Positions 1-64,000 of a DNA stretch of 64,000 nucleotides are shown one piece after another. The stretch's first letter is position 1, and every line of letters starts with the position of its first letter. The position numbers and the translations under genes were made by a program. Under the pieces are notes generated by a model. That model made no database searches. It saw only the letters and a list, made by a program, of their open reading frames with translations, and had not been told where the DNA came from. This DNA comes from Heterotrichella gracilis. Its lineage: Eukaryota > Sar > Xanthophyceae > Tribonematales > Xanthonemataceae. The DNA lies in the NCBI GenBank assembly GCA_032358255.1, contig JAULBX010008662.1, forward strand, positions 1 through 64,000, in the 5' to 3' direction.

Positions 1-412
1 CTCAGGGGTGTGGGGAGGGGTGTGGTGGGGAGGGGGAGGACAGGGAACGCGTGGGAGGGGGGGGGGTCTGTAGTGTGAAGGAGGTGGAGTGGGTTTAACG
101 GCAGTTGCTGGGTGAGAGCATAATACGTGATGGACGCGTGGGGTGGGATGTTTGGGGATGGTGGGTACCTACATATGAGGAGCATATGCCACACTGCATC
201 CCTCCATGGTGATGGTGAGGCATCTTGGTGAGGATGGTGGGGCAGAGGGCACGAGCGTGGTGGCACGCGGGCAGGTACTGCCGCGCGTGTGTGATTTCCT
301 ACACTACAGGAAGCTCCCACACACAATACCAGGCATCCCTATACCGTCAGCGCCGCAAAGAGCTAGCTACCACCACGCCACTCATCTGACATTTTCTGTC
401 TCACCCTTTCAG
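1..412 (+). other. Intron or upstream sequence of the FBPase gene
   Basis: This is G-rich non-coding sequence that ends in a pyrimidine-rich tract and an ag acceptor at 411-412. I see no FBPase exon in it. The exon carrying the DPLDGSS metal-site motif must therefore lie left of the window. Confidence 0.6.
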
Positions 413-3068
413 GCATCTACTCCCCCAGCGAGGAGTGCACCATCGACGACATGGACGACCCCGAGACCATGATGAAGAACTGCATCCTCAACGTGTGCCA
501 GGGGGGAGACTCCATGCTCGCAGCAGGATACGCGCTGTACAGGTGAGGCGGCAGGAGTGGGGAGGCGGGGCCTGTGCGGGTGGGGTGGCAGGGTGCCTGC
601 TGTATACTGGGGCGGCTGCCAGTGGGGGCTGGCGGGGAAGGAGGAGAGGGTGAGCGCTCCTATGTCTTGGCGAGGCTGCGCACTGGCCATGTGTGTGTGT
701 TGAGGCTCTTGCGTTGGCTTGCGACCCTTGCCGTTGGTTGGCATGGGCCACGCAGCACTGGGCAGCCTGTCTACCCAATGGGCTCACACAGAGTGCATGG
801 CAACTGGGCTTATGCCATATGGCGTGGAGTTTACTGGTGCTGTAGGCAACGTTTTGCTGGTGGCCGCGTGGGGGCTACAGCCACATGCCGAACCTTCCGT
901 CGCCCCACACCAACCAACCCTGTCACCGCTGCTCATCACCCACTCTTCCCGTCTGCGCAGCTCCTCCACCGTGCTTGTGCTGACCGTGGGTGACGGCGTG
1001 TACGGGTTCACATTCGACAGCCTCATTGGCGAGTTTGTGATGACACATGACAAGATCCAGGTGGGTGTGGGGCAGGGGTGGGGTGTGGGAGGTTGTGACG
1101 GGTGGGGTGCTGGGTGCAGTGTTCAACCCATCAGCAGCAGCAACCATTGTGGGTGCCATGCCCTGGGCTGTTAAGATGGTAATAGGAGGGAGGGCACTGA
1201 CAACTTTACTGGTACTCTACCCAAAGCCCTGATGCATATATACCCTAGATGGCGGCCTGGCGGCTGCCTATAGCTCATGTGACAGATGGCAACAATAGAT
1301 GAAAGTGGATGTCATTTTTGTTTTTTTCCTCCCTTATGAAAGAAAACATATAACTCGCCTGTGACCCAGCTTACTTGGGGTACCCATGTGCCTGCTGGAG
1401 ACGACCAATGGTTCTAAGCCGAATATGCAACCTAAATGACAAAGTCTATCCAATGCCGAAAACATAGGAAGGAATGGGGTCTAATATGTGGCCGATCCCC
1501 TTCCCCTGCAGATCCCCGACGCCGGCAAGATCTACTCTTTCAACGAGGGCAACTACCAGGGCTGGGTGCCCGGCCTGCAGTCATACATGGACTCGCTCAA
1601 GGACGCTGAGAAGTGGAATGGCAAGCCATACACATCCAGGTGGGTGGAGGACGGGCGGAGAGGGGAGGAAATCTTAAGATTAACAGGGGCCACAGAGCCA
1701 TAAGTTATTTCAGCAGCCCCAAATGAGTTCAATCTGCATTTGCTACAGTTTTCAGGCTTGTAATTACTCCGGTAGTTACTGCTGGTTTGGCTGATTGCTG
1801 GAGCGCGTGTAAGTAGGCAGCGTGCTAAGTAGGAGTCAGTCTTGCACATCTGGCGCCGAGCAGTTTGTACGGCTTTTGAAATGGAACAGGAGAGGAGAAC
1901 TTGCGCGTATCATTTGGATGGCTGGGGCATAACTAGCATGTAACCTGCTGCATGTGCAGGAGCGCTGAAAATGCCATGCATAATCTAGCGGGAAACGCTA
2001 GTAGTGACGGGGGGTGTGGGGAGCATGCAACCCAGAGTAGTATTTGCCAGGCCGCATTTGTGCATGGAGATAGGGTGCTTGTGCAGCAAAGTCAGTGTCA
2101 CATGGCATGGTGTCCTATTTCATACTCACCCTATAGTGTGCAACGACGTATAGGAAGTGTTTTCAGTAAGGGGGTGTTGAAGAACAACCGCTGCTGTGCT
2201 GAAAAGGCACACAGCAGCGCCTGCTCTTTGCTTCCCCTATTACTGGAAATACCCCTATATGTCGTTATATTTCAGGGCAAAGGGGAGCTGTCTTAAGTCT
2301 CTTTGACATATCACCCCCCACCTAACCCTAGGTGCTCACAGATTACATTCTCTCCCTTGTTGGGCAACTTCCCGCTCCATATCCATTCCCCCATGACCCC
2401 TTACGAATACCTCCCCATCCCCCTCAGGTACATCGGCTCCCTGGTGGGCGACTTCCACCGCACGCTGCTGTACGGAGGCATCTACGGCTACCCCGGGGAC
2501 GCAAAGAACCCCAACGGGAAGCTGCGCCTGCTGTACGAGTGCGCGCCCATGTCCTTCATCGCCGAGCAGGTGAGCGGTGGTGTAGGGTTTAGGGTTTCGG
2601 GGAAAAGGGTGATGTTTGATGCATCATGATGTACCTAACCGCGAAAGTTGCCTAGGAACAGTAGCATCATTTGTCCTCGGTGCATAGATTGGATGGCATG
2701 GCCAGTGGAGGGATTTGCTGCTTGGGTGGGGATGCCTGCGGCTGGATGGTGCAAAACTGCTGTGCTGTCTTTCTATGCATTGCCATGCACACGAGCTAGT
2801 CTCCTAGTCCTGCATGCAATTTTCAGGCCCTCTCAACCCAAACCCCAAGCAGGCTCGAGCGGACGTCACATCACCCCACAACACCCTTACCTTTTCACTC
2901 CCCTCCCTCCCCCCTTACCCCCAACTACCCCACCCCTTCCAGGCTGGTGGCAAGGGCAGCACTGGCACCAAGCGCGTGCTTGACATCATCCCAGAGCAGG
3001 TACACCAGCGCGTGCCCCTGTTCATCGGGTCAAAGAAGGAGGTGGAGTACCTCGAGTCATTCTACTGA
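413..3068 (+). CDS. FBP: Chloroplast fructose-1,6-bisphosphatase, C-terminal part
   Basis: FBPase hydrolyses fructose-1,6-bisphosphate to fructose-6-phosphate in the Calvin-Benson cycle of the stroma. Five exons splice in phase: 413-542, 961-1060, 1512-1639, 2428-2569 and 2943-3068 (TGA). They encode about 208 residues. Family motifs seen include [78 protein letters not shown] and the C-terminal [11 protein letters not shown]. The wording of these motifs is closer to the plastid isoform than to the cytosolic one. The N-terminal half, including the transit peptide, the redox-regulatory loop and the DPLDGSS motif, lies outside the window. Redox regulation therefore cannot be judged here. Confidence 0.95.
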
Positions 3069-4396
3069 GCGCCTCTTGCTTGGGCCTGTGTGATGGGCCC
3101 TGGATGGCTCTGAACAGCGCCTGATTGGCTTGGATCAGGGGGCCTGGATTGGACTAGGCGTCTTTGCTGTTCTGTGGAGCGCTTGGAGCACGGGTTGCTC
3201 TGCTGTGGGTTGTTCTGGTTGGCACTCAACAAGTCTAGCATTGTGAGCGCTGGGGCACTCACAGGGGCAGACCGCAGTTTTTGGTGTTGGTGGGTCTTGA
3301 CCCCGGCACGTGATCACGAATGCAGAGTGCTTGTGGGGGGCGTGGAAGGGGGGGGAGTTTGGTGCTGATGTCTTTTTGTCACTGACATGCGTCCTGGTGG
3401 CGTGCACATGACTATTGTTTTGACTTGTGCACTGCCGCTGAGAGGGTGCTTCTCTTGGAGAGGCATCAATTACCAGAGAAGAGACTAGCCACACGTCACG
3501 TGGTGTTTCATTATTGTACTATGCCCAGTTGTTTTTGCTGCACATATGAACTTCAAAATGGAGCTGTAACGTAGCCACCTACAAATGTCACACCAGGAGC
3601 AGTTTGCCAGTGGGCCTGAAAAGAGGCAGCCTATATTTTGGGAATGTGCATTGTGGTCCCAGCTCTTGGTAAAGAGGCAAGAGGCTCACACTTGGGTTGG
3701 CCTTGGCCACGATGGCGCAGGCAGGCACTGGGTGTGTCAAGCAGTGGCAGGCACTGTGACATGACTTGTAAACCCTGCACTCTCTCACAAGCCTGCTCTT
3801 GCAATTTGAAAGGAGATGTCAGAAGTCCCCAGAGGGCCTCGAGCTGGCTGCTTGACATGCTCCGTGTGCTGCCAGACACTGTGTTATACCTCTGCCATGG
3901 GCTGATACACATGAGCAGAAATAGAACGCACACCTGGTACCGCTAGCTTAGCAGATCTCTTTAAGAGTTGTGAACGCTCCTGAAACCACTATGCATGCAT
4001 GCCTTCCACATGATGCATGCATGCACCCAATTGCACCCAACGGTGGGTTGACAGGCCTGTGTCACTTTCATCTACCGGAAACCACTCCTTGCACCAGTAT
4101 TTTACACCTGCGTGTGTTCCACACACCATGGGACAACTGTTGAATAATACTATCACCTCCACGGGACCTTTCTGGGCACCGTTTGAGATGAACTTTGCAA
4201 CTATATAACGCTGTTAGCAAGCTTTGTCGCCACATTCTGTTGCGTTGAACTCCAAACTTTCCGAAGCAGTCCACAGTACTATCTGTCGCTCCTGCGCAGC
4301 AGCCCTTGTTGCAACCTGTCCCCTACCGAGGACACATGTTCCGGAAGTTCGTCGCGAAGGAACACGTTCCCGAGCTCCATTGAACAACAAGCAGCC
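3069..4396. other. Intergenic: FBPase 3'UTR and promoter of the next gene
   Basis: Non-coding; no open frame here reads as a protein family. It holds the FBPase 3'UTR and a cluster of overlapping GCATGC motifs around 3988-4023, a motif common across the window. The first ATG of the next gene is at 4397. Confidence 0.5.
3565..3569 (+). terminator. Putative polyadenylation signal TGTAA (FBPase)
   Basis: A TGTAA lies about 500 bases after the FBPase stop. TGTAA is the usual green-algal poly(A) signal. Similar candidates follow V-ATPase F (18285-18289), NudC (24121-24125), the ankyrin-MYND gene (32030-32034), the SGNH gene (40812-40816) and ABC1K (52782-52786). On the minus strand a candidate follows the peptidase (complement of 9077-9081). 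These were assigned by motif and position only. Confidence 0.4.
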
Positions 4397-7300
4397 ATGG
4401 AAGGCTGCCTGAGGGCGTTTTGTACCCATACGCAGCACTTTGCTGTGCTTGGGTATCTGCCCGTCGTGACTGGCGTGCTGTCAAGCTCCAACCAGGTGAG
4501 TCATTGCCCATGGCTGCTACGGAACACTTGTTGGCTGTCTGCACACTCCTGACCAGCAACCCTCAATGTAACGCATCCCTTGATAACCTTTGGAACACTC
4601 GGCGCTGCTTCGCTGCCGATTTTGCTGCACTGGCGCGCAGGACTGCCCAGATCAATGCTGCCCCTTTGTTGCCGGCAACACTGGGCGCCCAGAACGCGGT
4701 TTCAAACGCTCCAGGTTTACCCTCCACGCCCACACACCCACTCATCACGTCTGCTACCCCCGCAGGATATGCTAATCAAGAAGCACCCTCTTCACGACAC
4801 CGTCATCGACATCGGAGACCTCGCCCAGGCCACCTGGTTTGGGCCGATGGGACGCGCCAGGGCCTCCATTCCAACCCCCGCCGAGCCGCCGACCTCCCTC
4901 GAGGCGGAGGCACCATCAGACGCCGTAGCAGTGGAGGAAAATCCAGAGCTGAAGAAGGGCGAGGGCTGTGTGACCATGGTTGCTGCCTGCCATTCCGAAT
5001 CCCTGCCCACAGTGGGTAGGGTGGTGCGTCTGGAGGCACGGTGCGACACGGCCACCCTTACCGCGTCCCCTCCCACGCCAGAGCGTTCAGCGGACGCCGT
5101 ACAAGGGGAAGCCAAGCAAGAAGTGGAGGAGAGTCGCGTGGTGGAGGCCTGCCCTCCCAAGCCAGTGGCCCCAGTGGTGGAGCCAGAGAGTGCCCCCGTG
5201 GTGGAGTCAGGCAGTGCCCCAGTGATTGAGCCAGTGGCTGCTGCCTGGTGTCCCACCACACCACCAAGGGGAGAGTGCCCTGCGCCCCAGCTGCGTGCAG
5301 GCGGGTGCTACAGCCCTGATGCAGCAGCACCAGAGAGCACCGCCTCCAATGAAGCATCAGAAACGAGGTAAGGTGTTTAGGGTTTTAGGGTCCTAGTTTT
5401 TTCACCTTTGTCCACCACTTCGAAGCACGTGGGGATTGGGGACTGGGGTTGCAGAATTTTGTTGTTTGCAGAATTGGGCAATGCCACTCTGACCAGTACC
5501 AACCCTATATTGAATACGGTGCTGGTCATAGGAGGCTAGACACATAACGCTGCAGTGTTGGTTACAAGTTGTTCAACACACTAACGCCTGCCCCTTGGTG
5601 CGCAGTGACGGGGAGTTTGCGACACTGGTGGAGGAGGGGCAGCTGGTGCAGGTGGAGGCTGTGGCATTGCTGGAGGTGGCGCAGGGCTGCGGCCCAGTCA
5701 GCGAGGAGATGAACTGCCAAGCTGACAACACAAGGTGAGTAAACCCTAAACCCTAAACAGCGTGGCGCATGTTGTAGACCACCCGAGCACCACTTCCTAA
5801 ATCTATGTAAATATTTCACCCAGCCCTAGATCTTAAAACACCTCGCCCCGGTCCACATAGGCCACCACATCCCCCCGCTTGGGTACCCTCCGACACTTGT
5901 GCTCTCAACACCGCCTACAGCGCCCCACTAGGAGCCACTCATCTCGCGGCCCTACACCCCAACCCCCTAAACCAAAGTCCTGAAGCCTCACACGTGCGCT
6001 CCCACTGCCTGCAGCGTCCCACACAGGAGCCACCCACCGCCCCTAGACCCTAAACCCTAATCTCCAACCCCTGAAACCTCACGCGTGTGCTCCCCGCAGC
6101 CTGCAGCGCACCACTCCAGGCGCTACCCACATGTCTCTAAACCCTAACCACTAACCCCAAACCCCGAGCCCTTCAGCCTCACACGTGCACTCCCACTGCC
6201 TGCAGTGCCGCACTCCAGAAGCTACCGCCCCGCCCCTAAACCCTAAACCCTATTCCCCAAACCCTAAGTTTCACACGTGCGTTCCCCAGTGCCTGCAGCG
6301 CCCCACGCCAGGCGCTACCCACCTGCCCCTAAACCCTAACCCCTACACCCGAAACCCCAAGCCCCCCCGCATGCGCCCCCCCGCATGCAGCGCCCCAATT
6401 CAGGAGCCACCCACCGTCCCTAAACCACAACCCTAAACACTAAACTCTAAACCCCCAGCCCTGGAGCCTCACCGTGCGCTCACCTTCTCCTGCAGCGCCC
6501 CAATCCAGGAGCAACCCACAGCCCCTCTGCGCATCTCCCAAGCAGACCTGGCGGTGCTAGCAGACAGGCGAAACCCCGCACACAGCGCCCTGGTCGCCAT
6601 GCGGGTGTGGGCCTCCGCCCCGCGCATCATCCGGCCCCACAGTAGGGCGCTGGCACAGCTCTACCAGGGTCTCCTGGAGCTGCCGCTGACCCTAGAAGGT
6701 TTTTGCCACCAGCCTGGCAGCGCACGAGGCCATGGTGGCGGGGGATGTGGGGGGCGTGGAGCACCACATCCTGCCCTGCAAGGCGGTGGTGGAGGCGAGG
6801 CATGGGGGTGTCGTGGAGGTGGTGATGGAGAGCACAGACATGAGCTTGGCGGGGTGGATACGGTGCGTGAGGCTTGCCCATGTGTGTGTGTGTGTGTGTG
6901 AGAGTGCTGCGCTGCGGGTGCACGCATTTGTGTGTGTGGCTGTGTGTGTGGCTGTGTGTCTGTCCATCGCATCACCGTGAATGCGGTTGTTGCATGCTGT
7001 CCACAGACAGCCCTGTCCACGTATACCACGTAGGGCATGTGGTGACACTATTTCCTCCCCTGCAGGTCCACCAAGTCCGCCCTGGCCAACACCCTGGGCT
7101 CAACCATCACCTGCACCGAGGAGGACGCAATCAAGTTCTATGAGCCATCGCCAGAGGTCATTGTCAACGTGACGCTGGCAGTCGCGCGCGCGCTGCAGCA
7201 CATGCACGCAAAGGGGGTGGTGCACGGCGACGTCAGCACACACAACATCATGCTGCGGGAGGCGCCAGAGGGGCGCTTCCAGGTACAGATCTGCTGGGCC

Positions 7301-8052
7301 TTGGGATGCACTTTTTAGACATATGGGTTTGTTATTATATGTGTTGTGAGTGCTTCACTGGTGCTAGCTGAGAGTTCCAGGGTGCTACTGTCCTGTCCTG
7401 AGGCGCCGTCATTTCTCACAATATGCTTCAAGGATATAGTATTGTTTGTTATCTAAATACAATGTATTTGTTTATTTTCTCATGTTTATTCATTGTTGCT
7501 GTGGCCCGCTCCCAGGTGCTGCTTGCGGGTCTGGCGGGCGTCACCTACATCCACCCAGCCCAGTGCGGGGCAGCGGTTGGGGGCTGGAGCGTGCGCACCG
7601 CATCCCCAGAGCTCCTGCGCGCGCGGGTGCACGGCACAGGCGGCGACTACCCCCTCTCGCCTGCCGCCGACGTGTGGGCGCTGGGGTGCGTGCTGCACTG
7701 GCTGTGCTGCGGGCTCATGCCCTACTGCCACGTGCCGGATGACGTGGCGCTGCTGCGCCACCTGGAGATGGCGGTGCAGCACGGGGATCCCTGGACCCCC
7801 CACATGGTGGTGGACCCCGAGGGTCAGGGGTGCACCGAGGCGCTGGGGGCGATGACCCGGGGTTCGATCAACAAGGGGTGCATGGGGCACCTGCCGGCAC
7901 GGTGGACGCAGCGGTGGGCGCGGCTGGTGCAGGAGTGCTGCCACCCCGACCCCAGCCAGCGGCCCAGTGCGGGTGAGGTGGTGCGCCAGGTGGAGGAGGT
8001 GGCGGTGAGCCAGTTGGCGGGGGAGGCGGTGCCCATTTGGCAGGGGCTGTGA
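4397..8052 (+). CDS. Kinase-like protein with degenerate catalytic motifs (probable pseudokinase)
   Basis: The exons I read are 4397-4495, 4766-5367, 5606-5734, 6496-6862, 7066-7282 and 7516-8052 (TGA), about 649 residues once the frame break at 6698-6699 is allowed for. Residues 1 to about 280 are low-complexity, rich in Ala, Pro, Glu and Val. The C-terminal half is a protein-kinase fold. It has a catalytic-loop HGDVSTHNIML near residue 450 (HGD in place of HRD), an activation segment ending ASPELL, and AADVWALGCVLHWLCCG matching the conserved subdomain IX. The DFG position reads LAG, so the metal-binding Asp is missing, and I see no clear Gly-rich loop. The substrate is unknown. The fold is well supported; loss of catalysis is inferred from the missing Asp. 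Confidence 0.75.
5740..6495 (+). repeat. Tandem array of about 94-bp units carrying exon-start copies and CCCTAAA runs
   Basis: Six decayed copies of the 3' splice site plus the first ~25 bases of the next exon begin near 5921, 6015, 6107, 6206, 6299 and 6391. The real acceptor is at 6495/6496. Spacing is 92 to 105 bases. Each unit also has a CCTCACACGTGCGCTC-like block and one or more AAACCCTAA motifs. The copies run into stop codons, for example the 6391 copy, so only the last one continues as coding sequence. Confidence 0.85.
6695..6701 (+). other. One-base frame break in the kinase-like gene
   Basis: The frame from 6496 reads well to LPLTLE at 6697. The frame that leads on to SLAAHEAMVAG and the catalytic loop starts one base later, at 6699. 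Leaving out one G of the GG at 6698-6699 gives a continuous LTLEVFATSLAAHEA. This could be a real insertion or an assembly error. The 14-base GT..AG stretch here is too short to be an intron. Confidence 0.7.
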
Positions 8053-9490
8053 AGCCCAAGCCGGACCTCTTAGGGCATGTTCAATTCTTATAGGGGTTCT
8101 GGCATTTCATGGAGTTTAACACATGAGGTAATTTCATGGGTACTGCAGTGGGGGCGCCGCTTTGCCTGCTTTGAGTGGTATACGTATAGCTCCTGGGATG
8201 GGATTTTGCTGCTGCTGGATTAAAGTTGATGACATGTCTGTTGCTTGCTGATGACACATTTTTCTGCCGTTCTTCTTCTCTCCTGTTGGAGGGGAGTCCC
8301 TATTTTTCTGCTGGGTTCTGCCCAGGCCGGTCTGATCTAATGCTCTGGTGGCGCATCTTGTTGTAGGCATACGTATACGAGCCTTTTCTGACATTTACAT
8401 TGATTGGGCTTTCCATGGCCCATGACGGTCAACCGCAATGGATTCTTGGTTTGGAATCGTGGGTATCACGCTGCCCTGGGCGCCCAGTGGCGCCACTGGG
8501 TGGACACGTATTATAATAATGAATGTCATTGAATGAATCAAAGCATAATGGATCAGATTCAGATGGGCTGATCCATCCGCAGTAGTAGTATTAGGAGTCC
8601 GACTATTGTGGCAGAGTATATACTGTAGTCAAGCTAGGCCCTTCCTAAGGTTACCGTACTATTCTTTCCCCTTCCCAATTTCCCCCGACGATTGGCGTGG
8701 TATCAGAATAAATTCAATTCAATTCAATTCAAGAGTCTTGTATAGTGAAAGAGTGCAGTATACTGTAGTCATTGCAATATTGCAATCACCTGATTGCTAC
8801 AAGGAGTACCACCAGGACTTTCCAGGCTCCGGGAGGGACCCTTTGCACGTTGCCTTCCACATTCGATTTGCAACTATTACAGTTGGCAAACCAGATCTGG
8901 AATCATTCAGCAGTGCTTATTTACCATGCTCTGCAAGCATGCCATCGTTCACACCTGTTGGTCCATATGGTTAACATAATTATCACTGCCAGTGTCATTG
9001 ACAGTCAAAAGCTGTGAGTTCAGACTCGGCGGCTGCAGCCATGGCAATTTCCTACTCCAAGTTTTGGCTGTCATGTTTACACTGACATCTTTGACAATAA
9101 AACCATCTTAAATGTCGACAACATACAGTAACTGCAAGCACACTGCAGTGCGCTGATTAACTCTCTTGACACAGAAGCTACGCATTATGATGAGCTACGT
9201 AAACAATATCGAGGGTCATTCTTTCATACACTGTATAGACGCTGCATGAACCCCACTCGCCCCCTGTCCCCCATCTATTCTCAGCAACAGCCCCTTCCTC
9301 TCTTGAGCTCCCCTGCCACTTGACGCTCCATTCACAATCCCCTCCACCCCGACACACTACACCACCACCACACCCATGGCCCCACCCCTGCCCCAATCAC
9401 CCTCACTCCAGTCTCTGCTCCACCCGTCATCCTTGGTCCCAATCACTCACACCACAGCCAGGGCCCTACCCCAGGCCCCCCCGCGCACCG
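8053..9490. other. Convergent intergenic region
   Basis: This stretch holds the 3'UTRs of the kinase-like gene (+) and the peptidase gene (-). A short (AATTC)4 microsatellite lies at 8711-8730. A TTACA at 9077-9081 (TGTAA on the minus strand) is a candidate poly(A) signal for the peptidase. No convincing gene was seen. Confidence 0.5.
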
Positions 9491-12400
9491 TCATTGCACC
9501 CCCGGCGCCTCCTCCGCTGCCCGCCCCGTCACCTTGAGCAGGAAAGCAAACTCCAACGCCACCTGAACACATTTAAAAATTTTGATAATGTATCCATATA
9601 TTTGTTCATTTAGATTGTTTATTCGTTTGTTTGTTCACCTAAAATTTCAACAGTTTTTTTTATTTGAAAGCAGGTGTGTATGTAAATGCGGGACACTTGG
9701 AAAAATGCCAAGCGTACTGTTGCTGACATCGGGAATAACCCATACATTGCCAACTCCCTGCTTGCATTCTCTCCCCTGCCCCCATGCACCCACACCCACC
9801 CCTTTTTCCCCCTGCACACCCACCTCCCTCAGCTTGTCGAATCTGCCTGACTTGGAAAAGTGGCCCGCCCCCATGTCGCACTTGAACATCAACAGGTTGT
9901 CGTTGGTCCTGTGCTCGCGCAGCGCCGCCACCCACTTGGCTGGCTCCCAATACCCTACCCTAGGGTCGTGAAGTCCCGCGGTGACCAGGAGGTGGGGGTA
10001 GGGCTGGGGTGCCACGTTGTCCACGGGGGAGTAGGACTTCATGTAGTTGTAGAACTCGGGGTTCTGCATGCGGGGGGGTCATTTAAGACACTACAATAAT
10101 GGGCTGAGCAGTGGGGTGGCTTGGTGCATATGAGATCGCATTCAATAAATTTGTTGATTTCATATTTCCGGCAAGTGCGTTTTGCTGTAAAAATAGGCTG
10201 TAAAAGTAGGGTTCTAGCACAAGGTGCACCTGGCAGATTCAAAACCCTAAGGGTTCCAAATCACAACTAGAGTTTGATGATGGCAGCAGGGCGCTCGGAG
10301 ATGTGCCCTTCCTTAAGCTTCCCTCACTCCTCCCCATCTATGCCACCATGCCCATACCCCTCCCTATCCACGACACCATCCATGGGATACAATCACAATC
10401 ACTTCCAAGAGCTATTTTGTTGTTCCAGAACAAGATCAATATCACCCATGATGATGACCTACGTTAGGGTTCCCCCACTCCTCCCACTCCACCACAGTGA
10501 GCGGGATGCTTTCATCCAGCATGGTGGTCAAGCAATCCACAAAAGGCACCCCCGCGATGGCTGCACAGAACAGGTCAGGCCGCATGTTGACCGCCTGCAA
10601 GGGAGACAAAATATATCAGAATAAATATACAACAGGTTATTAAGTTAAGATATATACAATATAATGCATGAATAATGTAACATTATAAATACATATGATA
10701 TAAAACAATATAGGCAAGCCCCTCCTCGAACGGGCGTGCTGGAGAGAGGTATCAATATTGAAGCAGAGATAGCAAAGTGGAGGGCATTGCAGGTACCAAC
10801 TCCATGACCCCTAGATCCCCTGATCCCTGGATTCTGTGAGGGCTGGCCACTCACCACTCCCACCAGGATGCCCCCCGCTGACCTGCCCTCTATGCACAGC
10901 CCCTTGGGGCTTGTGTAGCTATTGTCAATGAGGTGCTGGGCACAGGCAATGAAGTCGGTGATGGTGTTGAGCTTGTGCAAGTATTTGCCATCCTCGTACC
11001 AGTTCCTGAAAGGGTGGGGGTGGTGGTTTAGGAAAGGGGGGCTGTGGGTGCAGGTACTTGCCGTCCTCGTACCAGTTCCTGAGGGGTGAGGGGTGTGAGG
11101 GAGGTTACAGTGCTGTCTGCCGTACCAGTTCCTGAGGGGTGGGGGGCGGGGTGGGGTGGGGTGATGCAGGTGAAGGTAACGGTGGGATCAATGATGCTGG
11201 TGAAGGTTAATGTGCTGTGGAGGAGATGGATGAACATATGTATGTCCTGGACATGCGTACAGCGTTTTGTGTGGCTCCAACAGTTCACTTCGCTGTATGG
11301 CATGAGTACATTGGTAAACAGGTGTTGCATGGGCTCCCCTTCATGGAGGCCCCCCATGTGACATATTAGAATATATGTTTTGTGACATAACTTTTGTCCC
11401 ACTGAAAACAAGTCTCCTTCTGATATACCCCACCTGCCCATCTCGCCCCCTCCCCGCACGTGCGCGATTGCGAAGATAACCCCTCGGTCAAGCAGCGACA
11501 CCCGTGCGCTTGAGAAGTAGGGGTCGTTGCAGATCTCATAGGCGCCATACCTGGGACAGGGCGTGGGGTTTAGGGTTCAGAATTTCTTAAGTAGGCCATT
11601 GGACTAAGTCTGCGTGTAGGCGAGGGACAGATAGACTGGTTGCACTACAGGAATAGCATGTACCACAGACACAACCATGATGGTGATATTGTGCTGCATT
11701 CCACAACGCTCTGCCCTCATCCGTCCAGCAGCAGCGGGTTCGAGCCATCTAACCTGACAGGATGGTGTGTCACACCACCACACCCATGCTACAAGGACCA
11801 CATAATGCACTTGATCACACACACTCCTCACCCGTCCAGCAGCAATGGATCCGAGCCATCCAGCTTGACAGTGTCCTTGCGGTACACCAGTGAGATGGGC
11901 ACCTTCTTGCCGTCAAGGCAGTGGCACGTGCAGTGACACATCATCAAGACAGTGCATGCATCCCACATAAATGGTGTGTCACACCCCCACACACATGATA
12001 TGAGGACCACATGTTTACCATCTCCTCACCCGTCCAGCAGCAGTGGATCTGAACCATCCAGCTTGACAGCGTCCTTGCGATACACCAGTGAGATTGGCAC
12101 CTTCTTGCCGTCAGGCGCGGTGGCCCACAGGCGCTCCGTGTAGTAGCGGCTCTGGTCAAAGCCCCCCAGCACGATTTGAACCTTCTTGACAGACCTGGGA
12201 GGAGGGTGAGGGGTGGGTGGTGCTGGCGATGGTGGTGATGAGTTGGTATGGCAGTAAGACTAATGTGGTGCCACTGGCAAAGTAGAAAGTCAAGTGGGGC
12301 GCCTGAAAATACAAGCCTGAGGCTGACTGACAAAGGTAGACTACTGTCAAAGGTCCGAGAGGATCTCAGGTCCCCGCTGTAGCTACCACACAAGGGGAAC

Positions 12401-15400
12401 CACATCCGGGGGCCCCACCTGTTGCCTGTGCCCATGTTGTAGTCGATGGTGGAGGTGGGTGTGGTGAGGGAGGTGTACGACAGCCGCAGGATGTCGGAGT
12501 CAAAGTCTCCCTGTGCCCCAGGGCCCAGCTCATATGCCGGCTCGTCAAACTTGATCTGCTGGCCATTCTCAAGCGTATCTGGTGCGCCTTCATTGGCTGG
12601 AAGGGAGAAGACTGTGGCCACCTGGAGGCAATCAAAGTTTTTAAATGTATGCAATTTGGTAGAGTACAGGGGGCTAATGGGTACACCAAGCAATAGTGTA
12701 GTGCAACATATGCCCTACCAGCACCTCAGGTCGCGCAAGACTCACAAAATGGAATGGAACAGTGCCAGAACCATACTGCTCGGTGTAGAACGTGCAAGAA
12801 TGATGTTGATCTGGGTTAATTTGTGGAATGCATGCAACTAAGGATCTTACCTGGAGGCCCTCGATGCGCTCAAATGCTGTGAGGAAGCCCTTGGAGAGTG
12901 CCACCGACTCCAGCTTGACGTCTGGTCGGTGGGGGATGAGCACCTGAGGTGGAGACAGTGACATGAGCTGAGACAAAGGGACAATTTGCCGCTGGATCCT
13001 ACGACTGGTATACTAATATGTACACCCCGCACCCTTATAGGGTTTATCATGCGCGTGGGTGGATTCCATGGCTCGAATGCAGGGCTATGAAGGCAAATGC
13101 GACACATTGTGGTGATTTATTCCTGTGATTGGCACACGTTTTACAGCACTCAGCTCGCACAGCAAACCGCATCAATGCCCAGCTGGCTCCCCGCACACCG
13201 CACCTTTGCCTGCGTGGGGTCATCCATGGGTGCCACCAGCACCTCAGAATTGGGCCGCTGTGGGTCCCGCACTGTGATGAACAGGTGGGCGCCCCGGTGG
13301 CTCACGCTGTACTCAACATCCTCCTTGCGCTCAAACACGGGCTTGGGCTCCGCGTCAGGGTGGTCGGCATCCAGAACCCGGATCTCGTTGGTGATGGCAG
13401 AGCCTGGGTGCACAGGCATTAGCAGTATTTTTTAAGGTATTTTTAATGAGACTTATGGGTCGGGTTCTTCCAGCACAGGCACACTTTCCTGATGATCTTT
13501 CATTTATGTTCTCCATGCGTTCTCCATGCGTTCTCCATGCGTTCTCCAAAGTACCATGGTTGCACGAGCAATATACTAAAATTGGCTGTAAAAATGAATT
13601 TATGTTCCGCTGCATCAGTGCAAACAAAGACACGTGGTTGATTGAACAATGTGACCAAGATTGGCTGTCTACACTGGCTTCTGCAGCATCAATATGGAAA
13701 CAATACTCCAACATTGAGTAGTCATACAGCCAAGCCCTCACTTCAGTGTCGCACCCACAGCTGCACACCCACAACAGCACATCTCCCCTACCTGTGTTGA
13801 CGTAGATCAGCTTCTCGCTCCGGGCCTTGCTGATGTGTACATAGTAGGCATCGTCGGTTTCGTGGAACACAAGCACGTCATCCTTGGGGCTGGTGCCGAT
13901 CTTGTGTCTGAACACTTTGTAGGGCCGGTCGAGCTTGTCCTTGGTGCAGTAGAACAGAGTCTTGTTGTCGTTGGCCCACAGGCAGTTGCCAGCTGTATCC
14001 TGATGTGCAAAAATGAGCGTGCAAAGAATTGTTGTGCTGCTCTGGGAAGGGAAGTTGTTGTGCATTTATGAGAGGGAATTCATACCACATAGTCACTGCA
14101 AAGATCCCATGCGTGGGCCTCGCTGCTACTGAATACACAGTAAACCATAAGCAAGCAAAACCCAATGTGTGCTGAGACCTGGTGCTTACGACCCCAAACC
14201 CTTTAGGGTTTAGGAATTGAGAAAACCCTAAACCAGGAGTCTTGAGCGCAACAGAGCACATACCGGGATTGGCTCTGTGATGACCTTGCCCTTACTCAGG
14301 TCCTTCACAAACAGCGTGAACTTCTCGTTGCCAGAGGTGTCCACAGCGTATGCCAGCAGGTTGTGGTCCAGGGACACCTCAAAGGCCCCCACCATGTAGA
14401 AATCATGCTTCTCAGCCTCCTTGTTCTCGTCCAGTAGGATCTCCTCTGGGATGCTCTCATCCATGACGTCCAGCTCTGCACATGGCCGATGATCACATCA
14501 CTGATTGGGTCCTAATGACATTGAAATGGCAGAACACATGTGGCTTGATGAAAACCGCTATTTCCTTAGTTCACCACATGGCAGGTGAGCATACCGTGTA
14601 GGCATGATTGAGCCCTGGAAACAGTGCAACTGCAAGGAGACATGTGCCTTGATGAACAATAGGCTGAGAACATCCCCACAGGAGCAGATGCGCTTGCAAG
14701 ACATGCAATGGGGATGAACATGCAATACTGGCACCCAACTGCTTGTTGAGCCCCACCTGAAGGAGGGCCCATGCCCTCTGGGATCCTCCTCCTGCAGTGC
14801 ACGGTGTACTGCTTTCCCTCCACGGTGCGCGTGTAGTAGTAGTACTTGTCATACCTGTGCACACAAAATGAACAATTGGCCATCTGGTCAGGAGGTGCAG
14901 GGTGTTGACGATACATTTTTGGCCCTGCTTGAGCGAAGCAGAGAGCAGGTCAAGGTAACGGCATACAAACATTCAAGTTCTTCATGTCATGTGCAGTTGA
15001 ACATGCAGACGTGCCAGTAAATGTCACCACCATCCAGCTGAGCATACAATTGGCAACCCTCTCTCGGCCATGTCACCAGAGCAACCCACCCCGCAGCCGC
15101 AGCCGCAACCACCACTTTTATCCGCTAGGAAATGCCGTTCCTGTATTGTCCCTGGCACAAATGCGCACCCACTCCCATGCCATCAGCCAATGCATGAGGG
15201 GCTGGTGCACCCCACTCACCGCTGCGCCGAGCTCTGGTCCGCCTCCTGGATCCTCCCCTTCATCTCTTTAAACAGCGCCTCCTGGAGGGCCTCGGTGTCG
15301 GCCATAACGGCTTTGGTGTACTTGTTCTCTTCCTCCAAGTGCTCCAGCACCTGCACACCACGCCAGGGTATTTTCTTTTTCCTTAGGACGCACTATTCAG

Positions 15401-16570
15401 TCCCTATTCCTTGGCTCTTGCATTACATGATTGGATTGAGGAAAGAAATATTATAAATGAAGAATTACAGGATGAAACATATGGACCCATATGACTAATT
15501 TTTATTATGATGAAAACCCCACAGGCTTCCATGCGCATGAAGTGGCAAGCTTGGATATTAATCATCCCTTTTCATGACTTTACTGGGTTTAGGGTTTGGG
15601 GTTCCTACCTCTGGGTTCTTGCGGTCATCGTCCCTGAGCCAGTAGTACGGGTCCTCACGCACGTCGCCCTGCATCTCAAGATTCTTGGGCCGCTTGATGG
15701 TCTTGGGAGGAACCAGCACCTCTGCAAACAAAAGCTCATGGTGATGTATTGCCATCGACAACTGCACGGGACTGCACGATGTCACAGGCAATGCAGGTGG
15801 TGGTGGTACACTGAACAGACGTGTGTTCTTGGCAGGGTAGTATCACCAATCAAGGGCAGCGTACCAAGGCGAGCGCTCTCCAACGAAGCAGTTGCTTGCG
15901 TGAGGTACTTGGCAGCCTTCTGCAGCAGCTGCTTCTTCTGCGCATCACGCACACCTGGGGAGCACAATCGCAGCACGTGAGACCGAGTGGGCACCAGTCA
16001 ATTGAGCACACATCATCCAACTGAGTGCGGCACATCCAACTTGCAATAGTACACTTATTAAGCCACCACAGGTGTCAGCATCGGGGCCCAGCCCGTGTGC
16101 GGCAATCAGTCAGCAAGTGATGTACCATGAGCTTGTACCTAGGGGAGGCCAGTGCTGGAACAGGTGCCCGTGCCCCTGTGACACAAGGGTCTTCACGAGC
16201 CGCCTGTCGCTTGCAGTCAGGAGCCTGTGGTTTTCTCCCAGCAGCTTCTTCACACTGCGTTGAGGCTGCAGCCTGGGGGGAAGGGAGAATGAACCCATCA
16301 GCAGTTTAAACCCAACTAATACGGCTCAAAATAGCTTGAATATATCGGATTGAACCACGCCGTTCAGCAGGCCACTATGCCGTGCACAATGTCCTGTTGG
16401 GTGCTGGCATGTCCTTGCATGCATGCAACAGATGATATTGCAGCTCCTCCACTGCATGGTGTGGAAGACGGTCTATTTGTGCAATACCATAATGGATTGT
16501 ACCTGCCAATGAAGATGCCAGCTACAAGTCCAGCAGCCCCTGTGGCTAGCGCAAGCCTGTTTTGTGTCAT
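9491..16570 (-). CDS. Oligopeptidase B-type serine peptidase (S9A, prolyl oligopeptidase family)
   Basis: This family cleaves short peptides, typically after basic residues. Seventeen exons splice in phase. From the 5' end: 16570-16503, 16272-16139, 15954-15865, 15721-15609, 15350-15220, 14854-14757, 14475-14264, 13999-13792, 13403-13204, 12943-12851, 12621-12419, 12194-12030, 11550-11434, 11005-10855, 10594-10463, 10063-9824 and 9562-9491. They give 808 residues. The propeller starts near [14 protein letters not shown]. The catalytic triad is visible: Ser in GRSAGG, Asp in [14 protein letters not shown] and His in [19 protein letters not shown] and [18 protein letters not shown] are also typical of oligopeptidase B. 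The start at 16570 gives an N-terminal hydrophobic anchor ([16 protein letters not shown]). An in-frame ATG at 16732 would add 54 more residues, also hydrophobic. Residues after the anchor resemble a nucleotidyltransferase leader. Confidence 0.93.
11046..11140 (-). repeat. Two decayed copies of a peptidase exon start inside an intron
   Basis: The exon whose acceptor lies at 11005/11006 starts with sequence encoding NWYEDGKYL. Truncated copies of that start, with the acceptor, occur at about 11051-11090 and 11118-11140 within the intron just upstream in transcript order. Both have diverged. Confidence 0.8.
11718..12025 (-). repeat. Duplicated peptidase exon end with donor site
   Basis: The real exon (12194-12030) ends in [18 protein letters not shown] and [10 protein letters not shown], followed by a gtgagg donor. 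A copy at about 11826-11915 keeps the donor and encodes the same 28 residues with a single Ala-to-Thr change. A third, shorter copy lies at about 11718-11761. The intervening intron sequence, including GGTGTGTCACAC, is duplicated too, so the unit is roughly 200 bases. Confidence 0.85.
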
Positions 16571-17233
16571 TTTGCTGGCGAGGTGGTTCCTCTTCCTTGA
16601 CGGCAGGTGGCCGTGCACAGGCAAGGCGACGACTGCAACCACCAGCAGAGAACACCAGACAGCCGGGAAGAGCTTGAGCAAAGCCAGTGCTGCAACAGGC
16701 AACACAGCGCTCGTTGTGGACAGTGTGAGCACGCCCAGATGACCAATCCCGACAAAATCAATAGGATGGAATCAGTTGTACCTGTAGTACATATAGTCAA
16801 AGTGGATACTTGTCGTCTGCACGGTAAACACCACAGCCTTTATCACTCTATCACGCGTGGTGGCACCATCCGACAGTCGAGACTCTGAGTGTCCCTGGGA
16901 CATTTGGCGGGAAAGGCCAAGACCGTCTCACTCACACCTCTGCTGGACGATACAACGCGCAGGTACCAATACTATTGACAATAGATACTGCTTCGCACTG
17001 TAAAGAGAGCGTGTCGTAACGTCGTCTTCCCTGTGCGCTGGAGCCTGAACGTTGCTGTGGTGACTCCTCCATACTGGTTATATCTGGGGAACGGACCCAT
17101 CAGAGGTGGCAAGGAGGCACTTAGGGTTCGCGGGTTGGTGAGCAAAGGCTTTCAGGCCCCAGGTCTCCGTTTGCCTGCAACGTAAAGCAGCAACATCAAC
17201 CCCACGACCCCGCGCACAGCGCCACTAGCAAGC
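16571..17233. promoter_or_regulatory. Divergent promoter region (peptidase / V-ATPase F)
   Basis: About 660 bases separate the two divergent start codons. I saw no TATA box that I would stand behind. The peptidase side contains an in-frame ATG at 16732, so part of this region may be coding. Confidence 0.4.
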
Positions 17234-18036
17234 ATGCCACCCAAACCCTCGGCGCAAGAAGGATCTTTAATCGGAATAATTGGTGATGAGGTACTTGCAA
17301 CCTTTAATTGGACCTTGTAGTCGCTCTGAAAGTGGTTTGCTTTGGCAATAATGACGTGAACTTGCAAGGCACAGTGTTCCAAACGGCCACTTGGTGACAG
17401 TGGGTGTGATTGCGTAGGACACCGTGACTGGGTTTCTGCTGGCTGGGGTTGGAAACTTCGACCTTCGAAAGCGGGGGAACTTCCTCATTGTTGACAACAG
17501 TGAGTCTGTGTCTGTCACTGATGGATGAACCGTACACTCATGCGGTGTGAACCAGTGGTCACCCCATATGCATGCATTGCCCTAGCCCAAACCCTTTGCC
17601 TCAGCTTGTGGGCGTTGCTTCTGACACCCTGTTTGCCAACAGAGACCTCAACGAAGCAAATAGAGGACACTTTCAAGGAGTTCACAAACCGTGAGGACAT
17701 TGCGGTGGTGCTGATTAGCCAAACTGTAAGTGCCTATTCGCCACTGCTGCTCCTTGACACAACGCGAACGGCGCTGAATACACCTCTAACCCGCTCAACA
17801 ACCTGCAGGTAGCAACAATGATCAGGCCACTCATGGACAAGTACAACAAGGTGGGACTGTGTTTGGCACTGTGTTCTAGCTTTGGCAGTCATAAGGGGAC
17901 CCTGTTTAACAACACCCCGCCGCGTTGTGTGCAGGCTATCCCAGCAGTACTGGAGATTCCAAGCAAGGACAAGCCTTACGACCCCACACAGGATTCCATC
18001 TTGCAACGAGTAAAGATAATGTTTGGTGGACCCTAG
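17234..18036 (+). CDS. VMA7: V-type proton ATPase subunit F
   Basis: Subunit F sits in the central rotor stalk of the vacuolar H+-ATPase and helps couple ATP hydrolysis in V1 to proton transport. Five exons splice in phase: 17234-17290, 17418-17499, 17643-17725, 17809-17850 and 17935-18036 (TAG). They give 121 residues, the normal family size. Diagnostic segments are [20 protein letters not shown] across the first junction, [55 protein letters not shown] and [18 protein letters not shown]. The start was chosen because ATG 17234 gives the short N-terminus before GDED that is typical of the family. The gene is single-function and complete. Confidence 0.96.
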
Positions 18037-19262
18037 GGCATGCCCCAGCCCCACCCATGCGTTTACCTGCCATTTCGCCTGCCCACCCAGTTTTGGGCAG
18101 CACGCGCCAAACAGCTGCAAAATTCTTGTTGCGATAATCGAAATTCTTGTCAGCTTTTCTATTCTTTGAGCCTTTAACTTCGTAACACCCACAGGGCCAG
18201 TGACAAATAACTGGGTGACGTTGGGCAGCAGACAACCAGCAAATAGTACACTGCAATGTGGATTTACTAGCCATCTGCTATCCTTGTAACTCGATTCACA
18301 ATATACCGCAGACATATCCCACTGATTAAGCTACAGCCTGTGAATGCTAACAGCAGGAGGGGTATTGTATGGTGCAAGGGTGACCTGAGCCCTGGGCCAG
18401 TGTGGCACAAACTGGGTTACATGCATCTGCAGCTGATCCTTGCCACTGCTTGCAAGCAAGCTGTTCACAGTGGTGTTGTACACTCACGAAAGTATCCTCG
18501 GCTGAAGGTTGTTACACAGATACAGATATGTATTATGCTTCAGCCCAATTGGATGCCATATGGGCGATATCCCCATTGGGCCAACCGGTCACGTACAAGA
18601 CCAAATTAAGCAATTCCACTGCTTGCAATGGAGATGCAACACGAGCACCCACACTGCAACACAATCCTGGGCAGCAGCTGAGTGTATTTGCCAAACTGCA
18701 TGCCTTTCACACTCCAACACAGATACCTTGAGAATACAATACGCTTGAATTTAAGCGCGAATCGGATACAAAACTGTAGACCCTAACTTCAATGTGCCAT
18801 CCCAGTGGCACTACACATTTTACACAAGCGAAGTCGACAATGTTATCCTACAAAAGCGAACATGACAATGTTATCCTACGACAGCAACCTACCAGAACTT
18901 GCACCCAGGGGCTATGTTCCTTGAGGCTCCCAAACCCTGTTTGCCTACGCCATGACGCCTCACATGATAAGCGTACATTCTATTCCACCATAAAGCGTGC
19001 ATTGGACTGTAATGGACTGGGTACCGGCCTGAGCTAGAAAACAGCAACAGCAGTTTTGGGACTACCAAACACATCGCACCAGTGCAAGAGGTGCAACCAT
19101 TTTGAATGCCTACGCGACTGCTCAGGGATGCTCTCTCGAGTCAGAACTCAGTAATTTGGGGTACTTATTCCTGTAACAGACATGCAGTGGTTTCTGCACC
19201 GCCAAAAATTTGCCGGAATGGATCCCCCAAACTCGCCGCACGCCGCCCCACTGCACCCCACA
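18037..19262. other. Convergent intergenic region
   Basis: This stretch holds the 3' ends of V-ATPase F (+; TGTAA at 18285) and the CPBP protease (-; TTACA at 18820-18824). No other gene recognised. Confidence 0.5.
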
Positions 19263-21424
19263 TCACATCACCCCGCGCACCGTCAGCTGGTAGAAGATGT
19301 ACAGGTTCCACAGGCTGTGCAGCGTGATTGAGGACAGCAGGTTGCGCGATCGCACAAAGATTGTCCCCATGATGAGGCCCAGTAGTACCAGGGGCACAAA
19401 TCGCTGCAGGCTGAAGTGCGCGCAGGCAAAGATGATGGAGGAGGCCAGGATGGCGCCGCGCACCGAAAAGTATTTCGTCAGCGAGGGCAGCAGGAAACCC
19501 CGGAAGATCACCTGGGGACGGGAGGGGAGGCAGGGTGAGCGGTGCAACAGGCGTGGGCGGCGGTCGCATGGAAGGTTGCTTGCGAGAGGTCTAGATGTGT
19601 TCCATGTTGGGTCGATTGCACATGCGTTGGCACGCGCTGGCCCTCCAGCATCAATTTGTCTAGTGATGATCCACATGCATCTGGGTCAGACAGATACTGC
19701 ATGCACATTTGTGGGCCTCATGTTGTATCTCATCGCGATGCAAAAGCAACGTCGTGCATTGCTTGTCTTTGTAGCCTGCCATGCATCCCCCCCAATGATC
19801 AACCACCAACTGAATTGCTCCACATGCAATGAAATCCCCCAGTTTGCCTTCCTGGCAGCAAATCGTGCACAGGGCTTTGAATACCGCAACGAGCCTTCCT
19901 TCACTCCACCACCGCACCTTCTCACACATGAATGCACACATCGACACCACCAAACTGTACACCCTTTGGTCACTGGAGTACCCACAGACTGCGCCTGCTC
20001 CACATGCAACTCCACATGCAACTCCCCTAAATGCGCACCACAATGAACCCCCTACCCCATGCACTGCAGTCCATTCGCCTCTTCCGCCCCCTTACCTCCT
20101 CCCAGATCGGCGCGCACACCGACACCACCAGAAAATACACCGCGTTGGTCACCGGGTCCCCCGCAGACAGCGACTGCTCCAGCAGGTTGGCGCCCCACAG
20201 GTCGGCATCGATGGGGAACCACAGCTGGCTCTGGTTGGCGATCCAGTCCACCAGGGGGAAGGCCAGGCAGGCGCCCAGCACGGGCGGGACCCATTGCCTG
20301 CAGCCACATGGGCATGGTGGATCGAGGTTCGGGATGGGTTATAAATTGCATGGTCGAGGCCGCAGCAGAATTGTGCTGGTCCGCATGGGGCCATCTACTG
20401 CATCATTCCATGACATGAACAGCATGCAGTCATCCATGTTGTGCCAGCACGCTTTGACAACCCCACATCACTTGACCTATGCCCAATGCTTCCAAACAAG
20501 ATGCACGGCTGCAGTACGCACCGAATGGGCGTCCACCGCACTTGGAACCAGCCCAGCGCGCGTGGCTTGTACTCCTGGAGGCACCGCCACAGTATGGCCA
20601 GCGTCACCCCTAGCTCCGACACATCCAGCAACAGGTGCAGTATGGCTTGGCCCCTGCCCGACAGCTGGTCCCGCTCCAGCCCCATCATCTCCAGCCCCAC
20701 GGGTATGACCCAGTATCCCAGGATCCAAAACGCAAGCACCCACAGGATCATCACCTGTGCAAAGGAGGCGGCCTTGGGTGTTGAGTGGAACCACATGCTG
20801 GAGGCGACTTGGCCGGGTGGTGGAGCGGGGGATTGAGGATATGCATGCATACGGTGAGTGGTGCTAGGTGCGTACCTGCATGATCTTCTGGCCTCCCCAT
20901 GGCACGTTGAACCCTGTGCCCTGCACAAAACAGTGGATGGGGAGATAAGTCATGTGTGTGCGGCAAGGGTTGCATGGCCAATACTTTCTAACCAAGGCAA
21001 TCGCGGGATAGAAGCCCATGCTCAGTCCATGGAGGTTTGTATTGACAACACCAGGGTTAGTGTCACTGTGCTCCAGCTGTACCTTTGGCCTGTCTTCGTC
21101 ATCTATTGGGTTTGAACTGCTCTCTGTGAAGTGCTGTTCAGGGTTGTCTGCAGCATGTGAACAGCTGGGGTGCGAGTAGCGATGCCTTGCTCTATGCTGT
21201 ACTGTAAGGGACTGCCTGATGCGTGGTAGAAGTTTTAGAAGCTGGGGCTGTGGGTGGGTTACCGAGGGTGGGGTGGGTCGTGGCAGGCTGGCAGTTGGAC
21301 TGGCCTTGAGGCAGCCAATGCCACCCCGGTACACTGCCCGTGGAGCCCCACAAGAACTGCTCGTTGAGCATGAGGCTATTGAGAGGCTTTCAGGTCCTCT
21401 CGTATATGAGTTGACGGACGTCAT
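19263..21424 (-). CDS. CPBP-family (CAAX/Rce1-type) intramembrane protease, plastid-targeted
   Basis: CPBP proteins are multi-pass glutamic proteases or bacteriocin-processing-like enzymes. Exons from the 5' end are 21424-21083, 20920-20876, 20754-20522, 20297-20096 and 19511-19263 (TGA), about 356 residues. The first exon is Ser/Arg/Pro-rich with few acidic residues, as in a chloroplast transit peptide. Its donor (AAG|GTACAG at 21082) is the least certain junction. The three family motifs are present: EExxxR as WEEVIFRGF, split by the last intron; FxxxH as FACAH; and HxxxN as HSLWN. Hydrophobic helices include MILWVLAFWILGYWVIPVGL and VYFLVVSVCAPIW. The substrate is unknown; the membrane site is probably the plastid envelope or thylakoid. 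Confidence 0.88.
19905..19998 (-). repeat. Decayed copy of the CPBP exon end that carries the catalytic glutamates
   Basis: Within the last intron, the complement of about 19910-19995 encodes RVYSLVVSMCAFMCEKV. This is a worn copy of NAVYFLVVSVCAPIWEE plus its donor side (real copy at 20096-20170). The EE pair has become EK. Confidence 0.75.
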
Positions 21425-22090
21425 ATGTCCTTTTCAACCTTTTGTAGCAGTGGAATATGTCCTTGCCGACATGACTAGAGCTCCAGCTGTATGGCGCAAC
21501 CCAAAGCACGCGATACACCTAGACAGTCTTAATATCTAGGTATTGAACCAAACCCACTTCCGTGAAGCATGGGCTGGTGCTGGGAAAGGGTTGGCAAGAG
21601 TTAAAACAAAAGCCCTTGCATCCTGCCAAGGCGGCAGTCAAAACCGATGGGCCCACCTAGATAGGACAGTAATAGCTGCAATAGAACAGCGGTGACAGGA
21701 ACGAAAGCTTCCCCAGGTAGTTTTGGCCTGCCCGTTTATAAGGTGCTGGCACCGTTAAAGCTTTGGCAGTGCCGAGAGTAAACACTGGTTGGGTACCGAA
21801 AGCGCGGGAAAGCGCAACAATGCATGCATATCGTTCTGGACGCTTCCACTGCAAACGCCTTTTAAGAACAACACTAATATAGTGACGACACCAAGCTTGT
21901 AGGAAAACCTGTGGCGCTTCAGGTTATAACTCCTGTGGTTATCTCGAAGGAAAACTGGAATTGGGCTGCAAAATCAGTGACTGATCAACGTTGCCATCAA
22001 CGGGTGTTTCGGATCTCTCGCCTCTATTCTGGCAGGTCGCTACTGCTGCTCTTTGCATCAGATTCCTGTTGCTTGAGACCCCGCTGTGCA
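21425..22090. promoter_or_regulatory. Divergent promoter region (CPBP protease / NudC)
   Basis: About 670 bases lie between the two divergent ATGs. No clear core-promoter element or ORF was recognised. Confidence 0.4.
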
Positions 22091-23943
22091 ATGTCGTGCG
22101 TGATTGAGGAGGTTGTTGAAGCGGAACCCATCGCCGCTCCTGAGCTGGATGCCCTGCTCCGCACCCACCAAGGCGATGCCAGCGGTGCGCTTGCAGCAAC
22201 CTTCGCGTACCTCAGCGCCAAAACCGACTTCTTCTCCACACCTGGCTCCGACCAGGTGGTGCGCAGCCTGTTGAAAGAGCACTACAAGCCCGTGACTGTG
22301 GAGAAGCCCAAGGTGGCAGCCGAACCAGCACCGCAAGTCCAGGTGGGGATCTGCAAGCAAGATCTCCAACAAGGCTTTTATGTCCCGGGTAGAAGGAAAT
22401 TGCACTAGATTGGGTGCATCCCCTGAGCAAGTAGCGCACCAGACCTGGTACAGGCAGACCGTGCCCACAGCTCGTCCATCTGCTATTGAGGCCCTGAAAC
22501 ACACTCCCCTTTGCGTCCACTGCAGAAGCCGCCAACTCCTGTGGTGTCACCCGCCCCTCCACCAGCACAGCAGCAGGCGGTTGCTGACAAGGCCCCTGAG
22601 CCAGAGGCAGCCCCTGCAGTGCCACCCACCCAGGCCCAGGAGGCAGTGCCCACTGCCGAGGATGGCCAAGGGGAGGAGGAGGAGGAGGAGGGGGAGAGCT
22701 CCAGCAAAGGGCTAGGTAGGCAACAACAATAAGGAACCTGGAGATTGCTAGGTGCATTTATCACAACCTACCCTGTTAGGGTACAACCTGCCACTGGATC
22801 GCAGAACACCGGCAACAGCATTGGGGGCGGCAATGCAGTGTGCATATTAGTGCTTTCTTGGTTATCAACCTTTGCTTATCAGCACTTGCGGGTTGCCAGC
22901 GGCTGTGCCTGGGGCTCACCTCCTTACACTTCCATATTTTCATTTACCTACAACCCCCCCCACGCGCGTGCAGTCCCCACCGCTGGCAACGGGGTGCGTA
23001 CTACCAGTCCTGGTCACAAACCCTTTCCATATGCACCGCCACTGCATTGCATACACTGTGATGTCCCAGGGAGCGCTTGCCAGTCAGGCTGGTTGCCATT
23101 CTTGCTTATACCACTTTTTAGTGGACAGCTGCTGTGCCAAGGATCCATCACTCCTTGCCTGCGGCTAACCAACCGCACCTCTGCCACACGCAGTCCCCAC
23201 CGCTGGCAACGGGGCCGTGTACGACCACTACTCCTGGTCCCAAACCCTCGCCGAGTGCACCGTCTCAGTCCCGGTCCCCGCCGGCACCCGCGGCAAGCAG
23301 TGCGACGTGCTCATCACAAAGTCGCGCCTGCGGGTGGGTCTCAAGGGCCAGCCCCCCATCATCGACGGCGCCCTGGATGACAGCGTGCAGCCCGACGAGT
23401 GCCTGTGGAGCGTGGTGGACAACCAGGTGATCGAGGTCACCTTGGCCAAGCAGGACCGCATGAAGTGGTGGAAGTGCGTGGTCCAGGGGGACCCGGAGAT
23501 CGACTGCCAAAAGGTGAGTTACCTACTTAGTTGCATGCATGCCAGCAATACAGCCAGATATCAGTCAGTCTTGCACATGCGGCGCCACGCAACTTACATG
23601 CATTGAGCAATCCAGCCAGATCATCAGTCAGTCTTGCACATGCGGCGCCACGCAGCTCTCTCCTGGCAAACACTACATCTAGTTTGCCCTATTAGGGGCG
23701 TTTCAGTTGAGCCTTCTCACCTTTGTACCACCTCTCATTCCCTGCCAACAGGTGGAGCCGGAAAACAGCAAGCTGGCTGACTTGGATGGCGAGACGCGCG
23801 CCACGGTTGAGAAGATGATGTACGACCAGCGGCAGAAGGCCATGGGCATGCCCACCAGCGAGGAGCAGAAGAAGCAGGAGATGCTCAAAAAGTTCATGAA
23901 GGCACACCCCGAGATGGACTTCTCCAACACGAAAGTGATGTGA
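22091..23943 (+). CDS. NUDC: NudC (nuclear distribution C), CS/p23-domain co-chaperone
   Basis: NudC is a cytosolic HSP90 co-chaperone linked to dynein/LIS1 function and nuclear movement. Exons 22091-22342, 22526-22715, 23194-23513 and 23752-23943 (TGA) give 317 residues. Residues 1-84 form a helical N-terminal region. About residues 85-147 are an Ala/Pro/Glu linker ending in a run of Glu. The CS domain spans about 157-245, with [36 protein letters not shown] and [20 protein letters not shown]. The tail [20 protein letters not shown] and [20 protein letters not shown] is the signature of full NudC rather than NudC-like proteins. The gene is complete and looks functional. Confidence 0.96.
22971..23030 (+). 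repeat. Decayed copy of the NudC CS-domain exon start
   Basis: A gcag acceptor followed by TCCCCACCGCTGGCAACGGG occurs at 22971-22993, then a worn version of the exon start. The same sequence opens the real exon at 23191-23213. The copy quickly loses frame. Confidence 0.85.
23536..23655 (+). repeat. Direct repeat, also dispersed elsewhere in the window
   Basis: The block CAGTCAGTCTTGCACATGCG plus GCGCCACGCA occurs twice in the last NudC intron, near 23565-23595 and 23625-23655. A related copy lies in an FBPase intron near 1835-1860. The preceding CCAGCAATACAGCCAGAT also recurs at about 33852-33870. It looks like an old dispersed element of unknown type. Confidence 0.6.
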
Positions 23944-25327
23944 GGGGGGAGCGGGGGTGAAGCCTGAGGGGCAGGGGGAGATTTGAACCACGAAAGTGAT
24001 GTGGGGGGGGTGTTTGAGGGGCAGGTGGAATGGGACCTGCAGGGCAGAGGGCCTGGCAGTAATTGTAGCTTAACATGCGGAGGCTTTGGAACTTTAAAGA
24101 AGGAGGAGGTTTTCAAGAAGTGTAAGGAAGTGTACTGGGACCTGTGGCGCAGGGGAACTGGCACTGGCACTGAACAGAACACACAAAAGTGGGGGCATCT
24201 TGTTATAACATGGTGGTGGAGCTCTTGTTTGGGGGCTGTGCGTTGACAGCAGACCATTTAGCAACTATGCAGCAGGGGCATGGTGCCGCTGCACATTATC
24301 AGTGTCCTGCCGTGGGTGGTGTATGTGGTATGTAACGGTAAAGCATATGCGTGTGAAACGTGGGGCAACAAAGTACTTGGCAGCAATCCATCCCCTGAAC
24401 ACCGAAGTGTAAACTTAGTCCCCCTTTACTGCGGCATCCACGACCAAACTGCGGTCTTGAACGTGCTAAAAAGATAGGTGGTGAGACGTCCACTTCATAT
24501 GACAAAGCAGTGGAGAGCTTTAGGCATCCGAGATTGCTGTATGAGCTGGAGTCCAAACCAGGTGGGTGGGTGGGATGCATGCATTCCTGCTTGGGTGTTA
24601 TACCCGGTGGCAGTACTTCAGATCTGCGTTGTGCAAATATGCGAAAGAACAGCTACGTAACTACTCTGCTGCCGGTACCTTTTTAAGTTGCATGTGCGTG
24701 CATGCAATGCATGCATGCATTGGACACAATGGCATACACAGTAGCGTACACCAGTGACGTCCACACGCACAAAAAGTAGCGTTCACGCCCCAAGCGGAAT
24801 GTACCCAGCAACAGAGACCACGCCTTGCACTCCTGTCCTTCAGTAGCCGCCGACGTAACCCCCAGTGTTACCCTTTTGGATGCACACACTCACAGTGCAT
24901 GGGGACCCTGCCCGGGGGCACTCGCCTTGGGCATCACGGGTTTGGATTCCCAACAAAGTTTAGGGTTCCAACCACACATGCACTCGAGCACAGCTGTGCG
25001 GGCTGTCCCTATCCCCGCGTAGCTGTAGCCTAGCAATGTTATGCATACAGCACGGGGCATACACAGAGTGACTGTACCCTGCAGCAACGCCAGTTGTGTG
25101 CATATGTGCAAAAGTGGCTTGGGGTGCAGTGCAGGGTGGCGTCCACAACCCTACGCGCCTGACCCTAGCACCCCGTAAGGGGACAGGCTTGAGGGTCTGC
25201 TTCACCTTTTTGTCAACTGGAGAAGAAGCGGCCGTGTAGGGTGGACCTAATTGGACCTGTCTGGGACAGGCCTTAGCCTAAGGCGTAGGCAACATACCTC
25301 TTAGGTGTAGGGGGGTTAGGGTTTACC
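23944..25327. other. Intergenic: NudC 3'UTR and promoter of the ankyrin-MYND gene
   Basis: The last ~20 bases of the NudC CDS are repeated just after the stop (23988-24006). TGTAA lies at 24121-24125. GCATGC clusters lie near 24695-24720. No gene was seen. Confidence 0.5.
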
Positions 25328-28300
25328 ATGGCGTACTCCCAGCACCGCTACCCCGCCAGCAGCGTGCTGGTAGCCTTGAAGTACAACGACCCGCTCCCAC
25401 TGAGCCGGAGGGCCAAGCTGGCAATAGCGTTTGACAAGAGAAACTACGACGAGGTGAGGACGATGGTGTGGGGTTTGTGGTGTGTTCGAGATGCTCAGGG
25501 TGTTTCACTTGTATGGATGGTTTAAGCTGCAGGGGTTTAGGGGTTAGGCTGCGAGCCTGATTGCATATGTTTCTGCACAGCTATCGCTGCCCTGTTGCCG
25601 CCTGTCAGAATCATTTGCACCAACTGGGATACTTCTTGATGAAGTGGTCCTCACAACCCGGCGGTGTGATCGTTCACGCATGTGATCGGCGGTGCAAACA
25701 CCAGGTAACCTGGTGGGAGGCGCAGCTGGAGGGTGGGCCCAGTGATGCCTCTTGTGTTTAGGGTTTAGGGTCTAGGGTGTCGGGTTTCACATCCCAACCA
25801 CCTGCTCACACGCCTGCATTCTGCTCCGATCCAGGTCGATAAAATCCTTGGGCAGTACCCAGACCTCCTCACTGATGACTGGATGGGTGGCAACCGGTCA
25901 GGCAGCCTGGTGCACATGTTGGTCATGGCAGACCATGGCGAGGGGCTGCGCCATCTGCTGAAGCACAATGCGGATATGAGCTACACCTTGGGAGAAATAC
26001 CTGCCATCCCCATCTTCATGGCGGCACAGTTTGGGAGCATGAAGGCCCTGAGGGTGAGCGATACCCGAAACATTAGACCCTAAACCCTAAACCATATCTG
26101 CCATTCTCATCCTCATGGCGGCACAGTTTGGGAGCATAAAGGCCCTGAGGGTAGGCGATACCCTAAACTCTAAACCTCAAAACCCTAAACCCTGCCATTC
26201 TCATCCTCATGGCGGCACAGTTTGGGAGCATGAAGGCCCTGAGGGTAGGCGATACCCTAAACTCTAAACCTTAGGGTAGGCAACGTGCTTGTGCGGCAGC
26301 TGTTTGAAGGCTGCATCTATTGGGAGGGGTGGCACAACCCCTAGCCTTGGGCACTGTTATGCCACAAACGCTGGCGTAGGACATGGCTTTCTACTTTTCT
26401 CAGTTCTAATTTTAATTCTAATTATATTAGTAATTGCTGTGCAGGTTTTGGTTGAGGAGGCAGGTGTGGACATCAGCCAAGTCGTTGAGGCAGTAAACCC
26501 TTCTGCGGGGTGTGGAGACGCGTTCGACCACCGCGGCATGCGTGTGCAGATGAACGAGGACCAGCGATTCAAGTGGACCACCCTCTACCTGGCGGCATGC
26601 TGGAACCAGCCAGAGGCGGTGGAGTACATCCTGTCAAGGTGAGCCAAAGATGTTAAAACATGTGGCATGTAGGAAGGGTTTAGGGTACATCTTGGCAAGG
26701 TGAGCTAATGATTTTTAAGAATGAAGTGTGCATCCTGCCCCTTGGACAGGAGCGTTGCTCAGGAAGAATTTGCAGAGGTAATGTTCAACCCAAAATGTAT
26801 GTGTACAATGTACATATGTCATACTGCCTCCAGTATACCAAATGTCAAGCCAAGGGTAACATGATAATATTAGTCCTATTTACTACAATGTCACGGTATT
26901 CTTGGATCTAGTCCATATGTATATACATCAAATACGAGGTTTGGTGCCGGTGCTATTACGTTTTGCTATTGCTGGTGCAGGTGCAGCAAGAAGCTGCTTG
27001 ACATAAGCTCCCCGGGGGAAACTGCCGCAGATCCCAGCAGTCCCTTATAGTGGGTGCAGGCACTGTTGTATTTAATATGGCTTCGAAACTGGAATGCACA
27101 TCTTTTCCCCCCTCTTCTTTACCTACTTACTTCTGTAGTGCTGGGACCCTGCCCTTGTTAAGCTGGATGATGTTGTCTCGTGCAGGTGCAACAAGAAGAA
27201 GCTGCTGGACATGAGCTGCACAGGGGGCAACACACCACTCATTGTAGCTGTCCAGAAGGACTACTGGCAGTGTGCGAAGCTGCTGCTCAAGGTACTTGCA
27301 GCGCTCTGGGCAACCCTACACCCTAAACCTTGAACTGTAAACCCTAAACAGCGGTGCAGAAGGACTACTGGCAGTGTGCGAGGCTGCTGCTCAAGGTACA
27401 TGCAGTGCAGGGTTTGGGGTTGTATGGGCAGGGGTGTGGATGGATACGGATAGGTCTGGTCATTTTTGCTTTCTATGGCTATGAAAGAAAAAGCCCATCA
27501 TTTCCAAAGGCTAAGGTTCCTGCATTAAAAAACTATCTGCAATTAACCCTAATTAGGTTAGGGTTTTGGTTATACTGGTTCCCTGCTGTGCTCTGCAACT
27601 GCGTGCAGCCAACGGGCACTGCAGGCCCGCCATGCATAGTTGACTCCGTTCTTGTTGTGTCTGCTGGCGGCAGAGTGCTTGCGTCGCAAACGAACGGCAA
27701 CTGACCCAAACCAACTGGCGCCGGCTGGAGCAAACGCCAACCTTGCCAATAAGCCGCTGCGCAGTGAAGTGGCGGTAGGCACGCCCCTCATGATGGCGTG
27801 CCGGGTGAATGCGGTGGACAGCGCCAAGGCAAGTGTGCACTGCACTGTTTTTGACGTGCTTTCCACCCAGTGTTGCAGCGGGTGTTTTGGCAACTGCAGG
27901 ATTCAGGGTTTAGGGTTAAAGCGGGTTGTTTGGCGATTTTTGGGTTTAGGTGTAGGGACCCACACCCTTCCTGCTGCATGACTGTCCAGGGAATGCATGC
28001 CTAGCTGCATGCATTAAACCCATGCCCTCATATCCCCACATAGATGTACGCCATCCATGGGTATGCATGGAGCAAACCCATGCCCTCAACCCTCAACCTT
28101 AGGCCCTAAACCCTAAACAAAAAACCCTCCCTGCTCCTGAACGGCATGCATGGATCGAACCCAGGTCCTGCTGGAGCACGGCGCCAATGTGGAAGCCACC
28201 ATACCTGGCAGCTCCACGTCAGCGCTGCACGTTGCTGTCAGTCAGGGCCACAAGGAGGTTGCAGAGCTGCTGCTGGAGCATGGGGCAAACCCGGCAGGGT

Positions 28301-31300
28301 GCATGGTGGGTAGTGGAGTGTGGTGGGTGGGGGGCTAATGGTGTGAGCATGTTTTATGTTTGCTTTTGAAGGAGGAGATGGTTTTTCGTTACAAGCACTG
28401 CCGCTAGAAACAATGCGCAGGAGAGCTTTCCTCGTGACTTCAATCAACGAACTGCACTAAAACGAGTTGTGTTACTGTCTACCCTTCATAACCCAACCTA
28501 GAACCCTAGCTAAACCCAGCTAAACCCTAGCCAACCCTGGCCCTAACCCTTGCAGGCGGACGGCTTCATCACCACCCTGCACATCATCTGCATGAGGAAG
28601 AAACCTAGGTAAACCATAGCTTAACCCTAGCTAAAACCCTGGCCCTAACCCTTGCAGGCCGACGGCTTCATCACCGCCCTGCACAGCGCCTGCATGAAGA
28701 AGGACACAGACATGGTGAAGCTCCTGCTGGCCCACGGGGCATCCCCCGATGGCGCCAATCCCAGGGGGGGAACCGCCAGGCCTGGCAGGGGAGGTGGGGG
28801 CTTCCGGGAGCTGCTCATCCTCAACCCCCTGGTGATAGCGGTGGTGTTTGACTGCAAAGAGATTGTCAAGCTGCTGCTCAAGGTGAGGGAGTAATTGAGG
28901 GAATACGGGAGGGCGTAGCCGGCGGTGGGGTTTGCCTGTGCAAGGAGATTGTCAAGCTGCTTCTTAAGGTGAGAAACTCACTAAGGGAAGAGGGAAGGGC
29001 TTTGATAGATCAGTCATCCCGATATTTCCCATGGCCACCTTTCCCCTTTGCCCCACCCATGCAATTCCATGAGGTGTACACCGTATCACATGATGCTGGG
29101 TTTCATTGTGGTCGCTATTGCACATTTTTAGGGTGTAGATATTGTGCGCTGACACAGCATGACACATGTGAAGTACTTAGCGCAACCATACCTTTCCCCA
29201 GCCTTTTCTCCCCTGACCCCGCAGGCGGGCGCCAATCCTAACAAGCGCTGGCTGTCTCACCCCAAGAGCTCCCCCGTGTCGCATGAGGCGGGCTGCACAT
29301 GCGGGTGCAACGTGGCAGCACCCACAATCACCGTCCCCCAACTACTCCTAGACGAGTACAAAGCACAGTGCGCTGCATGGCGGGCCAAGAGGGCCGCCGG
29401 TGGGGCCAGGCCAGGGTTCTTCGGTGGCGGTGGGGATGAGGATGAATCCCCGTTTGATGTTGGCGGGGATGAGGTGCTGCAGGAGTGCGTGCCCCTGGCG
29501 ATGGCGTTTCTGTACAACCGGATGGAGATTGCGCAGCTGCTGGTGGATGGGGGCTCTGACGTGTCCATCAATGGGGGGCAGGCAAGGATTCACAGCCCCT
29601 TAACCCCTATTACTGATGCAAAACCCCATGCCATACCTAAATATTGTGCTGCGACACAATGCGAGTCGCCAAGTGATGTCCCCTCCCCTCCCTGGCCTGA
29701 TCTCACAAGTTATCCCCTTTGATCTCCCCTCCCCTCCTTGGCCTAGTCTATGGGTGATTCCCCTTGACCTCTTTTGTCCAGATGGGCTACGGCGTCCTGG
29801 TGCTGACCTGGACTATTCTCCCTCCACTGACCTCCCCTCATTGGACTAATTTGCTTCAACTACTCTGATATGTGATTCCCCTTGACCTCCTTTGCCTGCA
29901 GGGGGGCCTACGGCTACAGCGTCCCGCTGCTGAGGTGGACTAATCTCCTGCATGACCTCCCCTCACTGGACTAATTTGCTTCAACTTTCCCCCTGATCCC
30001 CCCTCCCATGCCTGCAGATGGGCTACGGCGTCCCGCTCCTGACCTGGTTCACAGCCCTGGGCCACCACGCAGCAGTCGAGCTCCTGCTGCAGAGCGGGGC
30101 CTCCCCCATGGACAAGTCGGAGCAGCTGGGGGAAGACTACCTGCTGTCAGAGGTGAGGGTGTGGGCCTAGGGTGCAAGGCCATACCTAAACCCTAAACCA
30201 TGAACCCTAAAAATGGAGCAGACTACCTGCTGTCAGAGGCGAGTGGGGCAGAGGTCAAAACAGACCCCATCACCCACACCTGGTTCCCTCCCCTTTCTGG
30301 TTCACCACTCATCTCTAAACCCTGAACAGTTTCACCCCCTTGCTGATGGAGTCCTAAACCCTCAACCCTAACAGTTTTCCTCCGCTTGCTCCAGGTAACT
30401 CCCTTGGAGGTGGCCAGGCGGTGGGGCGATGCCGCCATGCGCAAGCTTTACGACAAATATGACGTGGCAACGCTGCTGAAGAAGGCGGGGAAGGTGGGCA
30501 TCCGTAGACTAGGAGGTTAGGTCAGACCTGTGTATGTACATTAACAAGGGTAATAAGATAATAATAGGACTATTATTATCTTATTACCCTTGACATTAAT
30601 TACTTTATCAAAGTGGGGTTCATGGGCAATGGCACCTTCCTTTGCTGACCTGACTACATGTAATTGTTTGAGGCGCTACACTGCGCTACATGATAATAAA
30701 CCGGAGACGACCGCATCATGGCAGATGTCTCAATGCACGTTTATACATTACATTACGTTTATACATTACATTACATTACATAATGCACGTTTATACATTC
30801 TAATTTTGTTGCAATTGAGGCTGCGAGGGGCGGAAATACATCCCAAGCCAGGGTATTATGCTCGCAGACCTTTCTCCACATGCCTCATACCCAAAATGGA
30901 GAAGGCCATCTAGAAATGTCCAAAACTAGGCACTTTATGTATCCAGTGGATGCCCGTCCCATACCACACACTCAATTCCAGATTCCTGCATTTTCATTAC
31001 CCATTAAGCAAGGGTTCCCACCCACAGGCCGCGGCCGCAAGGTGGTCCGCCTCGAGGCCAAGATCGAGGAGCAGGCTGCCATCATTGCAGCGCTGACGCA
31101 GCAGCTGAACAGGGCCAGGGGCCTAGGCAGGAAGGCGCAAACAAGTGCAGATGAGCCGCTGGCGCTGCCTGAGCCTGAGCCTACTAGCAGCGGGGTCAAA
31201 GCCTGCGCACACTGCCACTCCTCAGCAGGTGGGGTCTGGAAACAGTGTACTCCCTCACTGACACCCCACTACACGCTCCACACCACCACCTGGTCACCTC

Positions 31301-31709
31301 TTCCCATTTACCTGTGCTGTAATGCACGACACCAATGGTGTGCAAGTATGGCATGACTCAACTGTAGTGGCTAGCCGCCTGCATTGCTGTCTTGCTAGAA
31401 GTAAATCCCTAATCCTAAACCCTAAACCCTCCCTTGCAGGTGATCTGAGGCTGTGCGGCGGTTGCAAGGCTGTGGGGTTTGGCTCGCTGAAATAACCTAA
31501 AACCCCCATTGCAGGGGACATCAAGCTTTTCGACGCCTGCATGAGAGTGGTATATTGCTTGCTGAAGTAAACCCTAACCCCTAGCCCCTAACCCCTCCCT
31601 TGCAGGTGACCTCAAGCTGTGCAGCGGGTGCAAGGGCGTGGTGTACTGCTCCCAGGTGTGCCAGCGGTCGGACTGGAAGAGGCACAAGGTGGAGTGCAAC
31701 AAGGGGTAG
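25328..31709 (+). CDS. Ankyrin-repeat protein with C-terminal MYND zinc finger
   Basis: This is a protein-interaction scaffold; partners are unknown. Exons read are 25328-25453, 25835-26053, 26445-26638, 27186-27291, 27676-27828, 28165-28305, 28658-28882, 29225-29581, 30018-30152, 30395-30493, 31009-31228 and 31606-31709 (TAG), about 692 residues. ATG 25328 has an ACCATGG context. Ankyrin units are seen, for example [58 protein letters not shown] and [21 protein letters not shown] coiled-coil stretch ([20 protein letters not shown]) precedes the MYND finger, which reads [17 protein letters not shown] then [18 protein letters not shown], with all the usual Cys/His ligands. Two introns appear to use GC donors, after 27828 and after 29581. 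The acceptors at 27675 and 31008 are the least certain. Confidence 0.85.
26007..26262 (+). repeat. Three copies of an ankyrin exon end with donor site
   Basis: The true exon end (to 26053) encodes [14 protein letters not shown] followed by a gtgagc donor. Two further copies, with donor-like gtaggc, lie at about 26097-26160 and 26198-26262. They are separated by ACCCTAAACCCTAAACC-type runs. Confidence 0.9.
26687..27400 (+). repeat. Further exon-edge copies in the ankyrin gene
   Basis: At 26687-26712 there is a copy of the exon 3 end (GTACATC..CAAGGTGAGC) that follows GTTTAGGG. At 26981-27048 there is a worn copy of the exon 4 start, reading [13 protein letters not shown] and then hitting a stop. 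At 27353-27400 there is a copy of the exon 4 end ([13 protein letters not shown]). The true exon 4 is 27186-27291, so both of its edges have been copied. Confidence 0.8.
28556..28977 (+). repeat. Copies of both edges of ankyrin exon 7
   Basis: The exon 7 start ([12 protein letters not shown], at 28658) has an upstream copy at about 28556-28615 reading [12 protein letters not shown] before it decays. The exon 7 end (EIVKLLLK plus donor, to 28882) has a downstream copy at about 28946-28977. CCCTAG/CCCTAA-like runs sit next to the upstream copy. Confidence 0.85.
29776..30250 (+). repeat. Copies of both edges of ankyrin exon 9
   Basis: Acceptor plus exon start ([10 protein letters not shown], real at 30018) also occurs at 29778-29812 ([10 protein letters not shown]) and 29896-29940. 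The exon end DYLLSE (real donor after 30152) is copied at about 30219-30245, after a CCCTAAACC run; there the donor gt has become gc. Confidence 0.8.
30545..30592. repeat. Perfect 23-bp inverted repeat (hairpin)
   Basis: The arms 30545-30567 and 30570-30592 are exact reverse complements around a 2-base loop. They start with CAAGGGTAATAAGATAATAA. The hairpin lies in an intron of the ankyrin-MYND gene. A weaker relative (AAGGGTATTGTTATTACCCTT) is at about 63044-63064. Confidence 0.9.
31438..31605 (+). repeat. Two dead copies of the MYND half-finger exon start
   Basis: Before the true last exon (31606, [15 protein letters not shown]), acceptor plus exon-start copies occur at about 31440-31495 ([14 protein letters not shown], then stop) and 31514-31570 ([15 protein letters not shown], then stop). 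Both follow CCCTAAA-like or CCTAAAA-like sequence. Confidence 0.9.
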
Positions 31710-32514
31710 CGCAGCAGGAGCAGGTGGTGGTGTGTGTGGGGAGGGGGGTGGAGGGGGGGTCATGGTAGTAGGTGCCACACAATGCGCGGGTTGTGCTGAT
31801 GCAGTACAAATGAAGAGGCAGAGGGAACTATGGAGTAGAAAACATTTTAGACTATCAGCTACCAACCTTGCATTGTCTTGCAAGTTGGTGTGGAGTTCTA
31901 TTGCTGAAGCCTCCGTGCAGCATTTTATGTACGGGGCAGTGGAGGTTGTTACAAGGCAAGAATGGGAAGCATGTCATGGTGTGTGAACCAATTGACTCCA
32001 AAGGTGAACCTTCCCAGACTGGATGTTGATGTAAACAAAAACTTTCATCAACCCTGCCCGCCAATCCTGTCAGCAGTTGCAAGCAACACGCACTGCAAGA
32101 GGATTGCATTGGCTGCCAGAAGCTGGCTGTGTGCATCAAGATAATATATATTTAATATATTAATTAATATATTATTTAATATATTAATTAATAATTTATA
32201 CGGCACTCAAGTTGAACGCCATTGTCATGCACACCAACACCAACACCAGACTCGCGGCATGGGATATGCGCAACTTGAGTTTGGACATCGCCAAGCCTTA
32301 GGCTGAACACACAACTCTGAACCCGCCAGAGCTATTGCCAATGGTAGCACTCAATGCCTGGCCCAGTAGCTGGCTGTGTGCCCAAACAGTCAATGCTATT
32401 GCCTACGCTCACCACCACTACCAGCCTCATGACATGGGACTTGCGCAAAAAGTATTTTAGTGGCATTTGAACATCCCCAGGGCGTAACACACTTGTAACT
32501 CCAACCCGCCACAG
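31710..32514. other. Convergent intergenic region with an AT-rich palindromic block
   Basis: Positions 32140-32201 are almost pure A/T with nested TTAATATATTAATTAA-type palindromes. The region holds the 3' ends of the ankyrin-MYND gene and the DUF1499 gene. No gene was recognised. Confidence 0.55.
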
Positions 32515-34418
32515 CTATTGGTAGCACTCGATGAGCTCGCATCCCACAATCTGCCAGCCAACCTCCGCCCTCAGCCCGTCCAGCCGCTTGCGCTGCGCAT
32601 CAAAGTCAGACAGGGGCTGCTGGATGGGCCACACGTACTTCACCTTGCCTGCACCATGGTGGCACCAACAACGTGAGCAGGCCACCTGGGACCTGAATGC
32701 CTGTCGCATGCACTACAACGTCTTGTGGATTGCGCCAGGCAATGTCTGGTCTACAAGCCCGGAATATCATATCACTGTTTCTGAATTAGGCGAGGCAATG
32801 AGCTTCAAGCATCAGCAGGGCGGGTGCGCTGTAGCCCAGGATCTTTTTATTGGGCCAATCCAATTGATTATTTGGCAGTGGTCTTGTACATTAAGGGTGC
32901 AATCTGGGCGTCGGGGATGCGATGCAAAAAGTCACTTCTTGCCCGAGTTATGATGAATGCAGCAGAGCACTTCAGGGGTGGGCGGGACATAAACATCATC
33001 ATAATAATAATAGTAATAATGAAATTTTCATCACACTCATCAGTGTGCAACACCCTATAAGGTCAACCCCCACCTGCCATAGACCGCATGGTCACCAGCA
33101 CCCCTGGCCTGTCCCCTTCCCAATTCCTATCGTTCACCCCCTCCGGCTTTAGCAAAAATTCCAGAATATCGCTCCCAAACAGCCTGCAAAATAGACCCCA
33201 TGTCACATGCAATGCTGGCAAGTCATGAGGGCATGGGTTCATGGATGGAAAGGGACAAAGGCATCCAAAAACGTACGTAAGCATCTGGTGCCTCGTGATC
33301 ATCGATTACAGTACTGGACTGTGGCCAGAGCATGTGATCACAGCTGGTAGCATGGTGTCAGATATATGTGCGATGCAATGCACATGTGGGGACATGGGAA
33401 CTCACCCATCCACCGTGTATGCCCTGTACTCCCCTTGCTCCAGGTGTCGCTCTGCGATGAGCTGGGCGCTGGGCTGGGCGGCAAACACAGCCTGGAGTGG
33501 GCGCAAGGTTGGCTTTTATGTGCACAAAAGGGCCCCCGGGGTAGAGTGCAATGCATGCTGCGTGATGCACCAGGCACTGCCGCCACAGGCAAGCAGCGGA
33601 GGTTACCCTATTCCAGGGTTTGCATATTGAGACACCTCGTTGTCAGTGCTAAGAACCAGTCAAACACCGATGGTGCCCTGACATGAGAGTGAGGCCAGAG
33701 TATGCCATGAAAACAGGGAGCATTTAATGCCAGATGCATGGAACCGTTTTGCTATGCACTCAACTAAGGATGGGCACATGGATTGCAGCCTTTATAGCCA
33801 TGACATGGGTTGTAGCTATGACATCGTTAGTTAGTTAGTTAGTTACATGCACTCCAGCAATACAGCCAGATTAGCCGTCAGCCTTTATAGCCATGACATG
33901 GGTTGTAGCTATGCCATGGGTTGTGCGAGTACCCATACCTGCTCCAGCACCTCGGCCGCGGCAGTGACTGACTTCTCAGACGCCCGCCAGGCCGGAAAGT
34001 AGGCGCTGTTCACGCTTGCTGTGGACACGCAGTTAGGGTTCACGCCCGATGGGCAGGCCCTAATGAACCCCGTGGCTGAGGGGCCATACTGGATGGTATG
34101 CTGCGCCTCGTAGGGCGTGAGTGCCAGGGTTGGCAGGGGGGATATCAACGGGGAGAGTGCTGCAAAGGCGGCAACAGCTACCACACGCCAGTCTGGTGGG
34201 GATCCCTGGGAGGGGACGAAGGGGTCGGGGCGGGCTGCACTGTGTGGGGGGGGCCGTGGGCTAGGTGGGGCACCGTGTGGGGTGCACCGGGTGTTGCTGG
34301 GTGGGGCACTGGGGTGGCGCTGTGGTAGAGGTAGGGTGTAGGGTGTAGGGTGTAGGGTGTAGGGTGTTGCAGGGCCAGCAGTGGGGATGGACAGGCGCGC
34401 AGCGGCACACACCGCCAT
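32515..34418 (-). CDS. DUF1499-family protein, plastid (thylakoid-lumen-type leader)
   Basis: The molecular function of DUF1499 proteins is not known. Exons from the 5' end are 34418-33939, 33491-33406, 33183-33074 and 32648-32515 (TAG), giving 269 residues. The N-terminus is a long Pro/Ser-rich leader followed by a hydrophobic stretch (VVAVAAFAALSPLISPLPTL) ending in ALA-like sites. This resembles a bipartite chloroplast/lumen signal. The mature part has CPSGVNPNCVSTASVNSAYF with two Cys, typical of the domain start, then PAWRAS, then AVFAAQPSAQLIAERHLEQG, DILEFLLKPEG, RPGVLVTMRSMAG and RLDGLRAEVGWQIVGC. Domain order and length fit. Localisation is inferred from the leader only. Confidence 0.85.
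33788..33912. repeat. Tandem 93-bp duplication with a (TTAG)n core
   Basis: GCCTTTATAGCCATGACATG and the following GGTTGTAGCTATG occur at 33788 and again at 33881. Between them lie a (TTAG)n run at 33827-33843 and a copy of the dispersed CCAGCAATACAGCCAGAT block. It lies in the first DUF1499 intron. Confidence 0.85.
34328..34372 (-). repeat. Telomere-like heptamer array inside coding sequence
   Basis: TGTAGGG heptamers are repeated about four to five times within the first DUF1499 exon. On the coding strand they encode a TPYTLHPTPYTLP repeat in the plastid leader. The motif is one base off the TTTAGGG unit found in the introns. Confidence 0.85.
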
Positions 34419-35109
34419 GGCTGAGCGTGGTAGGTGTTGTGTGTCCCTAGCACAGGGTCTGAGAGGGGTGTGCGAGAGGGGTACGTATCGCGTGCACAGC
34501 GCTGCGGGGGTCAGTGAGGGAGAGAGGGTACCACCAGAATTTGTCAGATCAACGGAAGACAGAACTTCTTTTACACTCTTAAGGTTATTTTAGCCTTCGC
34601 AAGCATATGCATGCATTGGGGGCACTCCAGTGCCCACCTGTACCTAAGCAACGTTTTCAAAAGCTGAAGCGTTTACTGAACAGTTTAGTGAGCGTTTAGG
34701 GAGCTGTACGCCCAGGCTGCGCAGTAGACCTCGCATCTGTTGGCACCTTTGTTCGGGAGTGTTGACGTTTGTTTGAACTCACCGCCCGAGTAGTCACCTT
34801 TGCATGCATGTGCTAATGCATGCGCATTGATCTCCTAGTGTTATAACCTTGTTCACAGGCAAAACAAGCAACGGCCTCGCAGCTGCGTTCCCCGTGAAAA
34901 TTAGCACGCAGTCGCGTGAACGAGCCGTACCAGCTGTTGCACGTGTCGAGGGTAGCCTCCACTAGTGCACCAGGCTTGGGGAGCAGGGGAGCGCTGTCCA
35001 TCTCCTCCCTGCGCCTTTTCCACGCGCCTCGATGCAGCGTGCTACTGCAATTCCGTGTGTGACACTTTTTTACTAGAGCTGGACAGGTCCATACCCGCCC
35101 TAGCAGCAC
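34419..35109. promoter_or_regulatory. Divergent promoter region (DUF1499 / SGNH gene)
   Basis: About 690 bases separate the two start codons. There are GCATGC motifs near 34605-34615 and 34803-34822. No core element was assigned. Confidence 0.35.
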
Positions 35110-38100
35110 ATGCACTCCCCCCACCCCCCCCACCTCCACACCCACGTGCGCCACCTCCAGTGGCTGGTGCTGCTGTGGGTACTGACGACATGGACCCTCA
35201 TTGGGGCTACCCCCACCCTCCACACAGCATGGCCCCCCATGCTGCCCACCAACCGGTCGGGGCAGTGGTGGGGAGAACTGCACCAGTCGCTTGCGCAGGA
35301 GGTGCAGCAGGGAGTCGCTGGGAAGGTGAGTTGGTGTACACACAAGCAACGCTTGCCTAGCGCTGTTGCAACGCCGCCTTGATCGCCACAGCCATCACGC
35401 ATGTATGCATGCATGGACAATAAAAGCCAAATTCGACCGGTGTTACTGGTGATCGAGTGTTTTCATTCTTTCAAACGCCGCAAATCAAAGGGGTTCCGGG
35501 CGCTTTTGCCTGAATAAGCATTGCATATCAATAAGGTGCACATAATTTTGCTGGCATAAACCTTTCACCCAAAAAACCCTTACCGCAGGGGTTTGAATTG
35601 GTGTTCTATGGTGATTCCATCACCGAGTGTTGGCGGGGAGGCGGCAGTGAAACAACGGGATCTGAATTCTGCAAGAACGCCCCCGCCATTTTTCAAAAAC
35701 GCTGGGGAACACTGTACACCGCAGGGGCTTTTGGCATCGCTGGTGAGTTGCTTTAAACGATTACTTGCACTCTGCCACTATAGGGTACAGAAGAGCAACA
35801 CCCTTTGCTTTGCGTGCCTCGTCTTCATTTCCCTCCCTTTTAACCCTGGGAACAAGGCAGGCAGGGCTGTGCGGTATCGTCATAGAAATGTTGTGCCACA
35901 TGGATTTGGGTACCTTTACCTCATAATGTGATAGATTTGCACATCCCTGGGTCTTGCAGACTGCTGCATTCAATCCAATAGTATGGAATCAGGGGGCAAA
36001 ATTACTCAGGACTCAAAATTCAGTCATGCAATCAGGAGTCAACCTGCATTGGTGCCAGCTAACACACTCCACATATTGGTACGCACCAATTACTTCTGTG
36101 CAGGCGACCTATCTTCGCACCTGGTCTACCGCCTGGAAAACGGCGAGACCCCCCTCCACCCCCCCAAGGTGGCTGTGCTGCTGATCGGCACCAATGATCT
36201 GACGGTCATCGGGGAGAAGCGATTGGAGAGCCTGGACCACAAGGGGAAGTATTCCTGGATTGGAGGGGGAGGGGAGATGTGGGCGGAATGGCCACATGGC
36301 CAGCAGGCTGTGCAGATGGCGCTGGAGGGGATAGCCTACAGGTGGGGTTATACAAATGCATGTAATCTTGTTCACGCAACGGTTGGACCGTGTGAAACCG
36401 TGTATACATGATTTCATACATGAAAACCCATGTGCGGCGTCTACATGGTGATGCTGGCTGCCACAGCCTTGCCCATTATCGATAGGGCGCAACAATGGCC
36501 AGCAGGCTGTGCGGATGGCACTGGATGGGGTAGTGTATACGTGGGCCACATACTATGTATAGTAATATAGATATGTGCCGACTCCTTGCTAGGAACCGCA
36601 GCGCTTTGTACACCATGCAACCGCAGTGCTTTTGGGCATCATGTAGACACACAAAGATTGAGTATCCAATCTTTAGGGTGTCAATTCGCTGCCCTGGGAC
36701 ACAAGTGCTCCTCGACCAATCATGATTTGCCCCCCCTTGCTCTCATGTGTGCTAGTTCTAGTGCATTGCGTCACTTCAAGCCTGCCTCTTTCGCCCCACT
36801 GGACTTACTCCAGTTGCCCCTTTGCAGGACCATCCGCATGACTCAGACGCTGCTGGCCACGGGCCCCGAGGTGCAGGTGGTGGTGGTTGGCATACTGCCA
36901 CGTGGCAAGACCTGTAGCCCTGACACCTGTCAGAACAGCTCCTTTGCCTGGCCCAGGCCATACGCCACTGGGGTAAACAGAGTCAACAAGTTGACCAGGT
37001 GCGGGGCTGCCTCCATGTGTTCGCTGTCGATAATGGTTTACATGTGCTAAGAAATATCACAACGAGATTCTAAAGCGGCTCGATTAACAAAATTATGTAA
37101 ATCTTCTTGTAAAATACTAGACGCGCATGATCATTTGACGGGAGCCTATACATATACTCAATGCTAATCTTAAAAGTAATGTCCCAATCTTAAAGTAATG
37201 TCCCAATAGCGATTGTATACAACTTTCTCTGTGTTGGGAAACAACCATGGATTGTACAAAACTTTTAAAATCTTGTTATTAACTCTCGCTTTCCTTGTGC
37301 AGGGAGCTGGTTGGCTCTTGGGAGAGGGCGCACTACGTGAACTGCAGTTCAGGGAATCGGTGGTTTGACCAGGATGGGAACATAAATCGGAATCTGATGC
37401 CCGACGCAGTCCACCCCAACAGCCTGGGCATGGAGGTACTGGCAAAGTGTGTGGACCCACTGGTGCGCAGGCTGATGGCGGGAAGTAAGAAGAAGAAGGT
37501 ACGGACCCCTTGATCGTAAACCCTAAATCTTAAACCCTGAAGATGGGCGCTTTTCCCAAGCCCTAAATTGTAAACCCTGATGATGGGCGCTTTCTCCCTG
37601 ATTCTGAAATCCTTAACCCTGAAGGAAGGTATGGCCGTGTCAATATGGCCATCAGTCCTCAATGAGGGACTCGAGATTATGTCAATTATGTTGACCGGGG
37701 TCTGCACCGCCAGGGCTCGTTGTGTCATTTTGACCGGGGACACCAGGTTGTAGCAGGGCTTTTGGCTACAGGGTTAGGTAATGGCTGTGTATTACTCCAC
37801 TGCCACCACCACCACCACCACCACCACCACCACCAAACCATCACCACAACCACTTCCGCCTGACACCACCACCACTACTACGGTACCCAAAGTACCACAC
37901 CACGGCCACCACCTGACGAAACCCCGTTCCTGCCGCCATTCATCCCCAGGTAGCGTCGCCCGGGGATCTCAGTGATAAACACCTTAGAGCAGGTACTGTG
38001 GTTGCGCCTGCTAAAACGCAGCTGACCCAGGTGGCGTTGGCAAAGCCTGGTGCGACAGCTGCTGTGCCTGATCGCTGGCCCTCTACTGCCCCCACACGCA

Positions 38101-40461
38101 AGTCAGAGGGCTGGTGGCTGCATCTGCACAAGGCGTTTGTGAAGATAGCCGAAGATGTTGCTCAGCACCAGGTGGGTGGGGTTCATTTAGTAATGATGCA
38201 CAGTTGATTAAATCCTCTACTGTTTAGGGTTTACGTTTAGGGTGTAGGGTTGCCAGGTGTCCCATGCATTTGTTTGCTCTTGTAACAAAGTTTGATACCT
38301 CAGTGGGTGAACAGATAGATTTGTGCAGTTAGGGACTAGCTTGGTGGGATAGGGGATCAGATGAACCCCCAATGGAATATCATTGGGCAGTGTGGGGACC
38401 GGACAGTGTCACTGGGTCATGCGTTTGCTGCACAGTTGTGGCAGCTGAGTCCTCTGTGACTGTATAAAACCTCTGCACCCTGGAGTCTGAACCCTTACAA
38501 CATTCCACTCGTTCTCAAGAAAATTGCATCCCTTGGCAGGGTTTTGACCTCATATTCTACGGCGATTCGATCACCGAGTGCTGGAGGGGGACAGGCAGGG
38601 CACAGATGGGGATCGCTCGCTGCGCCGGCACTGCCGAAGTTTTCCAGCAGCATTGGGGATCAAAGTACCGCGCATCTGCGTTTGGGATCAGCGGTGCGGT
38701 TTAGGGTCTAGGGATTAGGGTGCATTTGGCATCAGCGGTGTGGTGCATTGTTCATGCCTGCGCAATGCTGGGGCTGCTGGTTCTTAGCTGGTGCGATTCA
38801 GGGATTTCCATCTCCAGACTGTTGCTAACTTTGCTGTGCCCTATGTGTGTGCAATATGGAAAGCTTGGGTTGCAAACCAGATTTTTGCCGTTAAACAGTT
38901 TTGCATTTAAATGATGCTGCCATTGGCGAAGGCTTCGACTTGACCAACCGAAATGGTTGCTTTTGGCTTGCACTTGTGCCCAGTAAATCCGCCTTTATCC
39001 GTTTCCTTTCTTCCTTCCTTCTTCCCACGAATTCAGGAATTTCCCATGTTGTGTTCGTGGATGTATTTCTAGCACCCTTGCAAACCACCTCCATGTCCTT
39101 GCAGCCCTTGCCGCTCAGTGTCAATGGGGTTACTTCCACACAGGTGACGAAACTGCCAACCTGCTGTATCGCCTACAACATGGCGAGATTCCTGAAAAGC
39201 CGCCTAAGGTGGTGGTGGTCATGATCGGCACCAATGACATTGGGCTGATAGGGGAGGCGCGATTGGCGGCCTTGGCTGCGGTGCCAGGTGGCATCACGGG
39301 AGCAGGGAATGCACCTGCAGCAGAGGCCAAGGTGTGGGAGGCCCTCAAGGGGATTGCAGAGAGGTGAGTGCTGAGCAAGAAACGATGGCATGCATCAGGC
39401 GGCTTGTTTCTGGTTGTCTGATATTGCGCCCCATTGTGTCGTGGATTCCAAAGATCGCATCTGCTGCTTACCTGTGGTAGGAATAGCATGGGAAGTGCTC
39501 ATCTTGTATGGATGGCATGTATCAGCTGCGGTTCTGCTGGAGCCTTGTTTGATGGTACTCCAAGTTCTGCCATGGATTCATTTAGCTTATCCACTAATAT
39601 CGCACATTTCAGGTGGATAGGCCAAACTTAGATTAGGTTATTGCCATTTTATGGTATCCATGCATGCAGTGTTATCAATATCTTTCACAAAAATTGCGTA
39701 CAACGACTCTGCATGACTGCAAAAACTTGCTGTAGCGTAGAAATTCATCAGTGTATCCCAGCCAGTGGCCCCTAACTGCGCCTCTGTGCGTCCCCTGCTT
39801 TCTCCAAATTCCTCCCCATCTGGTTCCATGTGATATTCCACTGCAGGACAGCGCAAATTACTGACGTGCTCCTGGACAGTAGTCCAAATGTGCACGTGAT
39901 CATCCTCGGCATACTGCCACGTGGGGAGATGTGTAACCCTGGGGCGTGTCCTGCCAGCTCATCCAAGTGGCCCAGACCATACACCATAGGCTTGGACGCT
40001 GTGAACGCATTGAATCGGTATGGGGCTGGGGCCAGTTGTTGGCGATGGAGATTATTTTGGCTCTTGGTTGTGCTGTAGCAGCTGGGCTTCCTGTTTCATG
40101 CCTCTTTTTATTCATTGACTTAAATAACGGTCATTCCTTGTCATGTAAAATAAATTCGAATCAGCTTTTATATGTATTTTCTACGGCACAACCCGCATGA
40201 TGGCCTGATTTAGACAGTTGCCAATGTCCCTCTACTAAGTCACAATCGTCACTTCAGCTACAATTGTCTCCACTGTGCAGGGACATGACCCAGCAACTCA
40301 GCAGAGCGCATTTCCTGGATTGCAACTTCCCGGAGTGGTTTGACCAAAATGGGAACATTGATAGGAAGCTCATGCCCGATGCACTCCATCCAAACAGCCT
40401 TGGCATGCAAAAGCTGGCAAACTGTATCGATGTGCTAATGCGCCAGCTCATGCCCGTATGA
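35110..40461 (+). CDS. Tandem two-domain SGNH hydrolase (PAF-acetylhydrolase-like)
   Basis: SGNH/GDSL enzymes are Ser esterases or lipases. Exons are 35110-35325, 35589-35742, 36104-36341, 36828-36998, 37303-37498, 37778-37949, 37993-38171, 38540-38693, 39144-39363, 39847-40017 and 40281-40461 (TGA), giving 683 residues. Exon 1 has a hydrophobic signal or anchor (WLVLLWVLTTWTLIG). Domain 1 has FYGDSITECWRG (Ser), LLIGTNDL (Asn) and DAVHPNSLG (Asp/His). Domain 2 has FYGDSITECWRG, MIGTNDI and DALHPNSLG. Between them lies a Thr-run/Pro-rich linker encoded by 37778-37949. Exon sizes match between the halves (154/154, 238/220, 171/171), with identical phases. If the 37498 donor is not used, domain 1 ends at a TGA at 37511-37513 and there would be two genes. 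Confidence 0.82.
36488..36545 (+). repeat. Copy of an SGNH domain-1 exon end in the next intron
   Basis: Sequence encoding GQQAVQMALEGIAYR with its donor (to 36341) is repeated at 36490-36545 as a worn copy (QQAVRMALDGVVYT, then gtgggcc). A shorter copy of the domain-2 exon end (GGCATCAGCGGTG) follows a TTTAGGG motif at 38721-38740. Confidence 0.8.
37804..37834 (+). repeat. (ACC)n trinucleotide run encoding a Thr tract
   Basis: About ten ACC units in frame give the poly-Thr part of the linker between the two SGNH domains. Such Thr/Pro linkers are common in secreted, O-glycosylated enzymes. Confidence 0.8.
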
Positions 40462-41661
40462 ATTGCATGCTGATGTGGAACAAACTCAAGATAATGCATC
40501 CTCATATTTATGAACGCTCTGTACCACCGTGGTAGTAATTGTCGGTGATCTGGAGGCTCCTGTGCAAATGGCAGGCTACTGGATTGGCAATTTATGACCT
40601 AGTCTCCCACTGCACAAGCTCAATGGCACAGGACTGCTTTTTGTAGCGCAGTGTTGATGGTTGTCAGTTTTTTTCCGGCGGCGCCCTTGGGGTAGTATGT
40701 ATTGTACTACATGCTGAATATTACTCAGCACCATGATGGCTTTTAGTGGCCACTATCAGCTGCTGCAGGCAGCGATAACAGTTACAAACACCTTGAAAAA
40801 TTCCGCAGATCTGTAAACCAAGGTACAATTTGTAAGCAAGCAATGCGCACCACCACATCATGCCATGTCCTGCCGTACCAGCCGCTGCAGTCACTCAGTG
40901 AAGTGAAGCGTTTGTTGTGACACTGCTATGATATACAATGTATTATGTCATGCAAAAATTCAACGGCAGCCGCTCCCATATGTGTTTTATTGTACATAAC
41001 TTCTAGTGTATAATCATTGTACATTATGCCAGTCATTGACAAGGGTCTTGCTAAGCTCATCCGGGATGCCGGGACCCTGGCCGTTAGGTCCAAGTTTGAC
41101 TTAGTCCAACTTGAAAACTTGCAAGTTCGTGCCATGCTGATTATCAGCTCCCATGCTGTGTACACTAAACGTAAGCAGTATACCCTTGTGCATGCTATGC
41201 GTGCCAACATTTGCTAATGTGTTTGCTTGACCAACCCTCCCCTGGTGCAACGCAGTGGCCCCTTAACTCCGCGTATGCGCATTCCCTTTCAGTCTGTACA
41301 TTAAAAACATCCCCACGAAGCCAATTGATGTACACATGGGCTTGAAAAGTGCGCTGACACAGAAAGTAACCTGCTGCTGCTGCAACGTGCACAATCAAAA
41401 CGGCCCCAGTTCACCCAAAATTGAGCTAACTGGGAGATTCTGACGAGTGAACAGTGGCTGAGATCACAACAGCTACTTCCCAGGATCACCTCTCAATATG
41501 GACGGCTGCAGCACACACCCAGATCCTCTCACTGCTGACAGCCTGGTGGTGACATGAACTTGCTGATTTGAGTTTGCTCCTGAATTTGCAGTGCAATTGC
41601 TTCTCCGTCTGACTCGGTAACTCTGAAAACCATGATTCATTCAAAACACCTCCCAAATCCC
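40462..41661. other. Convergent intergenic region
   Basis: TGTAA at 40812 (+) and TTACA at 40782 (-) are candidate poly(A) signals for the SGNH and F-box genes. If both are used, the two 3'UTRs overlap slightly. No gene was seen between the two stops. Confidence 0.4.
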
Positions 41662-44600
41662 TCAGATAGGGCTCGATGATCTGGCTGAGCACGCTGGGCA
41701 GTCATCCACACCTCCCGGGTGCACCGCTGAAAGCACCACCCCAAACCTCCCCACCTGGTTCGCGTTCACCTTGCTACCGGCCAGGTCAGCACAGAATTGC
41801 CAGCCAATGGGCGCACGGCAGGCGCTGCAGCTGACGTCAGCAACCTCCATGAGGCCCTGTGCAAGGCCAACCCTCCTCCTGCACCGGCCAGGAAATAAAT
41901 GAGTACCTACACACTTCATGCTAATCTGAGGGATGAGGGCGTTGGGTGAGGATGACACAAGCGTGAGGTGGTAGTTTAAGATGGTGAGATATTACTCTTC
42001 CGGGCAATGCTTGCAAATTTGTGGCACACCTACATGATGAGTTAATGCCATGTAACATCGCCAGTCATGCACGCATGGCGTTGCAACGATATCCCTCCTC
42101 GTCAGTGATTAGTGCAGCATTATGGTGATTTTATTTAAAGACAGCTGTCACAATTACTTAGGATTTGAGTTGCTGGAGGACACAATTCCACGTTCCAACA
42201 TGGTAAAACAAATAATTTGCTGACCAGTCAACAACAAAAATAGAAACCATCAAACGTTGGCTATATAGCATACATCCAGTATGTTGATGTTGGATGTTAG
42301 GTAGACTACCAAAAGACTGAATATAAAATTCAGTCTATTCAATAGTCTACCCTACATCACATACCGGATGTATGCTACATAGTCACCATATCCTCAATTT
42401 GACCTCCTTGCACACACACTTGACTCCACAATTGGCTACCCACCTGTTGGCTAATGCATAGCTGCCCTCCCTCAGGCTGTTGACATACCCTGCCTGCTCC
42501 ACCCCACCACCCACATCCCAGCAGTGGTGCCAGCACAGCACGCCCGCATCGTCAAAGAGCAGATTGTTACAGTACCCCGCAGCAGGGGTAGGGACGGAGG
42601 TGGTAGGGGCTGTGGGTGTGATGGTGGGAAGCTGTGAAGGTAGGGGGGGGGGAGCTGGGACACGAGGGCCCTTGCAGTAGCGTCGGGTTGGTGCCACCGC
42701 CTGCGCAATGACAAGGGAAGCAGTGTGCGGTGGAAGTCTTTGCAAGGGGTTGTGGCAGATAAATACAGCAGTTGATTGCATATGGAGCAGGAGGACTTTG
42801 ATACATAAAGTGCTATATTGAAGTCCTCCTGTATGGAGCAGACCTAAAAAGGCGGAATGAGCACATTTCTGCTGTTTGCCTGACAAACATGCATTTTGTT
42901 GATCTGCAATATTTAAATATGATTCTTTATAAACAGCTCTGCCACAGTTGTCACTCTGCGTGGCATTTGTCTTTTCCTTGTCATCAACAGCCTACCTGTT
43001 CCGCCTCCCAGCCATGCTTGTCCACCAGCTTGATGTATCGCTCCCCTATGAACAACCTCCCCTGCAGCCAAAGTCACTTCTAATGGGTTCCTGGGACACC
43101 AAAGCTTGACGCGGGGAACCATCAACAGGGATGTCCACCCCAAGCATGTATTGATCACAATCTGCCCTTTATCTGGCAAAATTGAGCACAAATTCTACAT
43201 GCCGCTGCTTGTGATTGTATTTGTTCATAAGCGCTGTGAGTCTGGACCAGAGACTCCACGCCCTTGCCATTATAAAGCCAGCACTACAAATCCATGAAAT
43301 GACCTTTTGGAAGGGTGTGTTGATTTGACAGAGTTCAGGGTTCTCCTACCACACACAGCCAACATACCTGCAATTTAGGAGGCACGACGTTTGACATGTG
43401 CAGGGTGATTGCTCTGCTGCCTCGGGTGTCAAAGCTGATTCCCAAATACAAGTTGCACTTGCCACATGTTAACGCCTGGACAAGCAAGGTGCTGTTGAGG
43501 ATGGCCCACCTGCAGCGCGAAAACAAACATTGTTGTCATCAAATATCTCATTTAATATTATTATAGTTTTATCATCAACGAATAGCAATTGCATGTGATG
43601 TTTGTGCACAGCGTACCCCTTGGTCCGCTGGTGGTTCTGGTACAGCTGATCCCTCAGCCCGTAGTCCTGCGCACCAGGCATTGCATCAGGAACAGTACCA
43701 CAACACAACCCGCTTCCTTCCTGCAACCGCTGAAGGCTTCCTAAATTGAAAAATGTGCAAGGAGTGATAGGACACCTGCGCAATCCGTAGGAATCCCACG
43801 GCGTAGATTCCTTCCTGGAAACCATAGCATACCAGGGGCACAAACTCTGCCCGTTGTTGCATTCACACGGTGCGGTGGATTGAGGACAACCCAATATCAC
43901 GCACAAGCACAAAGTCTGGATTTTGGCAACAAGCAAAATGCATCGCCAACTGTGCAGCGCTCAGTCCAGTGCACCCACCGCTGTGTCGTGCACCTCCCCC
44001 TTTACCACCCCTTGCGCCTCGGTGACCGCCAGGGAGGGTCCATCCTGCAGCAGCAGGGGAGGGCATGCCTTGTCCACCTTGCACGGGTGGAACAGGTGGT
44101 GCCCGCAGCCGGCGCAGGCATAGGTGCGGAAGATGAGCTCCTGCAGGGTGCGGAGGAAATTGGCGTTTTACAAGCTACTGAATTGCATCCAGTATAACAG
44201 CTCAGGCGTGAACCTTGGCAAGCATGTGTAAAAAAGTCAAATATGCAAAACCAATTTAGGGTGAGGGTCGAATGATGGACAAAATGTAGATTTTCAAGAA
44301 AATTGTTATTATTGATTGAGAAATAAACCATGCGATCATTGTTGCCAAATTTAAATCCAGGGCGGTCCCCTGCAGGTATGGTGCTGGCGCAATTGCAAAC
44401 CCCAAGTAAGGGTTTTGGCCCCGTACCTGCCCTTGCTCCAGCAGGCCTTTGTTGCAGATTGCCAGCGCTGTGGCATCCCTGTGGCTCAGTTGTGTGAAGA
44501 TCTGGTGCCTTAGCTCGTCGGGGAGCAAGGTGAAGAAAGGGGTGGGGGGAGGGTCGCTGTGTGTGGGGGTGTCGCACAAGGGGTGGGCGTGGTGTGGTGG

Positions 44601-44711
44601 GAGGTCACCACGGGGAGGGGTGAGAGGATGTGGAGTGAGAGGAGGTGAAGGAGCGTTATGGGTCACAGTCTCCTCGCCTTCCAACGGCATTGGGTCGCAA
44701 AGCGTGTCCAT
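41662..44711 (-). CDS. F-box protein with Yippee/CULT-like zinc-binding region
   Basis: Exons from the 5' end are 44711-44427, 44140-43979, 43844-43776, 43666-43617, 43509-43368, 43061-42996, 42700-42444 and 41878-41662 (TGA), giving 415 residues. An F-box lies at about residues 61-95 (FTLLPDELRHQIFTQLSHRD), suggesting an SCF ubiquitin-ligase substrate adaptor. The rest carries three CxxC pairs: YACAGCGHHLFHP, LTCGKCNLYLGISF and VSCSACRAPIGWQFCADL followed by NQVGRFG. The last two resemble the two zinc-ligand halves of the Yippee/CULT (cereblon-type) fold, here separated by a Pro-rich insert in the 42444-42700 exon. The 43844 acceptor is weaker than the others. The F-box call is firm; the zinc-fold assignment is tentative. 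Confidence 0.75.
42261..42382. mobile_element. 122-bp hairpin element, MITE-like
   Basis: The ends CTATATAGCATACATCC and GGATGTATGCTACATAG are inverted repeats, and the pairing continues inward (AGTATGTTGATGT with ACATCACATACC; GTAGACT with AGTCTAC; GACTGAAT with ATTCAGTC). The whole segment can fold back on itself. There is no ORF and no clear target-site duplication. It lies in an intron of the F-box gene. Confidence 0.7.
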
Positions 44712-45928
44712 AGCTGGAGGACAGTAGGCGATGGCTGAAGAAGCTTAAGGTCAAGGGCACTGCGAGGAAGGAACAGATCAGGCAGGCAGAGCTGTTGCGC
44801 TACAAGTTTTTGTGTATGCGAGTCTACGCAACTCTGAGTGCACCGGAACTTGCGCGAAACTTGCTATGCAAAGGCGTCAAGAGTACCGTTGTGGTCAAGT
44901 ACACTAGTGCGAAGCGAGCGAGCGAGCAATGGTGTTCACACCAACTGTCAAGTCGAGGTTATGCAGGGAGATTGACAGAACTTCAAAGTCTGTGATGTCA
45001 GCCATATCGAGGGTTTTCAAAGCACCTTGCTGCGATATCCACCGCCTGTCAGCCGTTGGGTTTGCGGGTATGTGGGCGGTCCGTGTGACGACTATCTTTT
45101 ACGAATGGACGGAGGTCCGTCAACAGACATGCGGAACATGTAAGATACAAAGAACGCAAGCGGTTGGAACCACGGCATAATTGAAGAGCAAAGGGCGCGT
45201 TGGGTGACACCACGCGCGCTATGTGACAGGCGAAGCATGCAAGTATACAAGGTTGTGTGGGGTCGTAAGCGCAACTGGGCGAGGGGTCAGTGTACACGGC
45301 ACGTAACAAGCACACACTTTCAAACTTTGTATGGGCCGTATGTCTCGTACCGTTGTGGGATTCCGGCAAGCTGCATAGATTGGTAGCCTGAGTGGCATGC
45401 CATATGCATGCATGCATGCAAGTCGTCGAATCGTTACGCGAGCATACCTTGTATAAAGTGTAGCCCTGTAGACTCTGTGAAGTGAAGCTTTGTAGCCTCT
45501 CTTTTATAGAAGACTTTGAGGTCAGCTGCTGTTATGTGCACAGGATCGACACACTGAGGTGATTGTCTTGAGGCAACGTGCTCTCGTTTTGTTGCAACAT
45601 CCCCCCTGGAGGCTCAGTTGGCCCAGGGCACCCCAGGGCCACCCAAAAACACACGACTCAGCCCATCACAAACCAAACCAGGGTGCTCGTTCCGCTGCCA
45701 TAAAGAGTTGGGTTTAAAAAGAAGGTATACGTGTTGAGTAGTTAAACGTCGTGTGGTTGGTCTAGATCTACAACTGGTGTCTCTTTATGCATGCATGGGA
45801 CCTAACCGAGGCTGCCGGTAGCTTGGGATTCCGCCTTACACCGGTTAGCGCCGTCAGGAACTTCCGATACTTTCCCAGTTACATAGTACTAGTTTGTGGC
45901 CCAACCCTGCAGCTTTACGTTCGCAGCT
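44712..45928. promoter_or_regulatory. Divergent intergenic region (F-box / ABC1K)
   Basis: About 1.2 kb lies between the two divergent ATGs, with short GCATGC runs at 45405-45421. No ORF here resembles a family. Promoter elements could not be assigned. Confidence 0.4.
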
Positions 45929-48900
45929 ATGAACGTTAACCTGACCCAACTGGGCTCCCGCGCTTTGCAAAGGCGGTTCACTTTGCCAAGCGATCCGTCT
46001 CAACGGGCAGCCCTCAGAGCCCCCTCAACCTCCCCTCCGCAGTCGAGAACAAGCCAAAGAGATGTTGCCGCACACGCAGCGGTCAGGCTTCCGCCCACGG
46101 TCGGCAACATCGGGAACATCCGTGACCTGGCAAACTTGGCCGGTGCCACTGACACGTCAACAGAGCTCGTGGACCTGGAGCTCCGTGATGTCAAGGTGGG
46201 TCGCAAGTCCACAGTAAAAAGAGCACCAAAAACTGCACACTGAGACGCGGTACCAGGTTGTGCAACTGGCGTTTTCGTTGGGTTCGCTGGCGATTACGTC
46301 ACCAGTGCGGAGTGGTGTGTGGCTGTGCTGCTTGTGAGACGTGGGTGTTGGGCAGGGTGTGCGCTTAGTTACTCTGTTCAACGTGAACTGCAAAGATGTG
46401 TTAGAGTGACGTTAGAGTTCTGCTGTGTGAAGTAGGAGCGAGAAGAGAGCGTGGTAAGGAACACACCGCCACACATGCCATAGGGTCTAGTCCGGACCAC
46501 ACATGCCACCTACCTGCCATACAGCAACCTAGCTTCAAAAAGCAAAAGATAACAGCCCAGTAGTTGCAAATCCTATAATTCCCAGCAGCCTGTGTTTGTA
46601 CACCTCTGCTTGCCACCTTCTGCATGCACCAACCTCTACGCCCGGGCACCACCAGCAGAAATTTGCAAGGCATGGCAGTCGGTTCATTAAATCAAAGCAG
46701 CACTGAAAACACGACACTAGGAGCACCTGCACTCCCAACTACTCGGTACATCAGCCTTCCCACCTCCTTACCCTGCAGGCCACCTCCTACGTCAGCCGGC
46801 GCCGCCTGGATGCGGATGACTTTGACCCAAACGAGGTGGACGAGGAGGGGCTGCCGCTGGTGTACAACGAGGAAACCATTGCCTCCTACTGGAGCAGCAA
46901 GCCTGGGGAGCTGGCCGGGCGGTGGGCCAAGTTTGCGGGCATATCAGGTGCGCGACGCGCGGATGAAAACCCTGCCGGAAACCCTAGTAGGGTGTCTGTT
47001 TTCTCACAGCGCACTCGCAAGCTGCGCACCATGTGAACGGCGAAGGGGAAGGAAGACAGTATCTTGATTTCATGGTTTGGGTGCCAAAGAAGCACCGCTC
47101 TACAACCTTGGAGATTTACCATGCTGTGTGTTGCCGCCCGTGACTAGACTGGCCTTTGGTTGGACTGGGTGTTCAACCCCCTTGGATGGTCAACGCCATG
47201 GGCTCACCATTTCCCCTTTCCGTTTTGCAGCCCCCTGGCTGACCAAGCTGGCCAACGCCTTCCTGACTGGTCGCCTCGAGCAGCAGCAGGGCGCACTGGC
47301 CAGGGACGCGGTGGACAACCTGGAGAGGCTGGGCCCAACATTCATCAAGCTGGGCCAAATACTGAGCATACGGTGCGCAAGGGATAGGTGTAGGATGCAG
47401 ACCAGATTGTTTCGCGCAACAGGGGGTAAACCTGTGCTGGGGTGTGAAGGGCGTAAATGCATTGCAACAGTACTGTGTTCACTTGTGTGAGCGTGCAACA
47501 GCATGTACTATGTTGTTTACTCCAGTATTCCCTGCTCAAACATCTCCATGGTTCTTATGGCTCTTACTAACCTACTCCATTTTTAGGGGGAAATAATAAA
47601 AGCCCCTTCCACTGCCGCTCCTGTGAACCAGTGCACGAACCCTACAAACCCTAAATCAGTGTCTTTCCCTGCACAGACCGGACGTTCTCCCCCCGCCAGT
47701 CATGAACGAGCTTGCCAAGCTCCAAGATAAGATCGCGCCCTTTGACACCGTGCAAGCCAGGGCTATGATCGAGAAGGAGCTGGGGGCGCCCGTGGAGGAA
47801 ATTTTCTCCGAGTTTTCGGTGGAGCCCATTGCAGCCGCTTCCCTTGCCCAGGTGTATAGGGCACGGCTGAGGTCAACTGGGGAGGAGGTGGCTGTGAAGG
47901 TGCAGCGGCCGGGGGCGCTGTCCACAATCTCAAAGGTGGGCTTGATTAAAAACGAAGACTTAGTCGGCTGGAGAGGGACAGGCTAGAAGGGAAGGAATGG
48001 GAGGGTGTGCATGGGTTCCCTCCACCAAGCTTAGCACGGTACCATGGTTTACAACCCGTTTTACTGCTGCCTTGATGTCCTATCGAGCTTCTCTTGTTGC
48101 TTAAGGGCCGTCATGGACTGCTATGCTCCTCACGCCAGGCCCTAAGTTCAGCATGCATGCCCAAAATCACGCCAGCCCAAACCCTCCTCCATTACCCTAA
48201 CGCAGCCCCTGCCAAACCCCGCAGGATCTGTACGTGCTGCGCCGCGGTGTGGGCGTGTACGAGCGCATCGTGCGCCGCTTCACAGCCCAAACCACAGACT
48301 ACCAGAGCCTGCTGTCCACCTTTGCTGAGGGGCTCTACACCGAGATGGATTTCCGCAATGAGGCTCTGAATGTGCAGCGGATGCAGGAGTTGCTGGATGG
48401 CTCCGAATTTGGGGCCAACGAGGTGGTGCTGCCTGCTCCCATGATGCAGTACACCACCAGGTAAGGTTCAAGTGCCTAGGGAGGTACAATTGATGGTAGG
48501 ATGGCTTTGCTCCATCATATATCCTGTTCGCAGTGGTGGGTTGCCTGGGCATCGGCAAACTAAATGTGCACAAATGTGAATCCACCAAGAAGCTTTTTGT
48601 CGTCACGGGCCTCCTGCTCTGCAGGGCTGAAACCTAGGCTGAGGTCACACTTTAAAACTTGCTCACCATGGAGCACATTCCTGGCAATCGCATTCAGTGG
48701 TACTGGACAAATATATTGCAAAGTGCACCTTCACCACCACCACCACCACCCACCATCACCACCACTGCAGACGCGTGATGACCATGGAGTGGATCACTGG
48801 TGTGAAGCTGACAACCCTGCCTGCTGATGAGGTGCGTGCGCTGGTGAAGATTGGTCAGGAGGCATTTCTCACGCAGCTGCTGGAGGTGGGCTTCTTCCAC

Positions 48901-51900
48901 GGGGACCCACACCCAGGCAACCTGCTCAAGGTGGGTGGGTGGGGACTGGTGGTGTTGGGGTTGGGTGGGAGGTTGAGGAGCGGTGGTGGCAAGGGATGAG
49001 GGGGATAGTGGTGGGGTGGGGTGGGGGGAGGAGCGGTGGGGGTGCGGGAGGTGTCCCTCGGGCAGTGGGGTTCTTACACTGGGGACCCACCCAGGCAACC
49101 TGGGTGGCTGGGGATTTGGGGCTGGTGGGATGGGATAATGGTGGCATTGGAAGGGTGGAGAAGGGGCAGATTTTGGCATGCGCTTGGCAAGCCTAGGCAC
49201 TTCACCTGTCCCACAACCAACATATAGAGCAATTGCTCCACACAAGTCATTGCCAACCACTGGTGGGCTCAGCTGGCAATAATTCACTGGCTTGTCCCCC
49301 CTGACATCTCATGCCCCAAATGCCTTTGCAGGTGACTGAGGGTCCAAATGCCGGCAAGCTGGCCCTGCTGGATTTCGGCCTGGTGGCAGAAATCCCCGCC
49401 TCCGATCGCGAGGCCATGGTATCTGCCACCATCCACCTGGCCAACAGGGACTGGGATGCGCTGATCGATGACTTCATTGCGCTGGAATTCCTGCCTGGCT
49501 CGGCGGATCGGGGGCTGATCATTCCAGTCATGGACCGCGTGTTGGGGCCCTACCTGCGGGGAGGGGGCGCCAAATCATTCAACTTTCAGGTGAGACCCTA
49601 TGCTGTATGGGTTGTCGCATCAGGGTTTGCTGTGGATGCAGAAATTTGCCACCGCCCTGTCAATTGATTCGGTTTATCTGATGGGTTCCCCTCGCAATGT
49701 ATCCGACCGAGCTGCCTTGCAATCATCCCGCCATTCCTGTGTTCACCAAGCTGTGTGGTAATGTTCCTCTCTTGAATCGATTTGACTCTTCCACCTTGCT
49801 GTGCGGCCCTTGCCATCCCTCCCCTGTCACCAATGTGTGTCACACCCCCTGCAGGCTCTCTCCCAGGACCTCCTGATGACCACCCTTGAGATCCCCTTCA
49901 GCGTGCCCCCTTACATGTCGCTGCTGGCGCGCAGTGTGGCAACCCTAGAGGGTATCGCGCTGGTGGGGGACCCCAACTACCAGATGGTGGCACAGGTGTG
50001 ATGGAGACAGACAAACGTGCACAAGTTCTGCCAAACTTTGTAACTGCTGAAGATAATTGACCTCGGGCGCATGGAACTGTTGATGCTTTGCCTCTCAATC
50101 TAGCTTCAGGAGCCGATATGCATACTGCATGTAAACACCAGCACAAAATTGAAATGAAAATAATCAGCATTTTTCCAAGTCAATGGGATGTGATTTTTTC
50201 CCCACTGTCTCTGACCTCCCGATTCACCTCCCCTGCAGGCCTACCCCTTTGTTGTGCGCAAGATCCTGCGCAATGACTCCACCTCCACTGCAGCGCTGCT
50301 GCGCGACATGCTGTTCGACGGCCAGGGCAGGGTGAAACCCTCTAGGGTCCCTGCGCTCATCAACGCCGCCTTGGGGTATGTTTCGGACCGCACCGACGGC
50401 TTTGTGGACTTTGATGCAGTGCCTGAGGAGGGTGCAACTGTCAAGGTAGGGGTTGGGGTGGGTGCACCATAATACAATGCTGGGCATGGCCTAAATGGTA
50501 GGTAGGGCTACTTGTATGTACGGGTGCTTGCTGATCCGGAGATACATCTTAAAGGCATGCCTGCAGGTACACTTGGTACCCGCATTGCCTACCCTCCAAC
50601 ATTGCGACCCCCTTTTTGCAGGAAATCCTGGATTTCCTCCTGTCCCCAGAGGCCCGCGACCTACGCCCGCTGCTAGTGGCGGAAGTCACCTCCGGCTTGG
50701 ATCTATTCACGCGGGACCGCCTGCGCCGCGCCGCCGCATCGCTGCCCACCCTCACCCCCCGCCTGCCGTTCATCGGCGCCCTCCCTGCACCCCCGCCACC
50801 CCCGGTCCTGGTCCCTGGGATTGGGCTGATGGCGCTTGGGGATTTTGTGGACCGCGTGGCACCCCCGCTGAGCCAGCAGGAGGGCGTGTACTTGCAGACC
50901 CTTGTGGAGCTGGCGTCTGGCCTGCTAGGTAGGAGCAAGTTCAACGCGTGAATAGTATGAGCTATGAGGAAACAAAAATCACCACCTACATCATTAATAT
51001 TAATGTTCTACGTGTCCTTGTGTAATGGTTTGATTACGAGTCTACAGGGTGCTCCATTTGGGTTGCTGTGGAGCGCACCATGTCCAGCTGCTGTGGAGCG
51101 CACCATGTCTACACGTGTGTGATGCACGATGTGCCTGTCTGATAACTGTGATACTTTGTGTAGGGATTGACAAGGGCGAGCTTAAAAACCCTAGCCTCGG
51201 CAGCCTGATTGGACTCCTCACCAACCCTAGCCAGCAGCTGCGCCAGGTGCAGCAGGCAGTGCAGCAGGGCCTGACCAGCACAAGCAGGGGATCCTCGCAA
51301 GGTGAGCACAGCAAATACGCCATTTTAGCCTGGTTTGGGTCGTGGTGTATGGGTGCGCAGCATGGTGAGCGTTGGGTTGAGGAGCTGCGTGGTTAATGAT
51401 ATAAGCTAGTGCGCTGCCTGATTACTGTTGCCACTGGTTGGTGTTGAAGGTGAAATACCAACCTTCTGCCAATTGATGCATGCTGTGCCTGGACATACCG
51501 CAAGTAGGGCCCTCTACACAGACACCCGATTGGCAACCTGCTAGAATTTCTGTGAGACAGTAGCAAGCCCCTGATCCCCGCACAAACTCAGTTCCTAGGT
51601 GCATCATATCACAAACACAAAAGCTCCAACTTTGGCTCAAATCTCGTTTTCGTGTGTCCAGTTGCGCAACAGCTGGCAGTGGAGGTGGTTGAGCGGGTCA
51701 TGGAGCGCCAGGCGGAGCGGCTTTCAGTCCCCGTGGATACTCTCTTCCCTGGGGCTCGGTCCCTCCTACGCGCATCCATCAACGCGCCCCCCCCCGCCGC
51801 CACCCATGGCGTTCCAACAGTCAGGGGCGGCAACGGGGTGGGCACCAGTGGTTTGGGCGGTGCCAGGCACGGGGTAGTGACTGGAAGGAGCGGGAAACAG

Positions 51901-52140
51901 GGGGGCAGCGACGTGGGTATGGTCCAGCTGGCAAGCAGGGAGGCAAAGGGAACGGTGAGCAGTCCTGCGAGGGTGGGGAATGGGAATGGGAATGGCCAGC
52001 GTGTGGTGCCTGCGGGGAGGTACCAGGGGTTGAATGGCAAGCAGGCCAATGGGAGTGGGCTTAACCCTGGGGGCGCCAATGGCACGCAGCCCATCCGTAT
52101 GGTGTACATGGGGGTGAAGGAGGGGGCTGTGGCCAGCTGA
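45929..52140 (+). CDS. Plastid ABC1K (aarF/UbiB-type atypical kinase)
   Basis: ABC1K proteins act in plastoglobules and regulate prenyl-lipid and quinone metabolism. Exons are 45929-46195, 46779-46947, 47231-47372, 47677-47935, 48225-48460, 48771-48930, 49332-49589, 49855-49995, 50239-50445, 50622-50928, 51164-51301 and 51662-52140 (TGA), giving 920 residues. The leader is transit-peptide-like. Hallmarks in order are KxGQ (PTFIKLGQILSIRPDVLP), AAASLAQVYRA, the Lys in VAVKVQRP, the Glu in YTEMDFRNEALN, MEWITGVKL, the catalytic loop FHGDPHPGNLLK and DFG in LALLDFGLVAEI. All key residues are present. The long helical C-terminus (FLLSPEARDLRPLLVAEVTS) is of the plant ABC1K1/PGR6-ABC1K3 type; I cannot separate these two. 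The last ~110 residues are Gly/Asn-rich and look lineage-specific. Confidence 0.94.
49058..49115 (+). repeat. Decayed copy of the ABC1K catalytic-loop exon end
   Basis: The exon ending in FFHGDPHPGNLLK (48930) is followed in the intron by a worn copy at about 49066-49110: GTGGGGTTCTTACACTGGGG, then ACCCACCCAGGCAACCTGGG. A base loss within the motif shifts its frame. Confidence 0.8.
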
Positions 52141-53918
52141 AGGATGGCGCTGTCTGGGCTGGCCCTGAGTGGGCTGGCGCTGAGTGGGCATGAGTTGGAG
52201 CTACCTTGGGGAGTTGGTGGGGTTGCAGGCTGGAGATGGGATGCGAGCGGAGTTTGTAGTGGAGTTTGGGGATGGGGATTGATTACTTTCAATTTTGCAG
52301 CAGCTCAAGTGGAATTCAGGATTTATTGTTTAAAGCCTTATAGGCGGAAATTTTATTCATTTTTGGTCACTTGCCAGCAACGCGCAATGGCCGTCTGTTT
52401 TGTGTGGGACCTTGTGTCATGGGGGATGAGGGGGTTAGGTAGGGAGTGCACCGCTAGGTGCAGCCAATATTTGAAGAGTGCATCGGGACAAACGCCAGGG
52501 TTTGTGTTGTTGCCTGCTTGCATTTGCTATGCTCGCATATTTTTTGGTGGAAAATTTCAGTGGGAAATGATTGTTCACAGGCAAAAAAGAAATATTGCCT
52601 ATGTTTGGCATTCAGTCAGGACATTAACACGTGCGCTGCTGGTAGTGGCAGCTGCTGGTTTGGCCGTTTATTGTCACCTTTATTGCTTGGAAATGTGCTG
52701 CACAAAGCGTTGGCACTAGGCCTATGGTAGGCCTGGACTTCATGTTTTGTTTATCATTATCACAGTGTGTATATTAGCAGCTGTAAGTCTATGCTCAAAG
52801 CAGCCTGAAATGCACACCAACGTCAACCGTAGTACTTACCCAGTGTGGAGGGCAGCAGCTGTAGGAATGGGGGGGGGGCCGAGTGGGCCCCGTGTCAGGA
52901 AGGAACTGCATCTTGAATCACCTTTCTACCGCCTCAGTTCAACAAGTTATAAGGCCAGCTAGGACTCTTTCACAAGATGCCTGACCTCACCCAGCCTTTT
53001 TGAACCCTCAGCTGCTCAACCCAAGTGTTTTTGAACCCTCAGCTGTGGCTGGGACTAGACCACTAGTCACTTCAATGGATTGTTACTATACCGCAGCGGA
53101 GTATAGACCACCCAGGACCACACCTGTGGGCTTTCGGTCGTGCGTCTACCGTGCGCAGCTATACTTCCAGGTGGCTTGACTTTTCAGTTGGCCAAAAGTG
53201 CGCTAAAAGCACTTTCAGTTGGCCAAAAGTGGGGGGAAGAATTCACGTGGCGCATGCCGAGTGCAAAGAGCTCAACTGCAAGTCTCATATGTGACAGCTT
53301 GGAAGCCCCATGTTCCAACATTGTGTCCCCAATGCTCTCAGCGGGCACGTTGAGTGGCTGCTTGCAATGCCCCATGCATGCCATGTCGTGTGCATGCATG
53401 CATGCATGCGTTGCTCCGGGGTGGCTGGCACTCTTGCGGCTGCTCTCTTTTTACGGTTTCATCGATGGAGTGGCGGGCACGTTCAATCGCACACGAAAAC
53501 TGCGGCCGCTGTCAAGGCATGCATGCATGTGGGCACTGGGTGGTCCTGACTATCATCCCCGGGGTCCCGGTGCAGACACCGCGTGAAAGCCTGGTCCACA
53601 GCAGCATACATAAGCCGCGCTGCCAGCAACCAGCGTCAACAGTTTGCTTGTCCACCGTCGTTTCAAAGTTATTTTACGCGCGAGGTTCATAGCCGGTGTA
53701 GCAGTACTCTAGTGTGCGGGTGTAGACCCATTTGAACAAACAATCTCCACTCTCAGCGGTCGAAGACAGGTATAGAGTCCGAGCAAGAGCCCGATAAAGG
53801 ACAGAAGTAAGATAAAGAGTGAAAGCAAGAGCAAGAACAAGAGCGGTTTGGCACGAGCTTGAGCCAGAGCAAGGAAATTGGGCGCCCGGCTCGAGCAACT
53901 GCAACACCCCTGCGCGAG
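52141..53918. other. Intergenic: ABC1K 3'UTR and promoter of the kinase-cyclin gene
   Basis: It contains TGTAA at 52782 and two short direct repeats: TTTTTGAACCCTCAGCTG near 52998 and 53027, and TTTCAGTTGGCCAAAAGTG at 53182 and 53213. A GCATGC run lies at 53388-53408. An imperfect GAGCAA-rich tract (53780-53875) lies just before the next ATG and may be its 5'UTR. No gene was recognised. Confidence 0.45.
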
Positions 53919-56900
53919 ATGGGTTCTCCACCCATGTGTCCAGAAGACGCACTCGCGCACGCGCTCTTCAACTTTGTTAAAGGTAACAGGTTGCACGTAT
54001 CTTCGAGGCGTGCAGCTCTGGTGTTACTGAGCCACGAAGCGTGCCATTGCATGTGTAGTGCGGGCGGAGTTGTGTCACAGTGACACACGACACGTTGTTG
54101 CACAGGTTTGCGCACAGCTTCGTATCTCACCTGTACACATCGGCTCTATCTTGATCAGCTCGCCTAGTTGCATGAGGAATGTGGGTTCTCCAACATTTCA
54201 TGTCGGCCCATCCCACGGGCACACGCTTTGCACCCAGGCCCACCTTCCACTTCGGTCCACTGACGGCAGCTTGCTACCATGTGTGCCCTTTACAACCCAA
54301 GCAGCCTTTCCTTGCTTCGATGCGTATCGGCTGTGTTATGCATCTGTTTTGGAACGCAACGTTCGACTGCGCAATCGCAAACAGGACCCATTCTGCACCT
54401 ATCACCCATCACCCACCACCCTTGTTGGTAGACACACAGAACAGCTATCAATAGTGGCTACACAACTAGGACTGAAACGAACCCATTTCCCTCCTTCCTT
54501 GCCAAGCAACTCCTAGATCAGATCTCCAAACCTGAATGCCAACCTGAAAACGTGCGATGCCCTGGCCTGACAAGTAGTTGTGTGTCGACGTCCCTTGCAG
54601 TCACTACCAGAAGGGTGGGGAGGTTCGTGCGGCGGCGCTACCGACACTGGACTATGGTGAAGACCAAGACGCAGCTAATCAACGTCAACGTGTTCAATGT
54701 GGTGGCCACCAGCACCATCACCCATGGCTTCGAAGAGTTCCAGGTGGCAGCCCCCTACCTACCTGTACACCGGTTGAGGCTGAGTACCGGCTGCAGGGAG
54801 GATGGTTCTGAGGAGGAACCCAGCCTGCAGGAGTCACACGGTGAGGCGCACCTAGAATGCACAGACACCGGGGCATGCGCATTGGGGTCCAACCCCCCCA
54901 AAAAAAAACGTTTAGAAGGAGGTTGATATGGGGTTCTGTGATGCCTGCTGGACGGTCTAGGTCACTGTTGACAATGGCACACGGCTGGATATGCAACTGC
55001 AACCCAATTCAATGATAAAACGCCTCTGTGTGTGCCGCCGCGCATTGAGTGCTGAGGTGCAGCAGCCTTCTGTGCACATGCAAGTATCATGCAAGTATCA
55101 TGCACGTGCAAGGGCAGCTGGGGGAGGGGTTGCAATTGGCACTGGCCGAGCGGGAGGGTGGTGACATCAATGCAGTTAACTGTGAGTATGGTTCTTCTGG
55201 GTATACTACAGCACTGTCCACCATTCTGTCTCTCGTGCGCTGCTCGGCACTGCCTGACTTTGTGGTGTGTGTTGGACCTGATGTGACACGTTGTTCGCTT
55301 GGAGGTCTGAACCGTGAACCCTAAACCCTAAACCTTAAACCCTAGAGCCTAGCCTGCCATTCAGATTGGGCCTGCCTTCTCAGCGTCCTCTGCTGCCACC
55401 ACTTCATAGAGAGCACAAGTGTAGAGCACATCGAAAGTTCCTTGAACTGCGTATCAAACCATGAGCCCCCATTGCAAAGTTACTTTAGTTGCTACTGTTT
55501 GATAACGCCTGTCCGCACCTCATGGCACTATGCAACACAGCCAGTAGTTTACCTGGAGCTTTCAAGCCTTCAATCCCCGACCCTAATCCCATAAAGCCTA
55601 AACCCCTAAACCCTAACATGTTTTTCAGGTGAAAAAACCTTGCCGAGATGCATCCCGTAATTTTACCCATGTTTTCCCCACAGATAGCTGCTTACTCTTG
55701 GTCTCCAATTGGTGATGCATTGATGCAGCTCCTTGTCTCAGTCACTCATTGCACACTGTCACTTCTTGCAATCACAGTCACTCCCTTGCAGGTGGACCTC
55801 CTGATAGCCCCCATTACCGTTTCTTGTAATGTACGCTACTACACATGTGAGATGGTACCAGTCGCACGTGCTGCGCAACTTCTACTGACCCGTGCGACTG
55901 CCTGTGTGTGTGCAGTGCGCTCCATTGAGGCGCACATCGACGCCACGATGGAGGAGGTGGGCATGGCCCTGAGGCCAGTGCATTTTGAGGAGCAGGTGGA
56001 ACTGCACCAGCAGGATGAAGCTGATGTGGTGGAGGGTGAGCAGTGTTTTATTCTACTTGAATGAGCATTCTGGACCAGTGGATGCGTATGAAGGCATCAC
56101 TTGTGTCATGTTGTGTTCCTGACAGGACAGTGCCTTGAAAGGTGCAACCAGGCGCAGCATACAGTGTACAGGGGCATTCTGTGGTTATATTTTATTGTTC
56201 TGCTCACTTCAAAATTCCCACCTGTTGCTTTTGAGCAACATCAAATTAATATAATATACCTAGGTTAAACCTCAAACTTTAGTCTAAGCCTGCCTCCCTC
56301 CCCCTTTGCTTGTCACGTTAGACGAGGGCAGTACTGCTGCTTGCATGAACTTTGCAGTGATCACTGACCTGTGCAAATATGTGCACCTATCTGTGTCTGT
56401 GCAATGGAGACAGGCTGCGTAGGTATTTTATTCATTTACTTTCCTACTATCCATGCGTTTTGTTTGTACCTGTGCAGTGGAGGCAGACATTGCTGGCACA
56501 GTGGAAGGGGGGGCTGGATCAGTTGAGGAGATAGTGCCCTGCCAAGTGCTGATTGAAGAGCAGGTGGCACTGGGCCATCAGGAGGCCCTGGAGGTTGTTG
56601 TGGATGCTGGCGGTGAGCTCACATTACATGACCTGCAGTATCCTATGGGTGGTGGTATCAGTGTGCACATTGCTGTACTACTGTTGCTTGTCTGCAAGTG
56701 ACTCGTGATGGGCGCAGCCCTCCATCAATTCTGCTTTGCCAGGTACACAAAGGTGGCTGTTGCGGCACCTATATTTTCGAGTCACTGGGAATGCTCCATG
56801 GCACTGTGTACAGTATAAAGCACCACGACTTATTCAATCATAACAGCAAGGCATGCTCCCCCTGGCACATCTCTAATTCAGTACTGTTTGATGGACCATG

Positions 56901-59900
56901 CGCACGGAAATAACGTTTGATGGACCATGCGCACGGGCTTGTTATGCGCTCACTGTGATGAAATTCAATTTGTTATCAATGCAAAATCCATCTTTATATC
57001 GCCAGCTGCTGGCCACAACCAAAATTGCAATGCAGTGACATAACGCTCAACTCACTCTTCTCTGTGTTTGCAGCTGCGGTGGCGCAGGCAGTGGAGGTGG
57101 TGCCATGTGCTGAGTCTGAACCCTACCCCAACTTTCCTTCACTTGACAACCTGGTGAGCAAGGCATTGGACAGCATCCAATGTCAGGATACCTGGGTCCC
57201 GAATGTCCTCAACACAGGTAAGTACAAAATCACACTTTCGCAGCTGTGGCATTTCATGCCCAATATAATTACAAAAAGGGACCATATTTATTATGCGGTA
57301 TGTAGAAATTAGTACGGCTTCCAAGGATGCCAAATACGGCACCTGATGTCATATACGGATGATTCTGCATTGTAACTATAATCTCCCTACGCCAGTGGCT
57401 GACCATGACTGGCGTCATTGTCAGGATGCACCATGCATCACGTGATGGGTCCCCAGCCTGTGCTTGACTTTCTTCCCCCCTCTATGTGCAGCAGTGGAGC
57501 AGGAAACGGAGGAGGCGGTTCTGGCAGCGCCTGTCTCCATGAGGGAAGCGCCATCATCCTCTATCCTCAGCCAGGCAAGGGATGCACCCAGCCCCACCCA
57601 CGCCAGGGAGTCCTTGGACCCCAAGGCATCATGCACATCACAGGAAGTGGGCTCGGGGTCTGTGGTGTCAGTGGCCAAGTCAATCAGCACAGTGCCCTCA
57701 ACCTCACGCAGCTCAACCAAGGTGTCTTCGGGCTCAGTTAGCTCAGTCATTTTGAGCTGGGATGTGCCAAGCCCATCACAGAAGGGCTCACCGCAGGAGG
57801 CAATGGGGAGCATGCCTCTGCCACTGGCAGAGAAGAAGGCGCAGGAGGTAGGGACACACCAGGGAATGACCAGCCTTGGGGGCTGGAGCTCTCATTAAGT
57901 CTCTTCCCCAACCAGCGCCCCCTCATAATTGTGCTAAATCCATGAAACGTGAAATTAAAAAATAACAAGAACATTGTATTTGGAATTTAGAAAAGATGCT
58001 TGTAAATAACAACTTTGGAATGAATACTATAATGTATTGTTGCAGCAGGTGAAGCCGCTGAGCCCCAACGTGGGGGCTCGCTGCAAGGTGAAGGCGGCAG
58101 GCATGGCCAAATGCAAGAGTGCGGGGCTTGTTTTCCCCTTGCGTCACAACACTTCACTGATGATCACAGAGGAAGAGCAGAAGTGCCTTGCACGCGGATA
58201 CAGCTCATCTGACCGCGTGCAGAAAGAGGTCCAGCGTCAGGTGGTGCTGAATGTGCTCAAGCGCATCCAAGGCCTGGCACCTCAGTCGGCCAGGTTCATT
58301 GTCGGTGCCCCGGGAGAGTTTGATGTCTTGAAGCGCCTGGGAGCTGGGGCATTTGGTCAGGTGGACCTGGTGCGGGGCGGGGGCTTTGAGGGCGAGGTGG
58401 CACTGAAGAGCTTCCGAGGGGGCAAGGCATGCGAGAATGCGGCCTACGAGGCGCTGATGAGCAGCCTGGTCAGCGGGTGCTCCTACGTGGTGGGGTGCAT
58501 GGGCGTGGTCCAGGTATGCCTGAAAGGTGGATGGAGTGGAATGGAGGTGTTGCTTTACATATTGACAACTACCCTCAGCCAGTGTAGTGTGGAAAACTAA
58601 TTAGTATGCGTGCAGATAGATTCACTCTGTGACTGTGTCCCTTAGGCTAAGGGCCTTAGCACTATCTTTATTTTCGTTGACCATCTTACATATGATCTCC
58701 TACCTTGTTTCATAACCAATATATAAAGGCATCTCTATGTTTGCCCATCTCTCTATTCATCCAAGTGTTTTTGGTGTTTCAGGACGACGCGGGGCAAGTG
58801 AGTCACACAGTGATGCAGCAGTATGAGGGGTCCCTGGACAAGAAGTTCAGGTGCGTGCATTTTCCTGCTGCTGGTTGCCTGACACATGAAACGCACATGT
58901 CTGGACCATTCACAGCGCACGTGCCTCCTGGCGTGGCCACTCCCACCATCCAGGTTCGTATGCAATGGTGACATATTTTTGTGTCATTGGTACCAGCTGC
59001 GTCGTTTCACACATGCACTGTCTACCTACCATGCAAAGTCTTGTCACTTTCAATTTTGCACAGCATATACTTGGACCCGCTCCCTTTGCACATGGCGCTT
59101 GATCACCCCTTCCCATTCTTTGCGCTCTGCATGATACATACAAAGTATCTGTCTCAAGATCTTCACCACGTGCTGACCCAATGCCTGCACCGCACATGCA
59201 CGCTCTTGCCCCTGCCTGAGCGGCAGTATACAATGGTGCAGGAGGGAGGTGGATGTCTGCATGGCTGCCTGTGACCCATGCTCCCTGGGACCAGCCTGCG
59301 GGACGGTGGCCGGAGTCATGCTGCGGTGCGCACACGACATCCTGGCGGGGCTGCGGGAGATGGTGGGGCTGGGGATGGCGCACGGGGACATCAAACCCCA
59401 GAACATCATGTGGGCCGCCTCCAACCCTAGCCCGGGGTCTACGGGGCCAAAGCAGTGGCATGTTCATTTGGGTGACCTGGGAGGCGCCTGCGTGAGGATC
59501 CCAGCTAACAAGGATCCCAACAGCAGGATGTTCAGCCCCCGCGCGTAAGTGTGAACCCTAAACCCTGCATAGTAAACCCTCAATCCCCTAAACATGAATC
59601 TTGTAAATGCCTAAACTGTGTGTATTTAAAAAGCAAACTGCCCATCACCTGGCCAGGTTCCATGGCCCCGCTACAGGTGTGTGGCGCATGTGGGTTAGGC
59701 TGTTTTATGTATTTTTGCATGTATAGGGCCTCCTGGTCCTCATGGTCTACAGCCCAGCTCCTTCAAAACCACGCGCCTCTGATTCTCCTTGCCATACACT
59801 GACCCCCTCCCTTGCCGCAGGTTCACCTCTGGCTATTGCGGCCCAGAGGCGGAGCAACACAGGAGCTTTGACGGCTGGGCCTCGGACATGCATGCGGTGG

Positions 59901-61743
59901 GGATGACCTTTGCATGGATGGCAAAGGTAGCGGATCAGCTGCTGGTGCACTCCCCCTCCTTCCAGGGGTGGTGGATGCAGCTGGTGGGGGACTGCATCAA
60001 GACCAGGCCTGAGGATCGGCTGACCGTGGCGGATGCGCTGGAGAGGGTCAAGGAGGTGGCACTGGAGTTTGGTGTTGAGCTGGATATCCAAGAGCGGGCA
60101 GTGGAGGTGGCTCCCCAGGCTGGCGTGGATGCAGAGGAGCAGGTGGGGATGGTGGGGGGCAGGAGGTGGGGAGTGGAGTGGAGGGTGGTTCAACTGAGAT
60201 ACATGTATCCATTTCCTATCAAAACTATTTCTGCCAAACCCTTAACCCTTAATTCATTCAAGCCCAGATGGGACTGGAGAACGAGAAACTCTAAACTCCC
60301 ATAAATCCTAGCACCTGCCTTGCATTATGCAGCTGACGTTGTACGCCTTTCTCATTTAATTCACCAGCTTCACTGATATCTGACTCATTCTACCTGGTAC
60401 CCTGCCCAGGAGCCTGCCCACTCAAGCACACCCTCTGGCTGCGCCTGTAAGCGCCCAGCATCAGAAACGCCCTCAGGCAATGCCCTGAAGCGCTGCCGCT
60501 ATGCCCTATCCCCTGCCGCCGCCGCTGTCGCCGCCGCACACCCCTGCCAATGCGCCGTGCCCATCAGCTCCCACTCCACCGCCCACCTGGTGTGGTACCA
60601 CATCGTCCAGATGGGGCGCTTCTGTGGGGTGTGTGGGGGCTGTGGGGGCGCACCCACCCACAAGGCGCTGCTGCTGCTGCGGGTGAAAGGGTGGATGGAG
60701 GGGGTGGCACACAGGCTGCAGGAGCTGATGGGGTGGACGTGCCAGGTGAGTGATAAGAGGATCAGGTTTAGGGTGTAGGGTTCAGGGTTCAGGATTTAGG
60801 TGGAGGAAGGGGGACTGTGTAATGTGCAGGCGCTGAGGTAATTTACCCATCTGTCACACGCACAAGGTACTGTCATCTTGTGGTTGCAGTTCCTTCCTGT
60901 CACATTGCCCCCTTGCCATCCATGGCTTTATGCACTCCCAGCGTCACCACCTGGCAGACATTGCAACCTCAGCCTCCCCTCCCCGCCATCCCCCCCTCCA
61001 CCCCCAGTGGCACGTCCCTGCAAGTCCCTGACACTGTCACCTTCCTTGGTGATCCAAAACGCTACGCTGTGACCCTCACCCCTTGTTTCCCCTTTCCCCT
61101 CCCCGTAGGTGTCCGACTCCATCATCGACCTGGCCATCTCGCTGTTCACCCGCGCATGGCTGCAGCGCCAGGTGGCAGCCGGCATGGTGCCATCTACCGC
61201 AGCCATTGTGTGGGATGAAGCTGTGATGCAGCTGGACATGGCGGCCTGCTTGTGGCTGGCCATGTACACAAAGTGCCTGGTGTTGGGGGTGCGGGTTGGC
61301 GCAGGAGTGATGGCGGATGCGGCTGGTGTGGATCCGAATAAATTGGAGAGGAAAACAAACCAGGTGGGATGGCCAGACAATGCAATGGGAGATAAGTCAA
61401 TAAATCAGTATTATAGCTATGAAGGAAAGGTTTATACTTTTTTAATTGAACCCAATAAGTACATGCATTTAATGCTTCTTTTCTAATTCTGCAGTGAATA
61501 AGTATGTAAATGAATTAAATATATTTATATGTATACATATATGTATACATACCCTATATGAAGTTGTAAGTATATCCATTCCTAAACCCGTATGTATGTA
61601 TGAATGGGACATGTACCTAAAACCAAACAAGGAGTGACAGGAGGTCCGTGCCTATCACTCCTGTACCTTGACCAACGTGCCAGGTCGAGAACAGGCTGGT
61701 CACTTACTTCTCGCGGTGCATTGCATGGATGTGCAGTGGCTAG
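53919..61743 (+). CDS. Protein kinase with duplicated N-terminal exons and a cyclin-like C-terminus
   Basis: Exons are 53919-53982, 54601-54840, 55113-55181, 55916-56035, 56478-56612, 57074-57217, 57492-57847, 58046-58513, 58783-58850, 59242-59544, 59821-60142, 60410-60745, 61109-61363 and 61684-61743 (TAG), about 979 residues. The kinase domain starts near residue 467. It has the Gly-rich loop LGAGAFGQVDLV, Lys in VALKSF (about 497), HGDIKPQNIM (about 604), DLG in place of DFG (HLGDLGGAC), CGPEAEQ at the APE position and ASDMHAVGMTF. All catalytic residues are present, so activity is likely. The last ~135 residues (SIIDLAISLFTRAWLQRQ, then DMAACLWLAMYTK, then NQVENRLVTYFSRCIAWM) resemble a cyclin box. 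The N-terminal third is acidic, of unknown function. The first three exons are the least certain. Confidence 0.72.
55313..55347 (+). repeat. Interstitial telomere-like run in an intron
   Basis: GTGAACCCTAAACCCTAAACC is followed by TTAAACCCTAG. It is one of the longest uninterrupted CCCTAAA-type stretches in the window and lies between exons 3 and 4 of the kinase-cyclin gene. Similar short runs occur near 5745-5760, 6228-6250, 26080-26093, 28108-28125, 31416-31430 and 59558-59570. Confidence 0.8.
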
Positions 61744-64000
61744 GTAAGGTACTGCAATTTAGGTCAGCCCATGCTGCAAGCAATACTTATTAGCTTGTGG
61801 ATGGTCACCATCCAGCGGCGCTGCACCGCATAACCACCGCTCCCATTCATGGGTTTTGGCGCATGAGTTTCAGCTCTGGCAGGCACCCTTGCTGGCACTA
61901 GGCAACTGGAAACGTGTGCAGTGTGGTTGATAACGGTGTGTTCCCAGAAACTTTGCTAGAGAATATCAGTCAATGTGATATTTATCATGACACTTGGTCA
62001 GGCGCAGTGGGCGCGGTGGAAAAAGTACTCCGGTCCATATTTTGGTGGTGTGCGCAAAGGGTGCCACCTTCCCGTTTGACATGCCTCCTGCATGCTCATA
62101 TACGCCTTTCTTCCCTCTCTCAACGGCAGGTGATGATGCTGCTGACGCCATGAATCAGCAATCACCAAGCGCCTGGAGGAGCGCTAGACAACGTTGGTAC
62201 CAAGGGGGAAAGGGGTTCCTAGAGGGTTTTCCTGGACGGAAGGGCGCAGGGCTGCAATTGTGCCTGCAAATTTCAACCTTAAGACAGTGATGGATTCTTC
62301 CAGTTCATGGGTCGCACAGGGGTCCCACGGGAGTCCCTGATTCCAAAACCCAATGGTGTGGAATCGGGGAGGAATTTCCTGTGCACACATGAACCTGGGG
62401 GCATCCATTCCTTGATGGGGGTAGAACCTGTGTGATGGCAAGACCTGTCCCTTAGATAGATGGTGACGGCTTTACCTTGCTGGCAAGCAGTTTATTAGCA
62501 AGATTTGCATTTACGCAAATTATGCAGGTGACAACTTTATTCAGCTTTGCAACACGATAGTTGCAGCTGTGGCCATCGAAAATTCTGTTTGTTTTTTATC
62601 CATCATATCCACCACGCTGTACATGAGTGAATTTGGTGCCGCTGCGGCAGCCTCCAGATTTTATATCGTAGTGCAACACACGCATCCGTAGCCACGGCTA
62701 ACGCGATTGACCCTTGACCGTACCTGCATCCGATTGAATTCCACTGTGTTTGCAAGCCATGCAGTGCATCCATATTTGTTGCATGGATAACCCGTATCCA
62801 TTAATTTTGAAGCCTTCAGACGTTTTTTGAGCATCAGGGTGATGTTGAGCCTTCTGCCACTAAAAAAATATTATACTTGCTTTTGTTTATTTCCCCCAGA
62901 CTGAGCTGTTGGCTGTCCTACCTGTCACAGACTCATCATCGGTACCCCCATTGTATCATATCCAGCCATTGTCTCTCCTCGTATGTAACATGCAACAGCC
63001 CGGCAACATCTTGTTGATCCCTGGTTGTAGGGTTAACCCTTCCTAAGGGTATTGTTATTACCCTTGACTAGGGTATCATAATGCTAGCAGCTGATGGGAA
63101 TGCACATGCTGGAGCATTAGTAATGCACATCAGATGCAGATTCTGCAGACGTTAGGGTACCCTACAAATTTTAAAATCCTTTGGACAAGTCATGTCATGA
63201 GTGGTCATCACAGAACGCTGTCAACAGCGTTTAGTTTATTTCTTTCTGCGGTTAAACGCAGCGGCGCCGCCCAAAAATTAAAAGTTTTCGTTGACCCGCT
63301 TGATATATATCAACTGTAATATTGAGTCTAGTATTAATATCAATATCGTGCAATGGTCCCCACCGTGGTGCCACCATGATGCAATGTGGTGGCCACAGTG
63401 CTCATTCTGGATGACTGGGCAGTCAGTTAGACCATTGGCAGTCAGTTAGACTAGTGCACCGGCCCGGGGTGGAAGTAATTTCGAAGTCCAGAGTGCCAAA
63501 CTATCTACAGAAAGATTGCAAGTATTGTATACTAAAATGATGACATTATGATTGGCAGTACAGCAATCCCATTGGGTGCATTGCATTGATATTATGGTTA
63601 TTATGGCATGATTGCAATGGGGGTGCGCATCAATGCCGCATCAAGTTTGCTTGCAACGATTCATTCAGAAGGTAGTTGTTCAGTGTAATAAGAGTTGCGT
63701 TCCCTTCTATGACAATGCATGTTGTCATCATGATGGGCAGGCTGGCACTATGATGCTGATGTTGAGACCGGCGTATAATATGAAACGGCATGGACCACTA
63801 GGTGGGATACTTGAAGATGGAAATAAAATGCTCACAACAGGCACCTCAATCTAACAGGATGGCAGAAGCGTCTGCATACTCAATTAGAAAATTTCTTACT
63901 CAAACTGCTGTAATGCTTCTGATCCTTTCGATGATGTAAAAGAGTACTCTGGCACTAGTATGCATCACTCATTGATGAAATAACTATTGGGATAACAGTA
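61744..64000. other. Gene-poor right end
   Basis: No ORF here reads as a known family and no tRNA-like fold was recognised. It has AT-rich alternating TATACATATATG at 61525-61560 and an AAGGGTATTGTTATTACCCTT palindrome near 63044. It probably holds the 3'UTR of the kinase-cyclin gene plus intergenic DNA. Confidence 0.45.

What the first reader, a model, noticed from the sequence alone, without database searches (positions are those of the whole stretch)
5740..58000. Introns repeatedly carry decayed copies of the neighbouring exon edge plus its splice site
In at least seven genes, both strands, introns contain one to six worn copies of the adjacent exon end or start, always including the GT or AG junction. 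Clear cases lie at 5921-6391, 11051-11140, 11718-11930, 19905-19998, 22971-23030, 26097-26262, 26981-27048, 28556-28615, 29778-29940, 31440-31570, 36488-36545, 38721-38740 and 49058-49115. Many sit beside CCCTAAA-like runs. The repetition across unrelated genes points to one ongoing process: local duplication centred on splice junctions, perhaps by repair of breaks in introns with telomere-like filler. It would lengthen introns and create decoy splice sites.
Basis: partly seen in the sequence, partly recalled or inferred. Interest (0 to 1): 0.8.

Follow-up and report, generated by a model that had tools for sequence, protein, structure and literature searches.

The report
Exon-edge copies beside telomere-like intron filler
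In this green alga, introns often carry worn direct copies of the neighbouring exon's edge, frequently separated by short stretches of telomere-like sequence, which suggests that breaks at exon borders were patched in a way that makes introns grow.

Summary
All 13 cited intervals match their own flanking exon edge. In the window plus 23 sampled 10-kb stretches of the same genome, 35 of 357 introns carry a copy of the upstream exon end and 41 of 357 a copy of the downstream exon start (3.6 expected each). Exon-interior probes show no excess. The copies decay like non-coding DNA. Local pairs with coding sequence are direct in 97 cases, inverted in 0. Introns with copies more often hold CCCTAAA/TTTAGGG-type 7-mers (41 of 48 versus 86 of 238). 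These tracts also pile up within 40 nt of both intron ends in introns without a copy (29 and 22 of 231 versus 6.5 expected). A null of random duplication, selection and decay predicts 26-34% exon-edge pairs; 89 of 105 are seen. Best reading: duplicative repair of staggered breaks near exon-intron borders, often with telomere-like filler. Why breaks should favour borders, and whether telomerase is the source, is not shown. Rates rest on my own gene models, without RNA data.

The parts
5909..6526 (+). array of about 6.5 worn copies (period 93) of intron 3' end + AG + start of exon 6496-6641, interleaved with CCCTAAA-like runs
   Evidence: TRF; self-alignment; neighbouring copies 70% alike
11048..11095 (-). 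decoy copy of the start (acceptor side) of exon 10855-11005 of the prolyl oligopeptidase gene
   Evidence: 88% identity; homologue residues about 611-620 map here as well
11121..11145 (-). second, shorter decoy of the same exon start
   Evidence: 92% over 26 columns
11824..11925 (-). decoy copy of the end (donor side) of exon 12029-12194
   Evidence: 91% over 103 columns; homologue residues about 545-574 map here and to the exon
11715..11760 (-). second decoy of the same donor edge
   Evidence: 80%
19905..20002 (-). decoy of donor edge of exon 20096-20297 (Rce1-like protease gene)
   Evidence: 74%
22970..23038 (+). decoy of acceptor edge of exon 23194-23513 (CS-domain gene)
   Evidence: 81%
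26094..26190 (+). decoy 1 of donor edge of exon 25835-26053 with telomere-like tract
   Evidence: 87%
26191..26273 (+). decoy 2 of the same donor edge
   Evidence: 88%
   Evidence: 82%
26972..27022 (+). decoy of acceptor edge of exon 27186-27291
   Evidence: 80%
   Evidence: 92%; 11 telomere-like 7-mer positions in the gap
28501..28599 (+). decoy of acceptor edge of exon 28658-28882
   Evidence: 86%
   Evidence: 80%
29779..29811 (+). decoy of acceptor edge of exon 30018-30152
   Evidence: 91%
29876..29933 (+). second decoy of the same acceptor edge
   Evidence: 71%
   Evidence: 96%
31393..31478 (+). decoy of acceptor edge of exon 31606-31706 (MYND part)
   Evidence: 83%
31496..31559 (+). second decoy of the same acceptor edge
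   Evidence: 73%
36495..36545 (+). decoy of donor edge of exon 36104-36341 (GDSL lipase gene)
   Evidence: 84%
38721..38744 (+). decoy of donor edge of exon 38540-38693, 20-nt TTAGGG-like filler between the copies
   Evidence: 88%
49065..49134 (+). decoy of donor edge of exon 48771-48930 (ABC1/UbiB-like gene)
   Evidence: 77%

Best explanation
These are scars of duplicative DNA repair near exon-intron borders. A staggered break (or two nicks on opposite strands), one side near the splice site and the other some 10-95 nt inside the exon, is filled in and rejoined, leaving a direct second copy of the exon edge and usually its splice site. Telomere-type repeats are often captured or synthesised at the join and end up between the copies. 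Splicing keeps using the outer site, so the inner copy becomes intron and decays neutrally; later slippage can expand it into arrays (5909-6526). Shown here: direct short-range copies, an excess at exon edges over a selection-and-decay null, decay of one copy as non-coding DNA, telomere-like tracts between donor-side copies and at intron ends, C-orientation preferred before acceptors. Inferred: the break, the fill-in, the source of the telomeric DNA, the use of the outer splice site, and the reason for the border preference.
For: Edge copies in 35 (donor) and 41 (acceptor) of 357 introns versus 3.6 expected; without the window, 19 and 31 of 273 beat every control. Edge pairs 89 of 105 (edge + non-coding) versus 26-34% in simulation; 62 versus 13 as non-overlapping clusters, 35 versus 9 without the window and L021. 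Local pairs with coding sequence: 97 direct, 0 inverted. Mismatches at codon positions 1/2/3: 10.9/12.4/18.8%, as expected if the decoy drifts and only the exon is constrained. Telomere 7-mer positions, copies separated by 15 nt or more: donor-side gaps 92 per 2124 nt versus 24 per 2396 nt of outer flank; acceptor-side 82 per 3968 versus 52 per 4199. Tracts within 40 nt of the 5' and 3' intron ends: 52 and 46 of 295 introns of 214 nt or more versus 16.0 expected for a mid-intron window; introns without copies 29 and 22 of 231 versus 6.5.
Against: No empty site, allele or relative was available, so insertion and repair are not observed. 27 of 59 separated copies have no exact telomere 7-mer in the gap, and the outer flank holds one at 23 of 59. 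Copies can extend deep into the intron (up to 102 nt on the acceptor side, 106 on the donor side), so not all are anchored at the junction; 9 of 45 do not reach it. No mechanism of border targeting was tested. Copies cluster by gene (permutation p = 1.5e-4), and 12 genes with five or more counted introns have none, which the model does not explain. Gene models are my own and trained on the same sequence.
Confidence: 0.55

Rival explanations
1. Random local tandem duplications occur everywhere; those inside exons are lost by selection, and those at exon edges last longer because one copy is constrained. No junction targeting.
For: Intron-middle probes also show an excess (14 of 241, 2.4 expected), close in rate to the edge probes (24 and 30 of 286); random placement of the same pairs would let about 31 of 113 touch a junction (52 seen).
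Against: A simulation with such selection and decay gives 26-34% exon-edge pairs, 89 of 105 seen; at 88% identity or more 21-24% versus 25 of 33. Telomere-like tracts are concentrated at intron ends even in introns without copies, where neither pair decay nor exon constraint acts.
Confidence: 0.12
2. Telomere-like motifs are selected splicing signals (G-runs after donors, CCCTAAA as pyrimidine tract or branch site before acceptors), and copies are incidental.
For: Last 80 nt of introns: C-type in 45, G-type in 8 of 286 introns. Near donors G-type is the higher of the two in the sample without the window (97 versus 61 per 10 kb) and in introns without copies (84 versus 50).
Against: C-type tracts near donors are also far above controls (98 per 10 kb over 357 introns, highest of 19 control families 9.9; 49.5 versus 12.1 in introns without copies); selection on motifs does not make exon copies.
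Confidence: 0.1
3. Copies are made by templated end-joining (polymerase theta) or by reverse transcription of pre-mRNA captured at breaks.
For: Filler and short copies are typical of alternative end joining (established knowledge, no call).
Against: Such copying should also give inverted copies; none of the 27 inverted local pairs involves coding sequence, and 100 of 118 direct pairs found out to 3 kb lie 50-300 nt apart, start to start (larger distances were not searched). C-type tracts, expected from synthesis along sense RNA, are not in excess in the first 80 nt of introns (31 C-type versus 38 G-type introns).
Confidence: 0.1
4. The introns themselves were born by tandem duplication of AGGT-containing exon (or by introner-like insertion), and the copies are birth marks.
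For: Direct repeats around filler resemble intron gain by duplication (named as a mechanism in PMC3296678, passages seen).
Against: The expected cross pattern (intron start like downstream exon start, intron end like upstream exon end) is only slightly above chance: 5 and 6 of 357 versus 2.4, against 32 and 25 for in-order copies 60-160 nt into the intron. Introns with copies share no sequence beyond the telomere motif apart from one 19-nt hit.
Confidence: 0.06
5. Assembly artefact from collapsed alleles or mis-joined reads.
For: My search of the assembly for allelic copies did not complete, so allelic contigs were not excluded; no reads were available.
Against: Pair identities of 66-98% with non-coding-type decay in one copy, an array of several copies, the exon-edge excess and homologue support do not fit read mis-joins.
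Confidence: 0.04

Closest known systems
Short interstitial telomeric repeats inserted at double-strand breaks, proposed to involve telomerase (Nergadze et al. 2007, PMC2246262; outline and sections 7, 9 and 14 read)
   Same: short internal telomere-type tracts inserted during repair, sometimes with duplication of the flank
   Different: there duplications are the minority (6 of 130 rodent, 4 of 25 primate loci in its Table 1); no splice-junction preference is mentioned in the sections read; here exon-edge copies are frequent and tracts pile up at intron ends
Tandem duplications from breaks with protruding ends or paired nicks (Schimmel et al. 2017, PMC5730883, abstract and section list seen; Schiml et al. 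2016, only its title in a reference list seen)
   Same: direct short-range duplication, explained by repair of breaks with protruding ends
   Different: no link to exon edges or telomeric filler in what I saw
Intron gain by tandem genomic duplication or break repair (listed in PMC3296678, passages seen)
   Same: direct repeats and filler in introns
   Different: most copies here contain a pre-existing splice site and lengthen an existing intron; the birth signature is only slightly above chance
Introner elements (recalled)
   Same: repeated insertion linked to intron boundaries
   Different: no shared element sequence beyond the telomere motif

Membership tests
Telomerase-type interstitial telomere insertion | internal telomere-repeat tracts beyond chance | tested here: met
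   834 exact triple repeats genome-wide (428 forward, 406 reverse), 0 for the reversed pattern; over all 357 introns tract density exceeds all 19 same-composition control families in each zone and orientation
Telomerase-type interstitial telomere insertion | the motif is this alga's own telomere repeat | not tested
   search for long arrays did not complete; TTTAGGG is called ancestral to green algae in PMC8226300 (passage)
Telomerase-type interstitial telomere insertion | break end in register with the inserted repeat | tested here: inconclusive
   only three abutting cases read by eye: two in register by 3 nt, one not
Telomerase-type interstitial telomere insertion | empty site in a relative | not testable with these tools
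   the genome has no relatives in the collection
Staggered-break tandem duplication | copies direct and close together | tested here: met
   97 direct and 0 inverted local pairs with coding sequence; 93 of 118 direct pairs out to 3 kb lie 50-250 nt apart
Staggered-break tandem duplication | location set by the break, no expected preference for exon edges (my expectation, not taken from a paper) | tested here: not met
   edge pairs 89 of 105 versus 26-34% predicted
AGGT tandem-duplication intron gain | intron start resembles downstream exon start and intron end resembles upstream exon end | tested here: not met
   5 and 6 of 357 versus 2.4 expected; a few single introns may still fit
Introner elements | common element sequence shared by many introns | tested here: not met
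   1 short hit among 60 telomere-masked introns

The most novel reading that the evidence does not exclude
In this lineage exon-intron borders are preferred sites of DNA breakage, and the breaks are healed with telomeric repeats and fill-in duplication. Splicing hides the damage, so a border-targeted, telomere-assisted repair process is an engine of intron lengthening and of new decoy splice sites and pyrimidine tracts. The targeting could come from transcription or splicing intermediates such as R-loops that end at exon borders.
Probability: 0.4. Interest if true: 0.9.

Novelty: new variant of a known kind. Interest (0 to 1): 0.74.

Why it matters
How introns grow is a long-standing question; for the Chlamydomonas group, PMC8226300 (passage) says that the advantage of long introns is unknown and that whatever drives their length is likely ancient. 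A border-targeted repair process would link splicing, breakage and telomere DNA and would leave scars that can be compared between strains. It also warns that gene finders will call decoys as exons (mine did at 27360-27395, 11058-11078 and 29902-29934).

Tried and rejected
Selection filter alone, intron birth, a shared mobile element, inverted or templated copying and a strand signal for reverse transcription were considered. C-type tracts are in clear excess only in the last 80 nt of introns (45 versus 8 introns); the first 80 nt give 31 C-type and 38 G-type, the middle 32 and 22, so reverse transcription along sense RNA got no support. A first gene-finder run over-split genes and was replaced; a second parameter set was used because four duplication-rich loci were under-annotated. 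A first extension script aligned copies to themselves and was discarded; the one used stopped too early in at least one intron (L021) and was repeated with looser settings. Rfam and tRNA scans gave nothing. Rows dropped before counts: locus L004 (GC 0.33); L001-L003 (pieces of the window); pairs with a 1-3-base period; genes with under 300 nt of coding sequence; introns under 80 nt. In one search introns with a flanking exon under 60 nt were left out; predicted exons under 60 nt were skipped and introns over 3000 nt or without GT/AG left out. Of the 16 pairs that one search counts as non-coding, about half look to me like edges of unmodelled exons or were junction pairs under the first models; I kept the count against my reading at 16. 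Literature searches were keyword searches of an open library; a report in other words or in a subscription journal would be missed.
Full report
What was examined. The window lies in a 68.5-Mb, 903-contig genome. Prolyl oligopeptidase homologues point to a trebouxiophyte-like green alga; among the 120 listed hits (of 2447) the top ones are 60-65% identical, to Chlorella, Coccomyxa, Micractinium, Apatococcus and others. I took 24 stretches of 10 kb from other contigs, at positions fixed beforehand, and dropped one with GC 0.33, leaving 294 kb with the window. Gene models come from a small hidden-Markov gene finder that I wrote and trained on these sequences (second parameter set). All eight predicted proteins given to Pfam matched families: seven of the 57 of at least 150 aa, and one. 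Homologue tblastn supports the prolyl oligopeptidase exons. No RNA data were available.

The observation. Every one of the 13 intervals aligns with an adjacent exon edge, and four more copies lie in the window. Window self-comparison shows 25 direct pairs less than 2 kb apart. In prolyl oligopeptidase the stretches that homologues match in the exon are matched again in the intron. The sample shows the same: 12 of 24 stretches, window included, hold at least one exon-edge cluster, in genes such as glutamate dehydrogenase (L026) and a calcium-channel-like gene (L021).

Frequency. A 46-nt probe of each exon edge was scored against its own intron and compared with probes of other introns. First models: 24 and 30 of 286 introns at p <= 0.01, 2.9 expected each; exon-interior probes 3 of 169 and 1 of 182 (1.7 and 1.8 expected); intron-middle probes 14 of 241 (2.4 expected). 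Second models: 35 and 41 of 357, 3.6 expected each. In all 66 of 357 introns carry at least one (291 are without). A zone 800-1100 nt past the donor gave 0 of 357 (2.4 expected). Copies cluster by gene (p = 1.5e-4).

Not just survival bias. Of 113 direct pairs within 1 kb, 89 join coding and non-coding sequence, 8 are exon-exon, 16 non-coding; shuffled placement gives 60.8, 6.0 and 46.2. A simulation of random duplication, loss of exon-damaging events and decay, with decay settings chosen by me, predicts 26-28% edge pairs (34% with longer copies) against 89 of 105; at 88% identity or more 21-24% against 25 of 33. As non-overlapping clusters the count is 62 versus 13, and 35 versus 9 without the window and L021.

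Nature of the copies. Local pairs with coding sequence are direct in 97 cases and inverted in none; the 27 inverted pairs are non-coding, most of them palindromes, two of them telomere-like tracts. Mismatches fall at codon positions 1, 2 and 3 at 10.9, 12.4 and 18.8%: one copy drifts, the other is coding. Decoy GT is intact in 14 of 18 and AG in 17 of 18; 9 of 45 copies do not reach the junction. Junction-covering donor-side copies extend a median 46 nt into the exon and 13 nt into the intron (19 of 22 reach further into the exon); acceptor-side ones 39 and 21 nt (18 of 26).

Telomere-like tracts. The genome holds 834 exact CCCTAAA triple repeats, none of the reversed pattern. In introns with copies 41 of 48 hold a telomere-type 7-mer, in others 86 of 238 (Fisher p = 2e-10; without the window 27 of 34 versus 68 of 185, p = 7e-6); a logistic fit with intron length kept a positive weight for the tract. 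Between donor-side copies the density is about four times that of the outer flank, on the acceptor side 1.7 times. Tracts lie within 40 nt of the 5' and 3' ends in 52 and 46 of 295 introns of 214 nt or more versus 16.0 expected mid-intron, and in introns without copies 29 and 22 of 231 versus 6.5. Before acceptors the C-orientation dominates (45 versus 8 introns of 286), near donors it does not (31 versus 38). I read this as selection against G-runs in the pyrimidine tract, an inference.

Mechanism. Direct orientation, short spacing and filler between copies fit fill-in repair of staggered breaks, which can explain tandem duplications (PMC5730883, abstract). Telomere-like filler fits telomere-repeat insertion at breaks (PMC2246262, sections 7, 9, 14). 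In what I read, neither explains the preference for exon edges. Exon-border R-loops, loop cleavage during recombination with spliced copies or heterologous introns, or chromatin edges are guesses that I could not test.

Literature. Ten searches of the open library showed, in the titles and abstract starts listed, no report of exon-edge copies with telomeric filler in introns; most subscription papers are not held.

Limits. Self-trained gene models, a sample of about 0.4% of the genome, no empty sites, no reads, and unanswered searches for allelic contigs and for telomere arrays.

Noticed in passing
L004 (G000:C1:100001-110000): This stretch of the 894-kb contig C1 has GC 0.33 against 0.50-0.60 in the other stretches and no local pairs; possibly organellar or foreign. 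Dropped from all counts.
   Followed up: no
window 30545-30592; L013 7841-7889 and 8646-8714; L011 9771-9829: A palindrome of about 50-70 nt containing CAAGGGTAAT recurs, like a small hairpin or MITE family.
   Followed up: no
last 80 nt of introns, window and sample: Telomere-like tracts before acceptors are mostly in the CCCTAAA orientation (45 introns versus 8), as if reused as pyrimidine tract or branch site.
   Followed up: partly
L021 1-8973 (-): A calcium-channel-like gene with 24 local pairs in its 10-kb stretch, while 12 genes with five or more counted introns have no edge copy.
   Followed up: partly
window 33786-33917: A 97% direct pair of 39 nt with no coding content, one of the few young pairs counted as non-coding.
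   Followed up: no
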